Source: Agarophyton chilense (Eukaryota; Rhodophyta; Florideophyceae; Gracilariales; Gracilariaceae). From it: a DNA stretch of 64,000 nucleotides. Every line of letters starts with the position of its first letter. Positions within the stretch are counted from its first letter, which is position 1. The notes under the pieces are model-generated. The model saw nothing but the letters and a program-made list of their open reading frames with translations. It was not told where the DNA came from and ran no database searches. Positions 1 to 64,000 of this stretch are shown piece after piece. A program made the translations under genes and the position numbers. Location: positions 496,001-560,000 of the forward strand of contig JARGXX010000099.1 of NCBI GenBank assembly GCA_030374765.1, written 5' to 3'.

Positions 1-38
1 CGACACAGCCGTGCATCTCGCCCGTTCGCGCGCCAGTC

Positions 39-450
39 ATGAAGGTCGATCGCTCGGGCGGAGGAAAGCGAGCGAAGAGCGCGAGAGAGAAAAAAGCTGC
101 ACCACAGTCTGCTTCTTCTTCTTCTTCTTCTTCTTCTTCTGAGCTTGCCACCAAGATTGAGATTGATGGTACGGTCATGGAGAGTCTGCCGAGTGCGGTT
201 TTTAAGGTCGAACTGGATAATAAGTGTGAGGTTCTTGCACACATTTCGGGCAAGATTAGAAAGAACTACATTCGAATTCTCGTTGGTGACCGTGTTAAAT
301 GTGAGCTGTCCCCTTATGACCTCACCAAGGGACGGATAACATGTAAGTTTTTCTCGTTGGCCTTGACAGAGTGTTTGCGCTTTCTGTACCAGCTCCTGAC
401 TGAAAGTTTGATTTGTTTGATGTGTTTGATGTGCAGTTCGGTACAAGTAA
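39..450 (+). CDS. infA: Translation initiation factor IF-1, nuclear-encoded organelle type, one intron
   Basis: An S1/OB-fold protein that would bind the A site of a 70S-type ribosome, so it should act in plastid or mitochondrion. The conserved run from the [12 protein letters not shown] segment to the [17 protein letters not shown] segment is unmistakable IF-1. The uninterrupted frame loses homology after GRIT, but a GTAAGT donor at 343 and a TGTGCAG acceptor ending at 436 define a 94-nt intron. Joining 39-342 to 437-450 gives the canonical C-terminus GRITFRYK and a stop. The frame is open upstream of the ATG at 39 to the window edge (through a Pro/Arg-rich stretch), so an organelle-targeting peptide may begin outside the window. 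A poly-Ser run from a TTC/TCT microsatellite (about 113-141) separates the basic N-terminus from the domain. Plastid versus mitochondrial targeting cannot be decided from the sequence. Confidence 0.88.
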
Positions 451-627
451 ATGGCTTTGCGTTTGATTCATACTGCTGCTACTTCATCTATCACCATGTT
501 CTTACTTTTGTCACAATTTCTCTTTATCTTCGAAAACCAAGAAAGCACAAATATGCATCGCACATTCTAGTTTGCCCTCACAAAAACAAGTAAGGGTTAC
601 CCTTCTTCTTGCCTTGGTAGCAGTTTC

Positions 628-1689
628 TTAACTATACTCACTGCATCTTTTGCAACGAGAGGACGCCTTCATCTGGTGTGATAGCAATCGCATACCGTCA
701 TTGATTCCAATCCGCCCCACGTACCCGAGCTGAGCGCGTGCATTTCGATCACAAAACGTAATCTCTGTGGAAAATAACTTCACTCGAGACGTGGTGAACA
801 CCGGAACCCTTCCCAAACAAAATGCCAGTAACTCGTTGAACAACGCGAACAACCACGCCACGCATAGTGGGACTGGATGAATGCACACTTGATGAAAATG
901 ACATGCGTGCAGCATGAGCAGGATAAAATGAGAGAACAGAACTGGGCGCCCATCCGTGATGAAGTAACTCAGATTCGGAGGCTTTTTTGTTCGTAACGCG
1001 CATAATACCGCCTCACACGCGTTTTCTATGTGACAAGTACTTGTCAAGAATTGACCATTTCTCACCAGAAGCAAAGAGCGATTGCGTGAAAGCTGGGCCA
1101 TGAGCGTTTTCAGGAAGGGGTCTTGAAACATTCCCCATAGTAGACGAGTGCGCAAAATCGTGCACGGAGGTGAACTGTTCAGATGCGCGTCTCTTATAAG
1201 AAACTCCAGTTCTTGAGAAACTTGTGTGCAATATGATGACGGGTTGGAAGGGTATGAGATGGACTCGTCGGCCGAAACAATTGCCTCTGAATCAAATAGA
1301 GATATCTCGCTCGCATGCACGACGAGTCGGGCCACGCGATTGACACGACACGCTTTGAGAATGTTGCGGATGAGAGCGAGTTGTATTATTGCTTCATGTC
1401 GAGTTTGAGCCGGTGCCACACTGCAAACCACAAACATGCATGCCCGAGTTATACGTATCACGTCATGGACGCATTGAAAGGAGCCCTGAACTACTCGACA
1501 ACCCATTTGTTCAAGAGCCGACGCGTTCGTCTCACAAGAAGACAGCGTAACAAGCCGATAGTTGGCATTCCTCAAACACGGAATTAGCTGCAGCGACAGC
1601 GGAGATGGTACGAGTAATACCAGAGGCGTGCAGTTCACAAACGATTGCGGCACACGCGACTGGGCCGAGAGAATCGAACCAATTGCCAT
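628..1689 (-). CDS. Extended short-chain dehydrogenase/3-beta-HSD-like protein with degenerate motifs
   Basis: 353 aa, convergent with infA. The second half carries the pattern of the 3-beta-hydroxysteroid dehydrogenase/sterol decarboxylase branch of extended SDRs: an Arg-rich strand after CTILRTRLLWG, then CHIENACEAV (about 219-228), YFITDGRPV (242-250), and a late LGYVGRIGINDGM segment. Two hallmarks are missing. The N-terminal Gly-rich TGxxGxxG nucleotide loop is replaced by VPSPLSLQL (about 27-35), and the Tyr of the active site (Y153) is not followed by Lys four residues later. Either this is a non-catalytic relative, or the real N-terminal exon lies elsewhere, or the gene is decaying. 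The frame is intact over more than 1 kb, which argues against recent decay. The family assignment is fairly secure; the substrate is unknown. Confidence 0.65.
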   Translation of the reverse strand: MAIGSILSAQSRVPQSFVNCTPLVLLVPSPLSLQLIPCLRNANYRLVTLSSCETNASALEQMGCRVVQGSFQCVHDVIRITRACMFVVCSVAPAQTRHEAIIQLALIRNILKACRVNRVARLVVHASEISLFDSEAIVSADESISYPSNPSSYCTQVSQELEFLIRDAHLNSSPPCTILRTRLLWGMFQDPFLKTLMAQLSRNRSLLLVRNGQFLTSTCHIENACEAVLCALRTKKPPNLSYFITDGRPVLFSHFILLMLHACHFHQVCIHPVPLCVAWLFALFNELLAFCLGRVPVFTTSRVKLFSTEITFCDRNARAQLGYVGRIGINDGMRLLSHQMKASSRCKRCSEYS

Positions 1690-2259
1690 ACTGCGCTAGC
1701 TAGGGGGTAGCAATCTAACCCTTAGTTCCGTCCGTCCAATCCTGTCATCTTGAAACTCAAATTCTTATATGCGTCCCGCCTCTCGACGGTGCAAAACATT
1801 CTTAATGAATGAGGAGCCAATGACGTATTGGTTGAAGACCAATTGCTGTTGCGGTCTTGCGTGAGCTGAACTGTTTGCAACTGCATTACGAAATGCACTG
1901 AGCATTGACGTACAGCTTCGATTTTTGGCTTAGTGCAGACACGCGCCACGACGAAATGCGCCGTCAGCGCATTGTGACACAACGATCCCCAACGTTGAAT
2001 CGGGCCCAGCCATGACTAGAGGGGCGGTAATTACTAGCTAGCCATGAATGTTGATTTTCGCCACAGCTGTGAAGAACAAATACAGCCTTAATAGCGTAAC
2101 TCACAGGCTTTGTAATTCAAAGCAACGTTAGGTTGATCCGATAGCATCGGTCATTTGTCATTACCCACGAGGCTGAGCGTTGCTCTCCTTCATATCGCCT
2201 TCCGATAATAGCGCTCTGCCCCCCCCTCCCCCCCCCCCCTCAAAAAAACCTGGATTACC
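1690..2259. other. Divergent intergenic region with poly-C tract
   Basis: Lies between the divergent starts of the SDR-like gene and the Ser-rich gene, so it probably holds both promoters. A C-rich run with a few T interruptions (about 2219-2240) sits just before the downstream start. A small antisense frame at 1722-1982 shows no recognisable similarity and I do not call it. Confidence 0.5.
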
Positions 2260-4197
2260 ATGTCTTCTCCATCGTCACACGCGCCGTTGCCAGTGTTACC
2301 TCCACCACGGTCTGTGCCCTACCCCAGCTCAAACACAAGGAAGGAACCGGTGGACGGACGATCACGGGTGCGTGATGGTGGGACATCACGGGTGCGTGAT
2401 GAGACGCCAAATTTCGTAACTCTCGTTAAACGGAAATCATCACCACCACGGTCTATTTCTTCTTTTGACTCCTCCGACTCGTCTTCGGAAGCTTCAAATC
2501 CATCTTCATCTTCCTTGTCGTCTGCGCAAGTTCGAGTAGGTCCATCTTCACCTTCTAGCAGTTCCAACTACCACTCTTCTGCCCCTTCATCACCCTCGAA
2601 TAGAGCACGCTTTTCCTCCAGTCCTTCAATCAAGCCACCTATTCAAAAACATATCAAACATTCTTCCGTTGAAAAGCCGCGAAGCCCGATCAGCAATATA
2701 CGCAGAAAGCTTTCTGAAGAGGGAAACCGAAACAAAACAAAGCTCACCGTACATGGCTATCCGCAGAAGGTACTCTCAAAAGTTAACAACCAATCAAGCG
2801 CATCTGCAGTGGAAATTGTGGGTCGGTCCGATGCCACAATAGGGCAGGCATTGGAACAACTGGCCATACTATCAAGCATTCCACGGCGCAGAGGGCGCCC
2901 CAGTAAATCCGTCATTGAACAGCGGAATCGACTGAAGAAACTTCGTGAACAGCTGGATGACGATATTCAAAGATTGGATGCAACAGGTACCGCTCATGTA
3001 TCGACCGCAACAAGCGACAAAACAACAGCTATAGCCAAAACGGGCCAGAAGAGCTGTAAACGGCCTAGCCGAAGCATGATGAGAACGGCTTCTCCACGTG
3101 CAGTTGAAAGCCCCGATCGTGATGCAAATCGAACAAGGAAAGCAAGTAGCTCGACAAGAACCACGACCATCACTTACATCGACTCGTCATCGCCATCCAG
3201 CGAGGATGAGAAAGCAACACGAGCCACAAAGAGGCAGAGACCAGTGAGCATTGAAGGTAAGCTGAAAACGACCAAGCTGAAGCGATTGACAGACATAGAC
3301 AGGGATGGGGCTATGACACCAATCTCAACAAAGAAAAAAGTTAGAGCAATATCGCCTCGCAAAAGAGCGCAGAAAGCTCCCAAAACGTCGCTCGGCGGGC
3401 AGCGGCCAAACGCAGAAAAGGGCGGTAAAACGGTTAGTCAAAACGATGAAAATGAAAGCGACAATGAGGACAGCGACGAGGATAGCGATGAAAAGAGCGA
3501 TGGGAGCGGCGACGAAAACAGCGACGAAACCAGCCACAAAGAGGGACGGAGCAAGGAAGGTGCAGAAGAGGAACATACTGCGAACAACATAAGACGGACA
3601 GACGAGAGCGAAGAGAAAGGTGAACAGTGTTGCGGCAGAGAGAAACAAGATGAAGATGCGAAGAACAAAAAGATTGAACGTTTACAGGGGGAGGTAGACG
3701 AGCTAAAAGAGCGGCTGCAAAACGAAATGTACAGGGCGGTTGAGCTGGAAGAGGCCTTAGGTCTGGATGTGAGGGCAGAGGTGGCAAACAGAACAGAGGT
3801 GCAAGACATGAAGAAGCACATCGCAGAGCTTGAAGGGCAGATGAGCAGCTGGAAGTGGAAAATGGAACAAAAAGAGGACGAGGTTCGCGAAAAGGATGCT
3901 GCTCTGAGAGGTCTACTTGCACAAGTGAAGGATTTGGAAGCTCGGAAATGTGAGATGTGCGGGAGAAAGGAAGGCCATGGAGCAGATGCACAGGTTGAGG
4001 GTAAGAAAGAATGGATGTTAGGGGCTGAAGAAGCGGCCGAGGACCGACAAGAAGAAGTGGACGAGCTGAAGCGGTACGCCACAGAAGTTAGCGGGCGCCT
4101 GAAAAGAGTTGTGCAAGCAAACAGGCGTTTGCAGCAGAAGATGCTACGCTTGCACAGGCTAGAGGTGGGCGATAAAGAAGCGCAAGAGTTATTGTGA
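2260..4197 (+). CDS. Ser-rich, acidic, coiled-coil protein with AT-hook-like motif
   Basis: 645 aa, not recognised as a known family. The N-terminal third is Ser/Pro-rich. A 16-17-bp unit, tcacgggtgcgtgatg, occurs twice near 2364 and 2388, giving the repeat SRVRD. RRRGRPSKS (about residue 210) resembles an AT-hook (the GRP core in basic context), suggesting nuclear DNA binding. A strongly acidic DED/SDE stretch at about 395-435 is followed by a heptad-rich coiled coil from about residue 465 to the end, interrupted by KCEMCGRKEG. Together these suggest a chromatin or nuclear scaffold protein; this is inference. The ATG at 2260 follows closely after the poly-C tract and starts the long open frame. 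No introns are evident. Confidence 0.7.
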   Translation: MSSPSSHAPLPVLPPPRSVPYPSSNTRKEPVDGRSRVRDGGTSRVRDETPNFVTLVKRKSSPPRSISSFDSSDSSSEASNPSSSSLSSAQVRVGPSSPSSSSNYHSSAPSSPSNRARFSSSPSIKPPIQKHIKHSSVEKPRSPISNIRRKLSEEGNRNKTKLTVHGYPQKVLSKVNNQSSASAVEIVGRSDATIGQALEQLAILSSIPRRRGRPSKSVIEQRNRLKKLREQLDDDIQRLDATGTAHVSTATSDKTTAIAKTGQKSCKRPSRSMMRTASPRAVESPDRDANRTRKASSSTRTTTITYIDSSSPSSEDEKATRATKRQRPVSIEGKLKTTKLKRLTDIDRDGAMTPISTKKKVRAISPRKRAQKAPKTSLGGQRPNAEKGGKTVSQNDENESDNEDSDEDSDEKSDGSGDENSDETSHKEGRSKEGAEEEHTANNIRRTDESEEKGEQCCGREKQDEDAKNKKIERLQGEVDELKERLQNEMYRAVELEEALGLDVRAEVANRTEVQDMKKHIAELEGQMSSWKWKMEQKEDEVREKDAALRGLLAQVKDLEARKCEMCGRKEGHGADAQVEGKKEWMLGAEEAAEDRQEEVDELKRYATEVSGRLKRVVQANRRLQQKMLRLHRLEVGDKEAQELL

Positions 4198-4393
4198 AGG
4201 AAAACAAACAGCGCAAGTGCTTTGCTCGGCTTTTTTTTTTCTTTTACGCGACGCACAACGGCGACACGCCGAAGCAAGTAAGCAAAGCGAAAAGCGCAAA
4301 GCGCTAAGCGAAAACAGCGCCCCAACCCGCGCAGTCCGCCTCCGCACGCTCTCGGCAGCATCCAAGCCACGTGCAAGACGGCCCCGGCATTGG

Positions 4394-4723
4394 TTATGTA
4401 TCGTCATCATCGTCGATGATCCACTGCGCGTGGCTCGGCGCCGGCGCGGCAGCCGCATCATCATCCAAACGCAGCGCGTCGGGCGCCGAGCGCGCGGCCA
4501 CACACAGATGACGCTGCAGCACGGCAGCAGCGGCAGCGCTAGCGGCGGCGACGGCTACGCCTTGCGATCGCGCAGCCGGTGTCGACGCCATGGAAGCGCT
4601 CGCCGACAGCAACGGCGACCGTGGTACCGACGGCAATACTTGCGCTGCCGAACGCGACGCGCCCGCGCCCGCGGCGCGCAGCGTGTGTGAGAGACGACGC
4701 GCCGCGCGGAGTCGGGCGGCCAT
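4394..4723 (-). CDS. Possible small mitochondrial protein (Arg/Ala-rich presequence, Asp-rich tail)
   Basis: 109 aa. The N-terminus MAARLRAARRLSHTLRAA has no acidic residues and would form an amphipathic Arg helix typical of a mitochondrial presequence. An Ala-rich hydrophobic stretch (about 55-67) could be a single membrane segment, and the protein ends in five Asp before Thr. It is convergent with the Ser-rich coiled-coil gene and divergent from the sulfotransferase gene. The region is very GC-rich and long frames exist on both strands by chance, so this choice rests on the presequence-like N-terminus and the acidic tail alone. Confidence 0.35.
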   Translation of the reverse strand: MAARLRAARRLSHTLRAAGAGASRSAAQVLPSVPRSPLLSASASMASTPAARSQGVAVAAASAAAAAVLQRHLCVAARSAPDALRLDDDAAAAPAPSHAQWIIDDDDDT

Positions 4724-5436
4724 CGTCGTAAACTGGTGACGCGCTCAGATGGCGCTAGTAGTGCCGGCGTTGAAGCTTCGAATGCGGTGGTGTGTGGGCG
4801 ATGCGGAAGATGGTCGCGCGCCGCTCGACCGCTGCGCCCACTGCGGCGCGCACGTGCGCCGTACACGCGGTGCTCGACTCGTGGTACACGTGGCGCACCG
4901 CACACGTGGCGCACCAACTGTTCACAGGAATCAGCGCAGCCTGTGCCGAGCACCATGACGTGTTCGTTCTGCGCGGCGGTGTCAGTTAACGCTGTCTGCG
5001 CTCTGGATAAAAAGGGGAGCCACTGAGGGTTTTCTACACTCATATCTAGCTGGGAATATGTAGGTGGCATAAGGTTACAGTCCGGCAGCCCGAAGTGGTG
5101 CTCACGGCGTGCCTTGTCACTTGACGTACACCCCTACGTCGCCATACAATGTGTGCCATTTATCCTCCTAAGGTATAGAGCGGACGCCCTTGCGCAGTCA
5201 AGCGCTTTGGACAACTAATCGCTTTCACAGCTAAGCGCAGGCTAAAGTTCGACGCACTCCTCCTCCGCACCTTCTAGAGATACCTTATCTCCGCCCCGCC
5301 CCACTGCCTCCCTCACTGCCTACCCACTGCCTATCCTACTCCTGACGCCCCTCCCCAACGCCCTCTGACGCCGCTGTTCGCTACCCGTCTCCGTATATCT
5401 CATCGCCCCGTCCCGTCCGCATCTGTCACCCTCAAA
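4724..5436. other. GC-rich region upstream of the sulfotransferase gene
   Basis: No convincing gene. The GC-rich part (4740-5000) has frames on both strands with near-random composition and a short direct repeat around cacgtggcgcacc near 4890-4910. From about 5260 the plus strand becomes pyrimidine-rich (CTCC, CCCT runs) up to the ATG at 5437, as in a promoter or 5' leader. Likely the promoter of the sulfotransferase gene. Confidence 0.4.
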
Positions 5437-6492
5437 ATGGGCAAGCCGTCACCGGTGGTCACCGTGAGTCTGTCGCTCCGGGAGCTGTTTGCGGTAACGC
5501 TTGCTGTGCTCATAGTGATGACCTTAATTCTCACGCGCAGTGTTAAGCCGCAATATACCTCTTCGTCGTTGATGCTACCGCCCAAGCACGACACTTCGCG
5601 CACCGCCAACCAGCAACGCGCTCGAAATCGCATGCTCACTGACTTGCCGGCATGTGCCGCCCACGGTCGTGCCAATACCTTCCTCATGTTCTTCATGGGC
5701 CATTCCGGCTCTACTGCCATCATGACTTCGTTGCAACAACACTCCGGAACTTATATCAACGGATTTGAACCGGTTGATCATGGCGAGTTTCGCAACGGGT
5801 CTTCTGAGGACAACGCCAGAAAGGCATTAGCCTACACTACTGACTTTTTTCGCAACGCTTCTGAACATGCGCTCACGTCTGGCTTCAAGATTCGTCCTCT
5901 ACATGTATCTCGCCTCCCTGCCGAGTTTGCTGCCCTCATCCGCAAATACAAAACCCGCATTATCTGGAGCTATCGTTCAAATGTGCTCAAACAGGCTATT
6001 GGAGATTACGGAATTTTTCTTGGAGACAACTCCGCATTTGAAGGTTTGAAGATAGAAGTGAATCAAACAGCACCAGATCGATCCAAAAGATCCATCTATA
6101 TCAAAGATCTCAAACGACTGCACACCTTTATGAAAAGCCGAGTTTCGGGTGACGAGAAAGTACTAGCTGCAATCAAATCCGTCAGCAACGATCAGTGCGT
6201 GTTACCAGTGAGCTACGAAAGTTTTTTCAGCGATCCTGACCTTACTATGTTGCGTATTCAACGCTTTTTGGGGCTTAACGACACCGAATTACATCAACCG
6301 TTGAGAGCCAAAGCTAATCCTGACACTGTATGCGATTTGGCTCAGAACTGGGAGCATCTATGCGAAGCTTTTTTCGGCTGCTCTCGGTGGAGGTGGATGT
6401 TGGATGACTTTGAAAACGGCTGTTCTTGTTCATCTCTGCGCCCAAGTCGTTTCGGCAACAGGTTCTGTTCTACGAAAGGTTTTCGAGTTTGA
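5437..6492 (+). CDS. Type II membrane carbohydrate sulfotransferase
   Basis: 351 aa. Transfers sulfate from PAPS to a sugar, probably in the Golgi. There is a short cytosolic tail, one hydrophobic segment at about residues 16-33 (the single uncleaved anchor of a type II protein), then a lumenal domain. The 5'-phosphosulfate loop is FFMGHSGSTAIM at about 85-96 (the SGST core), and the 3'-phosphate site is IIWSYRSNVLKQAIG at about 175-189 (Arg180, Ser181). Four sequons (NGS, NAS, NQT, NDT) fit a lumenal glycoprotein. Several Cys near the C-terminus could form disulfides. In red algae this kind of enzyme is expected in the sulfation of cell-wall galactans; the substrate cannot be read from the sequence. 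Intact, no introns seen. Confidence 0.85.
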   Translation: MGKPSPVVTVSLSLRELFAVTLAVLIVMTLILTRSVKPQYTSSSLMLPPKHDTSRTANQQRARNRMLTDLPACAAHGRANTFLMFFMGHSGSTAIMTSLQQHSGTYINGFEPVDHGEFRNGSSEDNARKALAYTTDFFRNASEHALTSGFKIRPLHVSRLPAEFAALIRKYKTRIIWSYRSNVLKQAIGDYGIFLGDNSAFEGLKIEVNQTAPDRSKRSIYIKDLKRLHTFMKSRVSGDEKVLAAIKSVSNDQCVLPVSYESFFSDPDLTMLRIQRFLGLNDTELHQPLRAKANPDTVCDLAQNWEHLCEAFFGCSRWRWMLDDFENGCSCSSLRPSRFGNRFCSTKGFRV

Positions 6493-6935
6493 CGCAAAAC
6501 GGCGCCTCTATGCATATTCCAGCGGTCATAGCTGCAGTCTGTTTGATCAATTATAACTTTCTAAATGCTGCCTTGTCGTTGCCGCAAGTTAATCAGGTGT
6601 CTGTCAATCATGACTAACGGGGAGGTGTGCGCCCTATGAGCCACCGATTGCCCTCCAATCAATCTAGACACTCATTATTTTCAAAATTGTCAGCATATGT
6701 GCACTTGTGGGCCAGACACGGGCCAGGCCACTAGCTTGCCTTCAATCTGTTTCGAAGTAGTTCAATAGTTTTGATTCCGAGACACGGACGAAGACCATAG
6801 AGCAGTGTGACGTGTCTAACTTTACGGTAATGACGAGCTTCGAAAGAGGCTTCGATAGCGCCAGCCAATGTACACGACACCACCGCGAGCGTTCATAGCG
6901 GTCAGGCGGTGTTGGCAGCTGAACAATGAAGTTGT
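6493..6935. other. Convergent intergenic region
   Basis: Lies between the 3' ends of the sulfotransferase gene (plus strand) and the FKBP gene (minus strand). I see no gene, repeat or RNA structure here; it should hold both 3' UTRs. Confidence 0.5.
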
Positions 6936-7340
6936 TTACAACTCCCGTTCGTCGTCCTCTGACCCAAAGTCCACTAATTCCACCTTGAATTTCAATGTGG
7001 CCTTTTCAGGAATGACTGGTGGATAGCCCCGGTCTCCATACGCCTTGTGTGAAGGGATTACCAAATTGCGGATTTCTCCCTTGCAAATACCTTCAAGCCC
7101 CTCATCCCATCCTTTGATCACCATGCCTTGTCCTAAAACGAAATCAAACGGCTTTCCTCGTTTATAGGAACTGTCAAACTCTTTCCCGTCCTCCAGAGTT
7201 CCTTCGTAGTGCATAAGTAAACGATCTCCTTTCTTCGCTACTCGAGCACAATCTCCCGTTTTCATTGTTTCGATTTGGAGCTCAGATGCAAACGTGGCTC
7301 CCGTAAGTAGGGCAAGAGAGATTATGAACAAAACATTCAT
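6936..7340 (-). CDS. Secreted/ER FKBP-type peptidyl-prolyl isomerase
   Basis: 134 aa from the ATG at 7340. The frame is open further upstream to 7517, but the internal start gives a clean signal peptide (MNVLFIISLALLTGATFA), so I prefer it. A single FKBP domain follows: HYEGTLEDGKEFDSSYKRG, then the VIKGWDEGLEGICKGE segment and IPSHKAYGDRGYP, which carry the residues lining the FK506 pocket. This matches the FKBP2/FKBP13 type that assists folding in the secretory pathway. The last residues, EREL, resemble a KDEL-type retrieval signal, consistent with ER residence. Length fits the family. Complete, no introns. Confidence 0.9.
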   Translation of the reverse strand: MNVLFIISLALLTGATFASELQIETMKTGDCARVAKKGDRLLMHYEGTLEDGKEFDSSYKRGKPFDFVLGQGMVIKGWDEGLEGICKGEIRNLVIPSHKAYGDRGYPPVIPEKATLKFKVELVDFGSEDDEREL

Positions 7341-8233
7341 TGCCGTCTGAAGATTTCTGACCGAATCGAAGATGTTTCGACCCAGGAAAGTACAGACGCC
7401 GGTGGTTCTCTCGCCAAACAATGCTATGCGCCAACAATTCACAACGTCATCGACGAAGATGTAGGATGTGTATTTCAAGCACAGAGGGCCGGAAAGATTT
7501 GATTGTGTCCGGCTCACCAGCCTCTCTGGTATGGAAAAAAGATTGACTTCCGACCAATGGTTGCGCAGGAACTCTCTTCCATTCGCCTTCTGTCCTCCAT
7601 AGTGGGCAGGCCTCTTGTAATTTGGATCACTTACAGTGAATCCGAATTAGCCAGAATTCTATACCTCCAGTAGAGTATTAACGCCAACAGTTTTCAGAAA
7701 ATATATCTCAGGTTTTCAGAAAAGAAATTACACATGTAGTACACGTTTTTAATACTGGCAGATAACTCCTGACCGATCCTACGGATAAGTGGCCGAATAA
7801 TGCAATCACGTGAGGCACTTTTTGTTACAACATGATACACATGTGGAACAATTATTGGCCGGAGTGGGAGACTCTTGAAAACTCAATTTATGTAGGCACA
7901 ACTTCTGGCACTATAGTCCAACGAAACATTACACAAATTGGGCGTTCGCACGGAAAACATGAGGATTTCTGAATACGCCTTCTCCTGCTTCTCGAAGCCT
8001 CTAGAACGAAGAGACGGATTTTCTTTCGCAGCACTATTTCGAGAGATGCTCGTCTGCGGAGAGATCACTGACCATCGATCAATGCAGTCTCTTTTTGAAC
8101 TTTTCGCTCTTCTTTATGAGCCCCTTTCCCCCTACAGCATTGACAAATTATAACGCTTATACCCGCTAGACTACGCCGTCAAAGACGGCCCCGGTCAATG
8201 ACAGCTGTTTAATGTCTTGCTTTTTGCCTTTAA
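7341..8233. other. Intergenic region before the Harbinger remnant
   Basis: Includes the FKBP promoter. The part from about 7620 to 8220 is AT-richer, with scattered stops in all frames. A 71-codon frame at 7938-8153 has no recognisable similarity. Some of this could be the eroded 5' end of the transposase that becomes recognisable at 8234. Confidence 0.4.
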
Positions 8234-9003
8234 TGGTATCGCAACAGAGGTTCTACCATGGTTCTATGCACTATTTTTGGGGTCAACGCTTCAGTTGGCC
8301 CTTTGTTTCTTAGGTTTGGTAGGCATCTACTTCTAAAAGCCCTTGTGCAACACCCAAAATCCTGTATTAGAATGCCATCTGACTCTTAAATAGCCTCTTA
8401 TATGAACCCAATCAGCTTTAAATACTCTGTGCTGCTTGCTTTGTATGCTATGGCTGACTGTATAATGCTTTATCTCCAGCAGTCAAGCAAATCCATGATA
8501 CAGAACATATTTAATAATGGATGGACTCATATTCACTACTTTGGTAATGTTTTTGTCTTTTTTGACGCTGGTGTAGTCATAGCATGCGCATTTAATGCAC
8601 CCGGTTCGATGCACGACTCTTCTATTGCTGAGTGGGGACCTGTCTATTCTAAGTTGTAGGAGGTATATGAAAGAACTAGTGGGACTGGTGTGATGGACTT
8701 TGCTTTTAGCAGGGGAAATTATCTTTTTTTAGTGAAGTCTGCTCAATCGCTTCCTGATACTGCTGAGCCGGCAGTGTTTCATCGTGTTAAGCAAGCTACA
8801 TCGGCACTTCAAGGCTCAGAGTGGGGAATGAGAGCCTTCCGTGGCTTCTTCCTACGTCTCAAAGACAGGCTCGTGTACCAAGAGAGAGGAGAATGACGAT
8901 TGATATTACACATGGTCATCCTACTTGTCAATCTGCGAACTCGTCTCGTGGGAATCAACTAGATCCTTACAACTTTCATGCCTCATTTAAGCATCGAAGT
9001 TAA
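8234..9003 (+). pseudogene. PIF-Harbinger-like DDE transposase remnant with three in-frame stops
   Basis: One reading frame runs through the whole interval and is interrupted by TAA (8386), TAG (8657) and TGA (8894). It begins with a helical N-terminal part (WYRNRGSTMV and FGRHLLLKALVQHP). The DDE domain follows: MADCIMLYLQQSS supplies the first Asp, NGWTHIHYFGNVFVF follows, then NAPGSMHDSS (second Asp) and MDFAFSRGNYLFLVK (third Asp region), and LLVNLRTRLVGINQ near the end. Sequence spacing matches a second copy at 12330/22748. The three catalytic Asp positions are kept although the frame is dead. It converges on the SANT-type gene at 9050-10099, the usual two-gene layout of Harbinger elements. 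Confidence 0.75.
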
Positions 9004-9049
9004 CTCTCTCTTTCTATTAGCACAGCTCCCAAAACTTTTAAAAATCTAA

Positions 9050-10099
9050 TTAACCCTTCCGTACCCCAGAGCTACTTCCGTCTCTTTTAGCGAAGAGCAT
9101 CATCATCATCTGCATGTATGATTCACGCGATTTCTGGTCTTCTTTCCTCTGTAAACTAGCCTCTGTGCGTTCCCTCTCCCTTTTCTTTCGCTCCTCTTCT
9201 CTGATTACTGCACGGATTCGTGCTGCTTCTGATCTTCTTTCCCGATCGTCCTCTCGTTCCTGTGCCCTTCTTTCCCTTTTCTCCACCCTGAATTCTCTCT
9301 CTTGTAGCATAGATGATTTTAAAAGCTCCATTATGGAGTCTTCATCATCGAGAGAGCCGCGGTGGCTCTTCTTATGCCCCAAAGAAAATTTGGGAGCGGG
9401 GGGGGGGGTGTTTCGTGTAGGGCGCAACGACGGTTGATGTGTTGGAGGTTCATCATCTGCTTCGTCCTCGCTGTCCGCAACCTCAGCCCGATCAGACAAT
9501 AAATTATCCATTTCTCCAGCATCACCTTCCCCCATATCCACCCTAGCTGTCATATCCTGACAAATAGATTTAGCGAGAAGAACGGATCTCGGGATCCTCG
9601 GATCGCCCGTCGGTATCTTTTTGCGGTACAGCAGGGCAAATTTCCTGCGAAGGGAGTCTGTAGATCGGTTTTCATCAAGATACCTCGTTTTTTCTATCCT
9701 GGCGATCGAGTCCCACTCGTCAGCGCCGACAGCAAGGTGTTCTTGTAACACCTCTAAGAAACTTTCTAACTCTGTTTTTTTAAACGTAGATCCACGCCCA
9801 TCCCCCATGCCTGCCGTCTGATTAGCCCTTTTGCGCTTTCCTGCACGACCGCTGTCGTTGCCGGCCACCCCACGGCGGTTATCCTGTCTTCCGGCGGTCC
9901 GGCGGCGAACGGGTCCGGCGGCGCCCGCTGGAAGCCGCCCGTACCCGGCGGCGTTGACAGGGGTCCAGTTGATGCGCACGCTAGGAAAAGGCCGGGAATT
10001 GTCTGGCTGGGGGTGTCGGTGGCGGCATTCCATGGTCCATGGGCGGTAGCGGAGGCAGAAGCGGAAAAGTTGGAAGAAACTTTGCTGTTTGCAGCACAC
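9050..10099 (-). CDS. Myb/SANT-like DNA-binding partner of a Harbinger-type element
   Basis: 349 aa, intact. A Pro/Arg-rich N-terminus precedes a trihelical SANT-like domain at about 104-195 (TFKKTELESFLEVLQEH, then EWDSIARIEK, KFALLYRKKIPTGDPRIP). The Lys-Pro-Thr-Gly-type turn and following helix recall the plant/fungal DUF6818 group; this is family-level recognition only. A DED acidic linker and a long charged coiled coil (about 255-325, Arg/Glu-rich) follow. Harbinger elements encode such a protein to bring transposase to the ends. The start is uncertain: another frame (10440 to 9766) carries a Ser/Pro-rich stretch that could be the original N-terminus joined by a small indel near 9.9-10.1 kb. 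Confidence 0.65.
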   Translation of the reverse strand: MCCKQQSFFQLFRFCLRYRPWTMECRHRHPQPDNSRPFPSVRINWTPVNAAGYGRLPAGAAGPVRRRTAGRQDNRRGVAGNDSGRAGKRKRANQTAGMGDGRGSTFKKTELESFLEVLQEHLAVGADEWDSIARIEKTRYLDENRSTDSLRRKFALLYRKKIPTGDPRIPRSVLLAKSICQDMTARVDMGEGDAGEMDNLLSDRAEVADSEDEADDEPPTHQPSLRPTRNTPPPAPKFSLGHKKSHRGSLDDEDSIMELLKSSMLQEREFRVEKRERRAQEREDDRERRSEAARIRAVIREEERKKRERERTEASLQRKEDQKSRESYMQMMMMLFAKRDGSSSGVRKG

Positions 10100-10440
10100 T
10101 CACTGTCGCACTCTATTTCGTCGGGGAGTGGTGATTGAGACGGCGCGAAAGAGGGCGCTGAAGGGTGGACATGATCTACTTCATCGGTTTCAACAAAAGC
10201 CATTTGAGTGGAGCCTGTGTGCGCCTCGGTCTTTGAACATAGACTACGGGCGGAACAGGCACGAATTGTTGAGGGAAAGATGCGCAGGCTGGGACCGGAC
10301 CGAGGGGTGTGGAATTGGGGAGTTGCGAGGAGTACTGAGGGTGGGAACGAGAGAACTTCGGAGTTTGCAAGTGGTCGCCGTTCGGGTGATGTCCGGGCGA
10401 TGTGAGCAGGTCGGCTCTGGATCGCAATGTGCCTACACAA

Positions 10441-11323
10441 ATCAACCTCCGACGGTGCTGTGTGTCGTGCAAATCAGACATTTGTGCACACACAATCACG
10501 GGTAAATTGGTTGAAAATCAGCAATTTATGTAGGCCTACATTAAGTCCTTGTGTTTTCAGGAGTCTCCCAGTAACTGGACGCGAACCCTGCGTACGTATT
10601 TCATTCCAGGTGCAGCTAGACATGATGCTTGTGTGTGCAAAAGCTTGACCTCATGGTTTACGCCTTGCCTCCTGCAAGTCAAAGCGGGCACACGCACAAA
10701 CATGTTACCCAAAAAATATTTACTAAATGTTAGTCGTACACTGGGTTGAACCTGAAATTCAAAATACGTAATTGGTCCTACTCAATTTGGTACTTTGGTA
10801 CCCCTCACAGAAGATTTGTGAGGAACCAAATGATGGAAATCGTGCCAGGTGTGAAATCGTCGCACAGATTTGCTCCAGGACTCAAACCGCAAATCACGAC
10901 GCGGATTCCCTCGTTCGATCGGAAGAGAGATCGTTGACCGTAGTCTTTCCCTCTTCCAACCTCCACTCTTATCCAGACGGCGTACGTCCCTTTTCCTGGC
11001 CACATCCAAGAAAACCATGAATCTACCATCGTAAACTCGGCTGCAACTCGTGTTCTTTCAAGTTCAAACCGCATCCATCTTGCTTCCAACGATGCATCCC
11101 ACAACGCATGCAACTTGACGCACTAATCGCCCGCACCTACTGCGAGCCCATTAAAAAAATTAATGCCTTCCCCCGCAGTTTCGCCCGGGCATCCATGCCA
11201 AACGCATCCTCCCAGGCCCAACTCGGCTTTCTTTATACTGCGGCGTGACAATCAAAGATTTAGTGGAACATCTCCTAGCCTCCCGCCGACGACTCCAACT
11301 ATAAGCAAAACCAAAAAAGCCGG
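10441..11323. other. Spacer between the two Harbinger-like remnants
   Basis: No convincing gene. A 102-codon minus-strand frame at 10805-11113 is rich in Trp and Arg and could be a host exon fragment, but nothing in it is recognisable. The terminal sequences of both Harbinger copies probably lie here. Confidence 0.35.
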
Positions 11324-11912
11324 ATGAAGGCTGCTGAAAAACCACATTCGGCAGCCTCTTCCAGACAAACCTGGTTTAAAAATGCAAAAGTTTTGCATTT
11401 ACTTGACTTGATAGAAAATTACAGATCTTTTGTAGAAATGAGCGAGAAATGCCAAGCACTGAACGTGCGACACATTTTGCTAAAAAACGATGTACGTCCT
11501 GTAGCTTGAATAAGATGTTCGCGCCTTTATTTCGCAAACGAAGTTATACTGGCGATCCCGTATTCTTGATGATGTCAAGCGCGCCAATCGTCTTCGCCAG
11601 AATCTGACGGAGCTGGCCGAGATTGAGGATAGAAAGAATGTGGCACTAGTTGCAGACGAGGTGCTTTTACCTGACAATGGACACGATTCGGGCGGCGGGA
11701 TGAATCCAGATCAGTCTTCGGATCTAGAAGACACAAGTCGAGGATTTATTTCTGTAGGCCATTGCTCTGCAACGCCGATGTCTCCCGAAAGAAATCTGCT
11801 GCAGTGGTTTTTAATCCGGAAGCGTAAATCTGGACCGGGTGGGGATTTCAAAGATATTACAAAACTAATGACGGTTAATGAGCAGCGCCAATGCCAAGCA
11901 GACAAAAGCTAG
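11324..11912 (+). pseudogene. Frameshifted SANT-like gene of Harbinger-like element 2
   Basis: The start, WFKNAKVLHLLDLIEN, aligns with the SANT helix TFKKTELESFLEVLQEH of the gene at 9050-10099. After a frame change near 11.5 kb, FAPLFRKRSYTGDP matches FALLYRKKIPTGDP. After another shift, DDVKRANRLRQNLTELAEI and a Ser/Asp-rich linker continue to 11912. Downstream to about 12.07 kb a purine-rich, Arg/Lys/Glu-coding stretch resembles the charged coiled coil of the intact copy. At least two frameshifts make it a pseudogene. Confidence 0.6.
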
Positions 11913-12329
11913 CGGGGAAAAGAGCGAGAATACGAATGAAAGAGAAAAGAAGAAGAGAAACAAGATGAGCAGGAGCGTCAAAGGGAAAAATTGAGGCGTC
12001 ACTTACAATGTATGGAATCGTTTCTAATGATCTTTGAAGGAGTCGCGAAACAGGCGGATGACAAACACTAAACACAACTGCGGGCAAAATCTCTTCGTGC
12101 ATTAACTAGATTAATGTGTCTGGTAAGAAGATAGTTTGAGTCGCGGCTCAGATGTGGCATAAACGAAGATAATATCTGGTTGATACTCACTAAACTAGTT
12201 CGAAGATTAAACAAATGCACCGTACATAACAACAGTAGCCGTTTCTTTTCGTGTTCTTCGTAAAAAATACTGGTCTTTCATGCAAAAAAAATTTCCTTGA
12301 ATTGCCCGCATGTCCAATTCAGAGAACTT

Positions 12330-12595
12330 TCAAACTGCATTTGCTTGCCGTATCATAATTATTTCTCTCTCATCTTTTGCCTTTGTTTCATCCTGAGCCA
12401 ATTTTACCAGAAATGGGTATTGCTTTCTAGCGAAAGCAGAGTCTGCCACGCATCGACCTCCATGCTTCTCATAAAAATCTAACAGCTTGTCATACACCTC
12501 TCCCCATTCTAAAACAGATGAACCGTGCATACCGCCGGGGGCATGGAGAGCCCAAGCAATAAATAGCCCACTGGGAGAAAACATCAACACATTGG
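12330..12595 (-). pseudogene. Harbinger-like transposase, C-terminal part, cut by retrotransposon 1
   Basis: Minus-strand frame with NVLMFSPSGLFIAWALHAPG, GGMHGSSVLEWGEVYDKL and VADSAFARKQYPFLVKLAQ. These match the plus-strand remnant at 8402-8780. The second catalytic Asp (HDS in the other copy) is Gly here. Homology stops exactly at the left LTR of retrotransposon 1 (12596) and resumes to the right of its other LTR at 22743. Confidence 0.7.
12591..12595. repeat. Target site duplication, left copy (ATTGG)
   Basis: Identical to 22743-22747 on the far side of the element. Removing the element and one copy restores the Harbinger transposase frame. Confidence 0.9.
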
Positions 12596-13040
12596 TGTAA
12601 CGCAATGACTGGTAGGTCAGCGTGCTGGTCACCACCGGTGGTAGCGTGGTAGAGCAGGTCCTAAGGTTCGAATCCTTGACGGTGGCACTCCCAGAGTACT
12701 TGGTGCAATGGGCTGGCGTTTGCTGCGTAGTCCTACAGGTCGGAGCTACGGAAACGATGGCTTGAAGACCAATTGGTGGGAGTAATATACCAAAGAGGTT
12801 ATTTAGTATTCTAACGGTGCCTACCTTACTCTAAGGGAGAAGCGTCACTCGAGCAAAGTAAATAACAATGGCGAGGCGCTGGGATCTCCCTGTCACTGAA
12901 GTGTAAATCTATTACACTAATTAAAAAAAAGTAATAATCTGAATGAGCCCAGCTGAAGTCAGCCCGTCCACGTATCGAGTGTAAGATACCCCATGCCCCG
13001 GCGGCTTACAGAACTCAGCCTTAATCGTTGCTCCTTCATA
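12596..13040 (-). repeat. 3' LTR of retrotransposon 1 (445 bp)
   Basis: On the plus strand it starts TGTAACGCAATGA and ends CGTTGCTCCTTCATA. On the coding strand it therefore begins near TG and ends in CA. It aligns over its full length with 22297-22742 and 22888-23330. It contains a tRNA-like pair of motifs on the plus strand: GGTAGCGTGGTAGAGC and GGTTCGAATCC (12665-12675). Confidence 0.9.
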
Positions 13041-13055
13041 TATCTCCCTCTTTAG
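13041..13055 (-). other. Polypurine tract of retrotransposon 1
   Basis: On the coding strand the bases just before the 3' LTR read CTAAAGAGGGAGATA. The related CTAAGGAGGGGGATA precedes the 3' LTR of retrotransposon 2 at 51111, which fixes the LTR boundaries in both families. Confidence 0.8.
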
Positions 13056-13557
13056 AATTCGGCCGTCACGGCGAAGTCCAGATGGCCTCATGACTGACCC
13101 AGGGGACGCGAGCACTTCGTTGCTCCCAGTACCATTGGGTGCAACGGTGCATCGCTTCTTCATCGCCTGCCGGGATGCGCGAGCTGACCATTGGCCCCGA
13201 AAGGCAATTAATTTTCCTAAGGATTGAAACTGTCACGCGCTGTGAGCGCTGGCCATAGGGGCATCGCCGGCGTATTCCTGGATTCGCGTTGCTAATACGG
13301 TCTAATGTCTTCTTCCTTCGTCTCCATTCTTCCCTTGGCGACCCTCCGCGCTTCTTCCACCGTGGTGCACGTCTGTCAGTCCGTTCGTTTCAACTCCGTT
13401 ATTTCGTCTTTTCCTCGTGGTACCTTTCCATTGGTTTTGCGCGATGCCGAAATCACCTTACAAGCCCGCCAGATACGCCGTACTTTCCTCGGACTTTGTC
13501 GCCTCCACCGTCTCTGCCATCTATTTCCAGGCGGACCACCATGGGAGCAGCGGTAAT

Positions 13558-15510
13558 ATGACCTCAAACAACTCAGCGGGGAGCTCCTCGGGATACCAGG
13601 TGGCCTACGAGCGTCCGGGGGACCGCCATGACCATACCATCGGAATAAACCCGCGGGAAATGCGTCATGCCGTTCTTACGTCCTCAGTGGAAGAATACCA
13701 AACTTTTTGCCACATTTATCTCGACGCCCGAAGGTTTGCAAAGATACCCGACTTCCGGAGGGGCAGCAAGAATGCACGCAGCGTCTCGTGGTATAACCGA
13801 TGGTTTCATTTTCCTGTGGATCCGCGTTCGGCGACAAGATGTCGCACACTCGTTCAAGCGGACATGCCGTACGTTCGCTGCGAGGAAGAAGCAGACTACC
13901 AGTTCAGGGTAAACAAACTTCTTTCGGACCTATACACGGACTTCATTTTACCTCATGGGCGCTTTCCTCCGGCGGGTAACAAAATCCTGGCGCTTATGTG
14001 CTTTCGTCCGCCGTATGACCGCCCGTTTTTGATGTCCAATAAAATCCATTGGAACGATATGCACGAGCCCGATGGTCGTTTACGTCAATTCCTGTAGTTT
14101 TTCTTCTGCTGGTACCAAATAAAGTTTTATGACATGAGCGTCGACAAGCGTTCTCCGTCATATCTCTCGTTGCGCCGTGCGGATTAGAAACAATGGGCCA
14201 TGTACTGGCGTGTCTCGTCGCCTCTTTTGGTCCCCTCGCCGTCCGTGGTCGCGTATCATTCGTCCCAACTCATGGGTGACGACAATGACCGAAGGTATTG
14301 GTTTCCCTGGCAGGTACTCTTCGTCGAGTTCGGCGTGATGTCCCGTATGGCCTTTCTGGAGATCGCTAAATACGGAATCCGTGGTAATGTACGTTCAGAA
14401 GATTGGAGGGTATGGTACGACGAGAACATACCCGGTCCTCTAGTTCGTTTAGTTCCGCTTCCGGACTTCATGATCCGATTTCGAAGGAACCTGGGCATCC
14501 ATAATATCGTCTGTAGGACCCAGTTCGACGTCAAGGAGGCCGAAGCCCTTTTAGATCATGTCCTACAGGTTGAGTGGGGCAATACTTTCGGGTTCCTTTG
14601 GTATGACCACGTTACCGACTCGTTCACGCCGATTCCGCTATATCCGCAAGGTCCGGATGACGCTCGTGCCTATCCCGCCAAGCCTTTGAGGAATCAACCG
14701 TCGGACAACCCGAGGCGTCATGTGCCCGAATAATACCCGAAGGCCATTGGTTTCGATTCCCTGTGCTTCGAGTCTGATGTGGTTCCTGCTGGTATGTTTG
14801 ATGGAGAATCCTTCGGTGAAAATCCCTTCGTCCTACCCGTAAAGGGCGTTAATTCTCCGGTCGAGTCCGCGGTTGTGTTGCCGACCGCTTCCCCTTCTCC
14901 ACCTCCTCCGGGCGCTGCTCCTCATGATGAACACTCATATGAGCCGCCCTTTTCCAAAGTGGACATCCCTCCCAGCGAGGTTCCTATCGAGGCCGAAAGT
15001 CCTGTAGGTGATGCGCTGGCTCAAACGTCGACTGGGGGCGTCGACATCGCTCCGTCCCCTCCGTTGTCACAATTTCCCCCTTCGGTAACGTCTGCAGCAG
15101 CGGATCTTCCTCATGTCTGCCGTACCGTTGAAACCACTGCCTCGATGGATATTTCAAAAGTCCTGAGGGAAGCTTGCTCCTGGGCGCGTCGCTCGGCGCG
15201 CTACGCTGCAGTTGTCTAACAGGGTCAGAATCTAAAGACCGCCATGGTCAATGTCCTGTAGCAGAATGCCCAAGTGATGTCCCAGACGGTCAATGCCGAC
15301 TTGGATGACCGGTATGGTCTAAATTTGATTGACCGGGAGGCTTTTGATGGTGACAATAGTTCTTCAGGTGAATATCCGCCGAATATGCGTGTTAGGCTTG
15401 CTGAGACCGGTCCTAGTGATACAGTATGCTCCTCGGGTGACCCTAGTCCCGGTTTCGCTCCTGCAGGTTCCAATGAGGACGGCGAAGTTACTCCTGCGCC
15501 GCTTCAATGA
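13558..15510 (+). pseudogene. Antisense accessory gene of retrotransposon 1
   Basis: Runs opposite to gag-pol, between the chromodomain and the 3' LTR. The first part starts MTSNNSAGSSSGYQ (an upstream ATG at 13417 is also possible) and ends at 14097. After about 100 bp the second part (from 14200) runs to 15510, with in-frame stops at 14731, 15217 and near 15258. It includes VVAYHSSQLMGDDNDRRYW, LPDFMIRFRRNLGI and FGFLWYDHVTDSF, and ends in a Pro/Ser/Asp-rich tail. The family is not recognised. It is homologous to the antisense gene split between 50092-50871 and 31163-31972, so it is a genuine gene family rather than a chance frame. It is decayed here. Confidence 0.65.
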
Positions 15511-15630
15511 TTCCTGTTGATATTCGGAACGCCTTCGCGAACCTTGAGGACATGGCGAGGGCTGTTAGCTTTCTGCTAAATAGTGAAATAATTATATGCT
15601 TGTTCTTTTCCAAAGTTCCTCTTGTGTTCC

Positions 15631-18600
15631 TCAAACGTGCGTGCCCCGGAACGTCGTCCAACCTTGAGGGCGTCTCAGGTCTTTCTCAGGTATCGCCTGA
15701 GGACTGGATTTGTTCCCTGATGCGGGCACTACGACGAACCGTCGTGCTCCGGTGAACCGTCGTGTCGGGAGTCGTTTCGAGAGATGTTTTGGGATTATTC
15801 GGGCCAATGGTTGCCCCCTCCTGAAGGCTACGCTCCGTGCTGCCGATTTTGCGCTAATAGGGGACGATGAAATTAGCCGTAATGTTTTCAGGCTCTTGCA
15901 AAGTGTCTTCCTCAGGTGGGTAGCCGAACCAACGGACGCGATAGCGCATAGTCCATCTTCTCTCCAACAGGCGGAGATGATAGGCTCAATCACATATTCC
16001 GGTTGGTATTCATTCTCCGGCAGGAGAGTGTGGTCCAGATGGTCAAATCCATCGGAGTCAGGTGGAAGAGATGGGTCATCCTCATTGGTATTGACCATCT
16101 GGTCCATCGGGCTAATCGGGTCCGCGGGAAATGCCTTAGGGGTTGTGAGGACTTGAGCATCGAACTGAGGTCGTAGTGATTCCGTTGGGCCAGAAGACTG
16201 ATGCTTTGGGTATTTGGGGGAGCTAGGGGCTCGTTTCACCTGATCAATCGATATGGTGTCCTGTAGGCCGTCAATTACTAACGTAATAGTGTGTTGATTG
16301 GCCTTTAGAACAATGTAGGGTCCCGTAGAGCGGGGTGACAGCTTCCGCATAGTGTCCTCGAGTTCCTCACTGTCCTTCGGTGGCAGATCCAGGTAAACAA
16401 GGTCTCCTTTCCAAAACGTCGGTGCGTTCCAAACGGCTTTGTCGAAATTGACCTTGTAGCGTTGTTGGGCTATGGTCAGTACAGCTGTGGCCGATTGGAT
16501 AATGCGGTCAATGCGTCGGCCCGAGTAGCGCTTCGCCTCGGTAGGAGTCATTCCCTAGGTTATGTTCTGGGATATGATAGACTTCTGAAGGTTAACAGCT
16601 ATCGGCGGCGGCGATCTTGTTAGCGTCAAGTCGAAAGGCGTTGTCCCCGTGGAAGCGTGCACCTGCATGATGTAGGCATAAACCAGTGGCTCAACTTAGT
16701 CGTACCAGTCCAATTGGTGCTACGATACGTAGTGTGCCAATTAGTCCAGAAGGGTGCGGTTGAAGCGGTTGGCTTGGCGATTTGTCTGCGGGTTGTACGC
16801 CGTGGTCGTCACATGTTTGAGACCTAAGGTAGCACCAACGTGTGGGAAGAATTTGGATACAAACTGGCTGCCGTTCTCCATAAGGAGGTAGAGTGGCAAT
16901 CCATATGGATATACACAGTGGGACAAGAAGGCCGTAGCGGCATCCGTGGTTGTTGTCTTCCCTAGGGGTAGGGCTCGGGTAAGTTTGGTAAACCTATCGG
17001 ATATGACCAAAACAAATCGGTTCCCATGGGACGACTTAGGCAAAGGCCCAAGTAGATCCATTGCGAAAAATTCCATCGGATCTGCGGCGAGGAAGAGCTT
17101 CAATTTGGCCTCATGGGTGGCGCAAGACCCTCGGATTTGTGCGCACGATGTACCGTTCCGTGCGATTTGCCATAGGTCCTGCGCCATTAGGGACCAGCAG
17201 AAGAACTTCCTCAGGTTCTGGTACATTCGTCGGCCTCCAGGGTGACCAGCCAAGCGAGGGATATGGGCGATTTATAAGAATCGCGCCTTTAGCGAAGTTG
17301 GTATTACCCGTTGGAGTGCGCCATCCAGCGGTGAGCGGCGACATAGTAGTCTAAATCTATCATTGTGGAACAGGCATCCTGGAGTTCCTACCAATTGGGC
17401 TGTTTCCTTGCAGTACTGGTCTTGTACCTGCGCCTGTAGGAGTTCTTCAATAGTTATAGGGAGGAGCTCTTTTTCCGTCGGGGCTATCGCATTTATTTGA
17501 GGTGGTGTGGAATTGGGCGGGAATGTCTCCCAGTCTAATAGATATACTTCGTTCTCCTTTACTTCGGCATCATCCGATTGGAACTTATCCATAAGGTCAT
17601 CCGTTTCCGTATAGCTATGAGGTCCATCATCTGTAAAGGGGGTAGGAATGAGGTCGTCCAATGGAGTGTCATCAGTTCCGTCGGTAATGATTCGCGACAG
17701 GGCATCTGCTGCCTGGTGCTTGATGCCTGACCTATAGGTTATCTCGTAGTCATATTCTCACAGCCTGATGAGCCACCGAGCAAGACGACTTGATGCACCA
17801 TTCATATTGAGTAACGAGCTGAGTGAATCTTGGTCTGTCGTAATGGTAAACCTAGATCCCTCGAGATACGGACAGAGTGTCAATACGGACCATACGATGG
17901 CTAGACATTCTTTTTCGGTAGTGCTCTAGTTGTGCTCCGCCTTGGTGAGCGTTCTGCTCCAATATTCAATAGGTCGATAATCCTTCGGTGACTCCTGTTC
18001 CTGTAGCAATGCACATCCAACTTGGACATCAGAGGCGTCTGTATCCAGGACAAAGGGCCTGTTGGGTTTTGGTAAATCCAGTATAGGTGGGTTCAGTAAT
18101 TTGTCCTTTAGGGTCTGAAATGCCTTTCACTGGTCGTCGGTAAGGGCCCCAAACTCTGAAGTTTTTCCCTTCTTTAGCATTGCGATGAGCGGGGACGAGA
18201 TCATGGCGAACCCTTGGACGAAACGTCGGTAAACATTTCACGAGGCCACAAAGGATCGTAGTTCCGTGTGGGTCTTGGGAGGTTCAGCCTGACGGATATC
18301 ATTCGTGGTCCGTGTGGCTACCTTTAGCTTTCCTGGGAGGACGACGTGACCAAGATAGTCCTCCGAAGCCTGAAAGAAGGCGCATTTGCGGAGTTTCAGT
18401 GTTACTTCGGCGTCCTGTAGGATTTTTAGCATCTTTCGCACACGGCGAAGGTGTTACTTCACGGCCCGTGAGAAGATTATAATGTTATCCAAATATACCA
18501 GGGCGAATTCCTATTAGACTCTAGAGAGTATGATGTCCATTACCAGTTGGAAGGTTGCTGGTGCATTCTTTAAAGCAAGGGCATACGAGTGAATCTGAGC

Positions 18601-19903
18601 AGACCTTCATGGGTGGTGAAGATTGCCAGCGCTCTCGCATCTCCGTCCAAAGGGATTTGCCAATATCCGGAGTTTGCGTCCAGTGTGTTAAATATAACAG
18701 CTTCGCCTAAGAAATCCAGACACTCATCCATTCGGGGTGTTGGGTATGACTCCCTCTTGGTTAAAGCGTTCAGCTCCGTATGTTCGACACAGAACCTGAC
18801 GGAGCCATCCTTCTTCGCCACGAAGACAAGGGAATTTGCTCATCCGGATTGGTTAGGAGGGCACCGGCTCTATGACGTGAGCTTTGCGCATTTTGTCCAT
18901 CCGGTCGGCGACAATTTCCCTACCCTTCAGACCTGCACGGTATTGGTGCTGGAACTGTGGTCTAGCATCATCCTGAAGGTCAATGCGGTGTGTAGTGGCT
19001 TTGATTATGCCCAATCTATCTGATTACATGGCCTGGTTTTTCCTGAGAAGATCAAGTACCTCGGACCTATAGGATTCGAATTCTGCGCCGATAGCGACTG
19101 TCCCCTCCCAAGAGTCGTTGTCCTCGTCCGGAGTTGGCTTTGCAAAGTTATCCATTTGGGCCTCCATAATGGCCACAGGCGCAGGTAGAGTGATGCCAAT
19201 CATTGTACCTTTAGGTAACCGTACAGGTTTATCTCTAAAGATGCTGATTGTGCCCAAGAACGGCCTGTTGGGGCGGATGTCAATTACTCTATTGGCCATT
19301 AAGATAAAATGCTTTAGAACCGTTTTAGGATGGTTCTGAATCGTTACGAGACTTGAAGACTGGGAATGGAACGATACATTGATTTGGGTCATCGGGGGTA
19401 TCGCTATGCCTTTCGACAAGCAAACCCTATTGGACTTCGTGTTTTCGGAGATAACCGCTCGTTTGCGGTTAGCTTCTGGCCCTGGGGCGGAACCAGTTAT
19501 GGAGATAGAAGGCGCACGGGAAATGCGACTTTCCCAAGGCCTGCATAAATGTCCTTAATGTATCGATCGATTAAAGAAGTCGCTAGGATTGCCTCAGCGC
19601 CCAAGTTAGGACATACAAGGAACCACGTGGGGACTTTGAATTGTCCTAATTGGAGGTAAAGTGCTACTATTCCTTTAATGTCCATTGGTCTACGTGATGC
19701 ATCGGTAATCCTGGGGTCTTCCTTGCCTGAACGAAATCTTGCCAACCAAGTGGAAGTAGCTTAGGATGGACCGAATTGGGAACAGCGTCTGTGTCCAGTA
19801 TGGCTGTTGTCACTCGAGAGTTGTTGGGCCGAAGTTCCACGGTTACTAGAACTTTGTAATTCTCTTTCCTGAGAATACAGACAGGGTCGTTACTGTGTCC
19901 CAA
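15631..19903 (-). pseudogene. pol of retrotransposon 1 (PR-RT-RH-INT-chromodomain), decayed
   Basis: Read right to left. A protease remnant TTAILDTDAVPNSV (19.8 kb) has the DTGA core changed to DTDA. The RT segment VRFCVEHTELNAL with DANSGYWQIPLD (18.6-18.8 kb) is followed by a catalytic box reading YLDN rather than YLDD near 18.5 kb. Integrase pieces follow: FFAMDLLGPLP supplies a catalytic Asp, MENGSQF stands where the second Asp (DNG) is expected, and NPQTNRQANRFN stands where the catalytic Glu is expected. A chromodomain lies at about 15.88-16.0 kb (EYVIEPIISACWRED, then after a frameshift YRVRWFGYPPEEDT). Many stops and frameshifts. The chromodomain places it with chromodomain-bearing Ty3/gypsy elements, which target chromatin marks. 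Confidence 0.85.
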
Positions 19904-20030
19904 TTTGGTTCATACTGAGTGGCCCATTGTGGGTGGTTGGTATTGGGAGGTGAGAAGCTCTTTGGCTCATGACAGTTCATTTGGTTGAGGCAGGGGCTTA
20001 AAGAGGAATGATTTGCCTCGCGTCGACCCT

Positions 20031-22270
20031 CTAAGAGTTTTCCGATGGGGTTTCCGTTTCTTCCTGAGGATAAGATTCCTGTTCGGGGTCGTCCATGGTG
20101 TCTACAATGGCGAGGAACTGTGGGGCTTTGATCGGAGTATCCGGAGACGTGGCATAGCGTGAGCTGCCTGGGGTCCCTGTGGCTCGGTGCTGTGCCCTGT
20201 TAAACATTCCTTCGGGTCGCCGCACCCGGTAATACTCTTCCCTTAAGGCTAGGAGGTTTTTTCGTCCGTCTTTTTGTAGATACATCGTGCTGTCACAAGG
20301 TTGAACTATTGAAAGGCAGAGGAAGCATGCCCTCGGGGCGCGAACGAAAACGTCCTTGCGGGCCGGAAAGGGGAAATACTTGGATATGGGTGGTCCCGTG
20401 GTCGCTGTAGTTCCCTGGAAGGTATATGATGGGGGCCCAGACGGAGGAGCACTTATATTAACCGCGAGGACTTCTCCCGAGTCGGCATAATGGATCGATG
20501 AATCCATGTCCGATTCCGTGGAGGTAACGAAATGGGCTTGGTTGGGTTTACGCAATAGAGTTTCGTGTCCTCTATATAGGATATATCAGCATTCCGCCTG
20601 GAAGTCTTATAGGTTTTGCCATAACCTTCGGCGTAAGTAAGGAGCCTTCGGAAGGAGTATTGTGGGTTTCCCGTGTGGTAATTGCGTACATGTGTCCGAA
20701 TGACAGGGAGTAGTCCCGTGATGAAGTGAAGTTTATGCCGTTCTTCGGAGAATACATTTCCACATCGGTACGCTTTATTGCATAGATCGTCTGCGATAGC
20801 CGATTCGGTCATTTTGGAGCTCTGCCTAAGGGATATTACTTCCTGGTAGGCACCCATTAAAACGTCATCCGTAACGTAAGTTTCCAAGAGGTAATGAAAA
20901 CCCTGAGGGTATGACCTGAGGAGCTCACGGTCTTGAGCATCCACGAGGTCAGTTGTGCCAGAAATCTTCGAAACAACTCGGTCACGCACCTGTTCTGTGA
21001 GGAAGATCTGGAAAAGGTACAGAGCGGCGCCTTCGTGGTTACAGTTCTGATCACCGGCCGTACGGAACAAACTGAGAAGCTTAAGGACAGAAATGGAATC
21101 GGAACCCAAGAACTTGTCCGTAATGGTTAGTTGCATCCTTTTGGCCCACTTGGCGACTCTTGGAGTCACCGAACCATAATATTTCGTGAACCTGTCGGCC
21201 AGCCGATAGTTCCGAAAGTCTACAACCTTGAGAAAAAGTTCGTTGGTTGTTTTTAGTGGTTTGAAGCCTCGAAAGGCAGCCTCGTCCACTTTCGAGTCGG
21301 TCGTTCCGGTCGAGACCGATACGGAATCACTCGTGTCCGAATGGCCTCTTCTTTTACTCCTTCTGTTTTGCTTTCTCCTGCAGTTACTTTTTTTCTTTCC
21401 AGCGGAATAAGAACCTAAAGGATCTATCTCTCTATCAGATGCGATGAAGACCTGAGGTCGCTGGACTTCATATTGTCTTTTGGGTAGGGCAATCTGTCTC
21501 TCAACTAGACGCGGAGCCTCTCTTCTGCTCCTAGACTGTCCTTCCATTGGATTTTCCTAATGGTGTTCCCGGCGAGGGGCGGGTAATACCGTCCCTCCTG
21601 TGGACACGGTAGGGGGTTGCCATTTGGAAGCCAGATGTTTGACTTGTGGAGTGGTCCTAGGGACCGCGTTGCCTGACTAGCGGGTGACTGCTCCTTGAAC
21701 GGCCTGTAGGAGGGAGTATATGAATAATTCAGACTCCATTACCTCAGGGACGATTCCCGTGATGAGTTTATCCCTACGGTCAGCGATCGCCGTAGTCAGT
21801 CGCCCGCCCATAATGGAATCCACATGGGCTGAGAAGAGCTCACAGAGACGGGGTCAGAGAATGTCGGCAAGTCCGGCGGGAATATTTTCTCTGATTCCTT
21901 CGGTCTTACGTGGTTCTCCTTGTGGTGTTCCTGGCCTATGGATGACCCTGGTGAGACGTTCTCGTAAACGCGCTGCTACCGTGGGTTCTCGGCGAATCCT
22001 TTCAGGGTCGTCCAGGGGAGTCAGTACTTCTTGAGGCTGGCTTCTCGTGCTCCTCCGGTCGCTAACATTATCAACCTGTGGTTCAGGCGGCATCGTCAGA
22101 GTTGCAGTGGGAACTGGTCCTGCCGTAGGAGTCCTATGGTCTGGTCGGCTGGGTGTACTTCCAGCATCCATAATGGCTGTTGCTTCTGTACTTCTGGTCC
22201 ATTGGGGAATTAAACCAAAGGTTAGAATCCGGATAATTCTTCGTTCCAGTGATCCTTCCATTTTTTCCAA
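20031..22270 (-). pseudogene. gag of retrotransposon 1, decayed
   Basis: Three minus-strand frames (22270-21854, 21547-20453, 20555-20031). The start is MEKMEGSLERRIIRIL, just after the primer site. The middle part is a helical capsid-like region (FLKVVDFRNYRLADRFTKYY to RRLLTYAEGYGKTYK) preceded by a Lys/Arg-rich patch. The position between primer site and protease identifies it as gag. No intact Cys knuckle is seen. Confidence 0.7.
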
Positions 22271-22276
22271 AGGGAT

Positions 22277-22293
22277 CTTAAGTCAGGAAACCA
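22277..22293 (-). other. Primer binding site candidate of retrotransposon 1
   Basis: On the coding strand, TGGTTTCCTGACTTAAG begins three bases after the 5' LTR, complementary to a tRNA ending in ...AACCA. Position and leading TGG fit a primer binding site; the tRNA is not identified. Confidence 0.6.
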
Positions 22294-22296
22294 AAA

Positions 22297-22742
22297 TATA
22301 ACGCAATGACTGGTAGGTCAGCGTACTGGTCTCAACCGGTGCTAGCGTGGTAGAGCGAATCCTAAGATTCGAATCCTTCACGGCGGCACTCCAAGAGTAC
22401 TTGGTGCAGTGGGCGGGTGTTGACTGCGTAGTCCTACTGGTTGGAGCTACGGAAACTATGGCTTGAAGACCAATTGGTGGGACTAATATACCAAAGGGCG
22501 TAATTTAGTATCCTAACGGTGCCTACCTTACTCTAATGGAGAAAAGTCACTCGAGCCAAGTAATTTATAATGGCGAGGCGCTGGGATCTCCCTGGAACTT
22601 TAATGCTGATCTATTACACTAAATATAATAAAATAATAATCTAAATAAGCCCAGCTGAGGTCGGCCAGTCCACGTGTGGTCTATTAGATACCTCAGGCCC
22701 CGGCGGCTTACAAGGTTCAACCGATATTGTTGCTCCTTCACA
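22297..22742 (-). repeat. 5' LTR of retrotransposon 1 (446 bp)
   Basis: Full-length match to the LTR at 12596. On the plus strand it ends TTGCTCCTTCACA, immediately followed by the ATTGG duplication. The plus-strand B-box-like motif reads GATTCGAATCC here. Confidence 0.9.
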
Positions 22743-22747
22743 ATTGG
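22743..22747. repeat. Target site duplication, right copy (ATTGG)
   Basis: Identical to 12591-12595; 5 bp is the usual length for Ty3/gypsy integration. Confidence 0.9.
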
Positions 22748-22860
22748 TAACAAAATGACTATGGGTCCACCCATTGTAGAACCGGTGGTGAATAATACAC
22801 TCACCGCTTTGTTGTAATAGAAGCTTTAGGCAACTGCATAAACACCTTCAAGGGAGTGGT
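22748..22860 (-). pseudogene. Harbinger-like transposase, continuation on the far side of retrotransposon 1
   Basis: Minus-strand translation gives LLLQQSGECIIHHRFYNG then WTHSHFVTN. This matches LYLQQSSKSMIQNIFNNG and WTHIHYFGN of the copy at 8402 and runs directly into the segment ending at 12595 once the retrotransposon and one ATTGG copy are removed. A small frame change lies near 22.83 kb. It is cut again by the LTR fragment starting at 22888. Confidence 0.7.
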
Positions 22861-22887
22861 AATTGTCCTCTATGGATTGCTTATATT

Positions 22888-23330
22888 TGTAACGCAATGA
22901 TTGGGTCAGCGTACTGGTCTCAACCTGGGATAGCGTGGTAGGGCAGGTCCTAAGGTTCGTATCCTTGACGGCGGCACTCACAGAGTACTTGGTGCAATGG
23001 GTGGACGTTTACTGGGTAGTCGTACAGGTCGGCGCTACGGAAACAATGGCTTCAAGACCAATTAATGAAACTAATGTATCGAAGGGGATAATTTGGTAAC
23101 CTAACCAGGGCTACCTGATTCTAAGGGACAAGCTTCACTCGCACCAAGTAAGTATCAAGGGCGAGGCACTGGGATCTCCCTGGCACTCTAAAGCTATTCT
23201 ATCACACGAAATAAAACAAAATAAAAATCTAAATGTGTCCAGCTGAGGTCGGTCAGTCCACGTGGCGTCTGTATGGTCCTTCAAGCCCTGGCGGCTTACA
23301 GGACTCAACCTAAATCGTTGCTCCTTCACA
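22888..23330 (-). repeat. Third LTR of the retrotransposon 1 family (solo or fragment)
   Basis: Starts TGTAACGCAATGATT and ends TTGCTCCTTCACA on the plus strand, full length. It is immediately followed by the polypurine tract in antisense (CATCTCCCTCCTTAG). It is therefore a 3' LTR in the same orientation as retrotransposon 1, inserted 145 bp from it in the same Harbinger gene. Confidence 0.85.
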
Positions 23331-23800
23331 CATCTCCCTCCTTAGGATTCAACCCTCACGGCAAAGTCTAAATTGCCGCACACCTGCCTGGGGGTCGGGC
23401 TCTAATTAGACCTATGGAAGAACCTCCAATTTTGTGTTCGGTGTCAGAACGTCGCAATCTTCAGCGTCTTAATGGCCTGGACACGAGCGGTGCCGTGTCC
23501 GACATATCGGCTTCTTATGACCAATCCGGTGGTTAGTTGCTCTCATTACCAGTGGGCGCGACGGGGCGTCGCATCGCCACCATCCTCGGGGGTACCAGTG
23601 CGTATGAGCTGACCATTGTTGCCAGGTTCGAAATAAATTCACCTAAGGTACTCTACGCGCACCGGGGAGCAGGGGGGGCATCGCGGCTTTCCTTATCTTT
23701 CGCTATTCTTTTGGCGACCCTACGCGCGTCGTCCGCCGTGAGCCACGGTGCGCGCTTCGTCCATTCAGGTTCATGTTCGTCATCCTGCCCGATCTGAGTT
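23331..23800 (-). mobile_element. Truncated 3' region of a second family-1 element
   Basis: Continues from the third LTR with sequence similar to 13041-13400 of retrotransposon 1 (for example TTGGCGACCCTACGCGC against TTGGCGACCCTCCGCGC), covering the segment between polypurine tract and antisense gene. Similarity fades near 23800; the rest of the element is missing. A 113-bp unique stretch (23801-23913) follows before retrotransposon 2. Confidence 0.65.
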
Positions 23801-23913
23801 TCTAGAAAACAATCTTCTATCTTTTTCATACTGTATGAACTGAAAAGCGTTCATTTTTCAGCAAGATAATTCACCTGTGCATAAGTATAATTCTATGAAA
23901 CAGTGGTTCAATA

Positions 23914-24860
23914 TGAAGTACAAAGCCCTTCAAGGGGGTCTTTTCCAAGGACTTAGAGATTTCGCTCGCTTGAGGACTAGCTTGGTCTATGAAAAGCTAT
24001 ACCGCTATTGCGTGCTGACGGGCGGTTAGGACCGGGAGTGCACACGGGTGGAACAAGTGGACTGCACGGATGCCAACGCTCGAGTGCGAGGCGTGCCACA
24101 CGTGGCCCGGATTCTACGTAATGGTTAGTATTATTTAGTTTTTTAGTATTTATTTAGCTACGCTATCGCTATTTAGTGTCTATTTTTCGGGCGCGCGCCC
24201 ACTGTCAGGGGCCGCGCGCCGCACTACTTAGGAGGTCGAGCACTGCTCCCCGGTAAACACCCTCTTGGGAGATCCCAAGGAGGGAGTCTTGGCTGTGAAC
24301 TTTTCGCCTTCGGCGCGTCTTCACCGCATACTGCGTGAGCGCCCGTTGCACGTTAGTTCATCCACCCCTCTGTCAACCAGAGTGCTACCACCACCGTGGG
24401 TTCATATTTAATTCGCCGACACTTGTCGTATTCTCGCCCCTGTATAGGGTTTCGCCCCCGTTTTCCCCTTATTCTCCTTTTTGGCTCTCGTGAGTGGCCG
24501 TACCGCTCTGCCTAGGATTGATCACACCCCGGACTGTGCCGTGCTAACCTAAACACTCTAGGTATATCCCGCCCGATTGTCCTCGGTCTTACACACGACT
24601 CCGTCGTGCCTTTCCAGAGTGGCTCTGTTTCTGTGCTCCGCTGGGACGCGTCTCTTTCGCCTGAGGCGTGTCTCCAAAGAGAGGAAGATCCCGAACATTT
24701 TCGTGGTGTCTCCGCTCCAAGCGTTGTCCTACAAACTGGTCTCCCGACTTAGAAGTTTGAGTCGGGCACACTCAGTCACGATTAATCGGATAGAGGACTC
24801 ACAAATTGAGGTTGGTCTCAGTTGCCCTCTTTGAAGAAGTTTCTTGGGCACACTAGCCGA
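23914..24860 (+). repeat. 5' LTR of retrotransposon 2 (right end approximate)
   Basis: Begins TGAAGTACAAAGCCCTTC. The first 151 bp match 51111-51261 at about 89% by eye. The right end is not fixed because the 3' copy is truncated. TGGATACTCACGTG near 24868 could be a primer binding site, which would put the LTR end just before it, and the gag ATG follows at 24899. Confidence 0.6.
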
Positions 24861-24898
24861 TCGGGTTTGGATACTCACGTGTAAAAGATTCTGATCTC

Positions 24899-26714
24899 AT
24901 GTCGTCCAAAGACCGTCGGAGGACGCGGAGTCAAACCGGTGCCCCGGAACCCTCGCAACCATCCCGTATCCCGGTCCGTTCACGGTTTCATACCGGTGGA
25001 TAGACTGGCCTGCCAGGTGGAAGGACCTCCGTGTCCTCCGTGCGGATGTGAACTCGATTCTAGAGCCCCTTGGTGGACCTTCGGCCTTTTTCAAGGACGT
25101 CGCGGACAAGTTCTCGCGCGTCTGAAGCCGTCTCGAGACGTTGGAACAGACCCAAATGTCGGAGAATGATCCGGCCGAGCCGGTTGCAGTATCTCAGAAG
25201 GGAAATACGGAAGAGAACCGCCAGGCTCGAAAGAAGCGAAGAAACACGGATCCCGAACCGTCAGACTCGTCATCTTCGGAGTCCGACTCTTCCGATTCAT
25301 CGGTGGAAGTAGCTCGCCATGAGCGTTCCTCACGCTCTAAGCGGTCAACAGCCACCCATGGTGTGATCCGCGCCCGCACGAAGGGAAGGAAGCACACAGG
25401 TTGGAAGGAGCTGAAACCGACCAATTCGCTTTTTAAGAAGCTCTATTATACCGTTACTACCGTTTGGAGGACTTCGCTTTGGATCGTACACCCCGTGGTA
25501 CGAGAGGAGTGAAGGACTGCATTAAGCGAATGCAGCTCTCACTACGAAACCAGTTGTTTTCTGGAGAAGACCCAAGATTGGTGTTGGATTTCTTGGCACG
25601 CTTTGTCGCGGAAGCTGACATCCTTGGAATGAAAGAGGGACAGGCCTACACTACCTTACCGTACTTCTTACGTGGGCTTGCAGAAGACCAGTATCACTCT
25701 GTCAGAGGTTCATCACTCGCCTCCGAAGGAGGGGTCACATGCTGGCCTTAAACAGTTCAGTACCTCCTGAGGTCGTATGCTACTAACTCCGCCGTTCAGC
25801 AGGATATACGCGCCCTGCAGGACACTCGCCAACGGCCAGGCGAGTCGGAAACCGATTATTCGTCGCGCCTAAACAAGGCCTTCCACCGCTGTGGCAATGT
25901 TTACCCCACTGAAGAGCGTTGTACCATGTTTGTCGATGGCTTGGACCCGGCAATTCTGACTCTTGTTGCTCGACGTCGAGAAGATAGACCTAAAGCCACG
26001 TATTTGGAACTAGTGCAGTTCGCTCGCGCAGAAGGTGAAGCCCTGCGCGCACGCACTCCTGGATCCAGGGTTAGGTCCGCAAAAGCTTTGATGTTACAAC
26101 CGGGTACCCCGTCAGCTTCGATGATCGACGAACAGGCCTCTCGAAGGGATTATAATAACGTGCAGCTAGCCCATAGCGACGGTCATTCTATCTCGACAAC
26201 GGAGTTACCCTCAACCTTAGACGAGTCACAATACGTGATTGGGGATGAAATGCTACATTATGCGGATAATGGTCGCTTCTGTGCGCCACGCGTCCCACAA
26301 GAGAGTGGTAATGTCCGCTTTTCGCGTCCTGGTTGGAGAGATACCCGCCCAGCGGTGAAATTCGCCGAGCCTCGCCACCCAACACCGGCTTCTGGTCTGA
26401 TTTGTCATCTCTGCTACAAACCAGGCCATACTTCTCCACAATTTGTGTTGTCTCTCCGGGAATGGGCACAAGTCGTAGCCAATTACGAGGCCCTATCCCC
26501 AGAGGACAAAGCAGCTGTCCCGATGGCATCGTATATCCGTGCTCGAACGGATGTTCCACGTCCCGTGTCGCTTCCCCGAGCTCGGGTCGTACCTGCACCG
26601 AATTACCGTGTCACCGACGTGGTCGGTCACTCCACCGCTTTTGCGGTACCTTCTGGACCTGATGCCCAGGCTTTGCCCGCTCAACGCCCTGAGCAGCCGC
26701 CTCCGGCGGAGTAG
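24899..26714 (+). pseudogene. gag of retrotransposon 2, broken by stops
   Basis: ATG at 24899 (MSSKDRRRTRSQTG), an early stop and frame change, then the segment after 25141 (SENDPAEPV, Ser/Asp-rich, RKKRRNTDPEPSDSSSSE), and capsid-like helices (25464-25751 and 25926-26714: GLDPAILTLVARRRED, YLELVQFARAEGEALR). ICHLCYKPGHTS near 26.4 kb is a partial zinc knuckle (CxxCxxxGH without the last Cys). Several breaks; not functional as it stands. Confidence 0.7.
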
Positions 26715-27089
26715 GCCCAGCGAAACTAAATGCCGGAGTCTCCTCTCAAGGAGGGGCGCCCTAAGAGTCGAGATCGACGGCGCCCGAGGCGTCCAAGCCT
26801 CGCCCCCCGGTCAAAATCCTTTCAAGGAAAGAGGCCGTCATTGACGTGAACTCGGAACACTTTAGTGTTCTGCGTCTTCCGTGGAAACGTGTTTCCCATA
26901 ACCGGTTTCCGGATAGAGTTATGGTTATGGCCAAGAGAAACTGGTGACCGCCCCGATGCAGTCCAAGAACTCGAGGACCTGGATCTCGGCCACGTCCCGA
27001 AATCATACCGCCATCAACTGTGAGAACTTTTAAGGGACTTCACCACTACTTGGGACGGCTCTTTTGGTGATATTGCCACTGCGGAACAC

Positions 27090-30000
27090 ATGATTGATTT
27101 GCTACCGGACACCCGACCCATCTCTCAGCACCCATACCGTGCCGGACCCGCCGCACGCGCGGAGGAAAAGGCACAAGTGGATGAAATGCTTCGAGCAGGA
27201 GCCATTGAACCGGCTCAGTCGCCGTGGGCTTCTCCAGTAGTACTGGCTCCAAAGCAGGATGGTTCCTGCAGGTTTTGCGTCGACTACCGTCGGTTGAATG
27301 CCGTTACCGTCAACGACGTGTATCCAATCCCAAGAATGGACGAGTACATTGACTCACTGGGCACCGCCACCGTCTTTAGGACCCTGGAAGCCTATTGGGG
27401 ATACTGGCAAGTTCCGGTATGGAAGCAAGACCAGGATAAAACCGCTTTCGTGTGTCACTCCGGTCTCTACCGTTTCAAACGGATGCCTTTTGGTTTTACC
27501 AACACCCCCGCTACTTTCCAGCGAGCCATCGACATCCTATTGGCCCGCTTCAATTGGCGTACCTGCCTGGTGTACCTGGATGACATAATCGTCTTCTCAG
27601 ATAATCTGGACAAACATCTCACTCATGTGAGGGATATAATGACCACGCTTCGAGATGTGGGTGTCACTCTTAAGTTGAAGAAATTTGACTTCTTCACGGA
27701 CACCGTGAAGTATCTCGGCCATGTTATCCGTCCAGGACGTGTTACAATCAAGGAGACTGGTGTTAAGTCTCTCAAAGAGGCTAAAGAACCGCGGACGCAA
27801 ACCGAGCTTTGTTCCTTTCTGGGACTCGCAAAAGTCTACCGACGATTCATCCCGCACTTTGCGGACAAGGCTGCACCGTTAAACGCGCTTTTGCGGAAAG
27901 GCCAACCACCAAAACTGGACCCCTTAACCCCCGTTCAAACGGAATCTTACAACTATTTTAAGGATTCTGTCGTCTCCGCTCCGATCCTCTCGTTGCCCAA
28001 GCCTGGAAGGCCCTTCACCGTAGATACGGACGCCAGCGACTACCAAGTAGGTTGTGCACTGTTTCAAACTGCACCCAATGGGGAAAGACGCCCTGTAGTG
28101 TACTGGTCCGGATCGCTCAACTTCCACGAGAAGAATTACTCCGTCTCGGAGAAGGGATACCTTACAGTAGTGTGGGCATTACAAACGTTGCGCCCCTATC
28201 TAATGGGTAATCATTTCACCGTTTTTACGGACCACGCATCACTTCGATTGCTACTCTCCATCTCGAAGCCTTCAGGCCGCTTGATGTGTTGGCGTCTCCG
28301 TCTAGCGGAATTTGACTTTGAAGTGCAGTACCGAAAAGGATCGTGCAACACCCAAGCCGATGCTCTCTCCCGCCTGGTCACTACTGGCGAAGCACTACCC
28401 GTCAAAGACGATTAAATACCCTGCTATGCAGTGAATGGCGACGACGCTACCATCGAGGACGAGGAACGAGACACGGACTCTTCAGATTCCGGTTCCGAAT
28501 TGGACGACTTTCTTCTCTCGGAAGATTCCGAGAAACCCTTCCCAGGAAACTTCGTGCCTACTACTCCAGAGGAGATGATACGGGAGCAATTCGCTGACCC
28601 GTTCTGCGCGAGGGTCCGCGCTCAACTCAATGGAGGAGGCACTCTCCCCTTTCAGGTGAATGACGCCGGATACCTTGTACGGACCGTCGGATCGCACCCA
28701 CAAATCGTGGTACCACATAACCTCCAGTCGAGAGTCTTGCGGTTGTCGCACTACTCTAAACTGAGTGGCCACGTCGGGGGACGGAAACTTTACCTCACCC
28801 TACGCCGTAATTTCTACTGGCCTTCCATTGCAGTGGACGGCTACGCAACGATGCAGTTTTGTACCCATGGCGCTCGGAACCGTGTCAAGCTCCGCCGTCA
28901 CGCGACGAAGTTGAAGCTGTTTTCAGCTCGCGCTCCATTGGAGTTTGTGGCCATCGATATACTCGGTCCCTTCCTTACCACTAAGCGGAATTACAAGTTC
29001 TTACTCGTAATTACAGATCGCTTCTCAAAGCTGGTCCGGACCGTACCGTTACAGAAAATCTCCGCTATGAGCGTGGCTCAAGCCTTCGTCCTACACTGTG
29101 TCTTCGTCTCTGGTCCACCGGTCAACCTCCTCTCCGATAACGGGAGACAGTTTGCCTCTTGTTTCTTCGAGGATGTGTGTCGCATCTTGGACATTAAGAA
29201 CCTGTTCCCGACCACTTACCACCCCCAAACTAATGGGCAGGCCGAACAGTTCAACGGGACATTACTTGCGACACTGCGTTCATACGTTGCAGACCACCCC
29301 AAAGATTGGTACTTGTTCACTGATGCGCTCACCTTTGCCTACAATACGCAGGTGCACAGGACAACTGGATTAACGCTTTTCGAGTTGGTACTGTCCAGTA
29401 CCCCACCGCCCGTGGCGCTGGAACCACAGCCCACGCTGGATACCTTTCCGTCACCGGCTGCTTACCGCGAGGCGTGGAAAACTTGGCTCACGAAGCTCGT
29501 TCCCGCCGCAAGGCGTTCAATGGGTCGAGCCCAGGCCGCTTACGAGCGCGACTTTGATACCAAAGCCCCTCGCTCGCCGCCACGTCACGCCCCCCGACGG
29601 TTATGTATTCATCCGCAAGCAGTATTGGAACCCAGAGAAGGAGAAACGCCACAAGCTGTCACCCGTTGCCGACGGCCCCTTTCGGGTTATTTCGGTGGCT
29701 CCCGACACTGTCGTTGTTGACCTCGCTGGTACTCACGAACGCATCTCCCGCGATCGCGTGGTATCGGCTCCGCCGCCGTTAACATCTCAACCTACTGGTG
29801 TGACTGCTCCCGTTGAAACGGATTCATCGACCCGCTTACCCCAGGTCCACCCTCGTCCCTACGCGTTACAACACCCATCTCGGGGTTTTTCTGACCTTCC
29901 GCTACACGCGGCGCCCAACCCGAAAGAACTCGTGTCGCGCATTCGTCGCTTCTCCCCAGTCCACCTGACGGACACCAACTCCGGTGAATCTTCTAAGGAG

Positions 30001-30898
30001 GGGGAGGCGCCCGACAGCCGTCGTAGTCCGGTCGATACAGTCGCTGGAAACGCTGCACCTTCGCGTGTCATTCTTCGCCCATCAGGGGTGCCTGATACCT
30101 ACGTCCAGCACGACTCCACGCAGTCGCTATCCAAGCCTCAGAACGCAGCTGTGGATAACGCCACCAACACTCGCCGAGCTGTCACCACACGTGCAATACA
30201 TACGGAATGCAAATGCGCTCGACGCACTGCAGCCTGATACAGTACGAGTGGACGATGCTACGCCAAGTACCCCGCACAGGGAGGCGGATACATCCACGGC
30301 GCCGACGCTAAACAGCAAGCCATTGGAACGCTCACGTGACTACACGGAACCTCGCCGTGGGACGGAGAGGTGCGACAATGCGCCACCGCCCCAGCGAATC
30401 TCACCGCCGAAGCAAGCTTCACCACGCCGATTAGCGGAACGACCACCCGGGTTACCCGCTGGTGTGGGCCCTCCAACTGGAGTGGGAAACGCCGAAGCAA
30501 ACCAGGCACTTGGGGAAGATGAACCACCGAAGTCGGGTCGACATTCTACTCAGCCGAGGACTGCCTTGCGCGCTACATGGTCCGACCGGAGCCAAGCCGC
30601 CCAACGCGTGATCACTTCGGTACCCCTTGGCTCAGGACCGGTACCACCCGTAAATAGCGACACCGTCATACGGGATGGCCGGGAAGTGTACCGACAAGAG
30701 TTCGTGGTCGGACGCATTTTGGAGCACTCCTACCACCCAGAGGGTTATATCCAAGACTTCGTCCGTTGATACGGGTACGGCCCCGAATGGGATTCAAACG
30801 AACCGATAGAGCACTTACCTCGGTCAAAGGTGGTACAGTATCATCGTCGTACTGTCAGGGATTTGCCAGCTACCATAGACCGAGCCCAAGTGGGATAA
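27090..30898 (+). pseudogene. pol of retrotransposon 2 (RT-RH-INT-chromodomain) with few disabling changes
   Basis: RT: FCVDYRRLNAVTVNDVYPIP, WGYWQVPVWKQD, and catalytic box VYLDDIIVFSD (about 27.57 kb). RNase H: FTVDTDASDYQVGCALF. After one in-frame TAA (28413-28415) the same frame carries integrase: SHYSKLSGHVGGRK for the zinc domain, then FVAIDILGP, LLSDNGRQF and NGQAEQFNGT with all three catalytic acids. A frameshift near 29.55 kb leads to the integrase tail (YVFIRKQYWN, KLSPVADGPFRVISV), a long Pro/Thr linker, and a chromodomain (30.68-30.84 kb: YRQEFVVGRILEHSY, then TGA at 30767, then YGYGPEWDSNEP). The stop falls where Trp is expected in the chromodomain. Much better preserved than retrotransposon 1. 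Confidence 0.85.
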
Positions 30899-31162
30899 GA
30901 AGACACCCGATGGGGATAAAGGCACAGAAGATCTGGATAAGGACCCTTGGAAGAAGGAGAAGATGCACAGAAGACCTGTAGAAGGACACTTAGAAGAAGT
31001 GGAGGAGAAGAAAGAAAACAAATACGTCATAGACGGAAGAAGTTTAATATTTTCGAAGTTGCTGCACACGCTACCGCACAGCGGGATATACTAACCAAGA
31101 TCACAAGGGATTAGTTGGAAGAACCCGGATTGCCGTGCGCGCCAACCGAATCGCTAGTGGAG

Positions 31163-31972
31163 TTACTCCCGCCAGTCAGGCGTGCCACGAGGGCGTCTCT
31201 CATCGCACCGATGTCGCCGCTCGCCGCATGCGCGTTCAGTCCAACACCCCCGAAGGAACTGGGAGATCACGACCGACTCTGGGCGTATGGGAACCTCGAT
31301 AACTTCCGGTTCGTCCGGCAACGCCGCCGCCATTGGATAGATGACCGCACCTGTGTGAGTCGCTCTCTGCGGCGGCTTCGCCGTAGTATCGGCACCATCG
31401 GGGTATCCCACGTCTTCCATGACCTCGTCGCCACGGTATTCGCCCGCCTCCTCAGGGAGATAATCACCGCCATAGGCGTAGTAGAAGTCATCCGAGTTGA
31501 CAAACCCCACGGAGTGCCCGTATGGTATGCCTCGCGGAGCCATCCGGAGTGCCGATGCCTCCGCCTCGGAGATCTCTCGCTGCTCCCATGGGTTAAAGAA
31601 GATGAAATCTCCCGCCAACGGCGTGCGAAGCCCCGGAGACCGCTCAGCCCCACCGGCTTCTTGACCACGGCCGCTCTGCCGGACAGACACGGCAGCCCAG
31701 TCGACACGCCCAATGATCTCGATGAGCTCCTGAGCTTCATCAGCGTTATTGACACCTCCAAGAGGGAGTTGAAGGTCCAGCTGCCGGATGTAACCATGCA
31801 AGCGCGGAGGAAGATACCACAGTCAATACTGTTCGTAGGCTTCCCACAAGATGTACGCCGCGGCGCGGACTGCCCATTCGGTTAGGACCACAGACCAAAA
31901 GCGGGAGTGCGGATCCTCGATGAGGTACGAGCCTAGATAGGAGACGACTGGAGGCAACTCCACGTAACATCC
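31163..31972 (-). pseudogene. Antisense accessory gene of retrotransposon 2, C-terminal half
   Basis: Minus-strand frame with one in-frame stop (between 31801 and 31823). It matches the second half of the antisense gene of retrotransposon 1: VVSYLGSYLIEDPHSRFW against VVAYHSSQLMGDDNDRRYW, LHGYIRQLDLQLPLGG against LPDFMIRFRRNLGIHN, and FIFFNPWEQ against FGFLWYDH. It ends in an acidic tail. Its upstream half is on the other side of the 18.1-kb insertion. Family unrecognised. Confidence 0.6.
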
Positions 31973-31998
31973 CCGCGTCTGTGTTCTCGGAATGCTAG
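31973..31998 (+). repeat. Left terminal inverted repeat of the 18.1-kb transposon
   Basis: 26 bp beginning CCGCGTCTGTGTTC and ending GGAATGCTAG; its reverse complement matches 50046-50071 with one mismatch. It continues inward into CTAG-containing subterminal repeats. Confidence 0.88.
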
Positions 31999-32228
31999 AT
32001 AAGTGTGCTAGATAGCTAGTTTTGTAAATAAAAAGCCAAAAAATCAAAGAATTTTGCAGAATGCGCTAGTTCGGCACCTGAAAAAAAAAATTTGGAAATA
32101 AGAACTCCATGCATCTTAGTGTTTTGACCACTTAATGCAGTTTAATCTGCATTTGCAGTTTACTGGTCACTTTTGACCGCTATAGGTGGAGATCCATACC
32201 AAGGCAGTCGTCAGTACCTTCTACCTCA
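31999..32228. repeat. Left subterminal region with GCTAG-type repeats
   Basis: GCTAG at 32007, GCTAGTTTT at 32015-32023 and GCTAGTT at 32065-32071, next to the terminal repeat. CACTA- and KDZ-type transposases typically recognise short repeats near the ends; here this is inference from the clustering on both sides. Confidence 0.55.
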
Positions 32229-32880
32229 TTACCGGCCCTTTTGCTTACTAGGCTCCAGCGTTCCACCGGGAGGGTATTTGGGGTTGAAGAAGTCCACCAC
32301 CGCATTTTCAACCTCTTCCACCTCCCCACTGCTCAAGTTCCTCACACCCGGCTGCCCCACCACACACACATTTCCACCCTTCTTCTCCACATCCTTACCA
32401 ACCCTCCTCTTCTTCAGCCGACTCTCTCCAACTCCTCCCCCTTTCCATTCCTCTCTCCCCTTCTTCATCCCAGCTGGCTCCCCGCGTCTCCCTGGCGTCA
32501 CCGGCGACCCTTTCGCTCTCCCCCTCTCCTCTCCCACCTCCTTCAACACCTTCCGTGCACCCCAAATCTCCACCACCCCTTCCATGTGCACTTCCAACAC
32601 CTTCACACACCTCTTCAGTTCCTCATTCGCCCTCCACAGCTTCCCCATCTCCAGCCCCATGGGGATCCGCTCGACATCGTCAACGCCCGCGAAAGCTATC
32701 GACAAGAGCCACCGCAAGCGCAAGCGCACTCACCTTAGTGCTTCCAGTAGTACCCGCAGCCTCCCACACAGCACCCCCCCTCGAAAATCCTCTCGCCCAC
32801 CTCCGGCCTTTTATCTCCTTTTTTTGACCCGCTTTTCGCGCGCGCTCGCCCAATTTCAGTACCCTCGTACACCCCTGCAT
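32229..32880 (-). CDS. Small coiled-coil/basic protein of the transposon, probable 64-nt intron
   Basis: Exon 1 (32880-32734) encodes a basic 49-residue start, MQGCTRVLKLGERARKAGQK. A consensus donor AAG|GTGAGT at 32733 and an acceptor ...GTCGAG at 32670 remove 64 nt in phase 0, joining to exon 2 (32669-32229). Exon 2 encodes a coiled coil (LWRANEELKRCVKVLEVHME) and a Gly/Lys/Arg-rich linker, ending in a short segment VENAVVDFFNPKYPP. About 195 aa. The plus-strand frame over the same bases is Ser/Pro/Thr low-complexity and looks like the complement. Family unknown. The intron is a prediction; its size is in line with the 94-nt intron of infA. Confidence 0.5.
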
Positions 32881-33271
32881 CTACGCTCCGGATGCCCTTC
32901 ACCCCACTCATTGCTCACTCACACACTCCCATCCATATTCCTACACCTTCTATCATGTTCAGCGCTCCCTCACTACTCCCAATTTCATAGCCTTCTCATT
33001 TATAATAAACCACAATCATTCGTAACACAAACCGCCGATTACTCATAAGCCCTCTTTCCCGTTATGACTTCCATAACAACACACACTCCTACACTTTTAA
33101 CACGATAAACACCATTCAATATCATATATCTAACCTCCTTCCCAAAAACCCCTAACACCCATTCATCCACAACCATACTCCTTCTCTATTTAATCACATC
33201 TCCACACTCGCCACCCCCACCACTTCTTCAATTCCAAGCACACTGCACTCCAAACACCTTTCGCAATCAAC
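32881..33271. other. Intergenic spacer inside the transposon
   Basis: Divergent spacer between the coiled-coil gene and the reductase-like gene; C/A-rich, no gene or repeat recognised. It probably holds both promoters. Confidence 0.45.
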
Positions 33272-33961
33272 ATGACCGACTCTCTCACTGCCATCCCTTG
33301 CACCTCCGACCCAGCCGTTATTGTCGGCAGAGGCCGAATCGGCACTTTGCTTCGCAACAACGGCACCCTACAAGATGCTTTTCTCTCAACTCAAGAATTC
33401 ATCTCCGCGCAATACATCCCCGACGGCCCCATTTTCTTCTGCGGCAGAAATCATTCACTCGAAGACGTCATTCAATTCTGCCCTTCCTCCCGCAGAGAGG
33501 ATCTGGTCTTTCTTCAGAACGGAAACATTCTCCCTCTTCTTTCAACCTATGGGCTCCAAAACTGCACCAAAGCCGTTCTCTTCCTCGCCGTCCCCTCCTT
33601 TAACGCACCCCCCGAGGACGGTGTCACCCTCCTCAGTCCCCATGGTCTCACAACTGCCACCGGCAAATGGGCTCCCGCACTCGCCAATCGCCTCAGTACC
33701 GCAGGCCTCACTTGTCATGTCGTCGACCAGCCCTCCTTTTCTAAAGCTTACTACGAAAAACTCGTATGGATATCAGCTTTTAATCTCGTCGGCTCCTCTT
33801 ATGGCTTTATCACAATGCACGAAGTTGCAGTACAACACCGCACAGTCGTTTCAACCATAATGAAAGAGCTCCTCGCCATCGTCACATCCGAAACAGGAAT
33901 CGCCTACAATACAACAGAAACACTCCAAAAACTTCTGGCCCACGGAAAAACACTTACATAG
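33272..33961 (+). CDS. Ketopantoate-reductase-like (ApbA/PanE fold) protein
   Basis: 229 aa. A Rossmann nucleotide loop VIVGRGRIGTLL (about 17-27, GxGxxG) opens the protein, DLVFLQNGNILPLL (77-90) matches the family's NG motif, and EKLVWISAFNLVGSSYG (162-178) matches the C-terminal helical domain with its conserved Lys and Asn. The family reduces ketopantoate to pantoate with NADPH for coenzyme A synthesis, though many relatives have other substrates. It is about 70 residues shorter than the typical enzyme. Placement inside the transposon between a coiled-coil gene and a membrane-protein gene makes it cargo. A catalytic role is plausible; the substrate is unknown. Confidence 0.65.
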   Translation: MTDSLTAIPCTSDPAVIVGRGRIGTLLRNNGTLQDAFLSTQEFISAQYIPDGPIFFCGRNHSLEDVIQFCPSSRREDLVFLQNGNILPLLSTYGLQNCTKAVLFLAVPSFNAPPEDGVTLLSPHGLTTATGKWAPALANRLSTAGLTCHVVDQPSFSKAYYEKLVWISAFNLVGSSYGFITMHEVAVQHRTVVSTIMKELLAIVTSETGIAYNTTETLQKLLAHGKTLT

Positions 33962-34511
33962 TTCCCCACCTCGTTCTCAGACTTTGAGTTGCGGAACGTC
34001 TACTTCTACAACGTTTCTAACGCCCAAAAATCCATTGGAAACCGTGACCCCGCCCCTTTCCATACGAACTTCTTGAACGTCCTCCTCAATGGGTAGTACT
34101 TCATTCATATACCCCTTCCAATAAAAACAAGTCCTCCTTTCTAAAGCATATTTCCATCTCCTTCGCTGCCTCGATAAAGACTGCTATCCGCACGACACCA
34201 CGTCAGAATATATGAAACGATATTAAGAATTGCTTCGTTCATCACAAATCATCACTACAACCACTCTTCATAAATCTTCCAACTTTGCAATTAACTCTGT
34301 ACCCAATAACCGCTCCTACAGCCTATCAAAGGTTTTCATTCATAACAATTATTCATACTCCGCAACAGAGATACGGCAACAACCTAACAACTACTTTGAT
34401 CACTACATATATATATCCACCGATGACCACCCTACTTCATTGCGCTCAACATACTGTATCCAGTCCCTCACAAATACCTTTCTACACAACACTCTCCTCT
34501 CCTTCTCATGC

Positions 34512-35697
34512 ATGCAGCGCTACGAAGCACGTCTTTCCCCACCCCCTGGTTCTTCTGTCCCATGCTCAGCAGCTGTGGATATTCTTTCACAACGAACGGT
34601 TATCACCATCGACGAAGTCCTTCAAATCAAACTTCCAACCACCCAGAATGTGGTCGAAGTCAGAGGGTTCCAGAATCATATCACCAACGAGCTCATGGAC
34701 GAGATTCGTGACATTTGTACGACCACCAGGAGGCTCCCCACTCGCAACTCCCTACAGCAGCAAGATACTCTGAAACAACTGTTCAAAGAGCGGTATCATA
34801 TCGTTACCTATGTGCAGCGTACAAGGAAGACTAGCAAACAGGAACGCCTTTACTAAGATTTTCAGTTAGCAAACACTCTTCACATCGACCTTAACGTTCA
34901 CAATCACACTAACTACACTCTTCGGAGTTATAGACCCAGCTCTGCAATATACGCTTCCATTCAGATTCAACTCTCTCCTTCGGTTCATTCTCATAACGCT
35001 ATTGAGATGTTCTATCCAAAGCCTGCTACACATTCTCATAATCGAAGGAGGCGTACAATGTATAAACGCGTTATACGGGTCTCTACAAACTACGCTGTTC
35101 AATCCAAACCAGCGATATACCTGGAAGAAACGAGCCTTTCTGAAATTCGGGGCTCTACTCCTTACTCTACTCATCCCCATCAACGCCATACTTTTCCTCG
35201 TTCACCACTTCATTCCAGTCAGCGGTACCCTTTCATCAGACGTGAAGACAAATTGTATCGCCTTCTCCACAGGAGGGGCCGCAGTTGGCGCTTTGGCATA
35301 TCTTCTCCAGCTTGTTTCTATATCCTTCTTTCCAGAGTCCTATCTTAACAAAAAGTTCACAATGACCCCGGAACCACAGAGAACCTCTTTTATGAACCTC
35401 GTGCTTGGAGCCCTCTCCCACTCTTTTCAACAGGCTTTATTCATATCCAGTCCGGATGTAACCTTCCGACTACTCGGTATGAGGCTGTCGGCATGCACTT
35501 TCGCTGCACTCTCTTCAACCGCCTTCTCCACCTCTCGCATTGAGGGACATGGTGTTCCTATACTGCTTGGTAACACAGTGGATGTCGTAATCTTGATATC
35601 TTCGACAGTTGTCATTCACTATGAAAAAGTTAAAGCAAGTGCTACTCTCACGCGTTTCAATCCAGTTGTTCAGGAGTTTCTACTGAAAGACGACTGA
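34512..35697 (+). CDS. Multi-pass membrane protein of the transposon (probable short intron)
   Basis: The C-terminal exon is open from 34870 to 35697 and encodes several hydrophobic segments: FGALLLTLLIPINAILFLV, AVGALAYLLQLVSISFF, LLGMRLSACTFAALSS and VDVVILISSTVVI. It has no upstream ATG of its own. A TACTAAG/TTTTCAG/TTAG cluster at about 34852-34869 looks like a branch point and acceptor. The preceding frame from ATG 34512 (VDILSQRTVITIDEVLQIK, TLKQLFKERYHIVTY) is probably the first exon, with a donor near 34820. Exact splice sites are not settled. Not recognised as any known transporter; about 320-370 aa in total. Confidence 0.45.
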
Positions 35698-35778
35698 TCA
35701 CTATTACAAGAAAAGGGGACTACTCCACATATTACCTCAAATTGTACTCTTTATTGTTCAATAGGTAACAGATACTAT

Positions 35779-37779
35779 CTAGTCGTCGTCGTAATCCATT
35801 ATCATACCGCCGTCTTCATAGTCTCCATCTGTGTTAGCCGAGTTGAGACCCATCCCAGGTTCATCATCCTCTTCTTCATACTCCTCTTCCCCACTTTCAA
35901 CAACTACCATTTTATAATCTTCATCCCACTCCTCATCCTCATCTACCTGGACGTCTTCATCATCACCCTTGTTGGAATCATCCTCTTCGAACTTAGGCCG
36001 AAATGCTGGTTGCCTATGCACTGCGTCCGGTAGCTTGTACCCATCCGGTACCAAGTACATGTGATACCTCATGCAAACTTCCTTAACCAATGCATCCTCG
36101 TATCCAGCTCCAGCATGAAACACATCTCCTCTTCCAATAAAAATGGAGTACGGCGGAATCCTGAACTTCCTCACTACCATCGTCCGAGACAGCTGCTTCA
36201 AGCTCCTGTCGTCGGGCACGTACATGTTATGTGACCTCTCACAAACCCAAAGCATAAACGAACTCGCTCCCGACGCCATCATGAAGAACCCTGGAACCTC
36301 TCCGACGTTCTTCTCGGCATCGGTCAGTCCTCGAAAGTCCGTATGTAACACCTGCCTTGGACAGCCCTCCGCCGTACACAGCACTCGCCCCCCTGTTTCA
36401 GGGGCATACATCCTCTTCTTCCCCGACCTGTTGTTGCACAACCGAAGAGCGGCCGCAATCTGCCCAAACCTCGCATCCAACAATGCCCTTTTCCTCACCA
36501 TTAGAACGTTGTTCTCGTCTTCCTCCACAGAATCCACAATCCCCACCTTCGTCGTAATGTACCGCCCAACTCCCTTCATTCTATCTCCAGCGTCTCTCTC
36601 CTCACCAGCGTTGATTATCGGGTCCCATTTCTTTCTATTCCCTTCAATCGTCAAGTCCGGCTGGTTCAAGAAATCCGTCTGGAAGAACTCCAGCAAAGTC
36701 CCAGTCACATCCCCATCGAAGTTTACCCCCCTCTTCTTCGCCTCATCCGCCATCCCCTTGTCCGTGGCAAACTCTTCCAGCACACAAAATCCTTTCTCCA
36801 TCAGCTCACTTCTCTTAGTCGCGAAGTACTCGCGGGCCAAGTCATCCCTCTCCATTGCTGCCATCCATATCGCCTGCTCTTCATTCACAGGGTGGTCCTT
36901 CGTTGGTAGAATCACCCCAAGAACCGGTTCTTTCGTGGAACCCAGTTCCTTGTACCTGTTATGAGCAGCACGCCAATAAACCGCATGGTGAACACTTTTC
37001 AAGTCTTCTACCCTCAAGCACTCCGCCCTGGGCTTGTTCCGTAGGTAAATCATCTGCATCCAGAGGTGCTGATGCTTCACTCCATTTTCACCCGCCGGCC
37101 ACTCGCTCGGAAGTGCATTCACCAAGTACACCCACGACATACCCGACCCCCCCGCATACGGTCCCGCCCTCTTCAGCCCCTTCGGAACACCCTCCGGATT
37201 ATTGTCTTCGAAGCCACGCATTTGCACACCTTCCTCCTCTTCGTCCCCTACAAATGCACCCTGCCCCCCGTCATCATCTAGTTCATCCTCACTCGATGAG
37301 AAAACAATGAGTACATGTTCCTTCAAGAAGCGCTTCAGCTCTTTCCTGCTCATCTTCTTGAACACATCCATCACGTCAGCCGGTATTTGAGCCGCAGATG
37401 TGCCCACCGTCTTTCTCCTCTTCCTCTTCCGCTTTAAAGGCTGTTCATACTCGCGTTCATTATCACTAATGACCACAGCCTTTCTCTTCCCCATTCTCTG
37501 TCTAGGTTCCATCACCCTCTCACCCGAAGCATCCAGCCCGCGCTCAGTACCTTTTCTAGTTCGTGTGATGCGTCTGGGAACCACGGTTTCCTGGTGGGGT
37601 ACAGACTCCCCAGTACTAGACGAAGGAACATTCACAGAAGGTGGCACCTCCACCACATCCTTCTCCGCACTTGGGGACGCCAGACTCACTTTCAGACCGC
37701 CTTCAATCCGCCTTTGTGCGATTTTCATCCTCTTCGACACCAACCCCGGCCACAACCGCTTCGGACCACTGAGCTCCAT
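35779..37779 (-). CDS. 2-oxoglutarate/Fe(II) dioxygenase-like protein
   Basis: 666 aa. The N-terminal 200 residues are charged and disordered, with a KRKRKRRK nuclear-localisation-like cluster (117-122) and acidic stretches. The middle is alpha-helical (WIYLV, IWMAAMERDDL). The C-terminal double-stranded beta-helix has HTD (479-481) in RQVLHTDFRG, the distal His in GDVFHAGAGYED (555), and Arg571 in RYHMYLVPDG, spaced as in 2OG oxygenases: two His and one Asp for iron, Arg for 2OG. An acidic tail follows. Substrates of this fold include DNA bases, proteins and small molecules. Its neighbours (DNA methyltransferase-SET, ParB-like, KDZ-type transposase) make a nucleic-acid or chromatin substrate attractive, but that is inference. 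It begins 10 bp after the stop of the upstream ORF. Confidence 0.65.
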   Translation of the reverse strand: MELSGPKRLWPGLVSKRMKIAQRRIEGGLKVSLASPSAEKDVVEVPPSVNVPSSSTGESVPHQETVVPRRITRTRKGTERGLDASGERVMEPRQRMGKRKAVVISDNEREYEQPLKRKRKRRKTVGTSAAQIPADVMDVFKKMSRKELKRFLKEHVLIVFSSSEDELDDDGGQGAFVGDEEEEGVQMRGFEDNNPEGVPKGLKRAGPYAGGSGMSWVYLVNALPSEWPAGENGVKHQHLWMQMIYLRNKPRAECLRVEDLKSVHHAVYWRAAHNRYKELGSTKEPVLGVILPTKDHPVNEEQAIWMAAMERDDLAREYFATKRSELMEKGFCVLEEFATDKGMADEAKKRGVNFDGDVTGTLLEFFQTDFLNQPDLTIEGNRKKWDPIINAGEERDAGDRMKGVGRYITTKVGIVDSVEEDENNVLMVRKRALLDARFGQIAAALRLCNNRSGKKRMYAPETGGRVLCTAEGCPRQVLHTDFRGLTDAEKNVGEVPGFFMMASGASSFMLWVCERSHNMYVPDDRSLKQLSRTMVVRKFRIPPYSIFIGRGDVFHAGAGYEDALVKEVCMRYHMYLVPDGYKLPDAVHRQPAFRPKFEEDDSNKGDDEDVQVDEDEEWDEDYKMVVVESGEEEYEEEDDEPGMGLNSANTDGDYEDGGMIMDYDDD

Positions 37780-37788
37780 CTTCGCCGC

Positions 37789-39360
37789 TTACATGCAAAG
37801 GTACTCCCTTAAAGACACCTCGTTCTTTCCCATCACAATTGTGCTGTCTAGAACCTTCCCCGCCGTCAGACCCTTCTCCTTTCCCGCCCTTTTGCATAGT
37901 TGGAACATTCCTATGGCGCATTGGAAGAACTGCTTTCGCGTCTCCTGGAAACGTCCCATATTCCCCGTAGAACCCATCCTCACCCTCACATGTAGCTGCA
38001 AACAACGGATTGCGAAACGGAATATTTCGTCTTCGAGTCCTAACAACAAGTCCCTCGACACATGCGCAAGCGTTAGCACTGGACCCTCCTTGCATACGTT
38101 CTCAAAGAACTCCAGGAGACCTTCGCTCCTGACGAATTTCAACCCAAGAGTCGCATAGCGATTCAAGTGGCGCAAGCTGTAGATTCCTATAGCTTCGCTC
38201 GTCTTCAGCGCCGCAGCTATCCGTGTCGGAGTAAGGTCAGCCAACTTGGTTCTCTTATTGTCAATCAAGTTGCAAATGAAGGACACTGTCAAATGAACCT
38301 TGTCGGCGAAACTCATCTTCAACACATTTGAACTCATTTCATTGAGTACATTACCAAGACCGGGCACTTCGTTCAGCGATAAAGGCTTCCGGTCCTTTCG
38401 TCTCCAAAGAACGACATCAAGAGACCGCACAATTTCCAACCACTTTCTCCCTTCAGAGAGATCATTCTTCAGATCTCGCAGAACCAAGACGCAGTGATGA
38501 CCGTCAATGAGTATGACAGGCACCACTACCCTCCCATTGTGAACAATTTCACTGAAATCTAACTCCATTCCCCCGACGATGGCAACAGCAATCGACCCTG
38601 CCGACGCAAGCCAGCCAAAAGTTTTGCACTTTGCCATCGTCGCCGCGTTGTGTTCCGCATTCACACCTCTGACAGTCTTCTCAGGGATTTGTTTGTCATC
38701 TATGTCCACAATCAAGCGGCACTGGTCATAGTCTGAAGCAGAGATCTTCTTTTCCACGAGAGTCCTATCCACTTCCTGCGAAGGAACGGCATCGCCGTCA
38801 TCGAACAACTCTAACTCGGGACCGGTGTGAGAATCCTCGCGTACATTCACCGCTGACCCCACCTCCACAACATCTTCATCAGAATCATCCACTATCGTCA
38901 CCCTCTTTTTCGGCTTGACGGGTTGCTTCATGGCCGGCGGCACTGTTGTTGGCTGTGCCCTCTTCCCCCTCAAAGGCGTAGCAGACTCCTTCGAGGGGGT
39001 CGCGCTTTTGGGAGTCTCCGGCCGAGGAGGCCCTGGAGTCAGCATAGAGGAGACGCGTGTCATCATTGAGGTATCCCATGCGTATATACCTGCCGACACC
39101 ATATCCTTCAGCAACTCCGGCGGCTTCTCTGCTCCCTTGAAGGAGTACGGATACTTGGAGTTGATCCCCTCCTTAATTTCAGTCCTCCAGATGGCCACCA
39201 AGTCCTCTCCCGGCTTCGCAGACTGGCGCAACGAATGGCCATGCATTGCTCTGCAAAGCGCCTTCCCGGCAGCTCCACTGCCCCCAACACCTCTCAACTC
39301 CGCAGTGCCAACCATAGTACCCTTCTTCTTCCCTGTCCCATCCGCAAGGAACAACGCCAC
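37789..39360 (-). CDS. ParB/Srx-like domain protein, possibly the first exon of the dioxygenase gene
   Basis: 523 aa. The first 200 residues are basic then acidic and disordered. A ParB/sulfiredoxin-like domain spans about 214-300: CRLIVDIDDKQIPEKTVRG with the Arg, a helical TMAKCKTFGWL, then VPVILIDGHHCVLVLRDL, where DGHH is the family's signature (usually DGHHR; Cys replaces Arg). A helical C-terminal half follows. ParB-like domains bind or cut DNA or use nucleotides and often travel with DNA methyltransferases. Its stop codon overlaps a GTAAGC donor (TGCAT|GTAAGC), and splicing to an acceptor 63 or 81 nt downstream would continue in the dioxygenase frame. One long protein of about 1,170 aa is therefore possible. 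Confidence 0.6.
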   Translation of the reverse strand: MALFLADGTGKKKGTMVGTAELRGVGGSGAAGKALCRAMHGHSLRQSAKPGEDLVAIWRTEIKEGINSKYPYSFKGAEKPPELLKDMVSAGIYAWDTSMMTRVSSMLTPGPPRPETPKSATPSKESATPLRGKRAQPTTVPPAMKQPVKPKKRVTIVDDSDEDVVEVGSAVNVREDSHTGPELELFDDGDAVPSQEVDRTLVEKKISASDYDQCRLIVDIDDKQIPEKTVRGVNAEHNAATMAKCKTFGWLASAGSIAVAIVGGMELDFSEIVHNGRVVVPVILIDGHHCVLVLRDLKNDLSEGRKWLEIVRSLDVVLWRRKDRKPLSLNEVPGLGNVLNEMSSNVLKMSFADKVHLTVSFICNLIDNKRTKLADLTPTRIAAALKTSEAIGIYSLRHLNRYATLGLKFVRSEGLLEFFENVCKEGPVLTLAHVSRDLLLGLEDEIFRFAIRCLQLHVRVRMGSTGNMGRFQETRKQFFQCAIGMFQLCKRAGKEKGLTAGKVLDSTIVMGKNEVSLREYLCM

Positions 39361-39610
39361 CCTATCTCCACCAGCCAGATTGTTTCCCGATGTAGCTTAT
39401 CGCGGAGTGGCGAGTGGAGTACCCCGCGGAGTACCCCTCGCTTTCGCTTTGCCTCGAGTCATTATTGGAATCGGATCGTAGTCGGTCGAGGTTGCAAATG
39501 GTCGCAGAGCGCCTTGAGCCTTTTATGGTATTCAGACTAAGACGTATTAGATCGAGCTCCTTTGGTGGCGACTATCCGGAACACTCCCAAGAGCAGTTCG
39601 TTGCAATCAG

Positions 39611-39662
39611 CCTGAACTACGTCCGTTTAGGTTCAACCTGAGCTACGTCCGATTAGTTTCAA
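39611..39662. repeat. Two tandem copies of a 26-bp unit
   Basis: Units 39611-39636 and 39637-39662 share CCTGA-CTACGTCCG-TTAG-TTCAA with three differences, head to tail, in the divergent spacer. Confidence 0.7.
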
Positions 39663-39758
39663 ACTCAAGAAACTCCTTGTCTCTTTCCATCACAAACACG
39701 CCTATTGGCTTGGTAGGCGATACAAGAAAATAAAATTAAAAAATTAAAAATATCCTGA

Positions 39759-39827
39759 CGGCCGACAGAGGTGCGCTCCGACTTCATCGGGGGTCCCGAT
39801 GAAGTCCCCGCGCACCTTTGTCCGCCG
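39759..39827. repeat. Large inverted repeat (about 33-bp arms, 3-nt loop)
   Basis: Arms 39759-39791 and 39795-39827 around loop GGT. The inner 12 bp (GACTTCATCGGG with CCCGATGAAGTC) are perfect; the outer part GGTGCGC/GCGCACC and CCGACAGA/TTTGTCCG pair with a few mismatches. Confidence 0.75.
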
Positions 39828-39881
39828 ACATAATACATATAATTTTGTAATTTTTGGAACGCTCAGGTGTACACGGTGCAC

Positions 39882-39897
39882 TCTGTCGGCCGACAGA
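39882..39897. repeat. Perfect 16-bp palindrome TCTGTCGGCCGACAGA
   Basis: Self-complementary site whose half TCTGTCGG also occurs in the arms of the neighbouring hairpin. A GTGTACAC palindrome lies just upstream (39867-39874). Confidence 0.75.
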
Positions 39898-40068
39898 ATG
39901 CAACCAGGATAGCTGCGACGTCGTTCCGCAACAACCGTTCTTCCGTGCGCGCTCCTCAACCGTACTCACAATCTTTCCGTACTCACCCGCACCCACCCGC
40001 ACCCGCTGCTCTCTTTCACTCAGGCTCTCGTGACGACCGCCCGTGAGGTTGTTTGAACATGTACATAA

Positions 40069-40587
40069 ATGGCTCCAGAACCCACGAGAACTTCTTCATT
40101 GCCTGCAGCAGACACCTTCGAAATGGGTAAACTGTTTGGTACGGGGGATGAAGTTATCAGGGCGTGTCTGGATTTGCGTGATCGTAACGCATTAACGACG
40201 CGGGAGGAAGATGAGCCGCGAAAATTGGGGCCCACTGCATTCATCGATTTCACAATTGCCAATCGCCACATCCTACCGGAGACCCCGAAGTTTTTTTATA
40301 CTCTCCTAGGTCCCGACCACACCAATTACACAGAAGATGAGCTCCGAGTTGTAGGAATGAGGGGCTCGAACTGTCAGAATTATTTCTCGGCGAGGTTGCT
40401 GGATATAAGGAATGGGGGCCCAGATAGGCGCGTGAGGGACTTTTGGAACGCGTACGAGGCGGTGGAGTTCAAGGGCATCCCGAAGAATGTCACTTTGACA
40501 GAGTTCTTCAAAGGTCTGGATACAACCCGAAAGAAGGCGAGCAAAAGCCGGGCTCCATTCGCGCCCGACTTCCCGACAATTTCCTAG
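40069..40587 (+). CDS. 172-aa protein upstream of the methyltransferase-SET gene
   Basis: Not recognised. A globular, mixed alpha/beta-like composition (LGPTAFIDFTIANRHIL, PKFFYTLLGPDHTNY, FWNAYEAVEFKGI) ends in a basic tail. The stop at 40585-40587 lies only 36 bp before the ATG of the methyltransferase-SET frame. A pyrimidine-rich stretch ending TTTATATTCAG (about 40612) could be a splice acceptor that fuses this ORF to the next, but I found no donor in the right phase. First gene of the plus-strand unit. Confidence 0.5.
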   Translation: MAPEPTRTSSLPAADTFEMGKLFGTGDEVIRACLDLRDRNALTTREEDEPRKLGPTAFIDFTIANRHILPETPKFFYTLLGPDHTNYTEDELRVVGMRGSNCQNYFSARLLDIRNGGPDRRVRDFWNAYEAVEFKGIPKNVTLTEFFKGLDTTRKKASKSRAPFAPDFPTIS

Positions 40588-40623
40588 AGGTTGCTGTTCC
40601 TCATTTATATTCAGTCGGTCTCT

Positions 40624-43200
40624 ATGGAGAAGAGAAGAGTCTCCCGTAATCGAAGAAAGCGGGACAGATCCTACGATACGCCATTTTCGAAGGTGGCGAT
40701 TTATGACAAACCAGTAGCTCAGCGTTTGGGCTTTGGTGTGCAGCTCGTCAATAACGCGTGGGACAGCTTCGCCCAGTATTTGGGATTCCCTGGCGCGGAA
40801 TTCATGGTTTTGCCCTTTATCCATCTACGATATTCTGATATGCAGTTCCAGGCAACCGGAAACAGAAGGGATGGGTTCTCACACAAGGACATGGCCCAAC
40901 GACTCCTTCCTGGTAGAAACCGTACTTTATTGGAGGAGGATGTCGTCCCATGGGCGTGGAACCTGCCGGAGTACGTTGACACTCCACTTCGTATGTTGGC
41001 CAAAGAGTTTCTCGCTGACCTGCACAAAGTGGTGGTGAATGAGCAGCTTTACTCTATATCAGCTCCGGAAAGATGGGACGTTCTAAAACCGTTTACATAC
41101 TCTTTGCCTAGAGTGTTTGCGGAGAGATTCGACTGCTTCTCAAACTCTCTTATCTCTACCATCTCGGAATTCATATCGCCACTAAAGCTGCGAGGGAGTG
41201 TGGAGGTGGAAGTGGTGGCTGGGACAAAGGCGGAACCCACTATGGTTATGGAAGAAGACGAGATAGAAGTTGTACCCCCTGCGAAAGATTCGGAGGCTCC
41301 GGCGGTGGAGGGTGGAGAGGGAGTGGAGGGTGGGACCGGGAATGAGGAAGACAACATGGGTGTTGGTCAGCATTCTTCCACAGCTGGACCAAGGTCGGTC
41401 GAATCTGAGTCGGTGGATATTCTGCCGCCTCACGACCTTACCTCTCTGGATGATATAATGTCTCTCCAAAAGTGCGAGTCGGAGATAGATAAGCACTGTC
41501 GAATGTACAATTGTACTTTCGAGAACCTGGTGGAGATTGACGAGACATTGCGCAGCAATGGGGTCTCTCCGATAGGGAAAGTGCAGTTGGTTCTCACGGA
41601 CCAGCCGTATAATATAGGTGCGAAGAAGAACAGGAAAAACAGCTGGTACGACGTTCTTAACCGGCAAGACATGGTGAAGACGGCGAAGTTCATCTCTAAA
41701 CTTCTGCGTCCGGGAGGGCATTTCGTTATATTCTGCGCGATTGAGCAGGTGAACGAATGGAAAGAAGTGTTGGGTCGAATCGGTTCAAAGGATGAGAATG
41801 GACAGAAGAGCAGGTCGTTTGTCGTGGACAAGGTCCAGCTGCACTTCATTCGCTCTCAAGGCAATCCGATGCGTAATCCCGGACGTAGTTCGTGCTCCCT
41901 GTTTTCCGTAACAGAGTACGCTATTCATGGAGTTCGCAGCGGGTTGTCCTACGCCGAACAACATGGCATGGTGAACTATGAGAACTTCAGCTATGTACCA
42001 TCGCGATATCCGGGTTACCATAGCGTGATTGACCAAGTGCCTCCCATGTCGAATGGTGAAACACTTCTATGGAGAAGGAAGAATGCCAAAGGAGCAGTTA
42101 CGTATCAGAAAGTGCGGGCGGAACAGAAGTCACGCGCTTTGCTGAAGGAGCTCATCAGCAGGTTTTCTCAGCCGGGAGACATAGTGGTGGACCTCTTCGC
42201 CGGAACATTTTCAACGGCCATGGCATGCATGGAACTGGAAAAGCACCGTCAGTTTCAAGGGTGTGAGCCAGATCCGCAGTGCTTTGCTCATGCGAAGCAC
42301 GCAGCCACAGTGAAATTTGCGTCATGCATGCGGAACAACGAGACGGACATTCATATAACGCAATATGTTCGGAACGCTGTGACTCGAGTGACATGCTTGT
42401 TTCCGGACGTCGTCATAGAGCGTTCGAAGTCCTGGAAAACACCTACCGGATTTCCCGAGCATCAGATGTTTCCACCCCATATCGTGGATTTTCTCTCCTC
42501 CATGTGGCAGGATAAGAATATACCGGAGATTGGGCGACGGCAGGCGCTGTATGAGTGGCCAAGAAGTTTTCAAGGAAAATTGTCACTGTTGGATTGGAAT
42601 GCTATTCTGGCAGTGGAGGCGACAGTATGTGGTTGTCCGATTGCAAAGTCGACGATAAGGCACCCGAATGCTGCAGTTGGTGTGTACACAACACGCCGGG
42701 TGATACAAGGTGAGACTGTTTGTTACTTTTACGGGACTTTGGTGTACCATAATCTTTCAAAGCGGAAGGAAGTTCATAAAGCATTCGGAGGGGGGCTATT
42801 GAAAGCGACTGCTGATCGTTTTCGGCAGTACGCGATGGAGATAAGCGTCCGATGGGAAGTGTTTCACAAGCTACCAGGAAGAATTAGTGGGGTGTCTCTT
42901 ATTCCGGTGTGGATTGTCCCTGCTCCATTTTGCTTGGGGGGAACAATTAACGACCCCAAGTATGTGGAAGGGGATAGGGACAGGGATGCGGTTGAAGACG
43001 GGTTAATGAGACGCCGAACTGCAAATGTTCGGGTCATCAGAACTCCCGGGACGGGGCGGACCCCATTTCAGTTGAGAGACTATAGATTGCTTTCTGTGCA
43101 AGCAATTCGAGATATAGAAATAGGAGAGGAGCTGTTCGCGGATTATGGGACAGAGTATATCTGGAGTATGAATAACACGCCAGTCATAGTAATCGATTAA
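40624..43200 (+). CDS. DNA amino-methyltransferase (beta class) fused to a SET domain
   Basis: 858 aa from ATG 40624. The N-terminal 180 residues are an unrecognised globular region, followed by an acidic linker (about 205-260). The methyltransferase follows. Motif IV is VLTDQPYN (D326-Y329, a variant of the [D/N]PPY box for exocyclic-amine transfer to adenine-N6 or cytosine-N4). The AdoMet motif is DIVVDLFAGTFST (about 519-531) with acidic CEPDPQ after the next strand. Motif IV before motif I defines the beta class typical of bacterial and phage enzymes. The C-terminus is a SET domain (about 683-849): AVGVYTTRRVIQGETVCYFYG, GTINDPKY where the NHS motif normally sits, and IEIGEELFADYGTEY. Both domains use AdoMet. 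Predicted to modify DNA and protein or histones; altered NHS and DPPY boxes mean activity needs proof. Confidence 0.75.
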   Translation: MEKRRVSRNRRKRDRSYDTPFSKVAIYDKPVAQRLGFGVQLVNNAWDSFAQYLGFPGAEFMVLPFIHLRYSDMQFQATGNRRDGFSHKDMAQRLLPGRNRTLLEEDVVPWAWNLPEYVDTPLRMLAKEFLADLHKVVVNEQLYSISAPERWDVLKPFTYSLPRVFAERFDCFSNSLISTISEFISPLKLRGSVEVEVVAGTKAEPTMVMEEDEIEVVPPAKDSEAPAVEGGEGVEGGTGNEEDNMGVGQHSSTAGPRSVESESVDILPPHDLTSLDDIMSLQKCESEIDKHCRMYNCTFENLVEIDETLRSNGVSPIGKVQLVLTDQPYNIGAKKNRKNSWYDVLNRQDMVKTAKFISKLLRPGGHFVIFCAIEQVNEWKEVLGRIGSKDENGQKSRSFVVDKVQLHFIRSQGNPMRNPGRSSCSLFSVTEYAIHGVRSGLSYAEQHGMVNYENFSYVPSRYPGYHSVIDQVPPMSNGETLLWRRKNAKGAVTYQKVRAEQKSRALLKELISRFSQPGDIVVDLFAGTFSTAMACMELEKHRQFQGCEPDPQCFAHAKHAATVKFASCMRNNETDIHITQYVRNAVTRVTCLFPDVVIERSKSWKTPTGFPEHQMFPPHIVDFLSSMWQDKNIPEIGRRQALYEWPRSFQGKLSLLDWNAILAVEATVCGCPIAKSTIRHPNAAVGVYTTRRVIQGETVCYFYGTLVYHNLSKRKEVHKAFGGGLLKATADRFRQYAMEISVRWEVFHKLPGRISGVSLIPVWIVPAPFCLGGTINDPKYVEGDRDRDAVEDGLMRRRTANVRVIRTPGTGRTPFQLRDYRLLSVQAIRDIEIGEELFADYGTEYIWSMNNTPVIVID

Positions 43201-43524
43201 AAGTGCATCGCTTTTGTTACTTTACTTCATTGTAGTGTACCAGATATTGTGGGCTTTTACTATGTTTGTCGCTACATATAACGTCAAAGCGTGACGTAGT
43301 ACATATGCTAAAGGAAAGTCATGTACACCGAAGGAGAAGACTTTCCCAATATCTGGTGCGTTCGAGCGCATATTTAAAATATCTGAAAAGTTTGGGGGTT
43401 TTCTGAGAACACGAAAAGGGTGGAGGTATATTTTTGGAAGCAGAATGTTTCGAAGCTTCTCTCCCATCCATCGCATTGCAACGCGTGGAAGACCATACCA
43501 CGATCGCTCTCTCTCTCTTCAACC
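43201..43524. other. Spacer upstream of the 891-aa gene
   Basis: No gene. It contains AT-rich sequence, then a CTCTCTCT tract (about 43505-43520) right before the ATG at 43525. It probably holds the 3' UTR of the methyltransferase gene and the promoter of the next gene. Confidence 0.4.
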
Positions 43525-46200
43525 ATGGCTCCGAAGCGCAAATCGAGAAGCGAGAACACTAGCGGGCGCGGTACAAAATCACGGCGGCATGGAGGGGATG
43601 CGGAGGGCGGAAGGGACAAGGGGCGTAGGCTCCAGGGCGCGAGTGGAGAGAAGGGAGGCGTGCGCCTGAGAGCTAGATCAAGGCAAGATGGTGGGGAAGG
43701 AGAGGCGAGGGGGGGCAAAGGAAAGGCTGTTCGCGCAAAGGAGACGGTGACGGAGGAGAGTGCGGAGCAAATCACGTCGCCTACGGAGCAAATCACGTCG
43801 CCTACGGAGCAAATCACGTCGCCTACGGGAGAGATGGTGCGGAGCGGCGATGGAAAACGGGATGGCGTGCGAAGCACCCGCACCCGTGTACCTAGAAGTG
43901 GATTGTGGGGGAGGGCGAGCAGAGCTCCAGGGAGGACAAGGAGAGGGAATGCATCCGAGCGGACTCTAAGTGCTGTACTCACGTCTTCAGCTGATGTGGA
44001 GCCGGTAAATCCATGCTCTGCACCTGAAGGAGGTGAAGAGATTCCGAATGAGAGGACGAAGGGGCGTAAGGAGGGAGAGAGAATGATCGGAGAACGTGGA
44101 TCCCGCCTCAGAGGCGTTGAAGAAGCAGGGGCATCGTTTACGGGTATGAGGGAAGAGGACGGTGATGATGAGATACAGAAAGGGAGAATAGAGAGTAGCC
44201 GTGGTGGGGAGGGTAGAATATGTGGACCCAGTAGTGGTCTAATCGCAGGCGCAAGAGTCGTTCGAGAGAGAACAGAAGGAGAGAGTGTTGGAGTTACCGC
44301 GGGGGAACAGGCGGAAAGACGGGAGGGGGCGAACTTGGATTACGTGGAAGAAAGGAGAGAGCGTGCAAGGGAAAGAATGGGGAGTGTTCGAGTTACAGGA
44401 AGAAGAGCGATAGACGAAAGGGAAAGCAGAGAAGTGCATGTGAGTGAGGGGGGGAGAAGGGGGTTTGCTGGAGGGAGAACACGTGGTTCAGGGGAGGAAG
44501 CCGATGGAAGAGCAGCAGTTCTTTCTCATCAGGGAGAAGATGTCGAGCGTTTGCCACCGAGAAGAGGGATGGGTTTGGGAGTTGAAGGGTTTGAGGTGAA
44601 CGCAAGGCGAAGGACGCCGGAAGGTATGCGAGTAAGGAGAAACATTGTATTCACAAGGAATAATGATAACGGGGAGAATGCGAATTTAAATGTCGTGGAG
44701 AACGCCGTCCGTATAGTGGAAGATGAAGCAAATGATGATGACATAGTTTTATTGCCGCGGTCGATGCTAATTGAGAAGATGAATGTGTTGAAGGGACAAA
44801 TGGGACGTATGAAGGAAGACAGCTACAGTGTGATGGTGAGTTTGAAAATGACCCAAACGGAGCTGGATCGGGCGAGGGAGGAAATGAAGCAGCAGAATGT
44901 GCTGATTGAGAGTTTGAGGGAGGCGTTGAAAAGTAGAATCGCTGGGGAAGGGAGGGGGGAGGGAGGCGTGACGCGGCGACGAAAGTATGACATTGGAGTG
45001 CAGGAATGCTTTTATGGATTTGCACGTCGTGTGTATGATAGGATTCTTCATTGTGCAAAACTGGAGGCATCGGAACTTTGCTTCGACACCGAGAATGTGG
45101 GTCGAAGCTGGAAGAATAGAAGTGAGGCGGTTGGGGAGAGTAGGGAGGAAAGTATGTTTGTGGTGGGAGAGAAGGAAATGGTTCCAAGATGTCCAATTGA
45201 GGTTGCATATGAGATGAGACCGTATACGCCGTCGACAGAGGGCGGGAGCCATTTGTTGTTGAAGCACGTGGTAGAGACTGAGTTAATGGGAGAGAAATGG
45301 GAGTCGATAAGGGAAGCGGGGAGGAGAGAGGAGTGCGTGGAAAATGTAAGTGCGGATAGGTGCTTGAGACAGAAGATGAAACAGACATTGAGCGATGTGG
45401 TTGGGGTGCGGAAGCGAGCAGCGCGTGATAAGCTGTTTTCCATGCTTGGATATGATTTGATCGCGAAACGAGCTAAGGTGACTGAAGGGACGGAGCTTTG
45501 GGCGGAGTTGAAGAAGCAGATTGAGGAGGCGCAGGAGAAGTTGATGGGGTCGGGGGAGGATGGGAGAGGTAAGCTGTGTGCGTTGAGAACGAGTGCGATT
45601 GAAGATATTACTTATTCTGGATCGAAGGTGTCTGAGAACTTGGAGGACTTTGGTGAGGCAGATATGTATTTTCGAAATCAGGTGTCGTTGAAAGTGTTGG
45701 AGGAGTTTATGGGCTACGCGGTAGAGAGTCACAGAAATGGAGAAAGGCAGTATGTGGATGGGACGGTGATGCATCTTGCGCGACTTGATGCATGGATTGG
45801 ATGTGTGGTGACCACGATGGATAGAGACGTTGGGCGGGGAGGCCAAAGGCAACTTTCGTTCTCGACGCTGTTTGGGAGGTTTCTGCCACTGGCTGTTGAG
45901 GACATATTGAGGGTTGCCTGGAACATGGTGAAGGATGAGTATGCTGAGCAGTTTGAGAATGATGGATTCTGTGGAGGGGATCGTAGAGATGTGAGTGGGA
46001 ATAAGGAGAGAATCGCGACGGCTGGGCTATGGATACCGTCGAGAGAGAAAATCTATCTGGCGATAAGGGAGGAGTTTTTCATGGAGAATCTCACGAGAAG
46101 ACTTGGAGCGGTTTTAGATTGCTATATAGCGTCATGTAGACCAGAAGAACCTCGGTTCAAGCGCTTAGCGTTGGGGAGTAGGCAAGGAGTGGGAGATTGA
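43525..46200 (+). CDS. Large Arg/Gly/Glu-rich coiled-coil protein of the transposon
   Basis: 891 aa from the ATG at 43525 (MAPKRKSRSENTSGRG), chosen over an upstream non-ATG extension because it gives a basic nuclear-type start. EQITSPT is repeated three times by a 21-bp tandem repeat (about 43767-43829). Residues 60-400 are disordered and full of RE/GE. A coiled coil lies at about 405-475 (LIEKMNVLKGQMGRMKED, LDRAREEMKQQNVLIESL), then a helical globular C-terminus (VQECFYGFARRVYDRIL, KQTLSDVVGVRKRAARDKLF, EDILRVAWNMVKDEYAEQF). No family recognised. It is convergent with the transposase gene (88 bp between stops) and may be a structural partner of transposition. Confidence 0.65.
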   Translation: MAPKRKSRSENTSGRGTKSRRHGGDAEGGRDKGRRLQGASGEKGGVRLRARSRQDGGEGEARGGKGKAVRAKETVTEESAEQITSPTEQITSPTEQITSPTGEMVRSGDGKRDGVRSTRTRVPRSGLWGRASRAPGRTRRGNASERTLSAVLTSSADVEPVNPCSAPEGGEEIPNERTKGRKEGERMIGERGSRLRGVEEAGASFTGMREEDGDDEIQKGRIESSRGGEGRICGPSSGLIAGARVVRERTEGESVGVTAGEQAERREGANLDYVEERRERARERMGSVRVTGRRAIDERESREVHVSEGGRRGFAGGRTRGSGEEADGRAAVLSHQGEDVERLPPRRGMGLGVEGFEVNARRRTPEGMRVRRNIVFTRNNDNGENANLNVVENAVRIVEDEANDDDIVLLPRSMLIEKMNVLKGQMGRMKEDSYSVMVSLKMTQTELDRAREEMKQQNVLIESLREALKSRIAGEGRGEGGVTRRRKYDIGVQECFYGFARRVYDRILHCAKLEASELCFDTENVGRSWKNRSEAVGESREESMFVVGEKEMVPRCPIEVAYEMRPYTPSTEGGSHLLLKHVVETELMGEKWESIREAGRREECVENVSADRCLRQKMKQTLSDVVGVRKRAARDKLFSMLGYDLIAKRAKVTEGTELWAELKKQIEEAQEKLMGSGEDGRGKLCALRTSAIEDITYSGSKVSENLEDFGEADMYFRNQVSLKVLEEFMGYAVESHRNGERQYVDGTVMHLARLDAWIGCVVTTMDRDVGRGGQRQLSFSTLFGRFLPLAVEDILRVAWNMVKDEYAEQFENDGFCGGDRRDVSGNKERIATAGLWIPSREKIYLAIREEFFMENLTRRLGAVLDCYIASCRPEEPRFKRLALGSRQGVGD

Positions 46201-46287
46201 TAAGGTACGGGGGGATAAGGGGGTAAGGAGGTGGAGCAAGATGGGGGTCGGCTATGGAAGAAAAGCAGCGGTGACTTTTTTATTGGA

Positions 46288-49200
46288 TCATGTGCCTTGG
46301 GAGGTATTATTATGGGTGCCACCCAGTGGTGGTGTTGTGCTACCAGTGGTGGTGTTGGAGAAGTAGGGCTTGGCAGTTGGGTCTCGGTAGAATTTGTAGA
46401 GGTAAAATCGATGGAAGCGCCAGTGCAATCGAGGGGTGAAAGGGGGTGCGGGGTAGTTTTGACGAAGTACATGAACGGGGCCGAGAATGGAAGAGGATGG
46501 TACGAGGCCGAACCAGGGGGAGACGTTGTCGGAGTTGGAAGTGTTTGAGATAGGAATGGAGTGGGCGGTGTGGTTTTGTTCGTCGTCTGTTGCCCATCGG
46601 AGGCAGATGCAATTGAGAGAGACATCGACTTGATCCTGGGGTGGAACGAGTTCGAGGAACTGAACGAAGGCGAACTCGTTATGAGTAGAAGGGAAAAAAG
46701 GGGTGGTGAAGCGAAGAAGAGAGTTGAGCTTGCAGACCCAGGCGGTGGGAGTGGGGTTGGAGAAGCTGGAACCGGCAACGAGGATGTGGGAGAACTTTGG
46801 GGTTTTAGAGGGACCGAAGGAAAGAGCAGCGAAGATACGTTGAATGAGTGGGAGAGGGGGATCTTTGACGGCGAGCTCGTTTCGATCGGCGATGTAGTCG
46901 TCTAGGGTTGGGGTGAAGCCGCCGACGACGTATGCGGAATTGACGAATGTGAGACGGGTTTGGCGGAGAGTGGGGGAGTCCTGGTTGAGAGCTAGTGTTT
47001 CGAGTGTGAGTGTGACGAAGGAGGGGAGTGCGAGGGTTCCAATCTGTGAGATGATGGCGATAGTGTCTGGGGAGAAGAGGTCCTGAAGGGAAGAGATTGT
47101 TCAGTGGGGGTTTGCTCGAAGGAATTTGTGAGCGGTGATGAGATCGGAAAAGGAGGTGTGCTTGCCATCACGGACGAAACCTGGTTTGCGGGCTTGGAAG
47201 GGAGGGGGAGGGGCATGGGAGGATGAGGTGACGGAAAGATCAGCTGAGAGAGAAATCCAATTGTTGACGGCATCGGAGCGTTGGATGGCACGGATGGTTT
47301 CGTTGTGCGCGGTGGGCCTGCGCTTGGAGGTTCGGGAGTAATGTGCTTTGAAGAGGGTATGGGCTTGTTCGAAGATGCCTGCATCGTTGAAGTGAAGACC
47401 CCCAAAGCGTCGAATGTCGTCTACGATGTGATCGAGGAGGTGGAATTTGAGGGTGCCAAGGTTGGAGGTATGGTATGGACCGAGAACATCGACAGCTCTG
47501 TGCTTGAAGGAATGGATTTGGGAGGCGAGTTTGGCAAGACGAGAAGTGGTCCATTCGGGGACGGAGTTGTAGCACATGGAGGTGAGGAGGAGGTCTGTGT
47601 ACTTGGAGAAGACAGTTGTGATGGGAGCGGAATTGGCTTCGTCACAGCAGCGGTCGAAAAAGGCGCCGATGAAGGGGAAGACCATGTCGAGGGCGCGGTA
47701 GTCTTTTGCTTCTAGCATGCCGCGGACGCCGTCAGTTGTGAAGAAGCCGTTGAGGGACTGCCCGCTTTCGGAAGTAGAGAAGTCGATGTGGAGGCCGGTA
47801 GCTGGGGAATGATTTTCGATGGCGGTGAGGATGAAGTTGGAGTGCTTGAGGATGGAGGTGCGGACGGAGTGGACGGAACGGCGGGAGTTTGTGGAGCTGA
47901 TGGTGGTGAAGAGGTGTTCTGATCTGAGACGTTCGATGGCGGCGAGCTTGATGAGTTTGGAAACGCCGAGGTGGAAGTTGTGGAGGGGTTCGAAGGGGAA
48001 GATGTTGTATGGGGTGAGGAGGGGGGTGATGTTGAAAAGGGGGTAAGACTCGAAGAGGGAGGGGTATTTTGCGAGGGAGAGGGAGTGGAGTGCTTGGAGA
48101 GCTTGTTCCTTGAAGTTGCGCGAGACTCTTGGCTTGCGGGCGAGGAGAGCTGCTTCGGAGTCCTTGAGGAGGGAGAAGTGTTTGTTGCGGGCTGCAACGG
48201 TGAGGGGAAGAGATCGAGGGGGATGGGCGTGAGAGTGTTGGTGGAGTTGTGAGCGAGGGACAGAGCATCTGTGGCAGGGGTGCTGGGGGCGGGTGCCGTT
48301 GGAGATGGCGAGAATATCCGTTGCCTCGGGAATGTTTGCGCAGTAGCTGGCGATGATGGGGTGGCATTGACGAAGAACGCCGTCTGCGTCGCGGAAGGGG
48401 AAACCGGGGAGGGCGGAAGAGAAGAGAGGTTGAAGGAGGGAGGAGATGGTCTGCTGTATGAGTTCCATTTTTATTTGGCGGGGGATGGAGGAGGAATGAG
48501 TGATGATATCTGCATCTGGAGAAGGAGTGATTGGGGTGAAGGAGGTGGGAAGATAGCCGAGGAGTGTGAGATTGTCGGAGATGCATTTGCGGCGAAAAGA
48601 GTCGGAGAAGTTGAGAAGGGTGATGTGGAGGGAGTAGGAGGTGATGGAAGAAGATTTGAGAGAGGTAGAGGACTTGTCGGAGTAGATTTGGACGAGGCCG
48701 ATGAAGGAGTCGATACCGGTGGAGTGAGGGAGATGCCAGACGAAGTTATCTTTTGTGGACTGCATGATGGCGGTCTTGAGTGCGGGGACGACTTTTGAGC
48801 CGAGGGTGGTTGCCATGGGGTGTGCGAAGGCGGGGGAGCCGGAGGCGGATGTTTGGGAGATGGGGGTGGAAAAAGGTGTTCTTGAAGTGTGCGAGGGCGA
48901 GCTGTTGTTTGAGGACATGGATTGCGTCTTTCTGGAAGAGGGTTGCGGAGAAGCGTTTGTGGGGATCAAAGATGGTGGAGGGGGCGAAACCAATGGACCT
49001 GATTCTCTGGTGGAAGAGGTCTGCCTGGAGCTCGAGGCATTGTTTTGCGGAGGAGACTGAGTTCTGGAATGTTGATTAGGGGAAGTGGGGATAATTAAGG
49101 AGAGTGATGAGTTCGTCAGCCTTTCGTTGTCCGAGCTTGGAGGCGATGGAGGAGATGTAGAGAACCATTTTCTCCAGGTGGGGGTTGTCGAGGGGGGGAG

Positions 49201-49553
49201 TGGAAGGAGGGAGGGGGGAAAGAGCGAGAGAGGAGGGGGAACCGAGAGAGGCAGTGGCGACGTGGATGGCGTCCTGGGTGTGGAGAGAGAGAGAGAGCTG
49301 GTCTTGGAGGTAGGAGTCATGGTGTGCGAGAGGGACGTTGTCGGAAGGGCGATGTGAGGGAGGAGGATGAGGGGGGAGTTGTGGGGTGGACTTGTGGCGT
49401 TTTGTGCGGGGGGGGGAAGCTGGGTTCATTTCCGCCAGGGGATAGCAAGCGCTTGTTGGCGGAGAGGCGATGAGGGCACCTTCTCTGGTGCCGCTGGAGG
49501 GCGGGGATTTCTCGGGCGAAGAAGGAGCATCCGTTGAAGCAGCAGGAAGGCAT
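46288..49553 (-). pseudogene. KDZ/CACTA-like transposase with zinc finger, interrupted by stops and frameshifts
   Basis: From ATG 49553: a zinc-finger start CCFNGCSFFAREIPALQRHQ, as in fungal Plavaka proteins. The frame shifts at a 9-G run (49408-49416). The next part reads DNVPLAHHDSYLQDQLSLSL to GQRKADELITLLNYPHFP, then TAA (49076), then QNSVSSAKQCLELQADLFHQ in the same frame. A second frame change near 48.8 kb leads to the catalytic core: LVQIYSDKSS (Asp codon at 48676), an NIPEATDIL segment with PCHRC, FEPLHNFHLGV (about 47.98 kb) and GIFEQAHTLFKAHY (Glu codon at 47368). TGA at 47101 is followed in the same frame by 270 more codons without ATG (DLFSPDTIAIISQIG, WFGLVPSSILGPVHVLRQN) to a stop at 46288. 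Short introns could explain some breaks, but no donor with matching phase was found. Confidence 0.75.
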
Positions 49554-49859
49554 GGTGGGTGGAGGAGAGGTGGTGGGAAAGAAGTTGGTAGGGGGCGTAG
49601 ACGGAGAGAGAGTATGGCGCACACAGGGCACGTGACAGGGGAGGGCGGTGGAGAATAATATAGAATGCAAGGCACGTGAGGTCTGCCAGGTCGGGCTGCG
49701 ATTCTATTGCGATTGATATGGATGGTACTAAATGTTCAATTTCTATTTTGAGGTCCATTTTGGGACCAGTTGTTTGTACTAATCTGTCAATCTAGAGCGC
49801 ACAAAGATTGAATCTGCTCCTGCACTACTTCTCTACTTTTACCTTTAAACTGCGGCGAC

Positions 49860-50045
49860 ATAAAGATTCACGCTAGTTTTACCTCCATCACAACTAGAAA
49901 AACTGCAGATATGTGCTAGTTTTCCTTCCCATACAAACTAGGACTAATGAACGAATGAAAATATTTTCGGAAATTAACACCTCCAAATTTGGATAAATTC
50001 ACGGGTTTTTCGGTCATTTCAATTCGTCCTTTTCTGACAACTGAA
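49860..50045. repeat. Right subterminal region with GCTAGTTTT/AACTAG repeats
   Basis: GCTAGTTTT at 49872-49880 and 49915-49923, and AACTAG at 49892, 49936 and 50044. This is the same short motif as in the left subterminal region, in both orientations, in an otherwise AT-rich gene-free stretch. Confidence 0.55.
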
Positions 50046-50071
50046 CTAGCATTCCGAGAACACTGACGCGG
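50046..50071 (-). repeat. Right terminal inverted repeat of the 18.1-kb transposon
   Basis: Begins CTAGCATTCCGAGAAC and ends GACGCGG; inverted copy of 31973-31998, 25 of 26 bases identical. Confidence 0.88.
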
Positions 50072-50091
50072 CACACCTCGACTGAGGACCA

Positions 50092-50871
50092 TTACCCAGG
50101 CAGGGGAACGTATGGCCCGAACTGATAGAAGGGACTAATCCGGTTTATCTCCGTGTTCTGATAAGGGACAAAGAACCCAAAGCGGGATCTGCCCCGACGC
50201 TCCTCGCGGACGAAGTTCTGTAACCACCGATATCGGGACTCACGACGAAGGTGACGGAACTCGGCACGAAGGATCGGACGGACCCAGCAGATCGCTTCTT
50301 GACGCGCTCGCGGTTGACCGCGCCATGCGTAAGTTTCCAACGCCGCAAGGCGGTCACAATAGCCGATCTCACCCTGAGTCCGGTACATCCGTAGGTCGAA
50401 TCCGAATTCTTAGGGGATGGGGTATTGGAAGTTCGCCCGGTTGATCCGTGAGTAGCCGATGCGGACGAATATACAATGCGCCTCCTCCGCCGACTTGCGC
50501 CTTCGCCGCAGAATCGCGTGAACGGTATCCGCCGCACGGCGTCGCCAGTCCCACGAAGTGGTGATCAAAGCCAGCAGCTCGCCCGGGAGACGCGCATTGC
50601 TATCAGCATACACCGCCACGAGTTCTTCGTCGAAGACCGCTGTCGGATGGAACCACGGAGCTCTCTGGAGAATCGCCGCATGTTGACGCGGTTTTAACCC
50701 GACGAGTTCTTCGTAATTGGTCCAGGTGTCCTCCGCAGGAGTAATGTGGCTTGAAGCTTCAACGGGACCCCGGGATCGGCTCGGTGCGGTTGACGAGGCA
50801 CTTCCCCGCGGAAGGGGAGCCGAATGGAAACCGGAAAAGTAACCCCGGCAGGGATTGTTATTACCGTTCAT
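50092..50871 (-). pseudogene. Antisense accessory gene of retrotransposon 2, N-terminal half
   Basis: Starts MNGNNNPCRGYF, one in-frame stop (near 50410), ends FGPYVPLPG. It matches the first half of the antisense gene of retrotransposon 1: GLKPRQHAAILQRAP against INPREMRHAVLTSSV, the ILRAEFRHLRRESRYRW segment against CEEEADYQFRVNKLL, and FFVPYQNTEINRISPF against MCFRPPYDRPFLMSNK. It starts 240 bp from the 3' LTR, so its promoter probably lies in or near the LTR. Unrecognised family. Confidence 0.6.
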
Positions 50872-51098
50872 CGGAAGTACTGGTCGCCGAGGTATCGGGA
50901 TGTGGTCGCAAGAAGATGGCGTACGATGCGGAAGAGCGCTCGAAGTTCGAGAAGTGGTTACCGCGTTGGTGCGTTTGTCGTTCGGTTATGCAGCTCTGCC
51001 TTCGACAGTCGAGTGGTCGCTGGACGCGTTACGCGGCTCGATGTTATGCCGGTTGAACTGTTGCCTCCCCGCCATGTCGACGGCGTGTTCGTCACCTA

Positions 51099-51108
51099 AG
51101 GAGGGGGA
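51099..51108 (+). other. Polypurine tract of retrotransposon 2
   Basis: AGGAGGGGGA directly before the 3' LTR start at 51111, matching in position and sequence the tract of retrotransposon 1. Confidence 0.75.
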
Positions 51109-51110
51109 TA

Positions 51111-51261
51111 TGAAGGACAATGCCCTTCAAGGGGGGTTCTTCCCAAGACTTAGAGATTTCGCTCGCTGGAGGACTAGCTTGGTCTATGACAAGCTTTACC
51201 GCTATTGCGTGCTGACGGCCGGTTAGGACCGGAAGTGCAAACTGGTGGAATAAGTGGACTG
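51111..51261 (+). repeat. Truncated 3' LTR of retrotransposon 2
   Basis: Starts TGAAGGACAATGCCCTTC; similar to 23914-24064 over its whole length in the same orientation, then similarity ends abruptly, so most of the LTR has been lost. Confidence 0.85.
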
Positions 51262-53001
51262 GAAGCACGATCACAACGAAAAAACAAGCTGTAGTTTCAA
51301 GGAAAAGGGTCTCGGCGTATGCTTAGCACAAAGTCAAATTGGGATTTGTATTTGAAGATCTTATAGAGAAGAAGGAATTTGTTAATGTTTCTCACCTCAT
51401 ACTATAAAGAGCAGATCTTGACGGAAAGGATGTTGATACAGCTCTTCTGGAATACGCCCGCAGTATTGATAAGGAATAGAAAACTAATAAGAATTTGTGT
51501 GACATCAGAGAAAGGCCTGGCGGTATTGAAGTTTTACTTAAGTGGGAAGGTCTCCCATACTACACCAATAAACCTTTAAAACCGCTGACAAACGTTTGCA
51601 AAGACTTGTCTAGTTTACTTCGAGACTATTAGTTTACGTCTGCCGAGCGCGAACTCAAACCCAGAGCTCTGAAGTTTTGTATCTTCGAAAAAACAGACTC
51701 AGAGCTGTTCTTGGGACCTTTATTACCCTACAGACCTCTGTTTTTTAGCTAGAAGTCTGTAACGTTCGTGCGCCGTGAGGACATTGTCATTTTTAATTGA
51801 AATCTTGAGAACAAAACCAAGTGTTTTAAAATCAAAGGCGAGCGGCAGACGCAGAAAGGGCCACTGTCCGATCCATCGGCCTTTTTTCTTTGTTTGCGGG
51901 TGAAGCCGTTGCGATTTAGTTCCGCTAATCCATACCAAATCGATGTTCTTTCCAATTACTCTTGGTTGAAGCCCTAAAATAACCCAAGGAGATAGGGGTC
52001 TTACTTCTGACTACTCCGAATACATGGTCCAGAAGTAACAGAGATAGGAAAAATAGATTGTGCAAGAGTACTTCGAATTGCTACTTTGAACTAACGTGCG
52101 GCCTTTAAGTCTTCTCATGTGCTGATCTACGACAGGTTCCAAACCGGAAACCTTCCTACGCATATCATTGCCAGCTTCAGTGCTCATCAACTTCGCCCCA
52201 CGCTTTCCCAGAGTTTCGTTAACAAATAATGTAACTCATTGGAAGGCCTTTTCTTCCCGAACTATGCAACTAACATATATTTATGCATATTGTCTACTTA
52301 CCTCTGGCCCCACATGCAACTTACGTTGCAGTATGAGCCTACAGCGAGTGGAGGCGATATTTGGAACGTATCAAAGAGAGTTCAGAAATGCAAACTTTGT
52401 CTTCTGAGGCTGCTATGTAGGGGTGCGAACGCAAGAAGTTGCGCGGCCGATGCGGAATTCTACATGATTTTAACAGCATTATTTGCACCTGCACTCTCCC
52501 GCCATTTCAGGAGAGAGCTGAGGCCCACTAGGGGCTGGAATCAGCGCAGACACTGCCGACACCAAACTTCACCCCTTAAATAGAGGTCTCTGGGAGACCT
52601 CCTCTGAGTAGTGTCGAGAGATTGAACCGCCAGCCGTAAAACAAGTACGTTAATTGTCTGTGTTCCACCACATCTAGCTTCAGTGATTACTTTGAATTAT
52701 TTAGAAAAAGTTTCGAACTTTTGAAATCTTTGTGTAGTCCCAAGCTTCATATTTACTGAGGATGTACGCTGCTTAATCTTGTCCCATATTGGAATGAATC
52801 ACGTTCGAAACCTGGCGGTAGACCAGAATAGAATATGCTAGAGACTATTTTGAAAACTTGACAGATGGGAGGCAACGTTCTTGTCAGTATAATTTTGTTG
52901 ATAGTTAGTGTGAAGATTGAAGTAAGGCAAGAATGATTGCGGTCATTGGTCTTTCAAGAAGAGAACAAGATTAAGCCTTGTCTTTTGGCGGAAGCCCTTG
53001 A
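51262..53001. other. Gene-poor stretch between retrotransposon 2 and the RWP-RK gene
   Basis: AT-richer, stops in every frame. Small frames at 51379-51579, 51723-51955 and 52168-52583 show nothing recognisable. A short perfect inverted pair (AGGTCTCTGGGAGACCT near 52583-52599) is the only structure I noticed. It probably includes the 3' UTR of the RWP-RK gene. Confidence 0.4.
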
Positions 53002-54183
53002 CTACATGTCTGAATACTTTCCTGGATTCTCACGAGCCGCAACGATTCGAAGCAGAACAGCCAACGTATTTGTGTCTTTGCTTTCTTTCGGGTCAGAATA
53101 AATGAGATCGATCACGCCGTACAAGAGTCGTTGTTGTTCTTTAAGCTTGCGAATTTTCTCTCTTGACAGAACTTTGCTGTTGAGCATTTTTTCGTTTGCT
53201 TTTATGCGATTCAGCGCATCCCGGATTGTACGAAAAGGCCACTTCGAGATTCCGTAGTATCTACTGAGATTTGAGAATGTAGTTCGTTTTAAGCGCAATC
53301 GTTTTTCAGCTTTTGGGCGTTCCAAATGGAAAACCTCTTTCAAATCTTCAAGAGTAATACCTGCGGTGGTCGGCGGCTTTTGAAACTCTTTCTTGAATGA
53401 TGTTTGCAACGGTGCTCTTTCCTTCATGTTCTGGATCATAAATCGTTTTTGGATATCCTTTACCTTGAGCTCAAGTGAAAGACCTTCACTTCCAATCGTG
53501 ACACTCTCATCAGAAGAGCTTAAAGCATCAGCATTGTGAAGGTTCTGCTCAATAGTGCAAGTATCGTCCGTTGGTAGGAGATATGACATGCTCTCAGATG
53601 AATTGGGAGTTAGAGGAACATCGACATCTGTATCTTCAAGACTTGGCCATACTGGTTCCACAGGTTCGGTCTTTTCATGGACAAGGCGTTTGCCGACCTG
53701 CTTATCCTCCTCTACAGCCGGACCCGAGAAGAAATCCAATTCTCCATGAAAGAAATCATCTTCCAAATCCCACAAGGTTGCTTTCCCTCTCTCAAAAGGG
53801 TCTTGAAAAGAGAAGTTAGCGGTGTCATAATATGAAGAGCTTCGATCTAAAGAAGATTCATTATCCATCTCTAGACGTTTTGTGAGCACAGGCTGATAGA
53901 ACAAAAAAGCGACCGTTTCAAAAGTAAGATTATAGTTCAAAATCAGATATCTTCTCTCCCTGACGTCACTATAGGCTGGAAACAAGGAATATTGATGACC
54001 AAGACCATTTGGACAGGGGGTGAAAGTCTTAGACAGATAGAAGCGTAATTCTGGTACATGTATCGTGAACAGCCATGTTTGATATCGGCAATCATGGGAA
54101 ACGTCCAGTTTGGCGTGTCCAGCAAACTTTGGGCCCCGTTCTAGTCGAAGATAGTGCGTCCGTGGTGATCGGCTTCCCAGCAT
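53002..54183 (-). CDS. RWP-RK domain transcription factor
   Basis: 393 aa from the ATG at 54183; an internal ATG at 53868 would give a 288-aa protein starting MDNESSLDRSSSYYD. The RWP-RK domain spans about 276-327: ITLEDLKEVFHLERPKAEKRL, the TTFSNLSRYYGISKWPFRT segment, DALNRI. The signature RWPYRK reads KWPFRT here, so two of its basic positions are altered. A helical, possibly coiled-coil stretch follows (LSREKIRKLKEQQRLLYGV). The middle is Asp/Glu/Ser-rich, as in activation regions. RWP-RK proteins in plants and algae control nitrogen responses and gamete identity; which applies here is unknown. Intact single frame. Confidence 0.8.
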   Translation of the reverse strand: MLGSRSPRTHYLRLERGPKFAGHAKLDVSHDCRYQTWLFTIHVPELRFYLSKTFTPCPNGLGHQYSLFPAYSDVRERRYLILNYNLTFETVAFLFYQPVLTKRLEMDNESSLDRSSSYYDTANFSFQDPFERGKATLWDLEDDFFHGELDFFSGPAVEEDKQVGKRLVHEKTEPVEPVWPSLEDTDVDVPLTPNSSESMSYLLPTDDTCTIEQNLHNADALSSSDESVTIGSEGLSLELKVKDIQKRFMIQNMKERAPLQTSFKKEFQKPPTTAGITLEDLKEVFHLERPKAEKRLRLKRTTFSNLSRYYGISKWPFRTIRDALNRIKANEKMLNSKVLSREKIRKLKEQQRLLYGVIDLIYSDPKESKDTNTLAVLLRIVAARENPGKYSDM

Positions 54184-57100
54184 TATATTGGCAATCCATT
54201 GATGATCGGAAAACTGGGCGGACTGCTTGATATCGGCATTTTAGTCGCTATTCTGTCCCGTCTCATTAAAACCGTGAACTAAGTGTGCAATCATGATCCA
54301 AATCGATTAGGCCAGCTCCGAAGATGCAGTAGTGGGTTTAAGGGGAAGATGGGAGGATAGTAGCCCCATCGTAAATTTGGCTTGCTCTCATGAACCTTCG
54401 TACAGCCAGACTTCCTATGTCAGAACTCTCAATTTGCGCAGTCGCACGCATGCCGTACCTTTGATGGCAGTATCTGGTGCTTTGCAGTTGTTGTCACTCT
54501 GATGGCGCTGGTGCTCGAGTGTCACGTGAGTTCATTCTGGTGCCTCTTTGCACACATGTCACTGTAATAATGCTGGTCACGTTTGCTGCGCTCGCTCTTC
54601 GCTGCGTTCTTCAATCGTCCTCTAGTCCAGTAAGGCCAAGTATTCGATGTCGAACTTCGGTGCTGTCGTTTTGAGACACCCTTTGCATAAAGTGCTTCGA
54701 CACTTGGACACCCAACAGACCTAATTCAAAAACTTGACCGCACCATCTTATCATTATGAAGGCTGCAGAAATATGAACCAGATCCTATTACAAGTTTGTA
54801 CGAGCCAATTGCACTTCATGATTTGTTGTGACCTCTTTCCCCCTACTCCATGTTCTCTTTATTTCGCGAGCCTTCTGTGAAGCAGGGCCGTTTCTCAACT
54901 TCCGTTTTTGAGGACGAACGGACCCTAGAATTCTAGAGATCAACCCCTTTTTGAGAAATAGGAAGAGGGAGTTACGAGTGTGCCTTCTCTAGATCACTTA
55001 CGGAAGGGTATCATGACTCAAAGCTCTGGGGAATTATGCAGTTCAGGTACTACGAATGCTTTTTCGTAGAAATGGAGCTGTAGAGCCATATGTCCCCAAT
55101 CTATGCTTTCTGGCAGTTGAAAGTGCGAAGAATAAGTATACATAAACAATCGCCAGACATAGTGCTCGTAAAGAGAGCCTTGGATGATCCTTCAATATTG
55201 AGAGGTGCATCCTATCTCCAAGTGATTTCAGTCAACGATGCCCCTCATATTTCTTTCTTCCTTCCTTCTATACAGTAGGTATGTAGAATGAAAGATTATT
55301 CCGTAAGGAAATCTGAATCCAACAACAATATTATAAGAAGGAATCGGACCTTGTTTGAGCCATTTTCGGATACTCAGTGTGCCTGTTTTTTCTGTGAAGA
55401 GGAGTGGAAAAAATAATAGCTGGCCTCAGTTCAAACACAGGGACATCAGATATGGGTAACTTTACTAAGGGAAAGTTCGAGGATGTGATGGAATCACAGC
55501 CTCCGCCCATTTTGCAACTCGATTGGAAAACACTTGCAAGATGGAATCAAAGGATGGGCTATCCTTTTGAACCAGTTAAAATGGAGCACATATGCGAGCT
55601 AGGAGTCACGTTCTGTACTTCGCGCAGCTGTTGGCTCTGGCAAAAAATGACGCAGATGCCAAAATTTGTACGATAAAAAAAAACACTATCAGAGTGGTTT
55701 CGAGGCGTCATACAGTAGTTCAATCCTTCCACCGATTCCCACTCGGGTCTTGGATGTCGCAGGAAATCTTTGACCGCATGAACAATATCTGCACCAAAGA
55801 AAGGTCTCCACAATAGGATTCGATGTCTTTGAACTACAAGCATCTTTTCAAGGATTTATTCAATTCAAGGCGACGCTTCCAGGAGAGTGAAATCAATGGG
55901 AATATCTTTGGTTTCAAAATGTGTCGAAAAACTATCGTCTTCAGCTTTACCGTTGACATATCGCATGAACCTAGTCGTTTTATTACCTGAATACATTAAC
56001 TAATTCCGAAAGGTCCAGAACCATGCTGGTAAACGAAGGGAGAAACATATGAGCATTTCTGGGACTGTTTGGGCGAAAACCGCGTCAACGGAGACTACAA
56101 CGTACTCGAGTTCGCGGGAGAACATCCTAGTAGAGTTATCTATCCTGTATGGATCTTTTGAGAGGAGGAGGGAATTATAATTACGAAGAAAAGGATTCGA
56201 AGGTTCAGTTCACTGGTTTTACTTTTGGGCGTTGTGGATCGATAGTATCTTTCGAGGATTCGGAAGACTTTTTGCGAACAATCAGAGAGAACAGAAGTAA
56301 GAGCCGTGTTAAAACAGCCACAAAACTGAAAATTCATCGAATTCACTTTTATTCTACACAGAGAAGACGACGAACAAGACATCAGTAGCTCGACTGAGCA
56401 ACTAAGAGGCAAAATAATTGCCAAGTGTATATGTTCCAAAATGAAATGTAGTCTTGTTTTGCTTTCAATGCATAGAAACGTAACCTAGAAAGGTCATGTT
56501 GTAGGAAATGCAACGAAGTCTTTTTTCACCACTGTGCATCATAACGAGCCATAGAACAGACGTGTGCAGATTCCGATCGTTTAGCTAATTTAGATTCAAA
56601 CAGCGAACGTTCAATGCGTATGTGAGAACATTCTCAATTGTTCTGTATCAAAAGAACACTCAGTCTCCTTGTCTGATATTGTAGAAATTGTTGTCTTCCA
56701 AGAATAACAGAGTACAAGAGCTACTCTGTTACACACTCCTTTTCCTTTTGATGCGAGACTTACCGTCCATGAAAACCAGTCATTCATTGGTTTCATTCCC
56801 GAGTTTTTCATATACTAGAGATTGAGTACGCTCAATTAAACCTGGGCGAAAGAGCCATTCGAGCTTCTGCTCAAAGAACTACTCCGTGATCCCTTCTACG
56901 GCACTGCTTCGTGGAAGCCCTTTGTGGTGGCGTGCTCTTTGGTCGATGAGCTATAGTGAGTGGAGACGAAGAATTGCCGGTGAGGTAGTTCGAGTACGAT
57001 AGGGTCATATTCATTGGCTGCGAAAAACTCGTGAGATCGAGAGCATCTTGGGGGCCTAATACCCTCTCTTGTGTATCCGAGCGAACAAAGCTGTCGGGTC

Positions 57101-58230
57101 GCAGAAGGTTTGGTAAATTTAAATGATGAAACGATTCACAATCTAAGAGTATTTAGCAGATAACGCTATTCGGGACTTAAACATACATGCTCACAAAAAC
57201 ACGAATCATGGCACTTTCCTAGGACATGCATTGAAAACTTTAGCCGATGAGCTTTGCTCCACCGAGTGGTCATTCTACCTGCATAGCGCAGGGCCCGAGC
57301 CCCCCGTTGGAAGATAGTGCTACGAAGTTTTCTCTTAATGTTTTCCTTATGGGAAAATGCAGCAGAGGGACCAAGAGCGGAACTTTTGAAAGCTTTTCGG
57401 AGGAACTGCTCGTCGTCGGATGACGATGGAGGGTGCAAGCTGACTTCTCGATCTGATCTCATCGATGATATGAGGGTGGGGTGGAAAAAGTGTTTTCAAT
57501 CATTTCCCTGACGCCAAGCGAGGTGCATGGGAAGCTTCTTGTCGTGGTGAACTTCTCAGCCAATGATTCCTTGAGGTTGAACAAGAAAGAAAACTTGAAA
57601 ATGAAGGCGACAGACGTCGGTGACGAACGCTGATGCGATTAGACACATTTAAGAACTGCGTAAACGAAGGCAGCAGCCAAGTGAATAAAGGACGATTATG
57701 ATTCTCGTCGTTGCGGCTACGGTTTGGAGCTAGGTTATTTACATCGTTGGGTTCCTGAGCTAGCTGTCACTTGAGTGAGGAATTAAGACTCAGCGTTCCT
57801 TACAAGGAAGATATGGAGAGAGAGAGAGAGGAGTGGGGGGGGGGGGGGGGGGGGGAAGGGGAGAGAGGGAACTGTCCTGCATCAGTAAGCACCATCCTAC
57901 AAGGCTACCGGAATCGAAGTCATATTGCGGTAGCTTGCTGAGCTCTGTGCAGATATAGCTAGAAATCTGCGCAGCTGTCTCAAAATTGGGAACGGATGTG
58001 TTAGGGGGTGCACTTTACGCGTGTGTTACAACCTCACAGCTTGCAGCTCTGTCCAACAAACAAGAACGGCGATCAATTATACTTCCGAAAGCTCTTTACT
58101 TATTGTCTGCATGCGTGACCACAAAACAAGTCAAACTGGATGGGTTCAACCAACACTTGCAATTGCTCGATTTGTCCCCGAAACGCAGAGGGTGCTAATA
58201 AACACCGCGCGGCGTTGAGCACTTATCGCG
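54184..58230. other. Four kilobases without a confident gene
   Basis: Holds the RWP-RK promoter at the left. Frames of 60-100 codons at 55404-55676, 55559-55843, 56149-56388 and 57166-57462 overlap on both strands and show no family signature. The 57166-57462 minus frame (SSSDDEQFLRKAFKSS, then Arg/Lys-rich) is the most protein-like. A GA-repeat followed by an uninterrupted G run of about 20 lies at 57810-57856. Some of this may be exons of an intron-rich gene or decayed repeats; I cannot say. Confidence 0.35.
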
Positions 58231-59502
58231 TTACTGGGGAGGGTGTCGAGCATTCGGAGTTGACATACTCGCTTGATCGGCGGGATGTGTTAATACAGTG
58301 TTCTGGGTATCTTGCAACGGCCGAGAGGGCGAAGAAGGTGGATGTGGATGGGGTGACTGCGTGGGTTCCAAATTGCTTTGATGCGGTTGCTGTGAGTGAT
58401 GCTCTGACGATTGCGGTGCACCTGAAGGCGGTAGTGAGTTTCTCAATGACTCGTAAGGCAGTGCGGTATGAACCGCAAGGAAAGACTGACGTTGTGACTG
58501 ACGATGAGTGCCTGGGAGTTGGGGCAACGCCATAATGGATGGCTGAGAATGCGTCCGATGCACGCCATGCGAAAAATGCGGGGATGGATGAGCCGTTGCG
58601 CCCGTGGCAGCGTGCGAAAACGGCTGCGCAGAAGAGGAAAAAGTATTCCACGAAGTACCGTGCAGGGCAATGGGTGAATGGATTACTTGGGTGGTAGGGT
58701 TACTAGACCTTGTGGCGGTGGGTGCAGGGGGTGTTTCGCGAGGAGACGGTTGAGGTGCAATGGAGCCAAAATTGAATGCGGGACTGGGGAGCGAACTGTT
58801 TGATGGTAACAAGTGTGCATGTGGTTTAGGGGGATGGGGGGTGGTGGAAACGACAGCTGGAGCGAGGGTTGGCACCTGCTGTAAGTGAGGGTGAACTGGG
58901 AGCGGATGCGGATTGTGATGCGGTTGGTGGCGTGGAGTAGTGGACTGCCATTCAGTTAGGATAGCCAAGAGACGAGAGCATTCCGACTCGGCTGCCTGAA
59001 GTCTATATTCAAGGGAAATGATGTTTCTCTTGGCAGATTTGATGAAGGAAACAGCGTCCTGTAGAATGGAGACCTTGTCGGTTTTACCGCTGTTTGGATC
59101 GGAGACGCACTGGCGCAGCTCGGCAATTTGCTCGGCCATACGCATGCGACGCCTTTGCTCGACCTCACGGTGGAGCTTCTTAGGCTTGGAGACAGCGGAG
59201 TCGGAGTTGATGGGGATAGGAGGGGAGGGCTGAGACGATCTTTGCAACGGGTTGGTCAAGGGAGAGAACAAGGTGGAGGTTGTTGTTGGCGACGGGAGCG
59301 GCTGCGGCTGTGACCGCGGGTGCGGAAGCGATTGTGGGTGCAAGCGGGAGTGGGAGCGCGGGAGTGGGTGTGGGTGCGACGCGGAGTGGGAGCGGGGGGG
59401 TTGGGAGTCGAGAAACGTAAGCGGGGCGTAGGGCGGTTTGGAAGCAGGTGGGGCGCGCGAGGAAGGCGCACCCAGCGGTGGGAGACGACGTGACTTGTCC
59501 AT
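58231..59502 (-). CDS. bHLH transcription factor
   Basis: 423 aa. An in-frame stop directly precedes the ATG (59500-59502), fixing the start. The basic helix-loop-helix spans about 105-165: KPKKLHREVEQRRRMRMAEQ with His111, Glu115 and Arg119 in the E-box-reading positions, helix 1 AEQIAELRQCV, a loop, helix 2 TDKVSILQDAVSFIKSAKRN, continuing as a leucine-zipper-like helix (LEYRLQAAESECSRLLAIL). The rest is Pro/His/Ser-rich low complexity. It is expected to dimerise and bind CACGTG-type sites in the nucleus; the target genes are unknown. Intact. Confidence 0.85.
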   Translation of the reverse strand: MDKSRRLPPLGAPSSRAPPASKPPYAPLTFLDSQPPRSHSASHPHPLPRSHSRLHPQSLPHPRSQPQPLPSPTTTSTLFSPLTNPLQRSSQPSPPIPINSDSAVSKPKKLHREVEQRRRMRMAEQIAELRQCVSDPNSGKTDKVSILQDAVSFIKSAKRNIISLEYRLQAAESECSRLLAILTEWQSTTPRHQPHHNPHPLPVHPHLQQVPTLAPAVVSTTPHPPKPHAHLLPSNSSLPSPAFNFGSIAPQPSPRETPPAPTATRSSNPTTQVIHSPIALHGTSWNTFSSSAQPFSHAATGATAHPSPHFSHGVHRTHSQPSIMALPQLPGTHRQSQRQSFLAVHTALPYESLRNSLPPSGAPQSSEHHSQQPHQSNLEPTQSPHPHPPSSPSRPLQDTQNTVLTHPADQASMSTPNARHPPQ

Positions 59503-60246
59503 TCAAGACGACGGGCGCATGGAGAGACGGGTAGAGGGAGACGTGGACATTGTCGACGGTGCAGCAAGCGCCGACGGACACGCAGTGACGGATTGGCATG
59601 GCCTGCGCGCGGCGGCTCGGGGGAGGGGAGCGGGCGGAGGACGGGAGAAGCGGGGCGGTCGGACTGACGAGCGGGGGAAGAAGGGTGGGGGGATGAGGAG
59701 GATGGAATGGGGGGCGAGGGAGGGGAGAATCAAGATGGGCAGCGTGGTGCGAGGAGAGCAGCAACGACGTGGGCGGGGGGGGGGGGGGGGCGAGGTGGTG
59801 TGGTGTCGGAAGGGCACAAGTGGTGGACGTGGGGGCTTAGGGCATCTACACACGTGCCACGCACGCGTGGACGGGGCCAGTGACGGTGCATGGAAGCGGG
59901 GCAGCGTGACAGGGGAGGGGCACGACGCGGCAAAAGCGGGGCGGGGGGGGGGGGGGGGGGGGCACCAACTCTTGCCTCGCGCTGGGGGCGTACCGTCAGC
60001 GCAGACAGAAGCAGGCGCGCGGTGGCTTAACACAGCGCGGCCGAAGAGTGCACGCGGACGACAGCTTTGCAGCGAGGCAAAGACATGACCCCACGCGGTT
60101 TCCACAAGGCGGACGAGCGGCTGCGGACGCAAGGCAGGGCTAACGACGCGTAGCGGACTCAACAATGACGGGCGGGCGGGGCAGCGCCCGGTACATGGCG
60201 CTGATTCCTCTTGTTTGCACACCAGTGCCGCGCTGGCGGCGGATCT

Positions 60247-60279
<33 letters not shown>

Positions 60280-61150
60280 TGACAGCGGCCGCTTCGCGTC
60301 GCCAACTGCCGCCCTCGCGGCTGGCGCTGACTGTACAACAGCATGGGGCGCGCGCGTTCGCACCCCGTGCGCTTTCGCAAGCGCTTGGCTGCAGCGCGCA
60401 CTTGTGCGCGTGCTTTGCGTAAGAGCACGCTATTAGTCATCAGATACTGCAACAAGCTTAGCATGTGTACCACATGGCAGCCTACAGCGTCCTCGGCGCG
60501 TACATGCATGACGCGCACGCGAGCGTCCGTGTCACGCACGCGCGCCACTGCGTAGTCGCTCATTCGCCGTTCCCAAACCGTCCACCCCTCCCCCCCTCTC
60601 AGCTAAATGATCACGCCGAAAACACAGCGCGCCCCAGTAACGTCCACCCCACACTAATACTGCCCCGTCGCCAGCCTCTCAATTCCCCCCCACCCGCGCG
60701 GCATGCCTACGTGGCACGCTAAGCGTTCGACATGCAACCACCCCCTCAAACGCTCAAACACTTTGTACATCTTGCGCCAGTCAATGTGCCTCACCACGTG
60801 TGCCAATCCGCCTGCGCCACGCTTCATGTCTTTGTCTCCAGATATCCCACCCACAAACCATGTGCCACCTTTCCCTTCCTTCTTTCCCACGTCAGCAAAA
60901 CTTCTCCACCTTCGTCCCCTGCCCAATCTCTATCGAAAAAGCCTTCCTCATACTCATCGTGCAGCGTTGCTTGCACGCCACGATAATGCCTGCACCCTGA
61001 AGTTACGCCTTGTGTACACACAATAGACATTTCTGTCAGTCATTGACTTCCAAATTTGTTGATCACAACAATTTAAAAAGTGAAGCATTGTAATTAGAAG
61101 AAAGGCTGTCGCAGAACAGTTACCAAAGTATTTCCAAAAAACGGAATAGT
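59503..61150. other. Very GC-rich upstream region of the bHLH gene, with G runs and a CGG repeat
   Basis: Contains G runs of about 14 (59777-59790) and about 20 (59942-59961), and a CGG trinucleotide repeat (about 60245-60279). The long Pro/Arg-rich frames here are products of composition. Probably the bHLH promoter and 5' leader; the G runs could form quadruplexes. From 60.6 kb the plus strand is C-rich, then from 61.0 kb AT-rich sequence begins, marking the edge of a mobile remnant. Confidence 0.45.
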
Positions 61151-61163
61151 AAATTAGCTAAAC

Positions 61164-61960
61164 ATGTTTTCAACAGATATTCAAAAAGGGCGCGAAACGA
61201 ATCGTCCCCAAAACCTAAAACCAATAAAACACACAGTCATTTACAGAAACAGAGAGTCTTTTGCAGAGATGCTAATCTCAAGACTTATTTGCTTTCGCTT
61301 CATCATAGTACAGGCTCCCGATGAGACCACCGCTGCCCTGCAAATGCTAGCTGACAAGGTAGCCGAGAAAAGTGCTGGAATTGAAAAGTACAAAACTGCA
61401 GAAAGCACTAATGAAGAAGAAGACAGCGTTTCTCCGATGTTTGATTCATTTTACGACAATGGTAGTAATCAAAGCATATCAAGTATGACAAACTTTACTA
61501 GTATTGAATTCCAACGGATTTTTTGATTTATCGTCGTACAGAATAACAAAAAATGGAATGTTAAACAAGGTAAAAGCTGTAATTATGGCTCAAAAGATGT
61601 GTTCTTTATGAAATTATCAATTCTAAAACATGCTAATCAAAAGACCTAAATGTCGGAAATGTTTGAGATAGAGGGCTCTACTTCTGAAAAATTGATATTT
61701 TGTTCGTTAAATTAATTTCAGAGCCTTTTCATGGACTTCTTGTTGATGAATTGACGAAGAAGTATACTATCGAGCTTTTGCATGAAAATAATGAACCATA
61801 CATATTTTATCCGTACGCTCTGTATGCTACTGATGTTACTTTTCAACAAAAAATTAGGCCTTCTGGAAATCTACAGGGAACCAAATTATACTACATTGGA
61901 AAACACAAACTGTGTCGTACAATCACCTTTGGGGTATGCTACTGTCTTGTCTCGGGAGCA
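61164..61960 (+). pseudogene. Decayed second-type DDE transposase (IS4EU/oomycete-fungal kind)
   Basis: The first frame ends SISSMTNFTSIEFQRIF. After stops the translation continues FIVVQNNKKWNV, KDVFFMKLSILKH and MFEIEGSTSEKL. From 61700 it reads FHGLLVDELTKKYTIEL, NEPYIFYPYALYATDVTFQQ and GNLQGTKLYYIGKHKL. The ALYATDVTFQQ and GKHKL motifs are typical of DDE transposases seen in oomycetes, fungi and algae. It is frameshifted, and homology ends exactly where TGTTGACGCTCAACC begins at 61961. Confidence 0.6.
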
Positions 61961-62250
61961 TGTTGACGCTCAACCTTAGAAGGTAGACGTAATAAACCTC
62001 GATGGTAACAGGGCACCGTGAAAACCCGCAGGGGCAAACGGCGGGCCAACTAGCCTATACCCTGTAGGTGAACGATGGTAGGCGTCGACGCGCGGGAAAA
62101 CTTGTGTGGTAGTTGAGAAATGATGAACCAAAAGGTATAGTCGTTACCTAAGTTGTGCCTGTCTTTATCAGATAAGGATGGGGGAGGTGCAGTTCCCTAT
62201 ATGCAGTGGACTGCACTCTCCAGATCACCCGGGAGGTGCCAGCAAGGCAC

Positions 62251-62275
62251 GGTCTCTGACCTAGTGTCAGAGACC
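62251..62275. repeat. Hairpin with 10-bp perfect stem
   Basis: GGTCTCTGAC and GTCAGAGACC around a CTAGT loop, inside the putative LTR; a second, looser inverted pair (GTGCAGT/ACTGCAC) lies about 60 bp upstream. Confidence 0.7.
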
Positions 62276-63360
62276 TGGCCAGCACTGGCTACAGTGCCAG
62301 GTGGCCACTCCACTACTGTACTAAAATAAATATAAATACAATTACAAGTACTAACAATTACTCAACCAGAAGGTACAAGTCAACACTACACGTGGCTGAC
62401 AACACCTAGATGATAGCTCGCCCGGAGCTGCATGGCCGATGATCCCTCGCATCCATCACCTACAAGGTTAGTGTAGTATATTGACAACCTCAAAAGTCAG
62501 CCCTTCCGCCACTATACGACAGACCCCCTTCCTACCCGTGAGGCACGCCCCGTGTCTTTTTCCATCAAACCATAGAGTTGTAGCGAGCGAAAGTGGCGCG
62601 GGCATCGGAGTAGTGTCTGTGCGCGACGCACGATCCCTTGAGGTTCAGAACTCGGCGTCAGTATCGGTTGGGGAGGGCGCGCGACGGGGTCGGCGCACGA
62701 ATTGAGCGACAACCATTCAGGTAGGGACTGTCATGACGGCGATGCAGTGTAACTAGCGCGCTCGCGGACAATTTTTCGGTAATGGCCCTGCTTGCTTGCG
62801 ATTCTGCTTCCGCATAGCCCCCTGTCTAGCCAAGTTGGTATCTCACCCTTCCCGGTTACTCAAACTTCAGTTTCCTTCTAGGTCCCTGCGCGCGCCGTCC
62901 CGCCTGGTCGTTCCCACGGCTCGAAAACCCTTCAGGTATTGCTGCCCTTAGTTGGCGGCGTCGCGACCGTAACCGTGGTGTCCGGCTTTCCCTGAAGGTT
63001 TCCTGGCTTCTCGACCTTTCAGGTTTCGTCTACCTTGTAAGGACTGACTCGTGGCGCCGGTGGGGCCTGAGCCTGCGTCGATACAACCATTGAGGTGTTG
63101 GCCTGGGTCCGTGGTGGAAGCTTCCGGTGTTGAGACCTTATTGGTGTTGAGCGGCCCCGTCGGTAGTTACGCGACCTTTTTCCGGTTTTGCATTCCAGTC
63201 TACCCTCAAGGCGATGACAGGATCGCGCCGCCTCCGCGCACGCGTTCGAACCCATTCGGTGCCACGTCGGTGCACCTCGCGCCGCATCGTGGATTCGTCA
63301 CCGATACCTCGAAGGGGTGGGTCGTCTCCACAAGCAGCACCAGCTCTCGAGAGACGTGAG

Positions 63361-63654
63361 ATGTCGGTTACCGTTGAGGTTGAAGAAGTCGGCGATTCCA
63401 AGGGGATTGATACCCCTGCAGTTATGCCTTTAAGGTCGGATTGGTCCCGTTTCACGTTACCTCAAAGGTCTGGAACCACTTGCGACCGTACGCTGGCAAC
63501 TGTTGCACCTGAAAGGTCGATGTCGGTACTACCAGAAAGTTTGGATACGTTGGCTGTCTCCTCAGAACGGACCGAGGAGGCTCTACTTCAGAAGGATGAA
63601 TACCCTCTGGTGTTCACCGCGGCGGTGGAGGTCGAGTCATCACCTCGTTCGTAG
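63361..63654 (+). CDS. Small ORF upstream of the gag-like ORF
   Basis: 97 codons from ATG 63361 (MSVTVEVEEVGDSKGID), ending 24 bp before the next ORF. Not recognised. Acidic, with a protein-like composition, but it could be a decayed leader of the element. The frame is open further upstream without ATG. Confidence 0.25.
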   Translation: MSVTVEVEEVGDSKGIDTPAVMPLRSDWSRFTLPQRSGTTCDRTLATVAPERSMSVLPESLDTLAVSSERTEEALLQKDEYPLVFTAAVEVESSPRS

Positions 63655-63678
63655 GTTCGAGCTACGGCCTTCCCAACC

Positions 63679-64000
63679 ATGTCAGGTAGCGGCCCATCAA
63701 GTGGCCGTGGACGCGGTGGTATTACCAAGAGGGTGACTCGCTCGACTTCTCGAACGCCTACGAACATTGGTTTTCGCAGCGTGCCTGTCCCTGCGACACA
63801 GTTCTCCCCTGGGACTCCGGCTGACCCGTACCAACGCAGTGGTGGACTTCCTCCGATAACACAAACCAATTGGGCTCACAATCTCTCGTTCGGTGCGGCG
63901 AACCGGACGACGAGTCAGTATGGACCTTTTGATATTACCTTCGACCAGGTGAAGAACAATGACCTGTTGAAGCACGATTGGCCTGTGGCGGTGGGGAATT
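63679..64000 (+). CDS. Partial gag-like ORF running off the window
   Basis: Starts MSGSGPSSGRGRGGITKRV and stays open to the last base. A Ser/Gly/Arg-rich basic start is followed by TPADPYQRSGGLPPI and GPFDITFDQVKNND. Position behind a putative LTR and basic composition suggest gag, but no domain is recognised and it is cut by the window end. Confidence 0.4.
   Translation, partial: MSGSGPSSGRGRGGITKRVTRSTSRTPTNIGFRSVPVPATQFSPGTPADPYQRSGGLPPITQTNWAHNLSFGAANRTTSQYGPFDITFDQVKNNDLLKHDWPVAVGN

Follow-up and report, generated by a model that had tools for sequence, protein, structure and literature searches.

The closest described relatives of the element analysed here, all cited from the parts of the papers available to us, come from two directions. 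An Ectocarpus Sola1 element encodes a protein in which ParB is joined to an N6/N4 methyltransferase, and red algae are stated to have similar ParB-methyltransferase proteins as well as giant EnSpm elements equipped with accessory genes (PMC12477816). As to the mobile unit itself, Plavaka elements have been grouped with CACTA/EnSpm and not with KDZ, and the termini TGT..ACA (PlavakaA) and CATCA..TGATG (PlavakaB) were described for fungal families (PMC12730594). The opinion expressed in a first-pass annotation of our sequence, that no element with such a gene set had been described, is not right as stated in view of the Sola1 and red-algal precedents. What is apparently new, as far as the available text of these papers goes and with the Bostrychia elements known only through PMC12477816, is the fusion of a methyltransferase with a SET domain, the fusion of a ParB-like region with a 2OG-dioxygenase-like domain, and the existence of a chromosome-end twin of this gene pair.

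Results

Comparison of aligned copies places the transposon at positions 31976-50068 of the window (the whole 64,000-nucleotide stretch of Agarophyton chilense DNA that was analysed), i.e. a unit of 18,093 bp. The 26-bp inverted repeats initially noticed are present in the sequence and match at 25 of 26 positions, but their three outer bases lie outside the element and correspond to a CG target duplication plus one chance base; CG is, by chance, self-complementary. The true terminal inverted repeats, 23 bp long and identical at 22 positions, are at 31976..31998 (+ strand) and 50046..50068 (- strand), and flank comparison puts the 2-bp target duplications, to which no strand applies, at 31974..31975 and 50069..50070. 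The duplication is exact in 10 of 11 copies compared, namely that of the window and ten fetched from the genome (the eleventh has CA/CG), and a matching empty site was found for six of them. Motif counts bore out the short repeats reported inside both ends: four GCTAG on the left (31994..32069, +), located 19, 32, 40 and 90 bp from the element end and one of them extended to GCTAGTTTT, and two GCTAGTTTT on the right (49872..49923, +). These three are the only exact occurrences of GCTAGTTTT in the unit, each about 200 bp or less from an end. A folding test of the left end gave no foldable hairpin (z +1.03).

The transposase gene (46288..49553, -) is interrupted in the window copy and forms a 1137-codon frame in other copies. 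Its product matches the Pfam Plavaka domain (PF18759) over the cut-off, at 6.7e-20 in the window copy and 1.4e-22 in copy C10; inspection by eye shows a C2H2-like finger at the N-terminus and, before the last catalytic E, the motifs C(2)C (CHRC) and H(3-4)H (HLLDH...FEQAH). The 2-bp target duplications agree with those of Plavaka-type elements, which are of 2 bp (or 3 bp). The termini, CGTCT..TGACG, coincide with those of PlavakaB at three of five positions and do not match those of PlavakaA either, which excludes both families as defined for fungi; membership of Plavaka in the wider sense rests on the transposase. Of the initial description of the enzyme as KDZ/CACTA-like, the second half stands, since Plavaka is a CACTA relative, and the first does not: KDZ (Zisupton) elements make 8-bp target duplications, and the placement of Plavaka in the available text of PMC12730594 also speaks against it. 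CACTA/EnSpm in the strict sense does not apply, as the 3-bp target duplication and the CAC..GTG termini are missing. From the family of the transposase we infer cut-and-paste movement.

A genome search with the element ends first flagged 127 left and 134 right candidates, and 40 of each were scored; these are 96-99% identical outside the window copy; the search scores the best candidates only, so these copy numbers are lower bounds. The ten additional long copies that were fetched are collinear with that of the window, at 96.8-98.5% identity for pieces longer than 500 bp, and five of them (C88, C135, C25, C2 and C128) carry internal deletions. The window copy is decayed, with three in-frame stops at sites where the fetched copies spanning them (10, 8 and 10 copies) have sense codons. 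Two of the fetched copies have all three main genes open and are 99.5% identical, which points to recent movement. The multicopy unit that had been anticipated, with the same ends, different flanks, target duplications and the same cargo, was found, and so was the transposase of its own that the first-pass annotation attributed to an 18-kb DNA transposon. The host is indeed a red alga: phycobilisome linkers gave 13 matches, spread over six other contigs and one of plastid-like character. We conclude that this giant DNA transposon, whose transposase is of the Plavaka family, moves as a single 18-19 kb unit and has recently been active in this red alga.

The same stops explain why the gene content had been overestimated. 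The long ORFs counted at first, at least seven besides the transposase, are present, but the number is too high because separate ORFs of the window copy are fragments of longer genes in other copies: the ParB-like and 2OG regions form one gene, a 172-aa ORF belongs with the methyltransferase-SET gene, and both transposase ORFs come from a single gene. The methyltransferase-SET gene (40069..43200, +), 1043 aa long in intact copies, is interrupted before 40588 in the window copy, which also has DQPY in place of DPPY; it is uninterrupted in two of the ten other fetched copies, C10 and C117a. The fusion itself, predicted at first reading, is supported by profile matches in an intact copy to N6_N4_Mtase (3.4e-18; 41581..42294, +, in the window) and SET (8.2e-5; 42673..43149, +, mapped from the collinear copy C10). 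For SET the intact-copy score is 23.4 bits against a cut-off of 22.4, that of a second family of the pair (see below) is 25.9 bits, and the window copy falls 0.1 bit below the cut-off. The usual SET motifs are NHS and DYG; inspection finds DYG, and IND where NHS is usual. In protein P0003, DPPYN at 511 precedes DLFAGT at 708, an order (DPPY before the FxGxG-type motif) which, with the N6_N4_Mtase domain, makes the enzyme a beta-class amino DNA methyltransferase. A defence-system library places it in a Type II-like class, the matches among the 25 of 41 families listed being to methyltransferase models and to the MADS-system model mad2 (4.1e-7); the other three element proteins had no match in that library. 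Among the records listed for P0003 (25 of 98 from phages, 15 of 109 from plasmids), the matches all lie within the methyltransferase domain. In IMG/VR, a peptide-seeded search that reaches close relatives only yielded one pattern match for P0003, which is not a relative, and none for P0001, which had no match in the phage collection either; a viral origin of the cargo was rejected on these IMG/VR, phage and plasmid comparisons.

The partner gene (35779..39396, -) reads as an unbroken 1247-codon frame in intact copies, whereas a stop at 37789 divides it in the window copy; 12 of the 37 scored matches have no stop within the matched stretch. Its 2OG-dioxygenase-like domain (36028..36735, -; HTD ... 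GDVFHAG ... RYH) found no support in Pfam, NCBIfam or PDB sequences, and the dioxygenase proposed at first reading is a weak assignment, backed by the HxD...H...R residues, which are invariant between the element family and the 58%-identical second family. An identity with TET/JBP was not retained: a genome search with PF12851 returned 0 candidates up to E=10, its sensitivity being unproven because the control gave a signal in one of 14 genomes only, below the cut-off. The ParB-like protein of the first-pass annotation turned out to be a region of this same product (38263..38739, -) rather than a separate protein. Its DGHHR motif, with the Arg changed in the window copy, presumably resembles that of ParB; the region is conserved (43% identity) in the second family, had no ParB match in Pfam or NCBIfam, and reached 0.1% in hhalign against a narrow N15-type ParB set, so that we regard the assignment as unconfirmed.

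Three further ORFs lie on the + strand. That at 33272..33961, about 274 aa long in some other copies, has a weak ketopantoate-reductase-like similarity (ApbA_C 0.077, PRK06249 0.0076, both under the cut-off); that at 34870..35697 codes for 275 aa, hydrophobic by eye, with no family over the cut-off in the profile search; the long charged one at 43525..46200, with short internal repeats and no family assigned by profile search, contains stops in nine of the ten other fetched copies, including the two youngest. A scan of the intergenic region found one sigma-type promoter (0.5 in shuffled sequences) and no terminator (0.6 in shuffled sequences). Counting the element-family 2OG copies (n=54), the divergent methyltransferase was detected in 44, the transposase in 46 and both in 41. 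The cargo of the element is thus a pair of divergently oriented genes, one for an N6/N4 DNA methyltransferase-SET protein and the other for a ParB-like-2OG-dioxygenase-like protein, and 41 of the 54 copies counted have kept it alongside the transposase.

A second family of the same gene pair, divergent in sequence yet with open frames, occurs mostly near contig ends and beside a gene with an OrsD domain. Identity to the element family is 58% for the 2OG domain, 43% for the ParB-like region and 35% for methyltransferase-SET; the latter figure comes from a full-length homologue near a contig end, over 1067 aligned positions, in which DPPYNIR and VVDLFAGT are kept. The 2OG and ParB-like matches are at the same loci, mostly in 1316-codon frames. 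The OrsD gene lies 2.5-2.9 kb downstream in 32 of 33 second-family methyltransferase hits, and among the 13 hits on contigs of known extent, all point away from the nearest end and 12 are within 16 kb of it. The one contig start that was read showed no tandem repeat resembling a telomere. Older relatives of the pair, about 26-54% identical and many of them with stops, suggest a long association with repeats. Between the two families, codon differences are most frequent at the third position, both for 2OG (0.56 versus 0.30-0.32 at the others) and for methyltransferase-SET (0.70 versus 0.39-0.51), which fits constraint on both proteins; dS being saturated, no omega can be given. Within the element family selection on the cargo is not visible, since private mutations fit decay (nonsynonymous/synonymous 0.73-1.05 per ORF) and shared changes, 3-23 per ORF, are too few to judge.

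The host genome appears to be without C5-cytosine methyltransferase genes: a six-frame scan of one assembly with PF00145 gave no match, its controls being prokaryotic genomes, of which 10 of 14 gave a signal; a gene broken by introns or lying in a gap could have escaped it. Such an absence is not general in red algae, as a DNMT3-like protein is reported in Cyanidioschyzon merolae, and cytosine-methylation assays have been reported for Gracilaria dura and Gracilariopsis (PMC9861306). The CpG observed/expected ratio is 0.86 in the element and 1.02 elsewhere in the window; even such a mild depletion is not what one would expect of DNA that had never undergone C5 methylation. A deamination signature of 5mC in the copies was nevertheless rejected, because at CpG the private transversions (0.0081 per site versus 0.0056 at other C/G) are raised about as much as the transitions (0.0107 versus 0.0068).

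Discussion

The explanation that best covers these observations, to which we would give about an even chance, is that of a mobile Plavaka unit whose cargo would set the chromatin state on its own DNA. Judging from the domains, the methyltransferase would place N6-methyladenine (as the DPPY motif suggests) or N4-methylcytosine on DNA, the SET arm would methylate a histone or another chromatin protein, the dioxygenase-like arm could remove N-methyl groups by oxidation, and the ParB-like part might target or cleave DNA. Jointly, they would establish on the element a state that permits expression of the transposase or access to the ends, in a host apparently without C5-cytosine methyltransferase genes. 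A broader reading, which we entertain only tentatively, is that the pair is a portable chromatin cassette common to the giant transposon and to the chromosome ends of a red alga without C5-cytosine methylation, and would provide selfish repeats with a host-independent way of marking DNA, one protein methylating both DNA and a chromatin lysine and the other finding DNA and stripping methyl groups.

Could the grouping simply be an artefact, i.e. neighbouring host genes caught between chance repeats? Nothing beyond the single window was found to favour this, and it is already refuted by the target duplications, the empty sites and the dozens of copies, whose flanking sequences differ, so that we accord it practically no credence. 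More serious, though in our view unlikely, is the possibility that the transposon captured a host or chromosome-end pair for which it has no use, and which persists as intact parents are copied whole. The neutral look of private substitutions would then be expected, as would the 10 of 54 copies in which no divergent methyltransferase was detected, the deletions within methyltransferase-SET in C2, C25 and C128, and the existence of the pair elsewhere in the genome; yet a passive passenger accords poorly with a pair that accompanies the transposase in most counted copies, is open in the youngest fetched ones and conserved relative to a 35-58% identical homologue, and whose older relatives hint at a long association with repeats.

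It would likewise be rather improbable, on the sequence comparisons at hand, that the pair began with the OrsD-domain gene as a chromosome-end system stabilising or silencing subtelomeric chromatin, and was stolen by a transposon that imitates a protected end. The near-constant OrsD neighbour and the uniform orientation and proximity to contig ends argue for it, but these ends are not proven telomeres, the one start read lacks a telomere-like repeat, and contig extent is known for only 13 of the 33 hits. Very unlikely, finally, is an addiction or restriction-modification-like device in which the methyltransferase protects DNA from a ParB-like nuclease and loss of the element is punished: a Type II-like methyltransferase next to a possible ParB/nuclease-like region brings such a pair to mind, but the nuclease identity has no profile support, the SET and dioxygenase-like fusions are unlike a restriction pair, and with dozens of copies loss would be rare.

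Should the cassette act in the way its domains suggest, a mobile element of a eukaryote would bring with it one enzyme that writes on both DNA and histones and another that erases bacterial-type methyl marks by oxidation, in a host whose genome yielded none of the usual 5mC genes. This would be a testable case of a transposon controlling its own chromatin; 6mA and 4mC are directly readable by long-read sequencing. In view of the chromosome-end twin, one may ask whether a subtelomeric chromatin system gave rise to the transposon cargo or was derived from it.

Among known systems, the N4CMT of bdelloid rotifers is also an amino-methyltransferase of bacterial type that is linked to chromatin, in genomes lacking C5 methyltransferases, but it is a host gene and not transposon cargo, with a chromodomain instead of SET and SPPY instead of DPPY (PMC8885841). 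Methyltransferases are carried by mobile elements, as here, in the DNMT retrotransposons of dinoflagellates and charophytes (PMC5890265) and in Mariner elements borne by giant viruses (PMC3627910); these are C5 enzymes in the former and C5 or Methyltransf_26 enzymes in the latter, and the available text of both papers describes no SET, 2OG or Plavaka. The giant Plavaka repeats of Amoebidium, unlike our element, have tyrosine recombinases as cargo and form tandem clusters of up to 50 kb (PMC11244446). With the Plavaka elements of the CMCT clade (PMC12730594), the likeness extends to the transposase domain, the 2-bp target duplications, the C(2)C and H(3)H motifs and the presence of an epigenetic enzyme as cargo, TET/JBP in some known families; the termini differ, as detailed above, and the enzymes are TET/JBP in a fungus there, methyltransferase-SET and ParB-like-2OG in a red alga here. 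Sola1-1_Ec32 of Ectocarpus, 21.5 kb long, is likewise a giant DNA transposon in which an accessory gene for an N6/N4 methyltransferase and the transposase gene lie on opposite strands, but it combines the ParB-like and methyltransferase parts in one 1104-aa protein, whereas here the methyltransferase is joined to SET and the ParB-like region to the dioxygenase-like domain (PMC12477816). The giant EnSpm elements of Bostrychia (Petroll et al. 2025, via PMC12477816) share with ours the host group, the giant size and multiple accessory genes, apparently including proteins of the ParB/methyltransferase type as well.

Transposition of the 18,093-bp unit

The first-pass annotation had described the element (window 31976-50068) as a DNA transposon with 26-bp inverted repeats. 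When its ends were searched against the source genome (80 Mb, 135 contigs, with the window in contig C99), many copies were found that have the same ends, different flanks and target duplications. For the left end (251-bp query) 40 copies were scored from 127 first-look candidates, and for the right end (301-bp query) 40 from 134; they are 96-99% identical to the window ends, and the match ceases at the element edge or a few bases from it. From 15 paired ends we retrieved ten copies longer than 15 kb with both ends found (named below by contig). All are collinear with the window copy at 96.8-98.5% identity (pieces >500 bp), five with internal deletions. Window copy included, 10 of 11 flank pairs show an exact 2-bp target duplication (TA four times, AT and CG twice each, AG and TG once), the eleventh pair, CA/CG, being inexact. 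Of the inverted repeat first reported, 23 bp stand as the true terminal repeat; of the other three bases, two are the CG target duplication, which happens to be self-complementary, and one matches by chance.

Empty sites were sought by joining the two flanks, dropping one duplicate and looking for a junction-spanning match in sequences already retrieved. Six of the 11 copies (C79a, C10, C88, C135, C25 and the window copy) were matched through the junction, without gaps there except for one base missing beside it for the window copy; for the other five, no corresponding empty place was present among the retrieved sequences. The empty site for C79a is a Ty3-type element within the window itself (28076-28475). 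Collinear copies, target duplications and empty sites thus demonstrate transposition of exactly this unit. C10 and C117a are 99.5% identical across 18.7 kb with different flanks, and the older copies are each closer to these two than to each other, the pattern that a source lineage with recent activity should leave.

To the left of the element lies a Ty3-type retrotransposon (27024-29720; RT, RNase H, integrase), a relative of which on contig C79 bears a Plavaka insertion; to the right is an RWP-RK domain gene (53002-54240, minus strand).

Gene content and decay of the window copy

The transposase, initially taken for a KDZ/CACTA-like enzyme, matches the Plavaka profile instead (6.7e-20 in the window, 1.4e-22 in C10), a domain for which 123 matches were scored out of 235 candidates in the genome. 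In C10 it occupies a single 1137-codon frame that encodes a C2H2-like finger close to the N-terminus. The other ORFs reported at first are present too, except that the ParB-like and 2OG-dioxygenase-like (2OG) regions, counted separately, form one 1247-codon frame in C10. This copy also carries a 1043-aa methyltransferase-SET gene (MTase-SET), a ketopantoate-reductase-like ORF, a hydrophobic ORF of 275 aa and a long, charged ORF that belongs to no recognised family and is interrupted. In the window the charged ORF (43387-46200) repeats the seven-residue unit EQITSPT; most other retrieved copies have indels relative to it, several measuring 18-23 bp, and stops interrupt it in 9 of 10, so the ORF may be spliced or may not be needed.

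The copy in the window has decayed. Three stop codons face sense codons elsewhere: in ParB-like-2OG and in the transposase (10 of 10 other copies each), and at a second site in all eight spanning copies, two being deleted there. Its methyltransferase motif reads DQPY versus DPPY in an intact copy, and it lacks the 0.3-0.7 kb that in six other copies separates a pair of short direct repeats around 39,890. Most other copies have stops of their own: MTase-SET is open in only C10 and C117a of the ten, and ParB-like-2OG is stop-free in 12 of 37 scored genome matches.

The methyltransferase-SET fusion is borne out by profile matches to N6_N4_Mtase (3.4e-18) and SET (8.2e-5), and its relatives by sequence in PDB are the DpnA, CcrM, RsrI, MboIIA and PvuII methyltransferases. 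A DPPY motif favours N6-adenine over N4-cytosine. According to PMC8885841, the domain by itself is no proof of which base is methylated. The motifs HTD, GDVFHAG and RYH of the proposed 2OG dioxygenase do not vary between two families, and the domain is likely a dioxygenase; searches of Pfam, NCBIfam and PDB sequences gave no profile match, returning weak unrelated names only. A DGHHR motif occurs in the ParB-like region, followed by what looks by eye like a helix-turn-helix stretch; the ParB assignment drew no profile support, hhalign against N15-type ParB, a weak test, was negative, and we regard this identity as possible.

A diverged gene pair near contig ends

Across the genome, scoring all 121 candidates for the N6_N4_Mtase profile (130 match rows) reveals two main families, the transposon's own and another found mostly in 1130-1141-codon frames near contig ends. 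A second-family gene read whole from C25 contains MTase and SET, with an N-terminal region as in the transposon gene, and is 35% identical to it over 1067 aligned positions. The 2OG search (142 of 142 candidates) gave 13 second-family matches at 58%, all stop-free, 10 of them in 1233-1335-codon frames and many on contigs shared with the second-family MTase; the ParB-like region occurs in the same places at 43% identity. A divergent MTase-SET lies 7-13 kb from 13 of 16 second-family 2OG matches (the 13 plus three partial) and 3-7 kb from 44 of 54 transposon-type matches; among the latter, the transposase lies upstream in 46, and 41 are accompanied by MTase-SET and transposase alike (14 rows representing split copies were left out of the count).

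Second-family MTase-SET is adjoined by an OrsD (C2H2-type) domain gene, whose frame reaches 1880 codons at its longest, 2.5-2.9 kb downstream in 32 of 33 hits; 6 of 38 OrsD matches stand without this MTase. OrsD proteins at chromosome ends would be reminiscent of the telomere-linked helicases of fungi. All 13 hits on contigs of known length point away from the nearest end, 12 within 16 kb of it and one at 58 kb. The units, as at C25:1-9000 (ORFs 3199-6624 and 7495-9000) and 32 other MTase hits mostly near contig ends, comprise ParB-like-2OG, MTase-SET and OrsD genes facing away from the end on such contigs, and look like a homogenised subtelomeric repeat. At C21:639435-666860, six tandem ParB-like matches (40-41%, spaced ~5-5.5 kb, one TAG each) read as an array of the second-family gene.

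A third set of module matches, about 26-54% identical, with many stops and scattered genome-wide, seems to consist of dead copies of the module from long ago. Further scattered MTase fragments, short and each with one TAG in a frame of 165 codons (C79:655360, C105:1199179, C71:762401, C128:250771, C68:3647902, C95:188333), are probably an old dead family of this domain.

Private changes of the transposon copies have nonsynonymous/synonymous ratios of 0.73-1.05, and shared changes, at only 3-23 per ORF, are too scarce for a verdict; selection on individual copies is not visible, as expected for dead copies. Between families, third codon positions have diverged most and dS is saturated; constraint appears at this level only.

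Host background

All 13 candidates for phycobilisome linker genes proved to be matches. They lie on six contigs and on the plastid-like contig C39, where they recur at a distance of 185.7 kb, as they should in a doubled plastid genome, which C39 probably is; together they identify the host as a red alga. PF00145 (C5-cytosine methyltransferase) had no match in the 80-Mb assembly, its control being positive in 10 of 14 genomes; PF12851 (TET/JBP) had none either, with a weak control (1 of 14 genomes, below cut-off). By the PF00145 and N6_N4_Mtase profiles, then, the DNA-methyltransferase genes to be seen are the amino-methyltransferases of bacterial type that the transposon and the contig ends carry. 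The element shows a mild CpG depletion (0.86 versus 1.02 in the remaining window), and private changes carry no specific CpG deamination signal. Cytosine methylation is reported for some red algae (PMC9861306).

Proposed role and relation to known elements

The element is a genuine giant Plavaka transposon that was active recently, and its unusual, epigenetic-looking cargo recurs, diverged, near the ends of chromosome pieces. PMC12730594 defines Plavaka termini, target duplications and TET/JBP cargo, PMC12477816 refers to red-algal giant EnSpm elements that carry accessory genes, and PMC11244446 describes Plavaka giant repeats with genes matching red algae. The initial statement that no such element had been described is therefore too broad, since it has already been published, as a general notion, that giant transposons of red algae carry methyltransferases; we believe the two fusions and the chromosome-end pair to be the new part. 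Among the literature matches listed, represented by partial texts and with most subscription journals outside their scope, we saw neither a transposon-borne fusion of methyltransferase and SET, nor one of ParB-like region and dioxygenase, nor a counterpart of the cargo pair at chromosome ends.

Our data establish mobility, target duplication, recency, an intact gene pair and catalytic-looking residues kept across two families. In the mechanism we propose, MTase-SET would mark DNA and chromatin, the dioxygenase would strip N-methyl groups, which is the chemistry of AlkB-type enzymes, and the ParB-like part would supply DNA targeting; the outcome could be escape from silencing, or timing of transposition. 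For such self-silencing control, the closest functional analogy known to us is maize Spm, whose TnpA binds the subterminal repeats and reverses the element's own silencing. Further parallels are the rotifer N4CMT (PMC8885841), DNMT retrotransposons (PMC5890265) and virus-borne Mariner elements with a methyltransferase (PMC3627910).
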